Source: a virus. Taken from it: 40,324 nucleotides of DNA. The stretch's first letter is position 1; each line of letters begins with the position of its first letter. The stretch lies in the IMG/VR virus record IMGVR_UViG_3300022924_000012, positions 1-40,324 of that record; one strand, written 5' to 3'. The translations under genes and the position numbers were made by a program. The notes under the pieces were generated by a model, which was not told the origin of the DNA, did not search any database, and saw only the letters and a program-made list of their open reading frames with translations. Below, one piece after another: positions 1 through 40,324 of this stretch.

Positions 1-127
1 AATCAAACTGAGGTTTTAAACCTGTAGCCTGAGTGGTCGGAGTTGCGGCAGATGTTGCCTCAGCGGTTGGAGCGATTGAACCTTCACCTGTACCGTTTTC
101 ACGCATGAAGTAGAAATCAGTACCAGG
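1..127. repeat. Terminal direct repeat, copy 1
   Basis: These 127 bases are identical to 40198-40324 and lie inside the major capsid coding sequence, which reads through the join without a frame break. Such a repeat is the usual sign of a circular contig closed with a k-mer overlap (127 is a common assembler k). It means a circular or circularly permuted genome of about 40,197 bp. A true short terminal redundancy is less likely because the repeat sits inside a structural gene. Confidence 0.95.
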
Positions 128-640
128 GCCGGAAGGAAACACGTTAATCAGATCACGCATGTGTGTCATGGTGTTTTGATTGGTGATGATTCCCGGACGT
201 TGGATACCTGCCCACTGTGATGGGCCTGTTACGTTGTTGATACCCATAGCACCAACCGCTTTCATGTCCACGCCTTTGATATCAAGTTCAAAACCGAATT
301 TCTTGATCTCGCCTTTAGCGAATTTCTCGATGTTATCGGTATTGTCTTCAACAGCTTTAGCAAGAACTGATTCGAATGATTTAACAGCAGTAGAACCGTT
401 TGCTTTAGTTTCAAACTTAGCAATCGCAGCATCGATAGATTTTTGCAATTCTTTTTCTAAGTCCTCAACAACGTTTTTTAGCTTTTCTACTTCTTCCTTA
501 GAGGCTTTAAGCTCTAATGCGTCCATAGCTTTTTTAGCGTCCTCGATAGCGTTATTTGCTTTACGCAACGCTCCTGCGCTTTCATCTTTAAGACCTTTCG
601 CAGCTTCGTCGATAGCCTCTTTTACTTCTTTAATTTCCAT
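1..640 (-). CDS. Major capsid protein, N-terminal part (continues at 40197)
   Basis: This is the N-terminal half of an HK97-fold major capsid protein, split by the linearisation point. The ATG is at 640, one base after the stop of the protease gene, so the pair is probably co-translated. The first 60 or so residues are rich in Lys, Glu and Ala with heptad spacing, like the coiled-coil delta (scaffolding) domain that the prohead protease removes in HK97-type capsids. The region after it leads into the capsid fold. Joined across the 127-base overlap with 39554-40197, the full protein is 427 residues, a normal size for a capsid precursor with a fused scaffold. Confidence 0.93.
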   Translation of the reverse strand, partial: MEIKEVKEAIDEAAKGLKDESAGALRKANNAIEDAKKAMDALELKASKEEVEKLKNVVEDLEKELQKSIDAAIAKFETKANGSTAVKSFESVLAKAVEDNTDNIEKFAKGEIKKFGFELDIKGVDMKAVGAMGINNVTGPSQWAGIQRPGIITNQNTMTHMRDLINVFPSGPGTDFYFMRENGTGEGSIAPTAEATSAATPTTQATGLKPQFD

Positions 641-641
641 C

Positions 642-1292
642 TTAGTTTAAGGAATTTTTTAAGTGAGTTAATATTTCGTTTATCGGCTCATCTTCATGGG
701 TGCTGAACTGCGGCGCAATCGTGAGTGATTTTAATATGTTTTCAACCTGTACCAGTCTAGAATCTGAGTACGGGAGGTTATACATTTTTGTTAAATGGTC
801 GATCAGCTTATTAACTGAGTTCACGTCTTTAAGTCCAGTAACAACCGCTAAAGGATTTGCACCCCAAGAGGTAAGGAATGAATATTCTTTCAATCCGTAT
901 TCTTTAATGATCCTGCTGTCTTTAGCGTCCCGTCTTAATACACGATAACCAATTGATAGATCGGCATCCTGATTGTTTTCAGTGATTAGCTTAACATCAT
1001 TAAACATATCCTTGCCAAGATTGGTATTCATCTGGAATTGTGTGCCAGTAAGAAGCCCGTAATTATCTTGTGTATCGATCTTTTTAGGAACACCAACCAT
1101 TAAAGTAGTGTCATGATTCTTATAAACCCTGATCTTCTTAAATGATTCTGATACGGATTTAATAAAAGACCCAGGTGCTGAAATGTCTTTGTCGCTGTCC
1201 TCATTATTATAGGCATTAGCATACGCTTCAACATAACCCGTTTTTTCGTCGAGGTCTTTTACTTCTGATTGAAAATCTTTAGTTAAATCCAT
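642..1292 (-). CDS. HK97-family prohead protease (peptidase U35)
   Basis: Predicted capsid maturation protease of 216 residues. It has the early GYVEAYANAYNNEDSDKD segment of the U35 family, a candidate catalytic His in VYKNHD (about residue 59) and a candidate catalytic Ser in ADLSIGY (about residue 112). Size and position, directly before the capsid gene with a 1-bp gap, fit. It should cut the N-terminal coiled coil from the capsid precursor during head expansion. A minus-strand promoter (TTTG-N18-TACATTTG) lies 24 bp upstream, so protease and capsid form their own transcription unit. Confidence 0.9.
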   Translation of the reverse strand: MDLTKDFQSEVKDLDEKTGYVEAYANAYNNEDSDKDISAPGSFIKSVSESFKKIRVYKNHDTTLMVGVPKKIDTQDNYGLLTGTQFQMNTNLGKDMFNDVKLITENNQDADLSIGYRVLRRDAKDSRIIKEYGLKEYSFLTSWGANPLAVVTGLKDVNSVNKLIDHLTKMYNLPYSDSRLVQVENILKSLTIAPQFSTHEDEPINEILTHLKNSLN

Positions 1293-1315
1293 TTATGTAA
1301 AATTGATGTTACAAA

Positions 1316-1345
1316 CAAATGTACAAAATAATTTATAAATGCAAA
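1316..1345 (-). promoter_or_regulatory. Promoter for protease and major capsid
   Basis: On the minus strand, TTTG (1342-1345) is followed by 18 nt and TACATTTG (1316-1323), a full match to the Bacteroidota -33/-7 consensus. The ATG of the protease is 23 nt downstream. It partly overlaps the divergent promoter region of the plus-strand gene at 1361. Confidence 0.75.
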
Positions 1346-1349
1346 TATG

Positions 1350-1357
1350 TATTTTTG
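1350..1357 (+). promoter_or_regulatory. -7 element of a near-leaderless promoter
   Basis: TATTTTTG matches TAnnTTTG and ends 3 nt before the ATG at 1361. With the usual distance from -7 box to start site, transcription would begin at or next to the ATG, giving a leaderless or nearly leaderless mRNA. No clear TTG is present at -33. Confidence 0.6.
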
Positions 1358-1360
1358 TGT

Positions 1361-1612
1361 ATGAAAAAAGTTAATTGGGTGTTTTGGTTCAATGTATCAA
1401 TAAGAAGAAATTGGTTTTCATATTTTTGGAAAACAAGAGGTGCTAATTTTATTGAAATTCAGTTCTTTATATTTAAAATATCGATTGGATTACCCTGGCA
1501 TAAAAACTATATTAACTCAATTATAAGGGATTATGGCAGTAATGCTAGTTTGTTAAAAACAAATGAAATGAATTTAAAGTCACGATGGGCCATTCTTATG
1601 CCCATTTTTTAA
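1361..1612 (+). CDS. Moron-like small protein, unknown function (83 aa)
   Basis: A plus-strand gene inserted between two minus-strand head genes. The start at 1361 is chosen because the -7 box ends at 1357, so an upstream start would lie before the transcript. The protein is rich in Trp and Phe (WVFWFN, NWFSYFW) and has a centre like FFIFKISIGLPW, resembling small unknown proteins common in phage genomes. There is no signal peptide or clear membrane span. The stop codon lies in the T-run of its own terminator, and the ORF overlaps the end of the minor head gene by 4 bp. A cargo gene with its own control is the best reading; function is unknown. Confidence 0.6.
   Translation: MKKVNWVFWFNVSIRRNWFSYFWKTRGANFIEIQFFIFKISIGLPWHKNYINSIIRDYGSNASLLKTNEMNLKSRWAILMPIF
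1585..1610 (+). terminator. Intrinsic terminator of the 1361 cassette
   Basis: ATGGGC (1585-1590) pairs with GCCCAT (1600-1605) around a 9-nt loop, followed by a run of six T. It serves the plus strand; on the minus strand the hairpin has no T-tail. Confidence 0.8.
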
Positions 1613-2436
1613 CTGGCACCTATAAGTTTACCGTTTACTATCCTGCCCAAACTAATTAGCCTGTTATACCTATTTTGGGACATTACCGATTGAGTACAAC
1701 GGCAGTTAATACGATTTGCAGGTTTTAGGTTTATATCACCGGGCCGATTGCACAAGTCACCACCTAAATCATAAAGATCATCAATTGGTAATATAGTATT
1801 GTTTTCTGCTAAGTGTGTATTCCTTTCACGCTCATCATTACGGCCTAACCAAACCTTATAACCTTGACCTCCGTTCTGATCTATCCAAGACCTGGCACCT
1901 ATCTCTTTCCCTAGATTTGATATGGTTGTAGCCTCTGTCCTGGATATTGAAAGCGATCGTGATTTCATTGCATCTTTAACATTCTTAAAGAATAACCTAA
2001 CTCGGCCTAATCTATCCAGCCCCAAGAAAGCCTCATCACCTAGCGCCCTGGTTATTATGTCAATTGTAGTATCATTTAGTTGTCTCTGTATTTGATAGGT
2101 GTATTTAAGCGCATAATCCTTCAATGTACCCGACCAAATATCGACTAAGAACTCAATTGCACTTGCCTTAACCCCTTCATTATTCCTTTGCCAGTAGTAT
2201 TCATTCTTAGCGAACTTCATCCCGATGATCTGGTAAACTTGCGGATATGTAAGCATCCAAACGTCTTCCTTGATCAGCTTTTCTACAGGTACATTGTCTG
2301 TTCCGAAATCTTCAACCCATTTAAGAACAGGAGCAATGTTAGCCGCTAATGCTTTACGGAAATATGGCAGTGCTTGCTTCTCAGCTATTGAATGAGCCTT
2401 AGCAAACCGTTCACGTTCTTTGTCAAATTCCTTCAT
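1609..2436 (-). CDS. Minor head protein (SPP1 gp7 / Mu gpF type)
   Basis: A 275-residue protein with the C-terminal signature of the phage head morphogenesis family: SRTEATTISN (about residues 164-173), then W, a DERERNTH segment, and PGDINLKPANRINCRC near the end, with the conserved Asn-Cys-Arg-Cys. Family members sit inside the head near the portal and help assembly and DNA ejection. It lies directly downstream of the portal and a 56-aa coupled ORF, the normal place. The stop overlaps by 4 bp the convergent gene at 1361-1612. Confidence 0.88.
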   Translation of the reverse strand: MKEFDKERERFAKAHSIAEKQALPYFRKALAANIAPVLKWVEDFGTDNVPVEKLIKEDVWMLTYPQVYQIIGMKFAKNEYYWQRNNEGVKASAIEFLVDIWSGTLKDYALKYTYQIQRQLNDTTIDIITRALGDEAFLGLDRLGRVRLFFKNVKDAMKSRSLSISRTEATTISNLGKEIGARSWIDQNGGQGYKVWLGRNDERERNTHLAENNTILPIDDLYDLGGDLCNRPGDINLKPANRINCRCTQSVMSQNRYNRLISLGRIVNGKLIGAS

Positions 2437-2593
2437 CTGGAAGGTCTATTTTAGATACATTAAGTTGCGCCTCCATTTGCCCGAATTTGTCGTAAGATTC
2501 CTCAATTAATATAAATGCATCTTCCATTCCCTTATTATAGGATTGGATTAATAGCGATGCATCCAGTGTGATATGAAATTCAGCCTTAGCCAT
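2423..2593 (-). CDS. Small protein between portal and minor head genes (56 aa)
   Basis: The ATG at 2593 overlaps the portal stop codon (TAATG), a sign of translational coupling, and the end overlaps the minor head gene by 14 bp. The protein starts MAKAEFHITLDASLL and is acidic in the middle. I do not recognise a family. Its tight packing between two head genes suggests a small virion or assembly protein. Confidence 0.65.
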   Translation of the reverse strand: MAKAEFHITLDASLLIQSYNKGMEDAFILIEESYDKFGQMEAQLNVSKIDLPDEGI

Positions 2594-3957
2594 TACAGTT
2601 GATTTACGTCATTCGGATTAGGTGTATCAGCGAAAGGATCGGCAAAAACATTGTCTAGCGGAGTAAGGCCATTAGGGACTAAATACTTGTTCATATTCGG
2701 ATCAGGATCTTCATCATAAGCAAATAATTTACGTTTCTCATTGCCTGTAATGTACCAGGCGTCCCCGTATGTTGTTTTCATTAGGGCTAAGTCAGGCGCT
2801 AATTCGGCAAACTCTGTCAGGTCATGGCTTACATCTAATCGCTCCCCCCTATACCATTTCTTAGAGAATGTTTTAAACTTCATGTCGAATTTACGCAATT
2901 CAGACACAACCACATTAGTAACCAATTGCTTTTCAGCTACCTTCACATTATTTTCAGTACCTCCCGACTTATCACCGATTAGGATTGAATTAACACCCCA
3001 ACCTGCAGCAATACGGACAGCGTCCTGGTCATCTGCGGCAATGGCGTTTAAGTCGATTAGCGTATCCCCTAGCTTATCAACCTTAATTGCGCCATTTGTA
3101 ACATGGATACGACCATTATTACTTGCGCCTTGCCATTCCGATTCAACTGTGCGTTTAATGCTCTCTACCTGTGTTTTTTCCAGCTTAGAATAGCTTTTAC
3201 CGTCTTGTACAAGGATATCAGAACTTATAATAGTTCCCGTACCACCGTTTTTAAATGCCGCACCCTGAGCCAAATCATTCTGATCATTCTTAGCAATTGC
3301 AGATCCTACTGCTTGCATAGGTGAGTAACCGCCATTTTTAGGGTCATTTGGCGACCACTTAGCTAAGTGCATTACATCGTCAAAAGGAAGATCAACAGTT
3401 TTACCGTCCCATGTATTGAATGAATAACCAGTGATAGGTTTGCGCCAATCACCATCAACACGCTTAATCGATACCCTGTCTGATGGTAAGCAATGAAGGA
3501 ATACAGGATCACTAGCGCCACGTTCAACGAATAAGAACCCGTCACCAGTCAGCTCATAATTAAACCAGAAAGATTCACGCAACTCAATCCCTGTCTGATA
3601 TTCATTAGGGTTGTTTAACAGGTCAATTAATGGGTGGCTATCCAATTCCTCTAATGCTTTAGTAAACCGGATATTAAATTGCCCTGTATCGTTCCCTTTT
3701 GCGAAGTTATAAGACTTTACCCTGGCAAGATCCTTTTCGCTCTTAACCTTGCTTACAAGTATAGGTGCTTCGACTAGCTTTCTAACCAGAACATTAACTA
3801 CCGCATAAACTATTTTGTTCTCATATCCTTTAGATAATTGAGCCTGTTTGCCTTTATAGTTCCATCCAAACGTGCCACCTAAAAGCATTGTTACTCCCGG
3901 CGAATAATAGGCTTTAGTGCCCATTACATCCTGCCACGCTTTTTTGAATATATTCAT
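2593..3957 (-). CDS. Portal protein (HK97/SPP1-type)
   Basis: Predicted dodecameric portal of 454 residues, the channel for DNA packaging and the base for the neck. Landmarks are the N-terminal VYAVVNVLVRKLVEAPI helix region, LIDLLNNPNEYQTG, the ELTGDGFLFVERG segment, a HLAKWSPNDPKNGGYSP motif and IAAGWGVNSILIGD, all characteristic of the phage portal family. Its place between terminase and minor head protein is standard. Forty-six bases separate it from the terminase stop, with no good promoter seen. Confidence 0.92.
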   Translation of the reverse strand: MNIFKKAWQDVMGTKAYYSPGVTMLLGGTFGWNYKGKQAQLSKGYENKIVYAVVNVLVRKLVEAPILVSKVKSEKDLARVKSYNFAKGNDTGQFNIRFTKALEELDSHPLIDLLNNPNEYQTGIELRESFWFNYELTGDGFLFVERGASDPVFLHCLPSDRVSIKRVDGDWRKPITGYSFNTWDGKTVDLPFDDVMHLAKWSPNDPKNGGYSPMQAVGSAIAKNDQNDLAQGAAFKNGGTGTIISSDILVQDGKSYSKLEKTQVESIKRTVESEWQGASNNGRIHVTNGAIKVDKLGDTLIDLNAIAADDQDAVRIAAGWGVNSILIGDKSGGTENNVKVAEKQLVTNVVVSELRKFDMKFKTFSKKWYRGERLDVSHDLTEFAELAPDLALMKTTYGDAWYITGNEKRKLFAYDEDPDPNMNKYLVPNGLTPLDNVFADPFADTPNPNDVNQL

Positions 3958-4003
3958 GAATGTAAAACTAAGCTATTTTACGTTAAGTTACAAAAAAGTT
4001 ACA

Positions 4004-5305
4004 TTATACCATTTCTGATTCTAAATCCAAATCTTCCTGAATCTCAAAATAGCAACGCATCATTATTGCATCAGAGTAATCCGGTGAACGGCCTAATAAT
4101 TCCTTTACGGCATCTTTAGGTATGATCTTCTTTTTTCCGTCCTTATCCATATCTTTCTGTTTTACTTGCTCCAGTTCCTCAATTGTTTCAGCTACCATAT
4201 CGGATTCAGTGATGCAACCTAAATACATTAGCGATGCGTTAACAATTTCAGATAGCTTGTAATAGCATTGAGCCTTTAGGTTTTCAAAGTTTTCTGAATA
4301 ACGGGGGCTGGAATTATTAACGAATCCTACACATCCCAATATATCAACCACGCCACCGCCTACACCGTCCTCATCACATATCACTTGCGATAACGGCACC
4401 ATGTATTCGTTCTTTAGATCAGCAATAGCCTGAGCAACCCAAGTAACTGATTTCTTGGATAGGACAACTACTTTAATTGCTCTTAATCCATCCCATACTA
4501 TGATAACTGATTTATCCTTACCAAACCTAGCAATATCTGCAGTTATGTATTTTTTACCTGATCTGACAAAGGTATTCGACCATAGATTGTTGATTGCGTC
4601 GATTGACATTAACGCTGCCGGATCATCATCGTATTCCCAATTGCCGTAATAAAGTCGCTCTCGGCTATTCTTTTCCATCCTAAGCAATCGTTTTACGTAT
4701 GAGGGTGGTAAGTATGGGTTGTCTTTAGGAAGGGCCTGTATGAACTTAATATCTTCTGGTAGCACACCGTCCCGATTAGGTTTATATACCTTGCTATATA
4801 CCCATCCTTTTGAGGGGTTACAGCTACCTAGTTGTTTAGGCATCAAATCAAACTCATTGAGCTTATACCTAATACGGGAGCCGACAACGTCCCATGCCTT
4901 ATGAACTATCTGGTTACACTCGTCTATAAAAGCCCTGGTAATCTCTAGCGACCCTAAACTATCAAATTCTTTGTCGGATGGATATAAGAATAAATCCTTT
5001 AGGAGGGTATCACTGCCATTTTTCCAATGGATGATATTTTCCTGTGCATTAAACTTGAATTGATTCGATACTTTATGGATTGAGGCTTGCTCAAAGAAGG
5101 TGTTAAGTGTTGTTTCTTTTAATGTCTTTAGTTTGGATCTACCTAACAAGCCTCTTGAACCTGGATATTTTTGCGCTTGCTCAATCTCCCTTAAACAGCC
5201 CAATGCAGTCTTGCCGCCACCGGCAGCGCCACCGTATATGATCTCACTTGTTACTTTATCATTCAGATAATAAACGGCATGTTTCTGTTTAGTCAGTAGG
5301 GGCAT
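4004..5305 (-). CDS. terL: Terminase large subunit
   Basis: Packaging ATPase-nuclease of 433 residues. Walker A is GGAAGGGKT (25-33) and Walker B is AFIDEC (125-130, Asp128-Glu129). The C-terminal RNase H-like nuclease has candidate metal ligands at Asp257 (ITADIARFGKDKS) and Asp311/Asp313 (VICDEDGVGGG), with a further Asp in SPDYSDA near the end. It uses ATP to drive DNA into the prohead through the portal and cuts the concatemer. It overlaps the small subunit by 17 bp. Confidence 0.93.
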   Translation of the reverse strand: MPLLTKQKHAVYYLNDKVTSEIIYGGAAGGGKTALGCLREIEQAQKYPGSRGLLGRSKLKTLKETTLNTFFEQASIHKVSNQFKFNAQENIIHWKNGSDTLLKDLFLYPSDKEFDSLGSLEITRAFIDECNQIVHKAWDVVGSRIRYKLNEFDLMPKQLGSCNPSKGWVYSKVYKPNRDGVLPEDIKFIQALPKDNPYLPPSYVKRLLRMEKNSRERLYYGNWEYDDDPAALMSIDAINNLWSNTFVRSGKKYITADIARFGKDKSVIIVWDGLRAIKVVVLSKKSVTWVAQAIADLKNEYMVPLSQVICDEDGVGGGVVDILGCVGFVNNSSPRYSENFENLKAQCYYKLSEIVNASLMYLGCITESDMVAETIEELEQVKQKDMDKDGKKKIIPKDAVKELLGRSPDYSDAIMMRCYFEIQEDLDLESEMV

Positions 5306-5801
5306 TCGGGTTCTCTCCTTCGCCTAAGTTAATGACATTGTTGATAACTGGCGCTGATTGGCTGTTGTCTTTCTCGAAGTAACCAAAATGTTTTCCAATC
5401 TTATCAAGGGCACTAAGTTTATCATAAAGTTTAAATTCAACAACAGTTTTTCCCCCACCTTCAAATTCTGTAATAGACTTTTTAACAGAAGAAACAGCTT
5501 TAGCCTTTACCGGGTCAATTTGAGAAATATCATTTATTGAATTTTCAATACCAATATAATCCTGAATATTACTAAAACCTAATACAGACAATTCAGAAAG
5601 CCATTTTTCCTTTGATATACCGTGTTTCTCTGATGATTCAGCCTTTAGTTTAGCTAAATAATCCTGAATGTCTTCACGTTGTAATAATTGATAACCTGAT
5701 TGCCTCGCAGCGTCTTTGGTAAAACCTGCATATATAGCTGATTCAGAGGCATTTAATGTCTCGAAATACTTATCAGCAAACCTTATATGATTTTCTTGCA
5801 T
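5289..5801 (-). CDS. terS: Terminase small subunit
   Basis: DNA-recognition subunit of the packaging motor, 170 residues from the ATG at 5801. The N-terminal FADKYFETLNASESAIYAGF and the following AARQSGYQLLQRED are the helix-turn-helix signature of the Terminase_2 family. The C-terminal tail is Asn/Pro rich and likely binds the large subunit. An in-frame ATG at 5822 would add MHLHLFT; the promoter -7 box ends at 5830, so both starts are possible, but 5801 better matches the family N terminus. Confidence 0.9.
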   Translation of the reverse strand: MQENHIRFADKYFETLNASESAIYAGFTKDAARQSGYQLLQREDIQDYLAKLKAESSEKHGISKEKWLSELSVLGFSNIQDYIGIENSINDISQIDPVKAKAVSSVKKSITEFEGGGKTVVEFKLYDKLSALDKIGKHFGYFEKDNSQSAPVINNVINLGEGENPNAPTD

Positions 5802-5829
5802 TGTAAATAAATGTAAATGCACTTAAACC

Positions 5830-5861
5830 CAAATCTACGCAATCCCTTTTAAAAGTGCAAA
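5830..5861 (-). promoter_or_regulatory. Late promoter for the terminase-portal operon
   Basis: On the minus strand TTTG (5858-5861), a 20-nt spacer and TAGATTTG (5830-5837) give a full Bacteroidota consensus. It lies between the last small early gene (stop at 5864) and the terminase, which fits the early/late boundary. Confidence 0.78.
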
Positions 5862-5863
5862 TG

Positions 5864-6103
5864 TCATTTGTCAGGCTCATAACATTCTATCCATGAATAG
5901 AACACACCTTTGATAAGCGCCTTGTCCTTCTCGGATAAGTTAGTTCTGTCAACTGTAGCCATTAAGTCTGTTTGAGTATGCTTAATGGCCCAATCAATAC
6001 CATTATACGCTAACTGTTCGTATATTTGCCGTTCTAATCTGTTGCTGGAGATGATGGCGCCAGCTATCTTCTTTGCAGCTTTTATCTTTTCTGTCTGTGT
6101 CAT
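5864..6103 (-). CDS. Unknown phage protein (79 aa)
   Basis: A mostly helical protein starting MTQTEKIKAAKKIAG. It overlaps the upstream gene by 4 bp (ATGA), so it belongs to the early/middle operon. No family recognised. The terminase promoter starts right after its stop codon. Confidence 0.7.
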   Translation of the reverse strand: MTQTEKIKAAKKIAGAIISSNRLERQIYEQLAYNGIDWAIKHTQTDLMATVDRTNLSEKDKALIKGVFYSWIECYEPDK

Positions 6104-6525
6104 TTCTTTAGGGCTTCGGAGGCTAGTATTAACTTTGCATACTCTGTGATATAAATGAAATTTCCATTATACGCAACTAGATTACCTGAATTATGCTGTG
6201 CCGCAATATTTGATAAAGCGCTCCTGTATTTATCCTTCTCCTTTTCGAGGGTTTCTATTTGGGATTTGAATTGATTTCCGTATTCTTCAATAGCTTCCAA
6301 CACTCTATCTTCAATACGACAAAAAGTGCAATCTCTATCGTGTAATAAAGGCTTACTATTATCACCGCCGGGTGCATACATCCAATGTAAATCTTTGTCA
6401 TCTAATATTTGTCCGGCACTCTTTTCCTTTTGTTCGCTCATGGTTTTTTGTTTATGAAAACATCCGTCTGTTCCATCACAGAAGTATGCGCTATTTCCAC
6501 AGATACACTCAGTTGCTATGCTCAT
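6100..6525 (-). CDS. Unknown cysteine-rich protein with coiled coil (141 aa)
   Basis: The start at 6525 is preferred over 6657 because it overlaps the upstream gene by only 17 bp; an ATG at 6441 is a further option. The N terminus has closely spaced Cys/His (TECICGNSAYFCDG, then CFH), like a small zinc knuckle, and a second pair CTFC near residue 78. Residues about 84-115 are Glu/Lys rich and probably form a coiled coil. Function unknown. Confidence 0.65.
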   Translation of the reverse strand: MSIATECICGNSAYFCDGTDGCFHKQKTMSEQKEKSAGQILDDKDLHWMYAPGGDNSKPLLHDRDCTFCRIEDRVLEAIEEYGNQFKSQIETLEKEKDKYRSALSNIAAQHNSGNLVAYNGNFIYITEYAKLILASEALKK

Positions 6526-6718
6526 CGTTAAATTTTTTAGGTAGTGAATAATTATCTTTAGGAAAATAGGCTTTCTTATCCCACATTTCCAGAATATGGT
6601 AAACTGCTCCAGCCTCATCTTCATCCATGCCGGATATATCTTGAAGTGACTTGACAAATCTATATAAGCCTTTATCGAACACTAAATTGTGCATTGGATC
6701 TTTCTCTTGCTCTTCCAT
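6509..6718 (-). CDS. Unknown acidic protein (69 aa)
   Basis: Starts MEEQEKDPMHNLVFDKG. It is acidic and predicted helical. It ends 17 bp inside the downstream gene and begins 2 bp after the upstream stop. No family recognised. Confidence 0.65.
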   Translation of the reverse strand: MEEQEKDPMHNLVFDKGLYRFVKSLQDISGMDEDEAGAVYHILEMWDKKAYFPKDNYSLPKKFNDEHSN

Positions 6719-6720
6719 TG

Positions 6721-7188
6721 TTAGTCCTCCAGTTTAATCCAACCAGCCTTAATCATTTCATCTACACTTAACCCCATCCAAGGTAACGCATAGCCTTTTG
6801 AACGTAGAAATGATACTACGTAATCCCAAATTACAGAATTACTAATGTTTGCATATATCATGTTTGAGGACAGATAAATTTGAAAAGCGCACTTGTATTG
6901 AAAATCCACTGACCGATAATCCACAGATATATATGGAGGGTTGTGATTTGATCCGCTATGAAATATTTTAAAATCACTAGATGTGTATTTATTAGAAGTT
7001 AGAATGTGAGCTACCTCAATAGCATCTTCGTCTGATATGGATGATAATGTATTTAACTCTAAATAATCAAAATCATTTCTTTTACCTACTGTCCAACCTC
7101 CCATATCGCAGGTCATTCCGGCAACATTTTGTCCCCAATACTGAGCAAATAACTTGGCTTTGTTTTCTAAATTTATTTCTGTTTTCAT
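6721..7188 (-). CDS. Conserved unknown phage protein (155 aa)
   Basis: The C-terminal part LRSKGYALPWMGLSVDEM followed by GWIKL is a pattern I associate with small conserved proteins of Bacteroidota phages and prophages. It has no recognisable catalytic motif. It sits in the run of small genes between the replication module and the terminase. Confidence 0.72.
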   Translation of the reverse strand: MKTEINLENKAKLFAQYWGQNVAGMTCDMGGWTVGKRNDFDYLELNTLSSISDEDAIEVAHILTSNKYTSSDFKIFHSGSNHNPPYISVDYRSVDFQYKCAFQIYLSSNMIYANISNSVIWDYVVSFLRSKGYALPWMGLSVDEMIKAGWIKLED

Positions 7189-7225
7189 TCTTTCTTTTCC
7201 TTTACGCCTTTCGGCAGTTTAACCC

Positions 7226-7687
7226 CTATTTATCGGCTGGGGGAGTTTGGACGTGTAGCAAACCTATAACTATGCTCCCGTAGTTTTTAATTGCTTCCTC
7301 GAAAGTATTGCCAAAAGCATATTTGTTGCTTTCTTGAAGGTTGACAAAATCTAATGCATGACAACAAAAAGCATTACCATCTTTTTCTACTTTTATCTTC
7401 CACCACTCTTTATCTACCCCTTTACCTCCGCATGAATTGCAAACAAAAAAACCACCATATTGAAAAGGATAACAGTTATAACTTTCACATTTAAAAACGT
7501 GAGTAAAGGCAATACCGTCTTCTTTAGCCATTTTTTGAGCAAATTCATAGCCTTGTATTCTTTCCCCTGCATCGTGAAATCCATCCGAAAAAGTAATAGG
7601 AGGATGTCCATAGATAAACATATTAAACCCGGCCATTACAGATGGTGATGCCTTTATTAGTTCTTGAGCAAATTTTAACTTTTCCAT
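7226..7687 (-). CDS. Unknown protein with zinc-ribbon-like cysteines (153 aa)
   Basis: The ATG at 7687 follows an A-rich leader that is a near repeat of the one at 7981-8014. Residues around CESYNCYPF and FVCNSCGGKG form two Cys pairs suggestive of a zinc ribbon, with another CC further on. A conserved-looking YAFGNTFEEAIKNYG segment lies near the C terminus. No specific family recognised. Confidence 0.68.
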   Translation of the reverse strand: MEKLKFAQELIKASPSVMAGFNMFIYGHPPITFSDGFHDAGERIQGYEFAQKMAKEDGIAFTHVFKCESYNCYPFQYGGFFVCNSCGGKGVDKEWWKIKVEKDGNAFCCHALDFVNLQESNKYAFGNTFEEAIKNYGSIVIGLLHVQTPPADK

Positions 7688-7690
7688 TTT

Positions 7691-7724
7691 TTTATTCTTT
7701 AGATTCAATTAACAATTAATATTT
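7691..7724. repeat. 34-bp direct repeat (copy 1) in a leader
   Basis: Matches 7981-8014 with 3 mismatches. It covers the end of the gene at 7716-7976 and the leader of the gene starting at 7687. Confidence 0.7.
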
Positions 7725-7976
7725 TGAAGGTGGCACAATAGGTTTCTCAAAGTAATAGTCAGAACCCTTGCACCAGCTTATAAAATCTTCTAATGACATA
7801 TTTTTAGCCATGCCATATACCTTAATGAAAGAACCGATTCGTTCCTCTGTAAATTCTGGCTGACTTTCTACCTGTGCAGGTGGCGTAGTGTTCTTTTTAG
7901 CCTTTTGGTCAGCTAAACGCTTTTTAACTCCAAACTTCTTATTGTATTCTTCTGGTTCGTGATCGTGAAAACTCAT
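7716..7976 (-). CDS. Unknown small protein (86 aa)
   Basis: Starts MSFHDHEPEEYNKKFGVKK. The N-terminal third is charged and probably disordered, and the C-terminal half is helical (IGSFIKVYGMAKNMSLEDF). No family recognised. Confidence 0.65.
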   Translation of the reverse strand: MSFHDHEPEEYNKKFGVKKRLADQKAKKNTTPPAQVESQPEFTEERIGSFIKVYGMAKNMSLEDFISWCKGSDYYFEKPIVPPSKY

Positions 7977-7980
7977 GATT

Positions 7981-8014
7981 TTTATTCTTTAGATTTAATT
8001 AACAATACATATTT
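7981..8014. repeat. 34-bp direct repeat (copy 2) in a leader
   Basis: Second copy of the 7691-7724 repeat, directly upstream of the ATG at 7976 and covering the end of the 32-aa ORF at 7982-8080. Confidence 0.7.
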
Positions 8015-8080
8015 CTGATTAGGGTCTATGCCGTGGGAGGGCACCGTCAGCCCGTTGGTTTCAAATTGGATGGGGGTCAT
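7982..8080 (-). CDS. Tiny coupled ORF (32 aa)
   Basis: The ATG at 8080 overlaps the stop of the upstream gene as ATGA, and the reading frame fills the whole gap to the next gene. The product begins MTPIQFETNGLTVP. Coupling and gap filling argue that it is translated; its size leaves function open. Confidence 0.5.
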   Translation of the reverse strand: MTPIQFETNGLTVPSHGIDPNQKYVLLIKSKE

Positions 8081-8409
8081 GCTGATTTCAGTTTAAATGT
8101 GTCACGCCTAGTTGGATCGTAATGCTCTTGCTCGTAACCCAATTCCAGCATCTTGTCTATGCTTTCATCGGCAACGTTAACAAAGGATTTATACTTATTG
8201 TGACCACAGCACGATCCATGAGTTATCACACCAACAGACCATAGTTCTTGTATCTCATTAAAAATGCATGGGTCGATACAAATCTGATCACTTAATCCGG
8301 CTTTTACTCTGGCTTCCCTGTATGATGACATGTGTTCAGGTATATCAACAGTAATCATTCGATCATAGCATTCCCTGCTTTGAGGGACTATATTTTCACA
8401 GTTACACAT
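8077..8409 (-). CDS. Conserved cysteine-rich phage protein (110 aa)
   Basis: The start at 8409 is chosen because it opens with the cysteine motif MCNCEN; the longer frame from 8469 overlaps the upstream gene by 32 bp. The motif GVITHGSCCGHNK (about residues 59-71) is the hallmark of a widespread unknown phage family in which a CxC pair near the N terminus and a CCGH loop may bind metal. Function unknown. Confidence 0.72.
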   Translation of the reverse strand: MCNCENIVPQSRECYDRMITVDIPEHMSSYREARVKAGLSDQICIDPCIFNEIQELWSVGVITHGSCCGHNKYKSFVNVADESIDKMLELGYEQEHYDPTRRDTFKLKSA

Positions 8410-8437
8410 AGTTATTTGGTTTAAAGTTGGATGGATG

Positions 8438-8683
8438 TCATGGCTTGGAAGTGTTATCAAATCCCACAATTTTATGTATTAAACTAAAATCCACCTCAAC
8501 AGTAGAATTCTTATAATAAACACTATTACCTATTGTTTCAGCGCCTATTTCAAAAAGCATCTGGATATATAGTTCATTAAAAAAATTAGTTGAGTAAATA
8601 CTTGTGCTTTGAATTTTAATAAAAAGCTCTTTGATTTTATTTTTCTTTTCCTGACTAAAATCTAAGTTTGGTTGTAAATCCAT
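8438..8683 (-). CDS. Unknown small protein (81 aa)
   Basis: Starts MDLQPNLDFSQEKKNKIKEL, helical then mixed. It lies 5 bp downstream of the next gene up. No family recognised. Confidence 0.62.
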   Translation of the reverse strand: MDLQPNLDFSQEKKNKIKELFIKIQSTSIYSTNFFNELYIQMLFEIGAETIGNSVYYKNSTVEVDFSLIHKIVGFDNTSKP

Positions 8684-8688
8684 AATTG

Positions 8689-8955
8689 TTATTTTTTAAT
8701 TAAAGCATCAAAAATTCCATCAGCCGCTTTGTATACACACTGATCTGCATACTCTACCATGCTTCTTTCGACGCACCAATTAATATGATTCATTTTCATG
8801 TCCTGTTTAGGATTTAACACTAAATCCCTGAAAGAATTGTAACCTAACTCAATAGCTTGCCCGTCCTTAATTTGTTCTACTGTTTTCATAGCGTATGTTT
8901 TTACTCTTGCCCCTTCGTAATGCTCCAAGTCTGATAGTATGTTTCTATTTTCCAT
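8689..8955 (-). CDS. Unknown small protein (88 aa)
   Basis: Starts MENRNILSDLEHYEGARVK and overlaps the upstream gene by 11 bp. Predicted mixed alpha/beta; no motif recognised. Confidence 0.65.
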   Translation of the reverse strand: MENRNILSDLEHYEGARVKTYAMKTVEQIKDGQAIELGYNSFRDLVLNPKQDMKMNHINWCVERSMVEYADQCVYKAADGIFDALIKK

Positions 8956-9181
8956 TTTTTACTAAATTTTTATAATCTTTAATAGCTTGTTTTGACTTGT
9001 ATTCTGCATATAATTCTGCTGCCGCATCAGTAAACTTCATAATAAACCTTTCACCTTCTCTCATTTTACTATAGGTGTCATAAAAATCTTTAAAGTCTAT
9101 CCACTGATTTCTTAGAGCGACAAGGTCTTTAAAGTCTTCAAGAGTTTTACATTGGTCTATTGCTCTACTGATCTTTTCCAT
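8945..9181 (-). CDS. Unknown small helical protein (78 aa)
   Basis: Starts MEKISRAIDQCKTLEDF and is helical throughout, with many Lys and Asp. A 78-bp AT/GC-mixed gap without an ORF (9182-9259) lies upstream and may be an untranslated leader. Confidence 0.62.
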   Translation of the reverse strand: MEKISRAIDQCKTLEDFKDLVALRNQWIDFKDFYDTYSKMREGERFIMKFTDAAAELYAEYKSKQAIKDYKNLVKNGK

Positions 9182-9259
9182 TTTTTACCTATTTATCTTT
9201 GATTTGCGGGGGTTTCTGTGTTAGTCTGGGGCGTTAGTCCGGAAATTGGTTTTAGTGGC

Positions 9260-9466
9260 TTATATCTTACCTAAATCAGTAAATTTAATAATATGATCAG
9301 CAATGTAAGAAACTTTCAAATCAGGTGATATATTTAAAAAAGTTTTCATAATATGATTTTTAGCCATTGAATATTTCATAAGTTCAACTATTTGTTTATA
9401 CCTAAGCTCAGTAAACACTTCTGGTCTACCTTTATCTTTCAATTCCTGTTTGACTTCCGCTTTCAT
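9260..9466 (-). CDS. Small HTH-like protein (68 aa)
   Basis: The segment KGRPEVFTELRYKQIVELM followed by NHIMKTFLNIS resembles a resolvase- or terminase-like helix-turn-helix (GRP, then helices), so DNA binding is possible. Upstream, TAGATTTA (9471-9478, minus strand) is a weak -7 box only 4 nt from the ATG, without a -33 box. Confidence 0.55.
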   Translation of the reverse strand: MKAEVKQELKDKGRPEVFTELRYKQIVELMKYSMAKNHIMKTFLNISPDLKVSYIADHIIKFTDLGKI

Positions 9467-9517
9467 ACCCTAAATCTACGCCTTTGATTTTGTTAATTAT
9501 AGTTTGTAATGGAGATG

Positions 9518-9880
9518 TTACACCTCCTTGATTGTAATGCCATAAATAGCCTTGATCAGTTTCTTTTTAAGCTGATAGACTGGGGTGCGCATACCTTTCA
9601 CGTCCACAACCTGGATAAGTCCTGATTTCCAAAACACCTTAAAGTCGGCTTTATAGAATCCGCATTTGGTTCCGTTAACAAGTAAATCGTATTTAGGCTG
9701 CAGTTCTAATCCTACAATTTCCCCAGCTTTTAGTAACTGTTTTAGTTTAAGGTAATATTGCATTTCTTTTTTTGAATCGAACTTTTCTCCATCAACCTCA
9801 CATTTCTCATTCCTATATTTCATTTTCGGGCCGATCTGGAATTTAAGTTCTTGATATTCTTTACTGGTTATCTTTTCCAT
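9518..9880 (-). CDS. DUF1064 PD-(D/E)XK nuclease-like protein
   Basis: A 120-residue protein with the DUF1064 layout: FDSKKEMQYYLKLKQL (34-49), ELQPKYDL (59-66), the acidic KADF (78-81), and VVDVKG (91-96) giving the D-x-K pair. This is the PD-(D/E)XK nuclease core (Glu39, Asp79, Asp93, Lys95). Such phage proteins are thought to cut branched DNA or act in recombination; exact substrate is unknown. It sits at the end of the helicase gene cluster, so a role in replication or recombination fits. Confidence 0.75.
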   Translation of the reverse strand: MEKITSKEYQELKFQIGPKMKYRNEKCEVDGEKFDSKKEMQYYLKLKQLLKAGEIVGLELQPKYDLLVNGTKCGFYKADFKVFWKSGLIQVVDVKGMRTPVYQLKKKLIKAIYGITIKEV

Positions 9881-10236
9881 TATTCAAAATTTAGTTGTTT
9901 TCTAAGATTAATTATTTCCTTTTCTAATTCGCTTATTTTAAGCGCCTGTAATTCGCTTTCTTTATTTCGGGCATGCAATATGTATGCTATCTGGTTATTG
10001 TTGCTAGAAACATCTGAAAATGTGTTTATGGCCGATTTTAAAATGTTTATTCTTTCCTGCTGCTCAATAGTCTTTTGAGTGGGCCCTTTTTGCTTTTCGA
10101 ATAAGATCAGATCGCTTTCCATTTGAATAATCACGCCCTTTGCTAGAATAATCTTAGTGATGTGGGTTTTTGAATCCAAATCCTGGGCAAGATATACTTC
10201 TGCCAACTGCATAAATCTATTTAATTTTTCTTTCAT
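9880..10236 (-). CDS. Unknown coiled-coil protein (118 aa)
   Basis: It overlaps the helicase stop codon (TGATG), so translation is probably coupled. The C-terminal third (KESELQALKISELEKEI onward) has clear heptads. A helicase accessory role is only suggested by position. Confidence 0.62.
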   Translation of the reverse strand: MKEKLNRFMQLAEVYLAQDLDSKTHITKIILAKGVIIQMESDLILFEKQKGPTQKTIEQQERINILKSAINTFSDVSSNNNQIAYILHARNKESELQALKISELEKEIINLRKQLNFE

Positions 10237-11252
10237 CAGAATAGAATATTAGGGGTTAAGGCTGTTTCAAATTCTTTGTTGACATTCTCAAAATTAATTA
10301 TGTGATCGAATGCAAAATGCTTTTTGTCATCGATTATCTCATAATATCGATTCCGTTGCCAGTCAAAGAATATTGAAACAGATCCTTTCTTAGCCGTACC
10401 TTTTGGTTTTGCTTTTAGGATTTTAAGAATAGCTTCATTTTCCCTGAACGGTAAGCCTGTAGCTGGATTGATAGTAAGATCAACCTTGCCGTTTAATCGG
10501 TTATGTTCTGGCCTCCATACTCCGACAACATTGAATGCCCTACGGCCCCATACTGCGCCACCAGCAAAACTATTTAATGTTGGTACTGCGGTACAGTAAA
10601 CATCCTGTCCTGAAATATCTTTCAATACAATAGGCGGTAAATCCTTTGCATGCGTAACTATAGAGTTATGCCAGTTGTTAACTTTTGCCTTTTGCCTAAC
10701 CTTTTTCAATGCCCAAGCTAAATACTTATCCTCACGATTACCGAATTTAGAAAGATCTTCATCGAGGTCATTAAAAGGATCTAAAGAAGTTGATTGTAGT
10801 TTCAGTTGATATTCACGCTCAAGGCTTTCACAATATGTATAGAAACTGTCAATCGTGTGATCTGTTTCATCTCCATTTATTGGAAAGAAGTGATCATCCA
10901 GCCAAGCCATAGCGCCATAAATTTCTTTTTCAGTTGCTGCATAAGGATTGGATTTAAAAAACGGCTTTCTAAGTCGCTTACTGATTAGCTCTGCGATTAC
11001 GTCCTCCATGTTACCGATCTCACCACTCATGAATGCGTGTTTCCATCCGTAGTATTCTGATTGGTTAAACATGATTTCCATTTCTATTTCAGTTTTACCT
11101 GCTCCAGCAAACCCAAGGTAAAATGTTGAATACCCTGGCTTAAAGCTAAGCAATTCATCAAGGCTTTTAAATCCAGTATCTACACCCCTGCTTACTCCAG
11201 TCTCGTAATGATCCATTACCTGTTCCCTGTATTCTGATATTCTCTTTTTCAT
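10236..11252 (-). CDS. DnaB-like replicative helicase (RecA core)
   Basis: A 338-residue protein corresponding to the RecA-like core of DnaB/Twinkle-type helicases. It has SRGVDTGFKSLDELL leading into Walker A GFAGAGKT (47-54), EIGNM with the catalytic-type Glu, a Walker-B-like LDPFNDL (about 157-163), IVTHAKD (sensor-like) and the late AILKILKAKPKG segment. The N-terminal DnaG/loader-binding domain of DnaB is absent, as in several phage helicases. It would unwind the replication fork as a ring. It is coupled (TAATG) to the winged-helix gene upstream, which may load it. Confidence 0.85.
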   Translation of the reverse strand: MKKRISEYREQVMDHYETGVSRGVDTGFKSLDELLSFKPGYSTFYLGFAGAGKTEIEMEIMFNQSEYYGWKHAFMSGEIGNMEDVIAELISKRLRKPFFKSNPYAATEKEIYGAMAWLDDHFFPINGDETDHTIDSFYTYCESLEREYQLKLQSTSLDPFNDLDEDLSKFGNREDKYLAWALKKVRQKAKVNNWHNSIVTHAKDLPPIVLKDISGQDVYCTAVPTLNSFAGGAVWGRRAFNVVGVWRPEHNRLNGKVDLTINPATGLPFRENEAILKILKAKPKGTAKKGSVSIFFDWQRNRYYEIIDDKKHFAFDHIINFENVNKEFETALTPNILF

Positions 11253-11926
11253 TATCTGTCGTTAAAAAGGTTCTTGTTTGCGGATTGATCGATTGCGCCT
11301 TTGGGTATGTTTTGGTTTTTAGGTTTGTTAAAGTCGTTCTTTGCCCACCGCCTTAATCTCGAAGCAGTATTCCATGTTTCCTCCTTTTCCATTTTAAACT
11401 TTTTTAAAGCTTTATCCTCCTCAGACCAGTATAAATAAAAGTCATTAATCATATCCTTGCTATATTTTTCAGCAAACACCTTAAGCGATTCAGAAAATTC
11501 TTTTTTCCTTATATCTATAGTATTGTTATTAGTTAATGGTTTATCTATACTACTAATGCTTTGATGTGTGCTTTTCACTTGCTTTGATGCGTGCTTTACA
11601 GTTGCTTTATCAAGTGCGTTGTCAAGTGCTTTATCAAATTTTGATAGGGCAATAATATTGCTTGAATACTGATTTTTTGATCTTTCAATCATTTCAACAA
11701 ACCCAAATTCGACAAGTTCGTTTAGTGTTGATATATAAGTTCCGTATGATTTTATGCCGATCGCCTCTTTAGCCATATTGGTAGGAAGACCAAACTTTTT
11801 TTTCCATCCAAGCCTATTGCAATGTTCGATGCAGAAAAAATAAAGGGCGCTATGGTTTGGTTTTATTTTATCGGGATTTTCAAAACACCAGTCAAACCAT
11901 GTTCTAGATAAATCGTAGCCGTTCAT
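11252..11926 (-). CDS. Winged-helix replication protein (initiator/loader-like)
   Basis: 224 residues. The N-terminal part (about 1-95) looks like a winged helix (MAKEAIGIKSYGTYISTLNEL, then GFVEMIERSKNQ). The middle is low complexity with ALDNALDKA-type repeats. The C-terminal part DFYLYWSEEDK and WNTASRLRRWAKND is a pattern seen in replication proteins of Bacteroidota phages. Next to the helicase gene, an origin-binding or helicase-loading role is likely but not shown. Confidence 0.68.
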   Translation of the reverse strand: MNGYDLSRTWFDWCFENPDKIKPNHSALYFFCIEHCNRLGWKKKFGLPTNMAKEAIGIKSYGTYISTLNELVEFGFVEMIERSKNQYSSNIIALSKFDKALDNALDKATVKHASKQVKSTHQSISSIDKPLTNNNTIDIRKKEFSESLKVFAEKYSKDMINDFYLYWSEEDKALKKFKMEKEETWNTASRLRRWAKNDFNKPKNQNIPKGAIDQSANKNLFNDR

Positions 11927-12468
11927 ATCCTGTCCCTGATTTTACCCCAACAAACACCACAAAAGTATTTTAAAGCCTTATCTTCATTCCATGATATTTT
12001 AGAGCAAGCGATATGCATTGCATTTCTGACCTCCGCAGGATTTAAAAGTTCAATGAATTTTTTTACAGTACCATTTCTGAACTTAGTGTTAAGAATCCAG
12101 TCGGGAAAATATTGACTATATACATCACTCACCGAATCAATCTCTTTTTCAAATAATGTTTCAAGTTGCGTTTGCATTTTAGTAAACATTTTATATTGAT
12201 CAATTTTTTCCTTTATCAATGCATGGTCAAAATTTGGCGATTCTGGTACAGAATGTAACTCGTGTTTACCCTTTCCCCTATTACAGTCGAAGCATGCCGT
12301 TAAAAGGTTATGCTTGACATTTTTACCTCCCTTGACTACTGGTATAATATGATCGACTTCAAGTATAACTTTTGGAGGTGAACCACCACAATACTGGCAT
12401 TTAAAATTATCCCTCTTAAAAATTTCAAATCTTATTTTTTTTGATATCGCTACCCTTTTATTTTCCAT
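11923..12468 (-). CDS. HNH endonuclease
   Basis: 181 residues. The N-terminal core is the classic HNH fold: RFEIFKRDNFKCQYCGG (CxxC), LEVDHIIPVVKGG, NLLTACFDCNRGKG (second CxxC). The C-terminal 100 residues are helical and unrelated to known domains I can name. HNH enzymes nick or cut DNA. Position inside the replication operon rather than next to the terminase suggests a role in replication or a homing-like history rather than packaging. It overlaps the downstream gene by 4 bp. Confidence 0.88.
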   Translation of the reverse strand: MENKRVAISKKIRFEIFKRDNFKCQYCGGSPPKVILEVDHIIPVVKGGKNVKHNLLTACFDCNRGKGKHELHSVPESPNFDHALIKEKIDQYKMFTKMQTQLETLFEKEIDSVSDVYSQYFPDWILNTKFRNGTVKKFIELLNPAEVRNAMHIACSKISWNEDKALKYFCGVCWGKIRDRI

Positions 12469-12506
12469 ATCGCTTTACGTTTTGTAAAATGCTTATAGCC
12501 AAAAAA

Positions 12507-12674
12507 TTATTTCCTAGTTGATTTATCTACAAAAGCTTTCCCAAGAAACTCTACTTTTTTTATAGATCCTTCTTTTATCCAGTTGTAAACTGTTTGTCTT
12601 TCCACGCCAATATACTTAGCGTAGTCCTGCACTGTCATTAAGTTTGCAGGGTTTATAGGTTGTTTTATTTCCAT
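12507..12674 (-). CDS. Excisionase-like HTH DNA-binding protein (55 aa)
   Basis: The product contains LMTVQDYAKYIGVERQTVYN and W-I-K-E-G, the HTH_17/excisionase pattern of MerR-like winged helices. The ATG is 3 nt after a perfect TATATTTG box, so this is the first gene of the replication transcript and probably read from a leaderless mRNA. It may regulate the replication operon; no integrase is present, so a true excisionase role is unlikely. Confidence 0.75.
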   Translation of the reverse strand: MEIKQPINPANLMTVQDYAKYIGVERQTVYNWIKEGSIKKVEFLGKAFVDKSTRK

Positions 12675-12677
12675 ATT

Positions 12678-12709
12678 CAAATATAGTTAAAATTATACAT
12701 ATCGTCAAA
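12678..12709 (-). promoter_or_regulatory. Promoter of the replication operon
   Basis: TTTG (12706-12709), 20-nt spacer and TATATTTG (12678-12685) on the minus strand form a full consensus. The -7 box ends 3 nt before the ATG of the HTH gene. The rest of the 89-bp gap 12675-12763 is AT rich with no ORF. Confidence 0.82.
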
Positions 12710-12763
12710 TCAAATTAAAGAATTTAATCAAACAATTCCAGTTGTTTATTTTCAAAAGTTGGC

Positions 12764-13135
12764 TTAGAAGATTAGTTCTTTGCCAGTGAGTGCGTAGTAA
12801 ATGTTCTGGAGTTGGTGGACGTACTTAATAGCACACAAATATCCTCTTTCTTCAATAGTATTATGTGCAGCGCAAAATTCAACTTCTACGATGCCTTTAG
12901 GAAGAATAAATAAAACAAATTGACCCATTCTGTAATCGATATATTCGATGTCAATTTTCATTGGCACTTTTGTCTTTACAAATCCAAAATTAATCAGTCG
13001 ATCTGAAGTTATTGGTATGCCATACCTTATCCTATGGTGTTCACCGATGGAAATGCTTTCTACTCTAGTTGTATTTTTTGTGCTGTCTAACACCAAATTT
13101 CCTACCCTAAGATCGGGTGCTTTTAATTCTTTCAT
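12764..13135 (-). CDS. Conserved unknown protein of Bacteroidota phages (123 aa)
   Basis: The DLRVGNLV start, the IPITSDRLINFGF middle and the C-terminal YVHQLQNIYYALTGKEL match a very common small protein family of Bacteroidota phages and prophages. Its function is not known. It overlaps the upstream 54-aa gene by 4 bp and ends the recombination/methylation block. Confidence 0.75.
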   Translation of the reverse strand: MKELKAPDLRVGNLVLDSTKNTTRVESISIGEHHRIRYGIPITSDRLINFGFVKTKVPMKIDIEYIDYRMGQFVLFILPKGIVEVEFCAAHNTIEERGYLCAIKYVHQLQNIYYALTGKELIF

Positions 13136-13296
13136 AATTCTAATTTTAATTGTCCATATTCTATTTGCGGCCTAACAAGTTTCCCCCTCTCTGCCAGTTG
13201 TTCTTTAGACAGTACCAATCTAACCAGTCTTTCCCGTTGTTCGCTTAACGTCTCGCCCCAGGTAAGCAGTTCTGCCCATTGTTCAAGTTCGGTCAT
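13132..13296 (-). CDS. Unknown small protein (54 aa)
   Basis: The ATG at 13296 overlaps the methyltransferase stop (TAATG), and the end overlaps the next gene as ATGA. The product MTELEQWAELLTWGETLSEQ and the following Arg-rich helix look amphipathic. Coupling on both sides supports translation; function unknown. Confidence 0.65.
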   Translation of the reverse strand: MTELEQWAELLTWGETLSEQRERLVRLVLSKEQLAERGKLVRPQIEYGQLKLEL

Positions 13297-13916
13297 TAGA
13301 AAAGCTTGGTTTGTGAGGTATGCCGTTCTATCCGTTTCATTGCTGCAACGTAATATTCTGGATCTAATTCGCAGGCTGTTAAATTTATTTTATAATCATG
13401 TGCTGCTATTGCTATGCTGCCAGAGCCTAGATGCGTGTCGATTACATTCATATTTTCTTTTATTTTGCAATATTCAAACATATATTTATAAATATAAATA
13501 GGCTTTTGAGTTGGATGAAACCTGTTTAAATCTTGGCTACTACATCTAGCAATTTTAGAGGGCTTGTCAAGTGAAGTCCACACAAGTTCACATGCTGACA
13601 TAGTCGGAAGATCATTTTGTTTATCCCAACAGACAAAACCTCTCGTATTAGGTAGGTATTCTAAAAAATAATTAGCGCCAAAAATAATTTGGTTTTTACT
13701 TACTCTAAATATTTCTCTCCAAAATTTTAATTCTGGTACCACATCCCAATCTTTATCTCTGTAAAGACTAGCCATAGGTGTATTTTTTAACTTTCCACCT
13801 CCATCGCTTAGTCTTTTCCCCAATCCATAGGGCGGATCTATACAAGCCCAATCAAAGTATTTATCTGGATAACGAGCCATTAAGGCCATGTTATCTTCGT
13901 TAGTTATTGTCAACAT
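13296..13916 (-). CDS. DNA methyltransferase (N6-adenine or N4-cytosine, beta class)
   Basis: 206 residues. Catalytic motif IV is DPPY (27-30), followed by the target region, HPTQKP (134-139) and the SAM-binding motif DTHLGSGS (160-167). This order (IV before I) is the beta class. It transfers a methyl group from SAM to DNA, most likely to protect phage DNA from host restriction; no partner nuclease is next to it. The target-recognition region is short, so the site may be small. Confidence 0.88.
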   Translation of the reverse strand: MLTITNEDNMALMARYPDKYFDWACIDPPYGLGKRLSDGGGKLKNTPMASLYRDKDWDVVPELKFWREIFRVSKNQIIFGANYFLEYLPNTRGFVCWDKQNDLPTMSACELVWTSLDKPSKIARCSSQDLNRFHPTQKPIYIYKYMFEYCKIKENMNVIDTHLGSGSIAIAAHDYKINLTACELDPEYYVAAMKRIERHTSQTKLF

Positions 13917-14124
13917 ACACTATCTGATTATAAAGTTCATTTGTTTTGCTCACATGCACATACCATCCATCCGGCCTTTTTATCTTTAAATACCCTGGCA
14001 TGATTTCTAGTAGCCTGTAATCGTTTGGATAGCCATTGTACCGGAAGTATTGGCCGGGTTTTAAATCGCTTAGTTTTACTGGAGTGCCTGTATTGACGTA
14101 TCTAGGCCAAACTGATTTGCTCAT
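13900..14124 (-). CDS. Unknown small beta-rich protein (74 aa)
   Basis: Contains LKPGQYFRYNGYPNDYRLLEI and GYLKIKRPDGWYV, looking like a small SH3-like barrel. It overlaps genes on both sides (17 and 4 bp). Function unknown. Confidence 0.65.
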   Translation of the reverse strand: MSKSVWPRYVNTGTPVKLSDLKPGQYFRYNGYPNDYRLLEIMPGYLKIKRPDGWYVHVSKTNELYNQIVYVDNN

Positions 14125-14516
14125 ACTTTGCTAAGTAAGGTAATGGTAATTGTGTTTTCCGATTCTTTCAATTTAAAGTAATGCTTTTTGAGGTAGATTG
14201 AAAGTGTACACGAAGCCACGTTGTTCATCTTAGCGGACTGAATGATATCATTGGTAAACACAAATGACTCGATGCAATGAGCAATCTTTTCATTTTTAAA
14301 TGACCTCCTGATACGCGGCTTTAAAGGCTTTAATTTAAACTTCCTCATATAACGCCATATAAGCTCTGTAGTGAATCCAAGTTCGTTAGAAAGTGCTGAT
14401 ACCGTTTTAGATTTATAGTTCGCTATAACGTAGTTTAAATCAGTCTCATCGAAAACCTTAACCTTATACTTCTTACTTCGCTGATTGAAGTCTAATGGAT
14501 ACTTGTTTGAGTTCAT
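14121..14516 (-). CDS. Putative HTH protein (131 aa)
   Basis: The segment KTVSALSNELGFTTELIWRY and the following Lys/Arg-rich stretch resemble a helix-turn-helix. A second helix set (NDIIQSAKMNNVASCTLSIY) could be another HTH. It may bind DNA; no specific family is recognised. Confidence 0.55.
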   Translation of the reverse strand: MNSNKYPLDFNQRSKKYKVKVFDETDLNYVIANYKSKTVSALSNELGFTTELIWRYMRKFKLKPLKPRIRRSFKNEKIAHCIESFVFTNDIIQSAKMNNVASCTLSIYLKKHYFKLKESENTITITLLSKV

Positions 14517-15259
14517 TTATATCCGTTTTTAATTAACAATTGATAAATGTATTCCCTGCACATATAAGACCTGGTCTCGATCAATTTCTGAGCATCAGAA
14601 TCCGGCTCAAACTCAAATGATTTGATGCGCTTTTCTTCCGGTATTTCAACGAAAGTATCAAGTGTAGCATCTGAAAAGAAATGATGTTGCATAAGCTCAA
14701 ATTCCGCCTTTGAATAAACCATCCTTTCAGCCATTTTATAGCGTTCGTTGTGATCTGGCTTATACCTTACCGCATCTTCAAACGCTTCAAATGATGAGCT
14801 TATGAGTGTATAACAAAGCCAAAGTTTTTCAGACGGCCATAAGGTAGAATAGTTCTGCAACTGCCACCAGTACTTAGGATCTGGTATCTCGGTTTCAAAC
14901 ATAGGAAAGGTATCTAATGACCATGAACACTTATTATCGTAAGTCACCTTATTATGGTGTAGGTCACATTCACCAGACGCAAAGTCATTACGCCTTTTTT
15001 CGGTATTCTTATAGACCATGCCTAATTTCAATTGAACAGCCATTAAGGTAAATCCATCTTCTTCTGATTCATTGCCTTTTGCAACATACTTGTTTTTAAG
15101 CTCCTCTCTGCGTTTGAACAAAAATTCTTTTAGCCACTTTTTACAGTGCGTTTTAGCGCCTTCAGGTAACTCTCCTTTAGTATTTTTAGCCACAATTTCA
15201 ATCGTAGCACTTCCCCTTATTCTGAATGAATCGGCTATTTGTCTTGCAGTGAGTTCCAT
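14513..15259 (-). CDS. PD-(D/E)XK exonuclease (YqaJ/RecE-like) of the recombination pair
   Basis: 248 residues. The central GECDLHHN (about 97-103) and YDNKCSW (107-113) give a D...DxK arrangement typical of lambda-exonuclease/YqaJ-type nucleases, with upstream acidic residues. It directly follows, and overlaps by 25 bp, the annealing-protein gene, the classic exonuclease-plus-annealer pair that makes 3' single strands and anneals them for recombination-dependent replication. The family call rests on both the motif and this pairing. Confidence 0.72.
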   Translation of the reverse strand: MELTARQIADSFRIRGSATIEIVAKNTKGELPEGAKTHCKKWLKEFLFKRREELKNKYVAKGNESEEDGFTLMAVQLKLGMVYKNTEKRRNDFASGECDLHHNKVTYDNKCSWSLDTFPMFETEIPDPKYWWQLQNYSTLWPSEKLWLCYTLISSSFEAFEDAVRYKPDHNERYKMAERMVYSKAEFELMQHHFFSDATLDTFVEIPEEKRIKSFEFEPDSDAQKLIETRSYMCREYIYQLLIKNGYK

Positions 15260-15906
15260 TTTTCTTCGTAAAAGTGTTGAATGTTTTCGGTTAAATGTGG
15301 TTTAAGGTTTTCAAGTCCCGACAAAGTTTCAGTACCATCAATAAGCCTTACTACCCTATCTTCCTCTTTTGTTCTAACGTATTCGGTAAGCTTAGTGTCC
15401 ATTTGAAATGCAAGAACATCTTTACGGTTTAGATTCGCCCCGAATATGTCGCCCAATAAATCTGCAGCATCTTTTATAGCTATTGTTTTAGCGAGCGGAA
15501 ATGCCATTGATAAAGCACCATTGTTAATGTTAGCAAGGTCTGCCGGGGATGTGCCTTTAGCCGTTTGTAATTGAATAGCCCCTATGCCGTCCTGGCATTC
15601 CATCTGGCCAGTAAGTAGGTCTTGATACCATAGCCGGATAACAACGTAAACCCCATTGAATGATGTACCCTCGCGCAGTATTTCAATTCGGTATTTCTTG
15701 TATATCTTCTTAAGCAAGAACTCGATTTTTTCGATAGGCAGATACTTATAGTTACTAATATAAGGATGAACCTTTACCCATGATGCCGGGGGTGGTTGGT
15801 TAAGGTAGTGCATTAACTGATCCTGTTTTAATGCCAGATTTGGGTCTGCATAAAGTTCCTGAATGGTAGGCAACTTACTTTCTGAAATGCTTATTTCTGT
15901 ACTCAT
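15235..15906 (-). CDS. Single-strand DNA annealing protein (Red-beta/RecT/Rad52-like)
   Basis: 223 residues. The segments KYLPIEKIEFLLKKIYKKY, CQDGIGAIQLQT and AFPLAKTIAIKDAADLLG followed by FGANLNRKD are characteristic of phage annealing proteins, the last resembling the region conserved across Rad52/ERF-like members. It would coat exonuclease-generated single strands and promote annealing. Start at 15906 gives a normal length. Exact superfamily is uncertain. Confidence 0.75.
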   Translation of the reverse strand: MSTEISISESKLPTIQELYADPNLALKQDQLMHYLNQPPPASWVKVHPYISNYKYLPIEKIEFLLKKIYKKYRIEILREGTSFNGVYVVIRLWYQDLLTGQMECQDGIGAIQLQTAKGTSPADLANINNGALSMAFPLAKTIAIKDAADLLGDIFGANLNRKDVLAFQMDTKLTEYVRTKEEDRVVRLIDGTETLSGLENLKPHLTENIQHFYEEKWNSLQDK

Positions 15907-15966
15907 ATTGTCTCGGTTGTTAGGTAGTAAAAATAGGTATAATTGGATTGTAGTTTTGTAACAATG

Positions 15967-16608
15967 CTATTGCAATGACTTCCACGCGTCGTAAATCTCT
16001 TTCAGTTCATTGCCTTTAACCTCAATGTAATTTGACTTGGAGTAGTCGAATAATACGCGTTCTTTGCTTACTATTGCAGGTACTTTTGAATATTGATGTA
16101 GTCGTATTTCTTTAGGCTTATTCTGTTCCTTAATCCACGCCTCGGCGGCTTCTTTGGTGGAAAAACCTTTACTTTCATGTTCTCTGCCTTTTTGCATAAA
16201 AACATATTCGTTGTGTTTTTTCATAGGCAACTCTATAATTTGCCAATCTCCAGCCCTCGAAATATGAACAGAATAAACTTTATCTCCCTCATAAAGTGGA
16301 ACACCATCTTCGCTGATTATGATAGGCTGTTCAGTGGTTTTTGTTATAGTCGCCTTACCATCCACGCTGCCCGTCACCAATAACTCGACAAGCTGTTTAA
16401 TGGTGATGGTCTTAAGCGAGATAATAGTAAAGTCACATATCCACTCGGCAATAGTAGTATTAAAATAACAGATTGATTGTGATTTGTGATCTAACGCCTT
16501 GTCATAAAACGAATGACTAACATTTTCACCTAATTGTTCGAGTAAGTACTTAACAGCCTTAGCCTCCTTATTGGAGCTTATCAGGACTTTTACGTTTTCT
16601 TTTTTCAT
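15967..16608 (-). CDS. Unknown protein (213 aa)
   Basis: Starts MKKENVKVLISSNKEAKAV. The middle (GVPLYEGDKVYSVHISRAGDW) looks beta-rich and SH3-like, and KGFSTKEAAEAWIKEQNKPK is a short motif found in many phage proteins. No catalytic residues recognised. It is the last gene before the recombination pair; the 60-bp gap 15907-15966 holds no promoter I can see. Confidence 0.65.
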   Translation of the reverse strand: MKKENVKVLISSNKEAKAVKYLLEQLGENVSHSFYDKALDHKSQSICYFNTTIAEWICDFTIISLKTITIKQLVELLVTGSVDGKATITKTTEQPIIISEDGVPLYEGDKVYSVHISRAGDWQIIELPMKKHNEYVFMQKGREHESKGFSTKEAAEAWIKEQNKPKEIRLHQYSKVPAIVSKERVLFDYSKSNYIEVKGNELKEIYDAWKSLQ

Positions 16609-16609
16609 G

Positions 16610-16810
16610 TTAAAATTCCGCTTCTTTTAGTTTGTTAAATTGATAGTCGCTTAACCATTTAGGTTCGATTGCGAATAGATGTTGCTGGTTTTTTGGCAGG
16701 TCTTTCTCGTCTGTAAAAACTGCGTCCATTGTATCTGTTAATTGCTGTGCTGTCATAATAACGTTTGACATATCATAGTTATCAGAGACTTGGTAATATA
16801 GCTTTTTCAT
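16610..16810 (-). CDS. Unknown small protein (66 aa)
   Basis: Starts MKKLYYQVSDNYDMSNVIM; ends 1 bp before the next gene and overlaps the upstream gene by 4 bp. No family recognised. Confidence 0.65.
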   Translation of the reverse strand: MKKLYYQVSDNYDMSNVIMTAQQLTDTMDAVFTDEKDLPKNQQHLFAIEPKWLSDYQFNKLKEAEF

Positions 16811-17241
16811 TTCTGTATAGTGTTAATATCCACAGCCAATCCTGCTTCGATAAGGCCGAATACGTCGAAATGTTCTTTGAATAGACTCGCCAAGAAAGAA
16901 TGCATATCTTTTACTGGCCAAGATATAGTTTGCCCTCCTGCTTGAAAGTCCACAGCAACAACGCCATTCTTATCTATGAATAAATCGTTAGGCTCACAAT
17001 AACCATCTTCGTCAATGGGAATTCCATTATAAGGAATAATCGCTTCTGACATTGGCCTAAGAATTGGCTTATTCCCCAGCATATCACCATATGTATTCCC
17101 CGGCTGATCATCTTCCATAAATATCATTAAACCATTTGCCATTCCTTCAAGTGTGAGTATAGTCTTTCCGTCTGGCCTCATTATTTTAACCCCATACGGC
17201 AAATACGGCGCTAGTTCTGATAATTGTAGTGTTCGTTTCAT
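16807..17241 (-). CDS. Conserved unknown protein (144 aa)
   Basis: Starts MKRTLQLSELAPYLPYGVK and contains LRPMSEAIIPYNG. The beginning matches a pattern I associate with unknown proteins in Bacteroidota phage early regions. No enzyme motif seen. Confidence 0.7.
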   Translation of the reverse strand: MKRTLQLSELAPYLPYGVKIMRPDGKTILTLEGMANGLMIFMEDDQPGNTYGDMLGNKPILRPMSEAIIPYNGIPIDEDGYCEPNDLFIDKNGVVAVDFQAGGQTISWPVKDMHSFLASLFKEHFDVFGLIEAGLAVDINTIQK

Positions 17242-17405
17242 TTCTTAAAATTATTAGCGTATAAATTATCGTACTGTTTTTGCACTTGTTCGGCACCTGT
17301 AGCGTTATTACCTGATCGGTGTATGTAAGCAAACCAATCGTTTATAGCTAGTGTCTGATCCGGCTTTGCTGTTGACCGGATGGAGCGTTTTGGTAGTTGT
17401 TTCAT
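17238..17405 (-). CDS. Unknown small protein (55 aa)
   Basis: The ATG at 17405 and the stop at 17238 both overlap neighbours as ATGA, so coupling supports it. The product starts MKQLPKRSIRSTAKPD and has a WFAYIHRSG motif. Function unknown. Confidence 0.65.
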   Translation of the reverse strand: MKQLPKRSIRSTAKPDQTLAINDWFAYIHRSGNNATGAEQVQKQYDNLYANNFKK

Positions 17406-17623
17406 GGTGTTATGATTTTAGTTGAGGTTATTGCGCTAGGAACATCACAAATACAACCGAAGTCATCTTTCATTGTTATCCCATTATATTTTTCAGCAGC
17501 ATCTTTAAGCGCCTGTTCAGCTACTTCAGTAGCATACTCCTTCATGATGTTCACCACATCGCCTTTATGTATCGTGTCAGACATTAATGTCAGTGCATCA
17601 AATCGTTCCTGTGCTGTTTTCAT
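17402..17623 (-). CDS. Unknown small protein (73 aa)
   Basis: Starts MKTAQERFDALTLMSD and has VVNIMKEYATEVAEQAL, a pattern shared with the MKTAEE-type early proteins such as 18032-18310. Function unknown. Confidence 0.65.
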   Translation of the reverse strand: MKTAQERFDALTLMSDTIHKGDVVNIMKEYATEVAEQALKDAAEKYNGITMKDDFGCICDVPSAITSTKIITP

Positions 17624-17856
17624 TATTCAAATATTAAAGTGTTTCTGATTTCTTCTACTTTGGCCTTTATCTGTTTTGCCAGATCAGCCTTTTTGATCTC
17701 CCACGGCAGAACATCATCATATTTTTCTTTATCAGAACCGAATAAGATATGGTACTCTGAATTAATGATCTCTTGGATAGTCACTGTGCATTCAGAATAA
17801 ATGTCTGACAAGGCGGTTAATTCAGTACTTAGTTGTGATAGTTTGATGCTATTCAT
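17623..17856 (-). CDS. Unknown small helical protein (77 aa)
   Basis: Starts MNSIKLSQLSTELTALSDIY; its stop overlaps the next ATG (TAATG). Predicted helical with a Lys/Glu-rich C-terminal helix. Confidence 0.63.
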   Translation of the reverse strand: MNSIKLSQLSTELTALSDIYSECTVTIQEIINSEYHILFGSDKEKYDDVLPWEIKKADLAKQIKAKVEEIRNTLIFE

Positions 17857-18035
17857 AACAATCTGTATAAAGGATAACGCTGTAACAGCAATTGGTTTAT
17901 TTGCACCTGAACCTTAGCGAATACAATCAGTTCTGATGTGGTATTCCTAGGCAGGTTATTCCTTTGTTTACGGAATGCTTCTAGCTGATCGTTAACAGCA
18001 TCCAGTTTTATTTTATTGATCTCGGTGGCGGTCAT
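17853..18035 (-). CDS. Unknown small helical protein (60 aa)
   Basis: Starts MTATEINKIKLDAVNDQLEA, with 4-bp overlaps on both sides. Helical, amphipathic; function unknown. Confidence 0.62.
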   Translation of the reverse strand: MTATEINKIKLDAVNDQLEAFRKQRNNLPRNTTSELIVFAKVQVQINQLLLQRYPLYRLL

Positions 18036-18310
18036 GATATCTGATCTTTAAGGTTTAAAATAGATTCAGTATCTACCCATGTTGATTTAACTATTCCAGG
18101 AACACTATCTGTATGGCTTTTAAATTTTTTCCTATCTATACTCCTACTTGTATAATAGGAAGTACTTACGTTAACCATAACCACTTTAGCGGCTTCGTCA
18201 AGTTTACTATTGGCGTATATTCGCATTGCACGCAATATAGCCTGACTAAGGTATGATGTTCCGGTAAGTTCTTCAGTAACTTGGGCTAGTACTTCTTCTG
18301 CTGTTTTCAT
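18032..18310 (-). CDS. Unknown small protein (92 aa)
   Basis: Starts MKTAEEVLAQVTEELTG, the common MKTAEE opening of small early proteins in Bacteroidota phages. It resembles the start of 17402-17623, so the two may be distant paralogues. Confidence 0.63.
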   Translation of the reverse strand: MKTAEEVLAQVTEELTGTSYLSQAILRAMRIYANSKLDEAAKVVMVNVSTSYYTSRSIDRKKFKSHTDSVPGIVKSTWVDTESILNLKDQIS

Positions 18311-18600
18311 CTTTTCTCAATTAAGTTTTTATAATACAATTCGCATGTAGCTTGAAATACCTTTTCATTATCTAGGTAAACAATCGGATCAATCTCAATT
18401 GGGGTATATATATCATAAGCCGGATCACCATCACCAAGCGGAGAATCATTGTAATCGAACTGTTCTGATATGTTTAATCCTTCCGCTTCTAAGTATGCAA
18501 TCACATCCTTTTCCTGGACTTTCTCTTTATTACCATCGCTAAGAATAAAATCTATAACCGTTGATCCCTCGGACTGCTCGGCATATTTGAAGTTAGCCAT
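18307..18600 (-). CDS. Unknown acidic protein (97 aa)
   Basis: The ATG at 18600 is preferred because the 18636 start overlaps the upstream gene far more. The product is acidic (NDSPLGDGDPAYD) and small. A DNA-mimic or inhibitor role cannot be judged from sequence alone. Confidence 0.62.
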   Translation of the reverse strand: MANFKYAEQSEGSTVIDFILSDGNKEKVQEKDVIAYLEAEGLNISEQFDYNDSPLGDGDPAYDIYTPIEIDPIVYLDNEKVFQATCELYYKNLIEKR

Positions 18601-18787
18601 TGTCAACCTCCTTGCCCAACATATAAAAACCATCAAAATCTTTAATTAACTTAAGTGTAATTTTAGCCTCAAATAATGGCTGAGCACTTATATTTGTGCC
18701 TAGCAATATTTCATGCTGAACATCTAATCTTTCTAAAACATCTTTTAATTTATTGATTAAATATGCTTCATGTTGTTCCCTAGTCAT
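18593..18787 (-). CDS. Unknown small helical protein (64 aa)
   Basis: Starts MTREQHEAYLINKLKDVLER. Overlaps neighbours by 8 bp on each side. Function unknown. Confidence 0.62.
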   Translation of the reverse strand: MTREQHEAYLINKLKDVLERLDVQHEILLGTNISAQPLFEAKITLKLIKDFDGFYMLGKEVDNG

Positions 18788-18971
18788 TCCCTTTCCTCCC
18801 GATGTTTTTAATAGCGATTACTAGGTTAACAATACAGGTCATAGCACAGGCGGCCATTACAGCGAATACCGATAGAATTAAGCATGGACTAAGAAAAGCT
18901 ACATAAAGTCCTGCTAGTAGAAATGTGATCGCTACGAATAAGTAGCCCTGTTGTTTTGTGGTTGTTTTCAT
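18780..18971 (-). CDS. Small membrane protein, first early gene (63 aa)
   Basis: Two hydrophobic segments (GYLFVAITFLLAGLYVAFL and the following span to about residue 54) predict two membrane helices, with a basic tail. The ATG at 18971 is chosen because the early promoter -7 box spans 18993-19000 and an ATG at 18995 lies inside it. As first gene of the early operon it is probably made soon after infection; a membrane role such as superinfection exclusion is only a guess. Confidence 0.68.
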   Translation of the reverse strand: MKTTTKQQGYLFVAITFLLAGLYVAFLSPCLILSVFAVMAACAMTCIVNLVIAIKNIGRKGND

Positions 18972-18992
18972 AGTTGTTTTTATTTGTTGGAT

Positions 18993-19024
18993 CAAATGTA
19001 GGTAGTGTAAATGATAATTCCAAA
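18993..19024 (-). promoter_or_regulatory. Early promoter (minus strand)
   Basis: TTTG (19021-19024), 20-nt spacer, TACATTTG (18993-19000) on the minus strand, a perfect consensus. It drives the early operon beginning at 18971 and shares the divergent region with the plus-strand promoter at 19080. Confidence 0.83.
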
Positions 19025-19042
19025 TTTATTTTATTACAAACG

Positions 19043-19077
19043 TAAATAAATAATATTAGGTTGTTAAATAAATAAAT
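19043..19077. promoter_or_regulatory. AT-rich direct repeats, candidate operator pair
   Basis: TAAATAAATAA occurs at 19043-19053 and again at 19065-19075, 22 bp apart (two helical turns), between the two divergent promoters and next to a ribbon-helix-helix gene. They could bind that protein. A low-complexity AT-rich origin is the other reading. Confidence 0.4.
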
Positions 19078-19079
19078 GT

Positions 19080-19087
19080 TAAATTTG
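19080..19087 (+). promoter_or_regulatory. -7 element of the plus-strand early promoter
   Basis: TAAATTTG matches TAnnTTTG and ends 4 nt before the ATG at 19092. The -33 region is poor (a TTG 16 nt upstream), so it may need an activator. Confidence 0.58.
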
Positions 19088-19091
19088 AAGC

Positions 19092-19259
19092 ATGATAACA
19101 ACTACTACTATTCGGCTTAATGACAGGGTCAAGAAAGCTGCACATGAAAAAGCAAAGAATCATCTTATAAGAGGTGGATTTTCGGTCTATGTAGAAAATC
19201 TTATTCGTGCTGACTTAAAAAAAGATGGTTTAACCTTTAATGCGGAGGAAAAGAAATGA
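19092..19259 (+). CDS. Ribbon-helix-helix regulator (55 aa)
   Basis: The product starts with a beta-strand-like ITTTTIRLNDRVKKAAHEKA and continues into a helix with FSVYVENLIRADLKK, the layout of Arc/CopG ribbon-helix-helix proteins, which bind DNA as dimers through the N-terminal strand. It lies in the divergent control region next to paired AT-rich repeats, so self-regulation and control of the early promoter are plausible. Its stop overlaps the next ATG. Confidence 0.68.
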   Translation: MITTTTIRLNDRVKKAAHEKAKNHLIRGGFSVYVENLIRADLKKDGLTFNAEEKK

Positions 19260-19429
19260 TCTGGCCTTTAATCTACTTAGGATTACTTTGTCTAGGACTG
19301 GGTATTTCATTGGAGCAACACGGAAAAGCCAAAACAGGAAAGCATAATGTGTGGCACGGATTGATTACGGTTGCGATTATTATTTACATTTTATATAAAG
19401 GCGGATTCTTTAACCCGTTATTAAACTAA
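19256..19429 (+). CDS. Small two-helix membrane protein (57 aa)
   Basis: Coupled by ATGA to the RHH gene. Two hydrophobic segments (about 3-19 and 34-48) flank a short basic loop HGKAKTGKHN. Small proteins of this form are common in Bacteroidota phages; function unknown. Confidence 0.68.
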   Translation: MIWPLIYLGLLCLGLGISLEQHGKAKTGKHNVWHGLITVAIIIYILYKGGFFNPLLN

Positions 19430-19464
19430 CCCCCGGCTTGTCTGTATAAATAAAGAGAAGGAAA

Positions 19465-19803
19465 ATGAAAGAATTAGAAGAACCAAAAATAGGTCAAATA
19501 ATATATTCTGAGAATAGGTATTCTGGAATACTACAACATGCAGTAACTAAAATTACACCAACCCAAGTAGTTTTAGATGGAGGAACTACAAGGATTAAAA
19601 AACCTTTAAAAGAAAGGAATTACGAAATTGGTAGTTCTGGATGGAATCAATCTGTTTATACATTGCATTCTAAAGAAATGGAGAAAAGATATAATAAGCA
19701 GAATCAGATAAGAGTTATTAAAAGTCATGACTTATCAAAGTTCAATTCCGATGTGGTTCAGGAAATTTATAATATAATTGTAGAGGCAGTAGATAAACCC
19801 TAA
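19465..19803 (+). CDS. Unknown protein (112 aa)
   Basis: Preceded by an A/G-rich stretch (AAAGAGAAGGAAA) that could act as a ribosome site. The N-terminal half (IGQIIYSENRYSGILQHAVT) is beta-rich. It ends in a 4-bp overlap with the convergent spanin gene. No family recognised. Confidence 0.65.
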   Translation: MKELEEPKIGQIIYSENRYSGILQHAVTKITPTQVVLDGGTTRIKKPLKERNYEIGSSGWNQSVYTLHSKEMEKRYNKQNQIRVIKSHDLSKFNSDVVQEIYNIIVEAVDKP

Positions 19804-20300
19804 CCCCTCAGCGCCTTAATCCCGAAGTAGCATAAAACCGCTATACCTGCAACGATACCGACTGCCCAGACCCATTGCGAGTTGCTGGCTTCGGTATCTT
19901 TTTTCTTGCTATAAGATGCCTGCTCATGCTTCGTGATAGTTAATGTGCGTAACTTCTCAATAGTCCTTAAATTATTCGTTTTAACCGACTTTGTGACCAA
20001 TACCGACTTATCTATTGACTTGCTTTGTTTAACGCTCTTAGTGACGCTAGATTTACGTCCTGCGGTATCGTAGTTAGTTACCTCAACTTCTTCCCGCACA
20101 TCATCTATCTTGTCGTTGTTAGTACTGCTATCGTTTGTTTCATTTGACCGGGATTGGGATTGATTGTCGCTATCGGTTGACTGCTTGGATTGATCGGATG
20201 AATTTGTCTTGTTAATATCCAGCCCGACTTTACGAGATCCACAAGCAGGAGTTAACGCAATTGCCAGGTAAAGTACGGCTAGGAATATTTTATTTTTCAT
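19800..20300 (-). CDS. Predicted unimolecular spanin (lipoprotein plus C-terminal membrane helix)
   Basis: 166 residues from the ATG at 20300. The N terminus is a lipoprotein signal (hydrophobic 5-16, then TPAC with Cys20); the -3 residue is Thr, tolerated in Bacteroidota. A long Ser/Thr/Asn/Lys-rich linker follows, and the C terminus has one membrane helix (WVWAVGIVAGIAVLCYF) and a short basic tail. Outer-membrane lipid anchor plus inner-membrane anchor in one chain is the u-spanin plan, which fuses the two membranes at the last step of lysis. Position after the endolysin and holin-like gene supports this. An Rz1-like protein alone would lack the C-terminal helix. Confidence 0.72.
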   Translation of the reverse strand: MKNKIFLAVLYLAIALTPACGSRKVGLDINKTNSSDQSKQSTDSDNQSQSRSNETNDSSTNNDKIDDVREEVEVTNYDTAGRKSSVTKSVKQSKSIDKSVLVTKSVKTNNLRTIEKLRTLTITKHEQASYSKKKDTEASNSQWVWAVGIVAGIAVLCYFGIKALRG

Positions 20301-20538
20301 AATCTTCTTTTTTAACACCTATAAAGCGACCGAACAACCATACTGCAGTATCAATCGCAGCAATCCAAACAAGCGATTCTTTGACCTGTTCAGGGGTGAA
20401 TAGTGAACTTGCACTAAAAATACCTAATACCACTTTGTTTGCAACGAACTCTATCCTGAAAATAGTAGTCGCCCATTTCGGAGTAGGTGAAGCAATAGCC
20501 TCTACTGTTCCAAAGATTGTTTTTGTTTGCTGTTCCAT
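20290..20538 (-). CDS. Holin-like small membrane protein (82 aa)
   Basis: One or two hydrophobic segments (about 34-46 and 56-70) with charged ends; the start has SPTPKWATTIFRI, a pattern I associate with holin-like proteins of Bacteroidota phages. It lies between endolysin and spanin. It has its own consensus promoter inside the overlapping 42-aa ORF. A holin role is likely but not certain. Confidence 0.6.
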   Translation of the reverse strand: MEQQTKTIFGTVEAIASPTPKWATTIFRIEFVANKVVLGIFSASSLFTPEQVKESLVWIAAIDTAVWLFGRFIGVKKEDYEK

Positions 20539-20630
20539 AGTTCAATTTGTTTAGCCAAATATACGTTATAAGCTTCGATATTCGCAAAGCTGCATATGTG
20601 CCGGATGGATAGGTAAAACTCGTCTGGCAT
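20502..20630 (-). CDS. Small ORF between endolysin and holin-like gene (42 aa)
   Basis: The ATG at 20630 overlaps the endolysin stop (TAATG), and the ORF overlaps the holin-like gene by 37 bp in another frame. The product starts MPDEFYLSIRHICSFANIEA. Coupling supports it, the promoter inside it makes it less certain. Confidence 0.45.
   Translation of the reverse strand: MPDEFYLSIRHICSFANIEAYNVYLAKQIELWNSKQKQSLEQ
20556..20588 (-). promoter_or_regulatory. Internal promoter for holin-like and spanin genes
   Basis: TTTG (20585-20588), 21-nt spacer, TATATTTG (20556-20563) on the minus strand, 17 nt before the ATG at 20538. It allows holin and spanin to be made apart from endolysin. Confidence 0.68.
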
Positions 20631-21199
20631 TATTTAAGTATTAGCGCCCCGTAGAACACATTAAAATATCCTTGTATAGTTGTAGCTTTATCTAGTCCAT
20701 TAATTATTTTCCTGGCGTTAAAAGCATCTGTTTTATCCGAAGTGAAGTAGTCCTTCAATGACTTACCCGTAAATCTACCTTCCATCATACCATTGAATAA
20801 TACTTTTACAGACACTTCCATGTTCAAAAGCAATTCAGGCTGTTCTAACAATGGCAAATTAAGGATTTTACCCATTGCCTTATAGTTATCATACCAAGTA
20901 AGCTGAACTAACCCCCGGCCATAATAGATCTTATCCGGTACACTATATGCAGTTCGATTCATTCTTAGCTTTTTACCGTAGTCGTATTTGGCGCCTTTAC
21001 CATATTCCTCTATAGGTTGCATTGTCTTAGCCGATTCATGGTAAACAGTAGCGAGAATATATGCCAGTTTACGAACATCATTTATACACAATTCATGGTA
21101 ACGTTCCAGAATAGCATCAATGCCCCTGAATTGATCTGAGGAAATCGATCCCTTAAACAAGGTTTCTCGTATGCTATCGTAAAATGATCGCTGATTCAT
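20630..21199 (-). CDS. GH19-family endolysin (chitinase-like muramidase)
   Basis: 189 residues with the GH19 core: LAYILATVYHESAKTM with candidate catalytic Glu55, a second candidate Glu at 64/65 (PIEEYG), and YYGRGLVQLTWYDNY (about 92-106), the conserved family motif. Phage GH19 enzymes cleave the beta-1,4 bond of peptidoglycan. There is no signal peptide, so release should depend on a holin. It starts a transcript of its own, with a TATATTTG box ending 4 nt before the ATG. Confidence 0.9.
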   Translation of the reverse strand: MNQRSFYDSIRETLFKGSISSDQFRGIDAILERYHELCINDVRKLAYILATVYHESAKTMQPIEEYGKGAKYDYGKKLRMNRTAYSVPDKIYYGRGLVQLTWYDNYKAMGKILNLPLLEQPELLLNMEVSVKVLFNGMMEGRFTGKSLKDYFTSDKTDAFNARKIINGLDKATTIQGYFNVFYGALILK

Positions 21200-21203
21200 A
21201 AAT

Positions 21204-21211
21204 CAAATATA
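21204..21211 (-). promoter_or_regulatory. -7 element of the endolysin promoter
   Basis: TATATTTG on the minus strand, 4 nt before the endolysin ATG. The best -33 match, TTTG at 21228-21231, has a short 16-nt spacer and overlaps the upstream terminator. Confidence 0.6.
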
Positions 21212-21228
21212 AGGATTTGTATTATAAC

Positions 21229-21260
21229 AAAAAAAGCTCCAGGATACCAACCCCGGAGCT
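21229..21260 (-). terminator. Intrinsic terminator of the membrane-protein operon
   Basis: AGCTCC/GGAGCT arms (21235-21240 and 21255-21260) with a 14-nt loop; on the minus strand the stem is followed by seven T. It separates the upstream operon from the endolysin promoter. Confidence 0.82.
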
Positions 21261-21283
21261 AACTAACAACCCATGAAAAAAAC

Positions 21284-21634
21284 TTATTTACGATTATAGA
21301 ATATCCGTAGAACAAAACACAAAGCGACCCATAACATGACATTAAAGTAAGGTGAAAGCTCATCTCTTATGAGCATGTGGCCTTGGCTGAACGGCCTAAT
21401 TAATAGTAATATGGTAGGGCACAAAGCAATAATAAGCAGAATACACCAATGATAAATCCGGTTGTTTCTAAGCCAGTTTAAATATCCTTTATGACCCCTG
21501 AACCATGCGTTAACAGTAATGAAGTAGATACCCCGTCCGTTAAACCTAGCGCCTGAAACGAATTTCGTAGTCTCAAACGTTAACAATATCATTAAAACTA
21601 GTAGTATATATCCTGACATCTGTGCAAAACTCAT
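21284..21634 (-). CDS. Membrane protein, unknown function (116 aa)
   Basis: Three predicted membrane helices: about 8-25, 64-80 and 97-112. It overlaps the next gene by 4 bp. Member of a run of three polytopic membrane proteins; lysis, export or exclusion roles are all possible. Confidence 0.7.
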   Translation of the reverse strand: MSFAQMSGYILLVLMILLTFETTKFVSGARFNGRGIYFITVNAWFRGHKGYLNWLRNNRIYHWCILLIIALCPTILLLIRPFSQGHMLIRDELSPYFNVMLWVALCFVLRIFYNRK

Positions 21635-22056
21635 AAGGTAGATCCTCCTTCATCTTTAGCAAGAAACTTGCCTAACTTGACCCGTAGCCAACCTTTAATT
21701 CCTGTCTTGCTGATATAATCAAACTCACCGACCAAAAAAACTGCACTCAAACTATTACAAAACAAGTAAATTTCAAACGCTTTACCCTTGTTTATCCATG
21801 TACTATAAAACCATGTATTCCATGCCAGAACAGCTAGGAAACACCAACAGACCGTAAACACGCTGTGAAGCAATAAAACTTTGTGCGTGTACTTGTCGTC
21901 TTTAACTAAGATCGCTATCCTTAGAACGAAGCCTAATGCAATACATAACATATACCATGATGCATCAATAGGACTGAACGTAACGGGCAAAGCCAACGCC
22001 ACATTTAGCAGGACGAAATCAACAGAAGCATGTAGAAGTTTTACCACGACATTCAT
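21631..22056 (-). CDS. Membrane protein, unknown function (141 aa)
   Basis: About four hydrophobic helices, with a Lys-rich C-terminal tail (KGWLRVKLGKFLAKDEG). Coupled to genes on both sides by 4-bp overlaps. No family recognised. Confidence 0.7.
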   Translation of the reverse strand: MNVVVKLLHASVDFVLLNVALALPVTFSPIDASWYMLCIALGFVLRIAILVKDDKYTHKVLLLHSVFTVCWCFLAVLAWNTWFYSTWINKGKAFEIYLFCNSLSAVFLVGEFDYISKTGIKGWLRVKLGKFLAKDEGGSTL

Positions 22057-22385
22057 TTCTTTTTAGCACAATGTATCAAAAACACAACCAATCCAATACC
22101 CATAATGTAAGCAAATAAGTCCGTGTTATAAATAGCAAAGGATGTTTCTTTATAGGCACATACGGCTATGTAAATACAATTAGCAATAGATAAGTATTTG
22201 ATGTAGATAAAGAACAGCTTTTCATTTTCCGTATTGTTCTGGTAAGATTCCATTAAATAGGACAGGTAACCAATAAAGCCTATTTGGGTAATTATATTGA
22301 ATGCGCCCCAAAACAAAGTCCTGTCACCTTGTAAAAGGTAAAGGACTGAGCATGTGACGTACAGAAAACAAACCGCTATTTTCAA
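22053..22385 (-). CDS. Membrane protein, unknown function (110 aa)
   Basis: Four predicted helices and a short C-terminal HCAKKK tail. The first helix starts at the very N terminus. Coupled to neighbours; no family recognised. Confidence 0.7.
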   Translation of the reverse strand: MKIAVCFLYVTCSVLYLLQGDRTLFWGAFNIITQIGFIGYLSYLMESYQNNTENEKLFFIYIKYLSIANCIYIAVCAYKETSFAIYNTDLFAYIMGIGLVVFLIHCAKKK

Positions 22386-22486
22386 GATTCCTTTTCTTTA
22401 GGCTTCTTTACTTTCTTGCCAGCTTTTTTTGGTTGTGGCTTAGGCGGGTGTCTTGGATCGATTGGAATTGGAAGTGGATCTGGCAT
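22382..22486 (-). CDS. Pro/Lys-rich small protein (34 aa)
   Basis: ATGA overlap with the next gene and a consensus -7 box 22 nt upstream. The sequence starts MPDPLPIPIDPRHPPKPQP and ends in a Lys-rich tail. Probably unstructured; first gene of the membrane-protein operon. Confidence 0.58.
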   Translation of the reverse strand: MPDPLPIPIDPRHPPKPQPKKAGKKVKKPKEKES

Positions 22487-22508
22487 GTATATAAATTTTA
22501 AGTATTAC

Positions 22509-22516
22509 CAAATATA
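22509..22516 (-). promoter_or_regulatory. -7 element for the membrane-protein operon
   Basis: TATATTTG on the minus strand, 22 nt before the ATG at 22486. No good -33 box at the normal distance. Confidence 0.5.
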
Positions 22517-22581
22517 GCTAAATTTTGTATTATGGTTGTTACAATCTATAAAGTGTTATTTTTTGTGCTGATATTTAGGGT

Positions 22582-22896
22582 ATGAATGCTAGACAAGAAT
22601 TTATAAGCCACACAAAAGGCAAAAAAGTTAAATGTGCTTCAAGTAGTTTTATAGACTATGCCACATGGAAGCCTAATCCTAAAACAGTTGCGTTATTAAA
22701 AACAGGCTATTCCAAAGCTGAATTAAAATACTTTTTATCTAAAACAGATGTGACTTACAGTTCTGGATATGGAACACAGGAGCTATACGGATTTATATGG
22801 TATGAGGATGGGACTTGGTCTGAGAGATATGAATACGATGGATCAGAATCATGGGATTATAAGTCTTCACCTAAAATACCAGCTACATTATGTTAA
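22582..22896 (+). CDS. Conserved unknown protein (104 aa), first gene of plus-strand cassette
   Basis: Starts MNARQEFISHTKGKKVKCAS and has GYGTQELYGFIWYEDGTW, a segment I associate with small conserved proteins in Bacteroidota phages. Upstream lies GATATTTAGGGT right before the ATG, only a weak -7 match. Function unknown. Confidence 0.7.
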   Translation: MNARQEFISHTKGKKVKCASSSFIDYATWKPNPKTVALLKTGYSKAELKYFLSKTDVTYSSGYGTQELYGFIWYEDGTWSERYEYDGSESWDYKSSPKIPATLC

Positions 22897-23213
22897 CATT
22901 CGAAGAAATTTACAACGCCACGCCATTTGAGGACGAACATGGCGAACTGATACCGCATGATAAGGTTGCTAAAATGGCGGCTGAGAAATGGGCTAATCAA
23001 AGATGGATTAGTGTTAATGATGCTTTACCAAAACAGACTAATTTTGATTTGGGTTACAGTGATGAGGTTTTGGCTTTTTCTGATAAACTTTTAGGTAAAA
23101 CATTCGTTTCAAGATATGATCATCAAGATGAAACTTGGGGATACGAAAGAGGGCATGATGCAGTTTACAATCAGATTACACATTGGATGTATTTACCAGA
23201 ATTGCCATTATGA
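22890..23213 (+). CDS. DUF551-domain protein (107 aa)
   Basis: QRWISVNDALPKQT (about 37-50) and ITHWMYLPELPL at the C terminus are the two hallmarks of DUF551, a small domain common in phages and of unknown function. It overlaps the upstream gene by 7 bp and the next by 4 bp. Confidence 0.82.
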   Translation: MLTFEEIYNATPFEDEHGELIPHDKVAKMAAEKWANQRWISVNDALPKQTNFDLGYSDEVLAFSDKLLGKTFVSRYDHQDETWGYERGHDAVYNQITHWMYLPELPL

Positions 23214-23332
23214 AAATACTCCTATCCCTAATACTCGCAATAGTCTTGTATGCTTGTTCAAAGAAATACGCTAAGAACATTCCACAATGCAAAGAAAATG
23301 ATGATGACTTAACTAATGATTGGTTTATATGA
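23210..23332 (+). CDS. Small predicted lipoprotein (40 aa)
   Basis: A hydrophobic N terminus (3-13) ends in the lipobox LYAC with Cys16, leaving a 25-residue acidic mature part. Both ends overlap neighbours as ATGA. A surface-exposed small lipoprotein from a phage could block superinfection by acting on receptors, but nothing in the mature part proves it. Confidence 0.7.
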   Translation: MKILLSLILAIVLYACSKKYAKNIPQCKENDDDLTNDWFI

Positions 23333-23607
23333 AAGTAGGTAGCTTAGTAGAATTGGTAGATGATAACTGGCTAGAAAAACATCCAAATGTAAAATATCCT
23401 GTTAAAGGTAAGATATATACGGTAAGAGACTTTGAAATAGACGATTACGATGAGCCATCTTTGTATTTAGTAGAAATTATCAATCCTGTAATGAAGTGGG
23501 ATGATTTCGAAGATAGCGAGTTATCATTTTATGTACATCGGTTCAGGGAACTACAGCCACCGATGGAAATATCAATTGAGGCAATTTTAGAAATGCAGGA
23601 AAAATAA
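23329..23607 (+). CDS. Unknown protein of a small conserved phage family (92 aa)
   Basis: Starts MKVGSLVELVDDNWLEKH and contains VKGKIYTVRDF and VHRFRELQ, a pattern seen in many phage and bacterial small proteins (a KOW/SH3-like fold is likely). ATG at 23329 chosen for the ATGA coupling. Function unknown. Confidence 0.72.
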   Translation: MKVGSLVELVDDNWLEKHPNVKYPVKGKIYTVRDFEIDDYDEPSLYLVEIINPVMKWDDFEDSELSFYVHRFRELQPPMEISIEAILEMQEK

Positions 23608-23635
23608 CTAACTTACACTAACCTAACCAAATATC

Positions 23636-23776
23636 ATGACACTAATAGGCGCAATAATCAGAGGCATCATCATTTCGACAGTAGTAGTATTTATGTGTAT
23701 CGCTGCTTTACCTGCGGCTATCTATTCGGCTATTGAATGGCTTACAAAACCAAGTCAGACCCGTACTGAGGATTAG
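23636..23776 (+). CDS. Single-span membrane protein (46 aa)
   Basis: One long hydrophobic helix (about 5-33) and a short polar tail. It overlaps the end of the convergent beta-helix gene by 35 bp, so the two mRNAs share antisense 3' ends. Function unknown. Confidence 0.6.
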   Translation: MTLIGAIIRGIIISTVVVFMCIAALPAAIYSAIEWLTKPSQTRTED

Positions 23777-24935
23777 CCTTTTTAAATGTCATGGCTTGCT
23801 CGTATGTATCGAAATAGCGGTTACCTTCGTTGCGTATTATCTTAGGAGATCCGCCTGCAAAGTTAATCATATCGGTTATTCCGGTTGTAACGTTACGGCC
23901 CTGTTCGATACGGTTCATTTCAAACCCTAAGTTATTGTAATACTCTAAAGTACCTCCAGTGTTGTACACATCCAGCAACATACCGTCCCAATCTTTACTA
24001 GTATTCATCTTGCCTACCGTGTTATTATACACCTTTGCATTAGCTGGCTTATAGTTGTTGTTTGCCATATCCGGTGTTACCTGAATTTCAAAAGGGCTGT
24101 ACTTATACGAATTGTAAGCGTAGTTATTCATGATCTCAACAAGGGCCGTGTCATCGTGACTAAACAACCATGCCCTGATTAATCTGCCTTGATGATTCGT
24201 GACTTTATTGTTAAAGCATTTACCATTCCCGTTTGCCATGAATAAGCCGTTATCTGTAATCGTTTCGCCTGTATTCACTTTGTCGATTATGTTGTCATGC
24301 AGTGAATAATTACGGGCATTGCCAAGATAAACAACCATACCCGGATTGGCGCTGTTCTTAACCGTACATCCTGACATTTCAAAGTTATTAATCATTCCTT
24401 CGTGCACACCTTTGTTTAACGCACCGTTTGAGTGGAAGAGAACGCCTCCATTATCCGATACTATGTCGAATAGCCTGATACCATCAAAGAAGTCTCCAGC
24501 ACCGTCTTTATACTTCTTTAGCCATGCCTCTTGCAACACGATTTGGTAGTCCTGAATATTCTTAGTATAGAAGCCCCCTAATGATAAGTGACTGATATCA
24601 CCTTTCATTTCAAACGCCCGTTGCTTAGTCTGAAATTCGACCTTACCTAGCCCATTAATCGATACATTCTTTAAATTGGCAATATCACACCTATCAGTAT
24701 AGATCCCCGGCTTTAACTCGAAGTCCTGATTTTCAACATCACGTAATACCTTTAGCTCAGCATTGCCGATCACTTTTACTTTAGATGGGATCGCACTAGC
24801 ATAGGCCAGTTTAGGATCTATGTTCCCCGGTGTAGGTATAGCGGACTTACCATCACTGAAATCCATACCCTTAGCCGTTTCAATCCAGTTGATACGTTTC
24901 CTGTTTACGATGATGTAGCTTTTTCTAGGTGTCAT
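23742..24935 (-). CDS. Right-handed beta-helix tail spike/fibre protein (397 aa)
   Basis: Repeated short strands with Asn ladders (for example ISHLSLGGFYTKNI, NYSLHDNIIDKVN, KCFNNKVTNHQG, KVYNNTVGKMN, LEYYNNLGFEMN) mark a parallel beta-helix of the pectate lyase type. Phage proteins of this form bind or degrade surface polysaccharide. The N-terminal 40 residues lack a clear virion-binding domain. It is separated from the fibre block by 440 bp and has its own -7 box, so it is expressed apart. Whether it is virion-bound or a free depolymerase is open. Confidence 0.75.
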   Translation of the reverse strand: MTPRKSYIIVNRKRINWIETAKGMDFSDGKSAIPTPGNIDPKLAYASAIPSKVKVIGNAELKVLRDVENQDFELKPGIYTDRCDIANLKNVSINGLGKVEFQTKQRAFEMKGDISHLSLGGFYTKNIQDYQIVLQEAWLKKYKDGAGDFFDGIRLFDIVSDNGGVLFHSNGALNKGVHEGMINNFEMSGCTVKNSANPGMVVYLGNARNYSLHDNIIDKVNTGETITDNGLFMANGNGKCFNNKVTNHQGRLIRAWLFSHDDTALVEIMNNYAYNSYKYSPFEIQVTPDMANNNYKPANAKVYNNTVGKMNTSKDWDGMLLDVYNTGGTLEYYNNLGFEMNRIEQGRNVTTGITDMINFAGGSPKIIRNEGNRYFDTYEQAMTFKKANPQYGSDLVL

Positions 24936-24953
24936 AACTGCTTATTAATTATA

Positions 24954-24961
24954 CAAATATA
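24954..24961 (-). promoter_or_regulatory. -7 element for the beta-helix gene
   Basis: TATATTTG on the minus strand, 18 nt before the ATG at 24935; -33 match is weak. Confidence 0.52.
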
Positions 24962-25006
24962 TAAATTAAACATAGCAATGCTTATACGGGATAAGACCTG
25001 TTTGAA

Positions 25007-25043
25007 AATCAGCTACAGTTAAGTAGTATTTAAAAGCCTGATT
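25007..25043 (-). terminator. Weak hairpin after the 56-aa ORF
   Basis: AATCAG (25007-25012) pairs with CTGATT (25038-25043), with an inner CTAC/GTAG stem. On the minus strand the outer stem ends in a short T-run. It may end the transcript of the small ORF at 25060. Confidence 0.35.
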
Positions 25044-25059
25044 AACTTAGCTTAAATTA

Positions 25060-25230
25060 TCAATTCCTACGGTGCCTGCCCTTGCAGATTGGAGGTAAGT
25101 TGTATTTTATCCTTTTCAGAATATCCCGACCATGTTGACGCCTATTGCTTAAAATCATTGCATGGATTTGTTTTCGTACAACCCGATAATAAAAACTTCC
25201 CGAACTTTTGTGTGACTTGCTTAGGGTCAT
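25060..25230 (-). CDS. Small basic protein, unknown (56 aa)
   Basis: The ATG at 25230 gives MTLSKSHKSSGSFYYRVVRK and a basic, Arg/Lys/His-rich chain ending CKGRHRRN. A longer frame to 25326 would run through a terminator hairpin, so the internal ATG is preferred. Nucleic acid binding is plausible from charge. A hairpin (25231-25254) lies directly before the ATG, and codons 2-5 are complementary to the 5' end of the predicted RNA from 25346. Confidence 0.5.
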   Translation of the reverse strand: MTLSKSHKSSGSFYYRVVRKQIHAMILSNRRQHGRDILKRIKYNLPPICKGRHRRN

Positions 25231-25254
25231 GCGGTGTTCTGTAACTGGAACCGC
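25231..25254 (-). promoter_or_regulatory. Hairpin directly upstream of the 56-aa ORF
   Basis: GCG and GTTC pair with GAAC and CGC around an 8-nt loop, with a 2-nt bulge. It ends at the base before the ATG and could limit ribosome access. Confidence 0.45.
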
Positions 25255-25261
25255 TATGGTG

Positions 25262-25292
25262 TAAAAATACAAAAACCCACTTGAATAAACAA
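25262..25292 (-). promoter_or_regulatory. Possible promoter of the 56-aa ORF
   Basis: TTG (25290-25292), 20-nt spacer and TATTTTTA (25262-25269) on the minus strand; the last base of the -7 box is A rather than G. It overlaps the terminator hairpin of the RNA unit upstream. Confidence 0.4.
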
Positions 25293-25346
25293 GCAGGTTT
25301 TTAATATTATCTTGACAAATAGGCAATGTGCAAGACGACCCTAAGC
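25268..25346 (-). ncRNA. Candidate small RNA (about 80 nt)
   Basis: A TATATTTG box (25351-25358) and a strong hairpin terminator (25271-25302) bracket about 80 nt with no ORF. The 5' end of this RNA holds the reverse complement of 25218-25228, i.e. 11 nt that would pair with codons 2-5 of the downstream 56-aa ORF. It may instead be the leader of that ORF, with the hairpin as an attenuator. Prediction from sequence only. Confidence 0.42.
25271..25302. terminator. Symmetrical intrinsic terminator
   Basis: AAAAACC (25271-25277) pairs with GGTTTTT (25296-25302), with an inner CTTG/CAAG stem and a 2x2 mismatch; loop AATAAA. It has an A-run before and a T-run after, so it can work on both strands. 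It would end minus-strand transcripts of the fibre block. Confidence 0.78.
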
Positions 25347-25350
25347 ATTA

Positions 25351-25358
25351 CAAATATA
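25351..25358 (-). promoter_or_regulatory. -7 element for the candidate small RNA
   Basis: TATATTTG on the minus strand, 18 bp after the stop of the 25376 gene. No convincing -33 box at the usual distance. Confidence 0.45.
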
Positions 25359-25375
25359 GCAAAATATATTCCAAT

Positions 25376-26011
25376 TTATATCCCCACAACAAAACATTGA
25401 ACGGGAATGCTGGCAGGAGCTAAAACGATAGAGACAGCCCCAAGTAATCCAATAGTATTGCCCTTTGTGTAACGGTAAACAATAACCTTTCCGCTTGTCA
25501 CACTTTTAACCGTTCCTATAACAGCATCATTTGCATTTGAACTGCCTGATGTGGCTTGTGTGGCATTGAATAGAATGGTACTGAATATCGCTGTACCTCC
25601 AGAAGTATTGTCGATTGTAGCATTAAGCGTAAACTCACCGCTTGCATTAGTTATGCCAGATGCCGCTAAGATCTTTAAAGGGCCGATCCTGAACAATGTG
25701 CCTTGTGGCAAGTTCTGAATACTTTGATTGGTTCTTATCCATCGGCCTGTATTAACTCCTGTAACCTGTATAACATTGAATGAGGTCATATCCTCAGTTG
25801 CGGTACTTGTGGAATCCCAAACGTAGAAAGCCCCGCGATAGTCCGATAAGGCAGAACCACCCGTAACATAGACAACGGTATTATTATTGCCCATTTGCAG
25901 TTTCATGTCTGCGATAGTATTAAACACCTGCCCTATTGTCGGAGTAGTGTTTTGTGCTTGCGAGGACGACACAATTAATGTAAATAGGATAAGGGATAAT
26001 AGCTTTTTCAT
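25376..26011 (-). CDS. Fibre-like protein with Sec signal peptide (211 aa)
   Basis: Residues 1-20 (MKKLLSLILFTLIVSSSQAQ) are a textbook signal peptide with an AQA-type cleavage site. The mature part contains ALSDYRGAFYVWDSTSTATE and VNTGRWIRT, the short domain found in many phage tail fibres, followed by a Gly/Ser/Thr-rich beta region. Coupled (TAATG) to the gene upstream, also signal-bearing. A tail fibre would not normally be exported, so it may be displayed on the cell surface or be a periplasm-assembled fibre. Call is by domain similarity. Confidence 0.65.
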   Translation of the reverse strand: MKKLLSLILFTLIVSSSQAQNTTPTIGQVFNTIADMKLQMGNNNTVVYVTGGSALSDYRGAFYVWDSTSTATEDMTSFNVIQVTGVNTGRWIRTNQSIQNLPQGTLFRIGPLKILAASGITNASGEFTLNATIDNTSGGTAIFSTILFNATQATSGSSNANDAVIGTVKSVTSGKVIVYRYTKGNTIGLLGAVSIVLAPASIPVQCFVVGI

Positions 26012-27483
26012 TATGGCTTAATTAGGATTGAGTAATTCAAGTTCGAAGATCCGTTAACAGGTGCAACGGAATAATTTATGGTAACTGTCGTGGATGTGAT
26101 GCTTGCAAACAATACGCCAGCACTAGCCGCATTTAATGGCTGTACAATGACTTTACTTGCCGTAGTAATACCAGACAACCCGTGAGTGATTACAATCGCT
26201 GTAGATGACCCGTTACCGCTTGCTGTGTAGTTTAGCATTGTGGGGATGCCTAGATCGGTAACGGTTTGCGTTAATGTCCTCTTTTGAAGTATATTTCCTG
26301 CTGACCATGTAGCGAAATCACCTGTAGCATTACCGACCGTACCGACTTGTAAAGATTTCTCGGTTGTATTTATAGTCCCTCCTGGGAATACCCCTGTTCC
26401 TGATGTTCCCCACGATAAAGGAAAAAATTGAGCAACAACCGTATTTAAACCAAATACTTCAGCAGTAACATTTATTTGCCTTGTCGAACCGCTATTACCT
26501 ATTATAGGGATATTTAAAACGCTGCTACCATCTAAAATTGGAGTGCCTATATTGATAGATCCTGCTAAAGTTCCAAGTGCGACTGTTGTATTTGACGTGA
26601 TAGAACTAATAGCAGATCCGGTAATTACAACGCTGTAATCTGTAACTATTATTCCTGTATAAGTGTTACTTGTTGAGTTTGAAGTAACAGTAAGCCTTAT
26701 AGATACATTGGTTGCGGCTGGTACTGCTAAGGTTCCGAACTTCAAATATTCAATACTTGTGTTTGAGGTCAGGTTTTTATTTACCGTTTGCTTTTTGCTA
26801 GCTGCACTTAATGGCTCATAATTGTCGCCCGTCCATGTTCTGCCAGCAAAAATATCCCAACTACCCCATGTCCCAGCGCCTGTTCCAACTCTAAAACTTA
26901 AAGAATTAGAAGAAGAAGCTTCTTTAGCTATTTGAAAACTTGAGTTAGCTGTAGCGCCATTTCTGAACATACTTAAAACAACTCCTGATGTCGCAGATGG
27001 AAAATTTGTAGCCGAACTGGAGTAAGTCCAAGCGTAAAGACCGCCATTTGTATTTGATAAAGTATTTGCGTCTGTTACTGAAGATGTGGCCAACGATGCA
27101 AGGGAAATGTTATTCCCTGCACTTATCGCTATATTTCCAGCGACGGCCCCCAAAGACAAAGTCTGTGGCGTTTCTGCTATTGTCCATGTTCTATTGGCAG
27201 ACAAATCATAAGTAACACCGTTTATAGTTATTGTTCTTGCCAATGGAGAATAGTTACCTAATACCCACATTTCGCTAGCCAGGTACTGATTCGCCGTGTT
27301 GTTCCTATAACCAAGTTTATTCGCTGTAGGATAAAAATTAATCCCCCCTACGCTGTCTATTGGCGGGTTATCTAAAGTTGGCGCACCGAGCCATGAAGTG
27401 AATTTAGTCCTTGTGTTATTTTTAATCTGCGCACTACAAATAGATGCACATAAAACCATAAATATTAATAATCTTGTTCTCAT
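26011..27483 (-). CDS. Fibre-like protein with Sec signal peptide (490 aa)
   Basis: The ATG at 27483 gives MRTRLLIFMVLCASICSAQ, a clear signal peptide; it lies 1 bp after the stop of the large fibre gene, while the 27549 start would overlap that gene by 65 bp. The mature protein has RTITINGVTYDLSANRTWT, a short repeat motif of Bacteroidota phage fibres, then long Ser/Thr/Asn-rich beta stretches and a C-terminal part like those of fibre tips (VTHGLSGITTASKVIVQPL-like, here ITHGLSGITTASKVIVQPL). Its role in adhesion is inferred from these motifs and from position. Confidence 0.68.
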   Translation of the reverse strand: MRTRLLIFMVLCASICSAQIKNNTRTKFTSWLGAPTLDNPPIDSVGGINFYPTANKLGYRNNTANQYLASEMWVLGNYSPLARTITINGVTYDLSANRTWTIAETPQTLSLGAVAGNIAISAGNNISLASLATSSVTDANTLSNTNGGLYAWTYSSSATNFPSATSGVVLSMFRNGATANSSFQIAKEASSSNSLSFRVGTGAGTWGSWDIFAGRTWTGDNYEPLSAASKKQTVNKNLTSNTSIEYLKFGTLAVPAATNVSIRLTVTSNSTSNTYTGIIVTDYSVVITGSAISSITSNTTVALGTLAGSINIGTPILDGSSVLNIPIIGNSGSTRQINVTAEVFGLNTVVAQFFPLSWGTSGTGVFPGGTINTTEKSLQVGTVGNATGDFATWSAGNILQKRTLTQTVTDLGIPTMLNYTASGNGSSTAIVITHGLSGITTASKVIVQPLNAASAGVLFASITSTTVTINYSVAPVNGSSNLNYSILIKP

Positions 27484-27484
27484 G

Positions 27485-30442
27485 TTAATTGAATAATTCT
27501 GGTGTGTCGATTTCAGCTCTGTTTGCCATAAGTATATTTCCAGCCGCATTAGGGTGAGTGCCGTCTATGTAAACCGATAAATTAGTGCCCTGCGCAGGAT
27601 CATTATTTATTGATGTTGCTATTTGCATTTTCATCCCATTTAAACCAGGTTTCGTTGCCCTGAATGCTTCGATAACAGCATTTTTTGCTACAGCATCAGT
27701 TGAACGCATGGGAGCATTATTGAATATAGGTATAGATCCAGCGGCTACTATCGCATTATAAAGTAATGGTAAATTGGCTTCTACTTCTGATACTTCTCCA
27801 TTAGTCCAAATCATAGCGTCTACGTATTTAGGCTTTAATTTACTTACTTCAGTAGCGACCCTGTTTAATCCTGAATTTACATCCCCGCCATTTCTCCCTG
27901 ACACCGTAGAATTTTGCCCTATTCTTGATGCGAGTATATAAGCCCATCCTTCACCAGGGCCTAACGGTACTGTTGTTGACTGAGTGATACTGTCGCCTAA
28001 GAAATAGACCAGTCCCCCGGCTTCAATCTCAGTAGATATTCTGATTCCACTTATAGTAAAATCTGTCCCGGAAAGTGTGGCAAAAGCAATGTTATCCAAC
28101 CATACCCTTACATTGGACTGATCAGTGCCAATGAATGTTTTTACCCCAGTCAAAGTGTCGTATATGTTTACGGTATAGCTTTGCTGAAACATATTGATTG
28201 CTAAATCAAAAATATATTTCCTTCCAGAAACGAAAGTGTATGGCGTAGTTATTAATGCTCCTTTTGACGTATTTGAACCATCATTACCATTGTGGATCAC
28301 TACATTATTATTTAAAGAGCTTACGCTGACCATAGCTCCATTTAGGGTGTTTAGGTTGCCTCCTGCAGGATTAGATCTGTTTAGAATAGCACCAGTGACA
28401 TTTGCACCTAAAACAAAAGGTATTTGATACTTCCTTACCGCTAGATTATAATCTAGCCTGTGAATGATTAAATTGGCTAAACCAGCAGTAGACGCTTTTA
28501 TTCCCCCTGTTACCTTAACCCAGTCCGTATTGACAAAATTGCTAGGAATGGTTGATTCTGTGAATTTTTCGTCAAGCAAAAGAGTCCCACCCGAATTATT
28601 CGGAACAACAGACTCTGGAGCATCGTATAAGGATTCTTTAATTTTTCCATAAGATACCGTTGTTCTTTTTGCCGAAGCAGTAGCAGCGTCAGCATTCTTG
28701 AAATTGAAAACAACTTTAGCGGCAGTATTAAGGGATAAAGGAATAACTGGCGTATAAGCCCCGTTTTCAAGTGGAAAATCAGAAAGTAATAAGTTTCCAA
28801 TAGCCACATTCGATGAGTTGAAAACTTTACCCAAAATACTTGGGGTTACGTTTATAGATACGAATCCTGTTAAATTAAAGGCTTCACCTGGCGCAGCGTC
28901 AATAAAGTTTGAGTGTGAAGTAGAGCTTGATGACTGAACTGTGCCAGATGAAGATGAATAGTAGCCAGTAATAGCCTCTGTTATTAAATTACTGCCTGTA
29001 GGCGTATATTCAGCATCAAATAAGTCCCCATTAGTAGGCCGAACCGATAAAGCGGTATCAACTGTTTTCATTTTGGAGACGTAATCACTTTTAGCTACTA
29101 TTTTAGTAGTAGTGAAACTTTCTTTTCCATGATTAGCCAAAAACCTACCCCTTTCGATTACGCAATATTCGCCCCTCAGATTTTCAGGCAAAGAGAAAGA
29201 GGCTACCAATGACCCATTTTTATAGATATTTAAAATTTGTACGGTTTTAAATATTAACTCAAACCTAATGATGTCTGTTACTGGAACATAAGTCGGTGCT
29301 GTTGCAAGCACCGTCTGTTCGCTATAATTCTTTTGTTTAAATATACTACCATCAATCCGGTAAACATAGCCAAATGGCACACCGTCACCGTCAGAGGGAA
29401 GACAGCCAATACCCATAGAAGCATTACCTGTTACAATTGATCTAATGAAAGAATCCGTCACCATAACGGTATCTAAGTTTATATCTGGCGTAATAGGGAA
29501 ACTGCTTACATTTTTACCTGTTCTGTAGTAAAGACATATATTAACATCCCCTGATGATCGCCCAAAATCTACGCTACTTCCTAAATCCGTCTGTGTAACG
29601 CTACTATAGTTCTCCTGATAAACACCTGCCGCAGTATATGCACGAAAAGGCAATGGGGCAACATAGTCGATAACTGAAACATCAGCTATGACTGCAGCTA
29701 AAGCGTCGAATTGAGCCTTAGAAACAATGGTAGCTGGTATGATTGCGGATGACCCTGCGTTTTTATACTTCGCTATAATTCTATCGCCAGCACCTAAAGG
29801 GGTAGGCAGTGTTATTGTTCCAGTCGCAAGATCAAAATTTAAAGTTCCGTCAATCTCGCTAGCTGTGTTAGTGTCATTGTCGATATAAATAACTGATTTA
29901 TTTATAATCACATGATCTACGAACCTACCTATTAACGATGGGAACACAAACAGCGTTTGTCCTTCTGTTGCGGTAACTATGTCTGTCCAATAATATAAAG
30001 TGTCCTGCACAGTCTCGGTTAAGTCGCCAATTTGCGAGGTTAACGCACCATCAGCAGAAAGCCTGTTTGATGTTTCTTCCGCTAACTGTCCAGATATAAC
30101 ATCTAATTGCCCGTTTAAAACTGAGATTAAAGAGTTAATGTCATCTTGGCTATATCCGTTAGATACCTTCTTTTCCAGCGTTACCGAATCCCTAAACCAA
30201 TAAGCATCATTAATACCGCCTGTAATGCGACCATCAGAACCTAGTACACCGCCTGTATTTACGATACACTCAAAAGTCGGGTCTTTAAACTCATCAGCAA
30301 AATAGTTCTGACATTCCGACACGCTTACAAATTGCCTGTATAATTGCCTGGCATTATCATAATACAAAGACTTTGCATTTAACGGCAAGTCAGTTATTCC
30401 AAAAGGTATATTTTGCGGCTTGTGGTCTGATGGATTATACAT
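27485..30442 (-). CDS. Tail fibre with C-terminal SGNH/GDSL esterase domain (985 aa)
   Basis: The N terminus (ITDLPLNAKSLYYDNARQLY) probably anchors to the tail. Residues about 95-150 form a coiled coil (VLNGQLDVISGQLAEETSN). A long beta-rich middle follows. The last 175 residues are an SGNH hydrolase: FLGDSIT with Ser818, NGE with Asn881, DGTHPN with Asp960 and His963. Such domains remove acetyl or acyl groups from surface polysaccharide, helping the phage reach its receptor. Family: structural fibre carrying an enzyme tip. It overlaps the head-tail adaptor-like gene by 8 bp. Confidence 0.87.
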   Translation of the reverse strand: MYNPSDHKPQNIPFGITDLPLNAKSLYYDNARQLYRQFVSVSECQNYFADEFKDPTFECIVNTGGVLGSDGRITGGINDAYWFRDSVTLEKKVSNGYSQDDINSLISVLNGQLDVISGQLAEETSNRLSADGALTSQIGDLTETVQDTLYYWTDIVTATEGQTLFVFPSLIGRFVDHVIINKSVIYIDNDTNTASEIDGTLNFDLATGTITLPTPLGAGDRIIAKYKNAGSSAIIPATIVSKAQFDALAAVIADVSVIDYVAPLPFRAYTAAGVYQENYSSVTQTDLGSSVDFGRSSGDVNICLYYRTGKNVSSFPITPDINLDTVMVTDSFIRSIVTGNASMGIGCLPSDGDGVPFGYVYRIDGSIFKQKNYSEQTVLATAPTYVPVTDIIRFELIFKTVQILNIYKNGSLVASFSLPENLRGEYCVIERGRFLANHGKESFTTTKIVAKSDYVSKMKTVDTALSVRPTNGDLFDAEYTPTGSNLITEAITGYYSSSSGTVQSSSSTSHSNFIDAAPGEAFNLTGFVSINVTPSILGKVFNSSNVAIGNLLLSDFPLENGAYTPVIPLSLNTAAKVVFNFKNADAATASAKRTTVSYGKIKESLYDAPESVVPNNSGGTLLLDEKFTESTIPSNFVNTDWVKVTGGIKASTAGLANLIIHRLDYNLAVRKYQIPFVLGANVTGAILNRSNPAGGNLNTLNGAMVSVSSLNNNVVIHNGNDGSNTSKGALITTPYTFVSGRKYIFDLAINMFQQSYTVNIYDTLTGVKTFIGTDQSNVRVWLDNIAFATLSGTDFTISGIRISTEIEAGGLVYFLGDSITQSTTVPLGPGEGWAYILASRIGQNSTVSGRNGGDVNSGLNRVATEVSKLKPKYVDAMIWTNGEVSEVEANLPLLYNAIVAAGSIPIFNNAPMRSTDAVAKNAVIEAFRATKPGLNGMKMQIATSINNDPAQGTNLSVYIDGTHPNAAGNILMANRAEIDTPELFN

Positions 30443-31118
30443 TCTTTGTAAATGTTATGGTGTTTGAACTGTTTGTAAGGTATATTTTAGCCTTTGACTG
30501 ATAGTAATTGAACCCGTTTTTATTCACTACAGGATACCACCTTACGTTTGGAATATCCCCGTAATCAAGTTCGTCGATATAATAGTGGTCAAATTCCATG
30601 AATGCTTCCGGTACTTTAACGTATAACCGCTTGCCTGTAGACCCGAATATGAACGGCAATACTAAGCTAGTCGAACCATTCGGCACTATCTTAGCGAACT
30701 GGAACGGTATATCTTGCTCGTTACCGTAGTAATCCGTATCACTATACGCCCACTGGATGAAGTTAGTTGCGTTATATACCCTCGTTGGCGTACTTATACT
30801 TACTGCGACTATTACCAACTCTTGATTATAAACCAGATCAGGAATGGCGCTCGTAATGATGAACATCGAATTGCGGTACTTCACCTGCATATCAGGTAAT
30901 ACGTTCTTATCAATCCTGTCCCTTACAGTAAACCGAATAGTAGGCTTAATAAACTCCTGATTGGCTTGTATTTCCCGTCCTGCTGATAATTGCTCAACTT
31001 TAGCGGATGTAGCCCAATATAAAGCTAATACCGGATCAACCCCGCCAGAATCGTTAGCCACATCCTGATCGGAGTAGATTTCTATTTTCTGATTGATAAG
31101 TCCGGTCGGTGTGTTCAT
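30435..31118 (-). CDS. Head-tail adaptor-like protein with C-terminal extension (227 aa)
   Basis: The N-terminal 110 residues (GLINQKIEIYSDQDVANDSG, then WATSAKVEQLSAGREIQANQ and FTVRDRIDKN) look like the SPP1 gp16/HK97 head-tail joining fold. The C-terminal half (from about residue 115) is a separate beta-rich domain. It is an unusual place for this fold, between the baseplate gene and the tail fibres, suggesting a tail-tip part built from the same fold. The ATG is 4 nt after a TACATTTG box. Confidence 0.65.
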   Translation of the reverse strand: MNTPTGLINQKIEIYSDQDVANDSGGVDPVLALYWATSAKVEQLSAGREIQANQEFIKPTIRFTVRDRIDKNVLPDMQVKYRNSMFIITSAIPDLVYNQELVIVAVSISTPTRVYNATNFIQWAYSDTDYYGNEQDIPFQFAKIVPNGSTSLVLPFIFGSTGKRLYVKVPEAFMEFDHYYIDELDYGDIPNVRWYPVVNKNGFNYYQSKAKIYLTNSSNTITFTKNV

Positions 31119-31122
31119 TATC

Positions 31123-31154
31123 CAAATGTAACATTTTAGATAGATATAAGCAAA
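31123..31154 (-). promoter_or_regulatory. Promoter for the tail-fibre operon
   Basis: TTTG (31151-31154), 20-nt spacer, TACATTTG (31123-31130) on the minus strand. The ATG at 31118 follows after only 4 nt, so the mRNA is near leaderless. Confidence 0.8.
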
Positions 31155-31169
31155 GGGTAAAATAAAAGG

Positions 31170-31177
31170 TATATTCG
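31170..31177 (+). promoter_or_regulatory. -7-like element of the RNA ligase gene
   Basis: TATATTCG, one mismatch from TAnnTTTG, ends 4 nt before the ATG at 31182. No -33 TTG is present. Confidence 0.45.
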
Positions 31178-31181
31178 TTGT

Positions 31182-31739
31182 ATGAAAAAGATAAGCACGT
31201 TATTTAAGAAAGACCCCAATGATTTGGGTAGAGTCGTTAACGAGATTAATCCTGAAAACGAATGGGTATTCGATGAAAGAGTTAAGGCAACTAGAAAATG
31301 GGATGGTACTGCATGCGCGATCATCGATGGTGAATTGTATAAGCGTTACGATGTTAAAAAAGGCAAAGCGGTTCCTGAAAATGCAATCCCCTGTCAAGAA
31401 CCAGACTTTATTACTGGACATTGGCCACACTGGATAAAATGCGATAGATCAGAGAACGGTAACAAGTGGCATTTTGAGGCATTTGATTCCGATCTTAATT
31501 TAGCTGACGGAACTTATGAGTTAATCGGGCCAAAAATACAAGGCAATCCAGAGAGGGTTATTAAGCATATTCTGATGAAGCATGGAGAATTTGAGCTTAA
31601 TATCCTTAGACATAATAAGCCTACATTCGATACTATATGCTATCATCTTATGGAATGGGATATTGAAGGTATTGTATTCCATCATCCAGATGGCAGAATG
31701 TGTAAAATAAGAAAGTCGGATTTCGGCTTCAAAAGATAA
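31182..31739 (+). CDS. RNA ligase-like nucleotidyltransferase (DUF5565-type)
   Basis: 185 residues with the motifs of the covalent nucleotidyltransferases: motif I ATRKWDGTACAI with Lys39 as the nucleotide acceptor (KxDG), a motif-III-like FEAF/GTYELIGPKIQG region (98-121), motif IV IEGIVFH (161-167) and motif V CKIRKSDF (174-181). No OB fold follows, so this is a minimal ligase of RNA-ligase type rather than a DNA ligase. It would seal RNA ends using ATP, and could repair tRNAs cut by host anticodon nucleases. It is a lone plus-strand gene between two minus-strand tail genes, with promoter and terminator of its own. Family name is from memory. Confidence 0.8.
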   Translation: MKKISTLFKKDPNDLGRVVNEINPENEWVFDERVKATRKWDGTACAIIDGELYKRYDVKKGKAVPENAIPCQEPDFITGHWPHWIKCDRSENGNKWHFEAFDSDLNLADGTYELIGPKIQGNPERVIKHILMKHGEFELNILRHNKPTFDTICYHLMEWDIEGIVFHHPDGRMCKIRKSDFGFKR

Positions 31740-31762
31740 TTCATAGAGAGCGTTAATGAGAT

Positions 31763-31793
31763 CACCCATTGCCGGATAGCGTGGGTGTTTTTT
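31763..31793 (+). terminator. Intrinsic terminator of the RNA ligase cassette
   Basis: CACCCA (31763-31768) pairs with TGGGTG (31782-31787) around a 13-nt loop, followed by six T. The T-run reaches the stop codon of the convergent baseplate gene. Confidence 0.8.
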
Positions 31794-34023
31794 ATAACCT
31801 CGTTGTTTCAACTCTTTGCGTTTCCCCTAAATCGCTTATCACTTCCTCTTTGTATGACGGTACCTCGTCTGTTAGCGTTTCAGCAAACCTCAATGTATGA
31901 TTGCCAGTCTTTAAACTGAATTCTCCTGAAATGAATATAAACGATATATCAGGTATTAAATCAACTTGTAAAAGCGTATTTATACCCAACCCGACTAAGT
32001 AAGAATTCACAAAGTTTGCGGTTAATATCCTATATGGCCTTTGATGCGCCCTTAATTCAGAGTTAGCAACAATATGTAGCAACGATTCATCTTCACCTGG
32101 TACAGTTACCCTACTCCACTGCAGAGACCTGTAAAACGTATCGCTTGCGCCTAATATCTGTATGCCTGATGTTCTTTGAGTTTCTAAAGGCTCATCACCA
32201 TGTAATAATAAGATAGGGTCTTTAGTGTAGGTCTGTTTTGCATATTGCGTTTGTTTATTGAATATTCCAACAGGAGGTTTAAAAGCAGATTCTGCAATAC
32301 CGGGCTGTATAGCGACGTTATTTACATTTATGGTGTAATTAGTGCCAACTGCTTTTAAATTATAGAGGCCAATCTGTATCTGGAAATCTGAATCCTGAGC
32401 AGCTAAAGTATAATTAAATGTAAATTGATTGGCCTCAAATTCATTAGCATTATATTTAGCGTATAAAGCACCATAATCACTAGTCCAGCCTTTACCAGAA
32501 ACGAAATACCTATCATTAGTAATGTCATGCACCAAAACAAAAACAAACCTATCTCCAAACAGACCATTATAGGCTGTAGGCGCAAAGAAGTCAAATGATA
32601 TTGTCGCCAGGTCATTCGCCCTTATCTGTACTGGGGTATCATTTAAAAAATAACCATCGTCATCACCCGCATCAATTATTAAATAATAATCCGTAGTAGG
32701 CGTTCCGTTGTTCATCCTTATTCCGGTCGATCCTGTAATGCCATTCATTGGAACCCACCCGTCAGGATATCCTGTAGGATTAGTAGACCAAATATTGAAA
32801 TCTCCGTTATTTAAGTCGTTAGAAATGTACCCAAATCTGTAATATGATTCGCTGAGCAATAAAGCTTTGTTGATGTTTATTTCTCCTTGCGCTGGCTGAA
32901 CATCCCTGATAAATTGTTTTCCGGCCGTTATACTTTCCCCCAAATAAAATAGATCAATAAAGTCACCATTCGACCGATACTCCATCGCCTGAATGGTGCC
33001 AGTAGAAAGTTCTTCATAGTTAACCATCTGCCACCTTCCATCCCATTGATGCAACCGACTAGACCATCTTTCAACTATTGATCTTATTACTTCGTAACAA
33101 CTTTCAGCAGTTCCATCTTCTTTAATGAAAGCCATTGTATTTATGTAAGTCCTGGTAAGCGGGGATCTTTCAAATGTAAGCGGAGCAAAATACATGTTCG
33201 TTTCGGTAGTATTTACCGCTATGATAATATTTAAGTCTAACCCTGTTTTGGAAAGAGCTAAACACAACACTTCTTGATCAGACTTCATCCCCCGTATCTT
33301 TGTGCCGTCATCATTCTGAAACGGTAAATATTTCAATGTACCTAGTGCATCAGTAGCCGTAATGGTAACAGGATAAGGCTTCGCTTGAAACGGCTCTGAA
33401 CATGAATCTGGTATTACATAACCTACCCAATTCCAAGCCTCCGAAATAACAACTCTCCAAGCACGCTCGTCCTCCGTGTACATTTGAGCAAGATCGAAGT
33501 TTTCATCCGAAACTATTTTAAATGTGGCTTCGCTTCCATTGATGGGATAGCTCTTTAAATCGCCTTGATCTTTATAAGATATGACTACCGGATCTTCGTT
33601 TTCACCCACCAATTCAACATTAATAACTATAGGGTCGTCACTACCATAAGTAACATGTTTTTGGAAATCTATCTTGACAGTATCCCCGTTTTTATCGCAA
33701 AATTCAGCATGGATAGCGTTTTTGTATACCAATGTGTCTGGATCAGGCGCTGGAGGTGACCCATCGGTTAATACAACCGTTCCTGGATTGGAAAACTCAC
33801 CATTAACCCTAACAACTCCTGTATATGTTCCGGCACCTAATCCTGTAAACGTTTTGTATTTTATCGTGCTGTTATTGACAAATGTAGTCCCATAATCTTT
33901 GCTATAATAGAATATATCTCCGGGATTATCTGGAATATGAGAAGTTACACTAATAGTCATGTAACCATCAGTAGCGCCTGGACTTGTTGGATTGACACCT
34001 ATAACCGATGCTGATACACTCAT
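31792..34023 (-). CDS. Baseplate/tail-tip protein (743 aa)
   Basis: A large beta-rich protein directly after the tape measure, where tail-tip hub proteins lie. The first 95 residues look like an Ig/FN3-type domain (KTFTGLGAGTYTGVVRVNG), followed by a Pro/Asp linker. The middle (ALGTLKYLPFQNDDGTKIRG and SIVERWSSRLHQWDGRWQMV) resembles tail proteins of Bacteroidota siphophages. No enzymatic motif was seen. It probably closes the tail tube and holds the fibre proteins encoded next. Confidence 0.75.
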   Translation of the reverse strand: MSVSASVIGVNPTSPGATDGYMTISVTSHIPDNPGDIFYYSKDYGTTFVNNSTIKYKTFTGLGAGTYTGVVRVNGEFSNPGTVVLTDGSPPAPDPDTLVYKNAIHAEFCDKNGDTVKIDFQKHVTYGSDDPIVINVELVGENEDPVVISYKDQGDLKSYPINGSEATFKIVSDENFDLAQMYTEDERAWRVVISEAWNWVGYVIPDSCSEPFQAKPYPVTITATDALGTLKYLPFQNDDGTKIRGMKSDQEVLCLALSKTGLDLNIIIAVNTTETNMYFAPLTFERSPLTRTYINTMAFIKEDGTAESCYEVIRSIVERWSSRLHQWDGRWQMVNYEELSTGTIQAMEYRSNGDFIDLFYLGESITAGKQFIRDVQPAQGEININKALLLSESYYRFGYISNDLNNGDFNIWSTNPTGYPDGWVPMNGITGSTGIRMNNGTPTTDYYLIIDAGDDDGYFLNDTPVQIRANDLATISFDFFAPTAYNGLFGDRFVFVLVHDITNDRYFVSGKGWTSDYGALYAKYNANEFEANQFTFNYTLAAQDSDFQIQIGLYNLKAVGTNYTINVNNVAIQPGIAESAFKPPVGIFNKQTQYAKQTYTKDPILLLHGDEPLETQRTSGIQILGASDTFYRSLQWSRVTVPGEDESLLHIVANSELRAHQRPYRILTANFVNSYLVGLGINTLLQVDLIPDISFIFISGEFSLKTGNHTLRFAETLTDEVPSYKEEVISDLGETQRVETTRL

Positions 34024-35856
34024 TTAGCTTCTGTTTAATTGACTTTGACCTTTTCTAACCTGTATCGCTAACCCTTTGTTATCCACAATAGGAATGATCT
34101 GCCAGTTTGATGGGCCGCCACTGCTTAACATTGATTTTAACTTACTTAATGGCGCTACTACTTCCGGATTGTTCCTTGCCCCTGAATATTCACCTATTAA
34201 CGCATTTGTAGGCCCGTACACGATACCACCATTCGCAAAGGCTGTGATGTTATTAGAGTTACCCTTAATGCCGCCTCCGATGCCTTTAGCTTTACCAGAC
34301 ACGAAAGATCCTAACGCCAATAAAGCGACACCCGCAGCAATAGCAACTACAGGATTCAAAGATTCCAACGCTGTCTTAATCGCTTGCAATCCAATACCAA
34401 CCCCGATAGCCATTTCACCTAATTGAGTTAATACGCCACCGAGCGAACCTAATAAACTTTTACCTAGTGCATCCACTACACTTGTGCCATCGGCAAGAGC
34501 AGTACCAATCGCATCACCTATACCAGCGAAAGTACCGACCAATCCGACATTTAAAATACCGCTTAGCTTTTCGTTAAAATCTTCCTGATCTCTTAATAGT
34601 TTCTGTTCTTCCTCAGATATAGTACCCCTTAATTTATTAAACGTGCTTATTGCGTACTTACCAAAATCATTAAACTTGAACTTAGTCGGATCTTTCAGTT
34701 CCCGGACTTTGTTGTCTTTAGGTACTTTGGCAGTATCAAGCCCACCAACCGAACCGGATAGATCTGCACCTTTCTTAACCTCTGCTGTAATAGCTTTAGT
34801 CAGTTGAAGATTCCTTTCGGTTAAGATATTACTATCGGTTTTTAAGTTATTGATTTGTGTTTGGGTATCTTCAAGTAATTTAGTTGCATCATATACCTTT
34901 TTAGCGGCTGTAATACTACCACCTCCAGCACTTAAACTGGACGTACCCATATTTGATGCCGCTTCCAGTTCCCTTGCTTTCCTGACTTCATTGATCTGTT
35001 TTAGCTTAACCTTTTCCAGATCAATTAGCTTTTGTTCATCCTCTAATTGCCTGGATGAATTCTTAGTAATTAAATCCTGAGCGGCCCTCGCACGACCTGT
35101 TGCAATGATCGCAAGAGTTAAGCTATCGTATGCGGCCTTTGCCCCGCCATTCAGGATTGTCTCATCCTGCAGGTTCTTGAAGTATTTAGGGTATTGTTCC
35201 TGCAATTCATTAACCGCATCCCTTCTTTCACGAATAGAGATACTTGTATCGGTAGCAACTTTATATAACGATGTTAACTCTGTGACTTCTTTCTGTGCGT
35301 TCTGAGCGCCTTTTAACTGAACCTGATCTAATTGGTTTAACGATTCAAGATATTCGTCTGAGGCCTTCTTACTGTTCTTTAATGCCTTTGCGTTTGAATC
35401 AAGTCCACGTGTCCACGCTCCGGTACCTACAGTTGCAAAAGTAACAGCAGATACAATAGCTGTAAATGCTAAACCCGCTAAACCTGCAGCCGGGATAAGT
35501 TGAGTTAAGTTGTTTTGTATTGCGGTAAACCCATAAGGCAAATCCTGCAATACCCGACCTAAGTTCATGTACATAATACCAGAACTCCTAGCTGAATTAC
35601 CAGCGTTTGCCAATGCAGGGGCTAATGTCCTTGCTGATGCGGCAGTCTGTGCGATTGTTACTTGTCCGGCCCTTAAAGATGATTGGAATGTCCTAAGGTT
35701 AATATTATTTACCCTGGCAATGTTTTGACTTATTGTATTTGATGCGTTCTGAGCGGCCGCACCTGTACGGTTTAATTCGGCAGCAGCAGATTGTAATCCT
35801 GTTCTGAAATTGGTAACTTGTGCCTCTAATACTGCGGAAATTATTGCATCTGCCAT
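34024..35856 (-). CDS. Tape measure protein (610 aa)
   Basis: Sets tail length and is the scaffold for tube assembly. The N terminus is Ala/Asn/Gln-rich helix (FRTGLQSAAAELNRTGAAAQ), the segment RVLQDLPYGFTAIQNNLTQL is common in Bacteroidota phage tape measures, and there are hydrophobic helices near residues 127-145 and 485-530 and a coiled-coil middle. At about 0.15 nm per residue it predicts a tail of roughly 90 nm. It follows the frameshifted tail chaperones, as expected. Confidence 0.9.
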   Translation of the reverse strand: MADAIISAVLEAQVTNFRTGLQSAAAELNRTGAAAQNASNTISQNIARVNNINLRTFQSSLRAGQVTIAQTAASARTLAPALANAGNSARSSGIMYMNLGRVLQDLPYGFTAIQNNLTQLIPAAGLAGLAFTAIVSAVTFATVGTGAWTRGLDSNAKALKNSKKASDEYLESLNQLDQVQLKGAQNAQKEVTELTSLYKVATDTSISIRERRDAVNELQEQYPKYFKNLQDETILNGGAKAAYDSLTLAIIATGRARAAQDLITKNSSRQLEDEQKLIDLEKVKLKQINEVRKARELEAASNMGTSSLSAGGGSITAAKKVYDATKLLEDTQTQINNLKTDSNILTERNLQLTKAITAEVKKGADLSGSVGGLDTAKVPKDNKVRELKDPTKFKFNDFGKYAISTFNKLRGTISEEEQKLLRDQEDFNEKLSGILNVGLVGTFAGIGDAIGTALADGTSVVDALGKSLLGSLGGVLTQLGEMAIGVGIGLQAIKTALESLNPVVAIAAGVALLALGSFVSGKAKGIGGGIKGNSNNITAFANGGIVYGPTNALIGEYSGARNNPEVVAPLSKLKSMLSSGGPSNWQIIPIVDNKGLAIQVRKGQSQLNRS

Positions 35857-35860
35857 GATC

Positions 35861-36160
35861 TTAATTTATTAGTTTTGCTAATCGCTTTTCTTTCTCTTTC
35901 CAGTAAGTAGCTAACCGCCTTTTCATATCTTTTTTACTTATCAATGGCTCATCTTTCTCATCTCCTATTCTCCACAAACTAGCTAAAGAACCTGAGCTTT
36001 CAACGTGTGGCGCTACAGAGAATAAAGCTACATTCCTAAACCAACTTTCTTCCTTATTTTCCTTTTGCTTATACCCCTCACACTTAAGGTCGAAATTATA
36101 CAAGGTAAATCCGGCAAGTTCTTCAACACTCATTCCTAAAACGCCATAAGCAAAACACAT
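35861..36160 (-). CDS. Tail assembly chaperone T domain (made by -1 frameshift)
   Basis: This frame is -1 relative to the gene at 36190-36561 and is open without a stop back to the slippery run at 36214-36226, so it is probably read only as the C-terminal half of a fused G-T protein of about 233 residues. The internal ATG at 36160 is probably not a main start. The frame has VEELAGFTLYNFDLKCEGYK and a Lys/Arg-rich end. G and GT chaperones coat the tape measure during tail assembly. Confidence 0.8.
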   Translation of the reverse strand: MCFAYGVLGMSVEELAGFTLYNFDLKCEGYKQKENKEESWFRNVALFSVAPHVESSGSLASLWRIGDEKDEPLISKKDMKRRLATYWKEKEKRLAKLIN

Positions 36161-36189
36161 GATCTGTCTGCTGTATATACGTATATCCT

Positions 36190-36561
36190 TTAGGGTTGAG
36201 CGTTTAGTTCTTCCTTTTTTTTTAAAGCCTGTTGGCTGAGGTTTATCAGTTCATGCCCCGCTGAGCTTTCACCCCATGCCGCCCACATCCTGTTAGAATC
36301 ATTAGCAAAGTTTTCTTCTGAACCGAATTCATCAAACAGATCCATCGCTTCCTCATAGGTCAATGGTTGCCTTTGCTTTCTTATCGCCTCACCATATAAG
36401 CCGCAATAGAAAAGATCACCTAATAAAGCATAATTGCTTTCTAAAGTGCCCGCTTTCATTTTATGCTGAACTATGTAGGATTTAAATAATAGCCCTGCTT
36501 GTACACCAAAACGAAGCGTATGCTTTTGCCCTTTTATCTCTATTTCAAGTACCCCGTTCAT
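36190..36561 (-). CDS. Tail assembly chaperone G
   Basis: 123 residues between the tail tube and tape measure genes. Contains LRFGVQAGLLFKSYIVQHKM and LTYEEAMDLFDEFGSEE, typical of the small helical chaperone family. The C-terminal ALKKKEELNAQP is the zero-frame product after the slippery site; frameshifting at the poly-A run replaces it with the T domain. Confidence 0.82.
   Translation of the reverse strand: MNGVLEIEIKGQKHTLRFGVQAGLLFKSYIVQHKMKAGTLESNYALLGDLFYCGLYGEAIRKQRQPLTYEEAMDLFDEFGSEENFANDSNRMWAAWGESSAGHELINLSQQALKKKEELNAQP
36214..36226 (-). promoter_or_regulatory. Programmed -1 frameshift site of the tail chaperones
   Basis: The minus strand reads TTTAAAAAAAAAG. In the G reading frame both T-TTA-AAA and A-AAA-AAG heptamers are in phase, the latter being the strongest known bacterial slippery type. 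The -1 frame after it is open through 35861. Any stimulatory structure downstream has not been modelled. Confidence 0.85.
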
Positions 36562-36564
36562 AAA

Positions 36565-37032
36565 TTATGCTACAGGTTCTACAAAGATTTCTCCAGTAAG
36601 GTTAAGGGTTGCAGTGAACGTCACTACATCGTTTGTAGGATTGGTTTCAGAGACATTAGACAACCAACCACGAGCCTCATAGAAACCGTCTGGCCCCTGT
36701 GCTGCATCAGATATTCTCCACCAGCTAATAGTTCCTGCTTTGATTTGCTTTTTAAGAGTGGTAGCATTCTTTTTCGTAGTTAGTTCGCCTGAATCCAATG
36801 TAGATAACTGCCCTTCAATAGAAATAGTACCCGATAGCGTGCCCGGCTTAGATGAAGTATTACCCTGATCACATTGATTAGTGGTAGTCTGTTCTGCCCT
36901 TGTCAGGTTACCTGAACTTGAAGTAAGGCACACAACAGGTAGGTAATTTGCTTCCGTTCCTCGTGTTGCCGTTAATGCAGTAACAGAATCATTTTCAAGC
37001 ATGAATTCATTACCGTTTCTTTGTGTTGCCAT
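36565..37032 (-). CDS. Major tail tube protein (155 aa)
   Basis: The ATG at 37032 gives MATQRNGNEFML; the longer frame to 37065 would include the promoter. The mature fold is beta-rich with the typical endings: AGTISWWRISDAAQ, GFYEARGWLSNVSE, NPTNDVVTFTATLNLTG. This is the tube-forming protein of siphophage tails. It has its own promoter, which fits the high amount needed, and sits upstream of the tail chaperones. Confidence 0.86.
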   Translation of the reverse strand: MATQRNGNEFMLENDSVTALTATRGTEANYLPVVCLTSSSGNLTRAEQTTTNQCDQGNTSSKPGTLSGTISIEGQLSTLDSGELTTKKNATTLKKQIKAGTISWWRISDAAQGPDGFYEARGWLSNVSETNPTNDVVTFTATLNLTGEIFVEPVA

Positions 37033-37054
37033 GTTCTTAAATATTATGTTTTTG

Positions 37055-37085
37055 TAAATGTACAAACATTGGAACGGAATTGCAA
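37055..37085 (-). promoter_or_regulatory. Promoter for the tail tube and tail operon
   Basis: TTG (37083-37085), 20-nt spacer, TACATTTA (37055-37062) on the minus strand, 22 nt before the ATG at 37032. The last base of the -7 box differs from consensus. Confidence 0.6.
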
Positions 37086-37088
37086 TAG

Positions 37089-37235
37089 TTAATTTTGCAG
37101 TACTAGTTGCTCCTTAACCCATCTTTCCTGTAACCAGATTTGCCTTAACTTTTTAAGTGGGCACATGGCTTCAAGAATCGGGTATAATAATTCAGCTTGC
37201 TTTTCTAGCTCTGTGGCTGCTGTGATATCTGACAT
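37089..37235 (-). CDS. Small protein before the tail tube gene (48 aa)
   Basis: The ATG at 37235 overlaps the end of the tail-terminator gene by 31 bp. The product starts MSDITAATELEKQAELLYPI and is a single amphipathic helix pair (LRQIWLQERWVKEQL). Probably a small tail assembly part; function unknown. Confidence 0.58.
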   Translation of the reverse strand: MSDITAATELEKQAELLYPILEAMCPLKKLRQIWLQERWVKEQLVLQN

Positions 37236-37684
37236 AAAACTAATGCTTGCGTCATAAATATTCTATTTGTACTATCTTGGTATTCTAAATTACGGATTGA
37301 TTCTAAGCTGGATTTGCTCATATCGAAAGGATCGGATAATTGAACGTCCATCTTGTATCCGTTGCCATTGGGCCATAATAAAGCAAGTATCAAATCCATT
37401 ATCTTTTCTGAATGTTCGTGATTACCACTATTCGCATTGAATGACACCTTGACTTGTATCTGTATGCTTGCCTGATCGCTACGTAAACATTGAGGACTGT
37501 TGTTATCTGCTGTCTGGTTTTCTAATGCAACTACAGCTGTTACAGGACTTAATCCACCAATGATAGCAGGTTGTTTCTTATTGGTGAATACATCGAATAC
37601 AGGAATAACAACCCCTAGATAAGTGAGTGTGCTCAGCTTCTGTACTAATGCCTCCCTAAGTGGTATATTAACAGACCTTATCAT
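37205..37684 (-). CDS. Tail terminator/completion protein (159 aa)
   Basis: Position (after the gp10-like gene, before the tube protein) and the beta-rich pattern VVIPVFDVFTNKKQPAIIGG, ASIQIQVKVSFNANSG and FMTQALVLCQISQ are those of the tail-terminator family, which caps the tube and links it to the neck. It overlaps the upstream gene by 4 bp. Confidence 0.75.
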   Translation of the reverse strand: MIRSVNIPLREALVQKLSTLTYLGVVIPVFDVFTNKKQPAIIGGLSPVTAVVALENQTADNNSPQCLRSDQASIQIQVKVSFNANSGNHEHSEKIMDLILALLWPNGNGYKMDVQLSDPFDMSKSSLESIRNLEYQDSTNRIFMTQALVLCQISQQPQS

Positions 37685-38184
37685 ATTCTGGCAGTTCTTA
37701 AAATATCTTTTAATTCGTTAACAAATAATATTTGGTTTCTTAGGAATGCGGGCAAGAAATAAGGCTGGGCAAGTATCGTCCCCCGACCGTTGATATAAAA
37801 CTTAGCTGCTAATGCTTTCCATTCGGGTGGCACACTAGCTAAATAAGATCTTGCGCTTTGTCCCGTTCCGAATTCAATCCATGCTGCTACCTCACCTGCA
37901 GAACGTTCAACAAATATAGTAGCCTTGTAGCCTGTTGAATCGATCTGGTATCCTATCGCCTGACTAACTGGAGTCCATCCCTTATCCGGCTTAATATTCC
38001 TTAATGCTTGCGTACCTTTTTGAGTAGCTACATTATCCCCTGGCCCCGGTGCATTCCTTATCGCTTCGACTTCAATTTCCCCAGCATAAAATTCAACAGT
38101 TTCTCTGACTTTCTGTTGAACACTCTCGCTCATCGAATTCAGTCTTTGAGCCACCTCGCTAAAGTTATGCCGGATTCCAGCCAT
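37681..38184 (-). CDS. HK97 gp10-like neck protein (167 aa)
   Basis: Begins MAGIRHNFSEVAQRLNSMSE (helix) and contains VERSAGEVAAWIEFGTGQSA and AQPYFLPAFLRNQILF, the two conserved blocks of the HK97 gp10 family, which helps join tail to head. Typical size and place. Confidence 0.83.
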   Translation of the reverse strand: MAGIRHNFSEVAQRLNSMSESVQQKVRETVEFYAGEIEVEAIRNAPGPGDNVATQKGTQALRNIKPDKGWTPVSQAIGYQIDSTGYKATIFVERSAGEVAAWIEFGTGQSARSYLASVPPEWKALAAKFYINGRGTILAQPYFLPAFLRNQILFVNELKDILRTARI

Positions 38185-38354
38185 TACTTAGACTTTACAG
38201 TTTCAGCTTTATCTTTTACGATCTCAGCTTTGCCTAAGAACACCAAACGATCAGCAAGGTCTTTTGATACCTCATGTTCCTGACCGATTTCTTTTGCGCC
38301 ATCAATGTTGTAAAACTTCAATGCTTTTACCTTTACCAATGCTTGTTCTTCCAT
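38184..38354 (-). CDS. Small head-completion-region protein (56 aa)
   Basis: The stop overlaps the next ATG (TAATG). The product has VKVKALKFYNIDGAKEIG and ADRLVFLGKAEIV, with a Lys-rich tail. It shares a KVKxLK start and an A..L...G.A.. core with 38914-39081, so they may be paralogues. Small proteins of this kind are common in head-tail modules of Bacteroidota phages. Confidence 0.68.
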   Translation of the reverse strand: MEEQALVKVKALKFYNIDGAKEIGQEHEVSKDLADRLVFLGKAEIVKDKAETVKSK

Positions 38355-38362
38355 GATTATAA

Positions 38363-38914
38363 TTATTGAATGAATAAATTTCTACTGAATTTTGATGCGA
38401 TCTTAAACACATCCGGTGATAGCTCATCCATCGGCATACCCTGATTCTTTAACCAGATATCAACCTGCATTTGAATAGCTGTTTTTAATGCTGAGGGTAA
38501 TACTTCATAACCTGCAACGTAAGTCATATTAAATGCACCGTAAGTCTCGTTATATCCCACGGGGTATATAATATAGCAATCATTAAAATAAGGCATTCCA
38601 ATGCGCTTAAAATCAAGTCCTGAGATAGCGTAATCGGTGATAAGTGTATCAGGATCAACAACCGAATTAAGCGAGGTAATAGACTGGATAGGCCCGTAAG
38701 GTATTTCTGCCTCTGATCCGTCCCATTGCCATTGTAAAGTTTTGGTTGCCAGTGATAGGTTTAATTCCTTTTCTAAAACTTCCCTTGCCGCTTTCATAAA
38801 CATCAACAAACGACCTTCAGTAACAGCATAGTCATCGTCTACCTGGCAGAACGCTTTTAGTTCCTCCAGCGTTACAGGCTCATCCGTTACGTCTGTTATT
38901 ATCTTGACTTCCAT
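38363..38914 (-). CDS. Head-tail connector (gp6-like) protein (183 aa)
   Basis: Contains EPVTLEELKAFCQVDDDYA (about 13-31), LLMFMKAAREVLEKEL and a helical C-terminal part, the pattern of the HK97 gp6/SPP1 gp15-type connector that binds the portal and starts the neck. Overlaps the upstream 55-aa gene by 1 bp (TAATG). Confidence 0.85.
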   Translation of the reverse strand: MEVKIITDVTDEPVTLEELKAFCQVDDDYAVTEGRLLMFMKAAREVLEKELNLSLATKTLQWQWDGSEAEIPYGPIQSITSLNSVVDPDTLITDYAISGLDFKRIGMPYFNDCYIIYPVGYNETYGAFNMTYVAGYEVLPSALKTAIQMQVDIWLKNQGMPMDELSPDVFKIASKFSRNLFIQ

Positions 38915-39081
38915 TACTTAGTTTTGTAATTGCCCTTTTGTTGCTTGTTATTGTACGCTTGCTTTTCTTCCTTTACAGCAACTCCAGTGCGCTCGAAATA
39001 ATTTGCCTGCTCATCGGTTATTTCGACTGATTGATTAGCCTTGTTGTCCAGATGATCCTTTAAAAACTTAACCTTTGCCAT
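38914..39081 (-). CDS. Small head-completion-region protein (55 aa)
   Basis: The ATG at 39081 is 20 nt after a TACATTTG box, so this is the first gene of the head-tail operon. The product has MAKVKFLKDHLDNKANQS, then VEITDEQANYFERTGVAV, and a Lys/Asn/Gln-rich tail. It is similar in plan to 38184-38354. Function unknown. Confidence 0.66.
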   Translation of the reverse strand: MAKVKFLKDHLDNKANQSVEITDEQANYFERTGVAVKEEKQAYNNKQQKGNYKTK

Positions 39082-39101
39082 GTTGTGATTTTAAGTATAA
39101 T

Positions 39102-39132
39102 CAAATGTACATATAAATGTTACAATTGGCAA
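39102..39132 (-). promoter_or_regulatory. Promoter for the head-tail connector operon
   Basis: TTG (39130-39132), 20-nt spacer, TACATTTG (39102-39109) on the minus strand. It restarts the late transcript after the capsid terminator. Confidence 0.76.
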
Positions 39133-39145
39133 TAGGTAAGAATTG

Positions 39146-39153
39146 TATATTTG
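39146..39153 (+). promoter_or_regulatory. -7 element of the 39157 cassette
   Basis: TATATTTG ends 3 nt before the ATG at 39157. TTG lies 17 nt upstream (39126-39128). Confidence 0.62.
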
Positions 39154-39156
39154 GGT

Positions 39157-39507
39157 ATGGAAAAGCAAACTAATACCGAATCAGTTTTTAAAATAATACA
39201 AGATATTCCAAGAAGGCCTAATCTAGATTGTTACGGAGGTGCCTTTGAATATAAAAGAGATGGAGTTACATATGTAATTGATTTCCCTTTAACAAGTAAA
39301 CTTCCATTAGATGTAGTATATGAAAGAATAAACAACATTAAAGAAAGTAAAGGTGATCCCGAAATTGCTTTCTCAGAAGAATATCAATTACTAAAAGAGT
39401 TCGTTATAAATGTTGCTTGTGGACAATATTCTGCTATTCAAGCAAAAGAGGTGGCGCAAGAACTATATTTACTTAATAAAATTGATTTTCCTCGCTATAC
39501 TTCATAA
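39157..39507 (+). CDS. Moron-like protein, unknown function (116 aa)
   Basis: A lone plus-strand gene between the major capsid and head-tail genes. The ATG at 39157 is chosen over an in-frame TTG at 39151, which lies in the promoter. The product has FEYKRDGVTYVIDFPLTSKL and helices after it (VYERINNIKESKG and AIQAKEVAQELYLLNKI). No family recognised. Its own promoter and terminator suggest cargo expressed apart from the virion genes. Confidence 0.66.
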   Translation: MEKQTNTESVFKIIQDIPRRPNLDCYGGAFEYKRDGVTYVIDFPLTSKLPLDVVYERINNIKESKGDPEIAFSEEYQLLKEFVINVACGQYSAIQAKEVAQELYLLNKIDFPRYTS

Positions 39508-39540
39508 AAGAGCCCCGAATTAACGAGGCTCTTTATTTTT
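39508..39540. terminator. Bidirectional terminator between convergent genes
   Basis: An 8-bp stem AAAGAGCC/GGCTCTTT with an inner CG/CG extension and short A/T runs on both sides. It can end both the 39157 cassette and the capsid transcript. Confidence 0.85.
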
Positions 39541-39553
39541 AGAAAGGTATGGA

Positions 39554-40324
39554 TTATGCTAACGCTGCACTTCCGAGTATAAAATAGTCGGGGCCGTACA
39601 CGGGCAAAGCAACTGTTTCCTCAATACGGCAAGTAACCTGATTCGTACGAACGTTGGTTGAATCTTGCTCAAAGAATTCAATTTGCATTGCCTCCTGAAC
39701 ATAAAGCTCAGTTCCACGCTCGAAATCACCTACAACATAATCGTTGGCATTCAAAGCAGTAGTCTTAGCCAATGGTACACCTAAAATGTACGGGCGACCG
39801 TTAACAATTGAAACTCCATCAGGCAAATCGTATTCGCCAGATCCGGCAGCCTTATTTTTGATAAGGTTATACCATTGAGCCGGACGTAAAGCGATACCCG
39901 TAGCCATACGTTTATAAGTGTCCTCCAATAATGATAGATCGTTGATGATCTTCTCAATTAATGGAGTAGTACCTGCAGCAGATCCAGCAACATAGTTACC
40001 AGAAGTCAAGATACCTTTTATGTTTGGCGAAGTACCGTTACCATAAAGGATTTGAGCATCTTCAACATCACGTAATTTTTCAGGCAAGCGATAGTTAAGG
40101 AAAGCCATTAATCCAGGTATGTTACGCATTGCTTTTTTGGACAATAACAACCAACCTGCGATAGTTTCAAACTTAACTGATGCTTCTACCAAATCTAAAT
40201 CAAACTGAGGTTTTAAACCTGTAGCCTGAGTGGTCGGAGTTGCGGCAGATGTTGCCTCAGCGGTTGGAGCGATTGAACCTTCACCTGTACCGTTTTCACG
40301 CATGAAGTAGAAATCAGTACCAGG
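39554..40324 (-). CDS. Major capsid protein, C-terminal part (5' end beyond window)
   Basis: C-terminal 257 residues of the HK97-fold major capsid protein; its 5' end is at 1-640 after circularisation. The sequence GWLLLSKKAMRN, the stretch around DVEDAQILYGNG, the segment PRPYILGVPLAKT-like (here GRPYILGVPLAKT) and the C-terminal RIEETVALPVYGPDYF are typical of the P-domain and A-domain of this family. The gene ends 13 bp before a symmetrical hairpin terminator shared with the convergent gene at 39157-39507, so the protease-capsid transcript probably stops here. Confidence 0.93.
   Translation of the reverse strand, partial: PGTDFYFMRENGTGEGSIAPTAEATSAATPTTQATGLKPQFDLDLVEASVKFETIAGWLLLSKKAMRNIPGLMAFLNYRLPEKLRDVEDAQILYGNGTSPNIKGILTSGNYVAGSAAGTTPLIEKIINDLSLLEDTYKRMATGIALRPAQWYNLIKNKAAGSGEYDLPDGVSIVNGRPYILGVPLAKTTALNANDYVVGDFERGTELYVQEAMQIEFFEQDSTNVRTNQVTCRIEETVALPVYGPDYFILGSAALA
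40198..40324. repeat. Terminal direct repeat, copy 2
   Basis: Second copy of the 127-base overlap, identical to 1-127. One copy should be removed when the genome is circularised. Confidence 0.95.

Follow-up and report, generated by a model that had tools for sequence, protein, structure and literature searches.

Opposite-strand one-gene cassettes and a candidate two-way promoter spacer in the late operon of a Bacteroidota siphophage

Three plus-strand genes within a minus-strand late operon

The window, by which we mean the whole stretch of DNA analysed, is an IMG/VR virus contig of 40,324 bases with nearly all of its genes on the minus strand. Because the capsid gene spans both contig ends, the map is circular. 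Read in the late direction, the genes run terminase, portal, MuF, site 1, protease, capsid, site 3, connectors and major tail protein, and continue through tape measure, tail protein, site 2, head-closure protein and fibres. Among cultured phages, those with the closest terminase are Flavobacterium phage 11b and Cellulophaga phage phi10:1 (58-59% identity). The window phage is a circularly mapping Bacteroidota siphophage; no integrase was seen among the proteins scanned, and a DNA search of the window against the phage collection gave no match. Three single plus-strand genes lie within the minus-strand late operon, with the coordinates and ORFs of the original prediction. Outside this operon, plus-strand blocks at 19092-19803 and 22582-23607 have a similar divergent layout.

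Cassette 1 (1361-1612, plus strand) occupies site 1, between the genes for the MuF head morphogenesis protein (1609-2436, minus) and the prohead protease (642-1292, minus). Its 83-residue product gave no family match and no relatives were found, and its GC content is 27% versus 38% for the genome. The -7 box TATTTTTG (1350-1357, plus) ends 3 nt before ATG 1361; a longer ORF from ATG 1319 was set aside, the box fitting ATG 1361. On the late strand, the box TACATTTG (1316-1323, minus) precedes the protease gene, and the inverted repeat TGTAAAATTGATGTTACA (1296-1313), with one mismatch to TGTAAC-N6-GTTACA, is a possible operator. The predicted terminator, a hairpin with a T-run (1584-1609, plus; fold -9.3 kcal/mol, z -2.4), lies within the end of the ORF and reaches the convergent MuF stop codon.

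Cassette 2 (31182-31739, plus) lies at site 2, upstream of the head-closure (Hc1) protein gene with its C-terminal extension (30435-31118, minus). The predicted product belongs to the RLIG1 family of RNA ligases and has 185 residues, with Lys39 in the motif KWDG. It scores 28.4 bits against Pfam RLIG1 (curated cut-off 25) and E 2e-68 against PHROG 14301, and K39 aligns with the nucleotidyl-accepting lysine of PDB 9c6l (which reads M in chain 9c6m). Like the RLIG1/C12orf29 RNA ligase (PMC11494293; PDB 9c6l), it passes the Pfam cut-off and aligns over the nucleotidyl-lysine motif, while differing in its shorter length and its membership of the phage clade PHROG 14301. Such a ligase might repair RNA cut by host defence, a role that would fit. 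The GC content of this cassette, 38%, does not differ from the genome. Its -7-like box TATATTCG (31170-31177, plus; one mismatch) ends 4 nt before ATG 31182, the restart box TACATTTG (31123-31130, minus) ends 4 nt before the head-closure ATG, and the inverted repeat is weakly present at 31127-31144. The T-run of its putative terminator (31763-31793, plus; -14.6 kcal/mol, z -3.3) reaches the convergent tail-gene stop.

Cassette 3 (39157-39507, plus) sits at site 3, between the connectors and the major capsid protein gene, which crosses the contig ends and whose C-terminal part lies at 39554-40303 (minus). The 116-residue product showed no family match and no relatives beyond an identical copy in the near-twin contig L002/L084 (we number related loci L002 and so on), and a single-sequence fold model (pLDDT 65) had no significant viral match. 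The cargo has a GC content of 30.5% versus 38% for the genome. Its -7 box TATATTTG (39146-39153, plus) ends 3 nt before ATG 39157, and a restart box TACATTTG (39102-39109, minus) precedes a 55-aa connector-region gene. The spacer that holds both, 39102-39159 (plus), is a predicted bidirectional promoter that can be aligned with the spacers of unrelated cassettes at other junctions. The hairpin in the cassette 3/capsid interval (39507-39534; -13.4 kcal/mol, z -4.1) folds better on the late strand (-17.3) and looks like its counterpart in the empty relative L004/L085, where it terminates the capsid gene. As judged from these features, the hairpin ascribed to cassette 3 is the terminator of the capsid gene and has a bidirectional sequence.

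The original prediction placed a promoter box 3-4 nt before each cargo ATG and a minus-strand TACATTTG in each divergent spacer (at 1316, 31123 and 39102). All were found, only the cassette 2 box being inexact, and a TTG sits 18-20 nt upstream of each of the three late-strand boxes. TACATTTG has only 8 occurrences in the window, counting both strands, and the chance of a late-strand copy is about 0.006 per 63-75 nt spacer. A hairpin with a T-run is present at all three cassettes, and in cassettes 1 and 2 the T-run extends to the stop codon of the convergent late gene, as predicted; the third hairpin is bidirectional and common to cassette 3 and the capsid gene. The cassette 1 and 2 hairpins have no T-run on the late strand, and therefore late read-through may persist there without a restart.

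The -7 box of Flavobacterium johnsoniae, TAHHTTTG, occupies -12 to -5 (PMC6847099). Where such a box ends 3-4 nt before an ATG, the transcript is therefore predicted to be leaderless, with its start at the start codon or one base into it. In F. psychrophilum 5.5% of mRNAs are leaderless (PMC9723704), and 5' UTRs of <10 nt make up 3.7% in Bacteroides thetaiotaomicron (PMC7366714). Near-leaderless starts had been taken as part of the cassette plan, but they proved not to be cassette-specific: 8/17 strict boxes of cargo genes stand at 3-4 nt versus 23/50 of other late genes, which makes such starts a trait of the whole phage group. Ordinary window genes (12678-, 21204- and 31123-) also have such boxes. 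The sigma-70 promoter scan was uninformative for the Bacteroidota phylum. Scanning the whole collection with a rigid divergent-box pattern returned 95 stretches, and among the 80 listed open divergent ORFs were seen in 5, 2 of them already known; the bare box pattern is therefore not specific.

Empty, filled and swapped sites among relatives

We compared relatives anchored on the capsid, initially in 19 close loci and later in 66, with about 70 related loci overall; the tail protein as anchor yielded no locus. Cargo comes and goes while the flanking late genes stay, and the three genes are thus not constant occupants of their positions. At site 1, MuF adjoins the protease in L002, L003, L004 and L014, while L005 carries a co-directional 129-aa gene and L012 three opposite-strand genes, one of them GIY-YIG-like by eye. 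ARAGORN did not confirm a tRNA-like sequence seen at site 1 of L007. Both L004, where the site is empty, and L005, with its different cargo, carry the window's protease allele at 94-95% identity. Site 3 holds the same cargo in L002, is empty in L004-L007, L012 and L014, and is differently filled in L003, L015, L016 and L017. Some guests of the relatives are HNH or GIY-YIG endonucleases.

The empty sites retain signals. Relatives without cargo at site 1 keep the late-strand box in the form ATTTGCAT...TACATTTG...GTAAC, and the empty site 3 of L004 keeps both the terminator and the TACATTTG box. Therefore, at sites 1 and 3 the cargo appears to have landed between existing signals. The putative restart promoter there predates the cassette, so it was not added at these sites as a rescue for the late genes.

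Site 2 has a different record. None of the relatives showed an empty site between the same neighbours, and the ligase gene is absent from all 19 related records tested. In 36 other viral loci, relatives of the ligase gene mostly point the same way as the genes around them, and a near-start box is present in none; therefore, the format was probably acquired with the site and not with the gene. With sites 1 and 3 empty or differently filled and the ligase gene missing from those records, the original reading of the cassettes as morons holds.

The junction between the head-closure gene and the gene p37681 behaves differently from sites 1 and 3. When the two are co-directional, 48/49 lie within 20 nt of each other, mostly overlapping, and the strict promoter box is found in 0/49. 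Five loci (L086/L005, L006, L014, L145 and L147) have unrelated opposite-strand genes at this junction, with the restart boxes TACATTTG, TACATTTG, TATTTTTA, TACCTTGC and TATATTTG, respectively: three strict boxes and two variants, all 1-4 nt before the late ATG. Since the empty junction has no box and all five filled ones have a box or variant, the restart promoter there would have come with the cargo. By this comparison, it is only at head-closure|p37681 that the restart box is clearly new with cargo. The original reading has to be amended for sites 1 and 3, where the box is ancestral.

The association between restart boxes and divergent cargo extends across the group. Among 580 annotated late genes from about 70 loci, with a box defined as TAnnTTTG within 45 nt upstream, 34/63 late genes following a divergent ORF had a box versus 50/517 others (Fisher 1.5e-15). 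De-duplication left 30/56 versus 40/412 (1.7e-13), stratification by junction and gene gave an odds ratio of 7.4 (p 1.3e-10), and divergent compared with co-directional genes having spacers of at least 50 nt gave p 8e-4; these p-values are indicative, since the loci are related and a simple script called the genes. The 34 boxes with divergent cargo span 27 unrelated cargo families. The claim that a design recurs while the genes do not is upheld by this diversity, although the sites are not fixed and several late junctions are used. Cargo ends with a terminator in 18/39 cases versus 0.7 expected. Where the genes overlap in the empty state, most restart boxes stand 1-4 nt from the ATG and three at 17-20, whereas at junctions with a gap they lie 14-42 nt away (p 2.7e-5). 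In a wider set about half of the divergent candidates have no strict box, some of these being spurious ORFs from the simple gene caller.

The shared spacer and its possible origins

At three junctions (cassette 3; L086 and L145; L146, L150 and L148), spacers that serve unrelated cargo can be aligned over ~57 nt. A sequence-only profile of these six, which were picked by eye for similarity and for which E-values are rough, found new spacers in 1.03 Mb (E 1.6e-5 to 0.01). The majority of these precede the major tail protein gene and are bordered by an opposite-strand ORF at their other end. Between L146 and L150, nucleotide identity is 96% in the spacer and 93% in the terminator versus 57% in the shared cargo gene and 84% in the neighbouring late gene, and L150 has an extra 88-aa gene whose position is exactly that behind its -7 box.

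The left half of the spacer contains the inverted repeat TGTAAC-N6-GTTACA, overlapping or abutting the restart box. Allowing up to one mismatch, we counted 26 copies in 803 kb versus 2 in one shuffle, and 20/26 copies lie outside called genes, against an expected 11.5% of positions. Most copies are just upstream of the protease, p37681, p37205 or major tail protein genes. The position of the repeat over the -7 box suggests a dimeric repressor timing these promoters, for which TGTAAC-N6-GTTACA is the candidate operator.

Taken together, these data make it likely that the cassettes are morons whose divergent spacer serves as a two-way promoter for cargo and late-operon restart. Each cargo gene faces the next late gene head-to-head and the previous one tail-to-tail. 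Within a spacer of 63-75 nt, one sigma-ABfr-type -7 box would start the cargo at or near its ATG and a second, late-strand box would restart the late operon, while a terminator at the cargo end would keep the cargo transcript out of the upstream late gene. Restarting would offset the effect of the insertion on the late operon, and a regulator binding TGTAAC-N6-GTTACA may time the spacer promoters. New ORFs probably enter via recombination at or beside the promoter-ATG joint, because the extra gene of L150 sits precisely there. In sequence terms, comparison supports the presence and absence of cargo, the placing of unrelated cargo under alignable spacers, the tie between restart boxes and divergent cargo, and new boxes at the junction that overlaps when empty. 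More tentatively, and at well under even confidence, the promoter and operator may form a transferable docking slot, in which the cargo-side box would drive any ORF behind it and the same late regulator would govern the new start of the late operon, allowing one-step uptake at overlapping junctions.

A copied module is not the sole way to obtain similar spacers. They could instead reflect a strong consensus for sigma-ABfr and a phage regulator reached independently, which we regard as a substantial possibility falling a little short of even. The restart box and the inverted repeat account for the left half of the spacer, and the cassette 1 and 2 spacers align weakly outside the boxes; yet six spacers from three junctions give a nearly gap-free alignment over 57 nt, and with the exact boxes masked several pairs are still more similar than all 200 shuffles. 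Cargo might also simply gather in gaps that have ordinary internal late promoters and terminators, where insertion harms least. The signals kept at the empty sites 1 (L002, L003, L004 and L014) and 3 (L004) are what this would produce, as are the boxes of 19/75 co-directional late genes with long spacers. We nevertheless consider it rather unlikely, since head-closure|p37681, when empty, is a promoterless stop/start overlap with 48/49 cases inside 6 nt, and all five of its cargos come with a restart box or variant, and since the box-ATG distance differs between overlapping and gap junctions. It is highly improbable that free-standing homing endonucleases, which insert between genes, left the cassettes as remnants or carried them as passengers: HNH or GIY-YIG guests do occur in relatives, but few of 66 cargo proteins match such enzymes, and none of the three cargos in the window has an HNH, GIY-YIG or LAGLIDADG domain.

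Relation to morons and other known systems

How accessory genes enter tight, overlapping structural operons is poorly understood, and the mechanism of moron acquisition has been called mysterious (PMC4378225). Here a repeated anatomy is found in empty, filled and swapped states, and the two-way spacer would let cargo be swapped without loss of the structural operon. For annotation, opposite-strand ORFs behind paired TAnnTTTG boxes in the late regions of Bacteroidota phages would be candidate accessory genes, possibly including counter-defence genes; the RNA ligase is a first example of accessory cargo.

Our searches of the open-access literature did not find this layout for Bacteroidota phages. 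Cultured phages do offer a parallel. In the Cellulophaga phages phi18:1, phi17:1 and phi12:1 (Helsingorvirus), two opposite-strand genes (gp46-47 or gp44-45) lie directly upstream of the prohead protease gene. Their cargo strand carries TATATTTG and the late strand TAnnTTTA boxes, a layout that resembles the window's. They differ in that the cargo box is ~19 nt from the annotated start and the cargo is not common to the window, and their records do not describe the pair as a cassette. These MuF|protease genes make the cassette idea directly testable. Free-standing phage homing endonucleases resemble the cassettes in their intergenic insertion, and some cassettes of relatives carry HNH or GIY-YIG enzymes, whereas the window cargo has no nuclease domain.

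The closest known system is the phage moron, a single coding region that brings its own promoter and terminator and is inserted where relatives have two adjoining genes (PMC3029335, PMC4378225). Sites 1 and 3 lack their cargo in relatives where the flanking genes are adjacent, and a hairpin with a T-run is found at all three sites along with candidate promoter boxes at 3-4 nt. Unusual base composition, a usual though not strict moron trait, is seen in cassettes 1 and 3 and not in cassette 2. Unlike known morons, the cassettes oppose the late operon, are paired with a late-strand restart box in the same spacer and have spacer sequence common to unrelated cargo. What is new relative to these morons is the divergent orientation behind a putative two-way promoter that would re-initiate the late operon.

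Exchange at the MuF|protease junction

The window and the related locus L002 are near-twin phages, with terminases 99.5% and capsids 98% identical. Across window positions 642–2436, the protease is swapped relative to L002 (34% identity) along with cassette 1, the plus-strand gene at 1361–1612, and this joint swap is a recombination block. In the relative L007, the cargo at the same junction is a tRNA-Leu-like sequence (4590–4690), which ARAGORN did not recognise and which has the orientation of the late strand.

Guest genes and a leader in relatives

In L145, an opposite-strand guest gene (1773–2636) lies behind the restart box for the late gene p37205, and its product resembles a PAPS-reductase-type protein. 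One member of the cargo set matched the SspD model in PADLOC. At the capsid|connector junction in L017 (7440–7535), and in the corresponding stretch of L016/L038, the cargo carries a leader of ~80 nt. These leaders share a conserved hairpin, TTCGCTACAA...TTGTAGCGA, preceded by a TACATTTG box, and are possibly regulatory.

Plus-strand blocks and the head-closure gene

Two further plus-strand gene blocks, each with divergent TAnnTTTG boxes, lie outside the late operon at 19092–19803 and 22582–23607. On visual inspection, the 55-aa protein encoded at 19092, which had no match in PHROG or Pfam, resembles a ribbon-helix-helix repressor and is a candidate regulator.

In relatives, the head-closure (Hc1) domain usually lies between the connector and p37681, a place taken in the window by a 56-aa gene (38184–38354). 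The window head-closure protein (30435–31118) instead follows the tail protein and bears a unique C-terminal extension of 114 aa.

Follow-up and report, generated by a model that had tools for sequence, protein, structure and literature searches.

The locus and its setting in the phage genome

The window analysed here is an entire IMG/VR virus record (40,324 bases). The record begins and ends inside the major capsid gene, with the same capsid protein stretch (PGTDFYFMRENGTGEGS...GLKPQFD) in both end regions (1-640 and 39554-40324), and it therefore appears to be circularly permuted, with an end repeat inside this gene. In its terminase, capsid, protease and several tail proteins, the phage resembles Flavobacterium phage 11b and Cellulophaga phage phi10:1, which makes a Bacteroidota host probable. 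The late genes are on the minus strand, and no tRNA genes were found in the 40-kb window.

Within the late region, all of the elements named in an earlier sequence-only reading were found on the minus strand where it had placed them. In minus-strand order these are the box TATATTTG (25358-25351), TAA, TGCTTAGGGTC (25347-25337), a hairpin (25302-25271), a second hairpin (25254-25231), and ATGACCCTAAGCA with the complement at 25228-25218. The two 11-nt segments, 25347-25337 and 25228-25218, are perfectly complementary, and the second hairpin ends at the ATG of a 56-aa ORF that runs from 25230 to 25060. Inverted repeats of 11 nt at this spacing are not rare in the window as a whole (3 seen, 2.25 expected), while within this 440-bp gap one was seen against 0.047 expected. 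Because such a repeat is not rare across an AT-rich 40-kb window, comparative data were required.

Using the 56-aa ORF as a query, we found three further IMG/VR phage contigs (L002, L003 and L004), the match reflecting DNA conservation. From the TATATTTG box to the next gene, the sequence is conserved as a block of 426–436 bp with 80–83% DNA identity. The conserved feature is thus larger than earlier noted, with conserved DNA extending from ~25368 to 24943. The parts of the locus, all on the minus strand, are as follows.

25351-25358, minus strand: sigma-A type -7 box TATATTTG, directly before P1 in 4/4 loci
24972-25346, minus strand: putative extent of the structured RNA, ~375 nt with an approximate 3' end, from the 426–436 bp conserved block and the consensus fold
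25337-25347, minus strand: P1 5' arm, formerly read as an antisense segment; pairs with 25228-25218
25218-25228, minus strand: P1 3' arm, formerly read as its target; pairs with 25347-25337
25309-25336, minus strand: P2 hairpin, arms 25336-25331 and 25314-25309, loop of variable length; 4 of 6 pairs changed on both sides
25272-25301, minus strand: P3 hairpin of 12 bp, formerly read as a terminator; inside P1, 100% of cells paired
25231-25254, minus strand: P4 hairpin with a conserved UUCCACUUACAGAA-like loop; 2 of 5 pairs changed on both sides
24972-25217, minus strand: domain II, the 3' domain; 83–90% identity between phages
25097-25184, minus strand: P5 (25184-25177 with 25104-25097), enclosing P6–P8; from the consensus fold
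25130-25165, minus strand: P6 stem CCAUG/CAUGG with P7 inside; two double changes in L003 (CUGCG/CGUAG)
25108-25123, minus strand: P8 hairpin; double change U-G / U-A / C-G
25075-25088, minus strand: P9 hairpin UCUGC-AAGG-GCAGG; invariant, neither for nor against
25007-25043, minus strand: P10/P11 hairpin; P10 has two double changes and P11 covaries when aligned manually
24987-25202, minus strand: domain II closing pairs, CGGGA (25202-25198) with UCCCG (24991-24987); predicted only, invariant
near 25128-25122, minus strand: CGGGAUA, predicted alternative partner of UAUCCCG
25060-25230, minus strand: 56-aa ORF, not a gene; frame broken in 3/3 relatives

The RNA lies between genes and interrupts none. 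Tail-fibre-like or small late genes are found upstream. Downstream, the next gene differs in all four phages: in the window it encodes a 397-aa protein without a family match, in L002 a 56-aa protein followed by an HNH nuclease and a GH108 endolysin, in L003 a GH24 lysozyme, and in L004 an M15 endolysin followed by a nuclease gene. In three of the four phages the RNA is at the start of the lysis module; the GH19-like endolysin of the window is further along and does not adjoin it. We also observed that in L003 the RNA is flanked by near-identical, inverted phage lysozyme genes (92-607 and 1417-1884), possibly a real duplication or an assembly or amplification artefact.

The RNA is the DNA of highest identity shared between the window and the other carriers. 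Tail and endolysin genes of the carriers are unrelated to those of the window, and no structural proteins common to the window and the other three carriers were found. What they do have in common are replication and recombination genes, including a 338-aa helicase-like protein (75%) and a 223-aa protein (52–62%). The latter (window 15235-15906 and 14513-15259, minus strand) is common to three of the four carriers and is possibly a recombinase, judged only by its place beside an exonuclease gene. Two of the genomes, G001 and G003, are closely related. Elsewhere in the window, a 55-aa protein (19092-19259, plus strand), possibly a small DNA-binding protein, is encoded by DNA that shares 77% identity with G001 across 147 bp, unlike its surroundings. 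In the tail region, a 985-aa protein (27485-30442, minus strand) has a GDSL lipase/acylhydrolase domain near its C terminus and is possibly a receptor- or capsule-modifying esterase. An RNA ligase-like protein (31182-31739; Pfam RLIG1, E 1e-6), with a 56% identical homologue in phi10:1, is encoded on the opposite strand within the tail gene block.

Covariation and folding across four phages

The 56-aa ORF is broken in every relative. Its frame carries 1-nt indels in L002 and L003 and indels of 1, 2, 4 and 2 nt in L004, in-frame stops interrupt it in all three, and substitutions in the region are spread roughly evenly across codon positions. We therefore rejected the ORF as a gene. The 11-nt pairing, in contrast, is kept by compensatory changes: the arms are TGCTTAGGGTC/GACCCTAAGCA in the window, TGCTTAACGGT/ACCGTTAAGCA in L002 and L004, and TGCTAATGGTC/GACCATTAGCA in L003, so that 5 of the 11 pairs have changed on both sides, all compensatory, with 100% of cells paired. 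Since the ORF is lost while the pairing covaries, the pairing is best understood as the closing stem, P1, of one longer RNA. The sequence-only reading was right that this complementarity matters and that a non-coding RNA lies on the minus strand starting at the TATATTTG box. However, it was wrong in describing two units, an 80-nt RNA acting on the ORF: the sequence features are real but belong to one RNA, with the two arms covarying as a single stem. Likewise, what it had called a strong terminator at 25271-25302 is the internal hairpin P3, nested within P1, and the second candidate promoter that it proposed, TTG-N20-TATTTTTA, is present in the window inside P3 and is not conserved in the three relatives.

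P1 closes domain I and encloses P2, P3 and P4. P3, which is followed by a U-rich stretch, has one double change and four one-sided changes, and 90% of cells are paired in P4. In general, domain I (34 pairs) has 98.5% of cells paired and 12 pairs with double changes, and its covariation score of 0.495 compares with 0.197 +/- 0.048 in shuffles (0/500 as high) and with at most 0.086 in slid controls. Domain II, with 53 predicted pairs, has 99.5% of cells paired and 6 doubly changed pairs, its main measures reached in 0/500 shuffles; here the innermost pair of P5 changes from A-U to U-A in L004, where the shorter loop was aligned by hand. Because the helices were picked by inspecting the same sequences, the percentages paired are biased upward, and the fairer measures are the double-change count and the slid controls. 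Over the whole fold there are 18 pairs with compensatory double changes in the two domains, slid controls are near zero, and the double-change count and covariation score were equalled in 0/500 shuffles, as were most measures. There are four sequences in the alignment, and as two come from related phages they represent about three lineages. MAFFT on whole sequences misaligned P1 and P2, so the helix arms were placed manually and recounted on an ungapped set.

RNAalifold on the hand-made alignment recovered the same helices, and indeed the check on relatives that the sequence-only reading had proposed gave a conserved pairing and a consensus of -86.2 kcal/mol, compared to -36.9 +/- 4.4 for 100 column-shuffled alignments (z -11.3). 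The fold contains 40 G-U cells that become A-C mismatches on the opposite strand, where the consensus fold is worse (-68 vs -86 kcal/mol), and the RNA is therefore assigned to the minus strand. Two further interactions, a pseudoknot CAAUG x CAUUG and the alternative helix CGGGAUA x UAUCCCG, are possible but unsupported, both being invariant. Compensatory base changes across relatives are the general criterion for a structured non-coding RNA, and with these changes in hand we regard the existence of such an RNA at this locus as almost certain.

Predicted promoter, 3' edge and distribution

The sigma-A box of F. psychrophilum, TAnnTTTG, occupies positions -12 to -5 (PMC9723704). Applying this spacing, which is taken from a relative of the presumed host, to TATATTTG, transcription should start at 25346, the first G-C pair of P1. 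Upstream of the -7 box, TTTG is found at 20 nt in L002 and L003 and TTG at 17 nt in L004. The window has the -7 box only, with no clear -33 element, and as the upstream TTTG is missing, the promoter there may be weaker.

The 3' limit of the RNA (~24972, with the conserved block continuing to 24943) was set by conservation, and no terminator was found after this edge. At this edge (24949-24980 in the window), a TAnnTTTG box is present between the RNA and the next ATG in all four loci, 4 to ~20 nt ahead of the ATG. Thus the last conserved bases (GCATTGCTATG) may be part of this downstream promoter rather than of the RNA. Messenger RNAs starting from the box would be very short or leaderless.

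The sequence-only reading held that no known riboswitch or retron fits, and Rfam 15 bears this out: no family matched the window at gathering thresholds, and the region gave only unrelated weak hits up to E 10. Nothing relevant was found in annotated phage and plasmid collections, and an exact 22-mer scan of genome contigs returned none. Protein and DNA-pattern scans of IMG/VR for further relatives (several motifs, exact and gapped) gave only the same three contigs or chance 17-mers; the candidates L005 and L006 were among the latter. In Bacteroidota genomes, model R1 gave no member and only weak hits in ~1,140, and the structured model R2 gave only weak hits in two draws of 395 genomes, some in both, the large genome scans having used stricter filters by which weak or very divergent matches could be lost. 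The candidates L021-L029 were judged to be chance, as they are short and patchy and score 11–23 bits, compared to 209–240 bits for true members as a positive control. The safest reading is a rare, phage-restricted family.

In related isolates the tail-lysis junction is too tight to accommodate the RNA: in phage 11b, the end of gene 46 at 27210 is followed by the start of gene 47 at 27215, and the junctions of the Cellulophaga phages phi18:1 and phi10:1 are likewise closed. Model R2 did not match the isolates 11b, phi10:1, phi18:1 or P12002L. The RNA therefore behaves as an accessory element.

Interpretation and comparison with known systems

We think it likely that the locus encodes a stand-alone, trans-acting structured RNA of ~375 nt, carried as a moron-like accessory cassette by some tailed Bacteroidota phages. 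A host-type sigma-A promoter would start the RNA at the first pair of P1, which closes domain I around its three hairpins, and domain II, as a nearly invariant branched fold, would probably carry the activity. That domain II is so invariant (83–90% identity at the DNA level and little variation in its pairs) suggests a surface largely engaged in contacts, whether with a protein, the ribosome or further copies of the RNA. It could be imagined to offer a host or phage protein, or the ribosome, a platform for binding, or to form an RNA-only assembly.

A cis role, as a long leader of the lysis operon lying in the 5' UTR and controlling readthrough or translation of the next genes with P3 as a conditional terminator, would account for several features of the locus, but we consider it unlikely. 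The RNA is on the same strand as the late genes and directly precedes an endolysin or small lysis-module gene in three of the four phages, and P3 is terminator-like, with the U-rich stretch after it, and could terminate some transcripts. However, P3 lies inside P1 with no visible conserved competing helix, the next genes are unrelated in the four phages (that of the window is no recognisable lysis gene), and a separate TAnnTTTG box, downstream of the RNA, precedes the ATG of each. An RNA before four different gene sets with a promoter-like box after it disfavours a gene-specific leader. The sequence-only reading had also offered one leader with an attenuator, and the anatomy is indeed closer to this than to two units; its cis action is what the changing downstream genes and their own boxes weaken.

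The other explanation in that reading, an 80-nt trans RNA blocking a 56-aa basic peptide in the style of a type I toxin-antitoxin pair, draws on the perfect complementarity and the ORF in the window; we find it scarcely credible, given that indels and stops have destroyed the ORF in every relative, that substitutions are even across codon positions, and that the two arms covary as a single stem within a larger fold. A DNA element, such as a packaging, replication or recombination site with hairpins acting as single-stranded DNA, is very improbable: the hairpins are strong and near a gene-module junction, but the G-U cells support the fold on one strand only and the promoter box is at the 5' edge in 4/4 loci. 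Also improbable, if a little less so, is the remnant of a ribozyme-type mobile element, either a group I or II intron that lacks an ORF or a guide RNA resembling omega-RNA. The accessory presence of the RNA in mosaic phages would suit such an origin, as would the nuclease genes (HNH or endonuclease VII-like) that follow it at a distance of one or two genes in two relatives. Nevertheless, neither the Rfam intron models nor HEARO matched even at E 10, no gene is interrupted by the RNA, and the nuclease genes are of different families and absent beside the RNA in the window.

Beyond the stand-alone trans-acting RNA that we favour, we put forward, tentatively and as a possibility that may well not hold, a new class of phage RNA machine unrelated to GOLLD and ROOL: a mobile, RNA-only accessory gene among Bacteroidota phages, with a trans effect on the host that might, for instance, involve ribosomes, the lysis decision or a defence system. 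If this is true, the sequence of an RNA machine is held more strictly than the surrounding tail and lysis genes. Few large structured phage RNAs are known and their roles are still open. The present RNA is compact, strongly supported by covariation, beside lysis genes, and better conserved than the rest of the DNA common to these phages and the window; were an RNA-only accessory gene to pass between otherwise unrelated phages, it would be a simple, testable system for finding out what such RNAs do. Conserved genes of this kind are overlooked by protein-only phage annotation.

Among known systems, type I toxin-antitoxin pairs share with this locus a small basic ORF and a complementary RNA in the window only, but the ORF is not conserved (broken in 3/3 relatives) and the complementarity is an internal stem. 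Group I and group II introns differ in that there is no Rfam match and the present RNA sits between genes. The Bacteroidota RNAs 6S-flavo, Bacteroidales-1, Flavo-1 and Bacteroides-1 are in Rfam (table in PMC2864571) and are, like the present RNA, structured RNAs of the likely host phylum, but there is no match to them and the present RNA is found only in phage contigs. GOLLD, an RNA of unknown function that likewise has a conserved 3' part and a variable 5' part, is a phage RNA whose expression is reported to rise during lysis, and ROOL is a phage or prophage RNA with an elaborate fold and no known partner (PMC12286853); in comparison, the present RNA is near lysis genes. The formation of homo-oligomeric RNA cages is a further trait of GOLLD and ROOL. 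GOLLD is often >800 nt and often near tRNA islands, whereas the present RNA is ~375 nt in a window without tRNA, and ROOL is often near tRNA genes and has a different fold. Neither Rfam covariance model matched the window at gathering score or the region up to E 10. By this test the present RNA is a member of neither family, and its resemblance to GOLLD and ROOL is one of general kind only.
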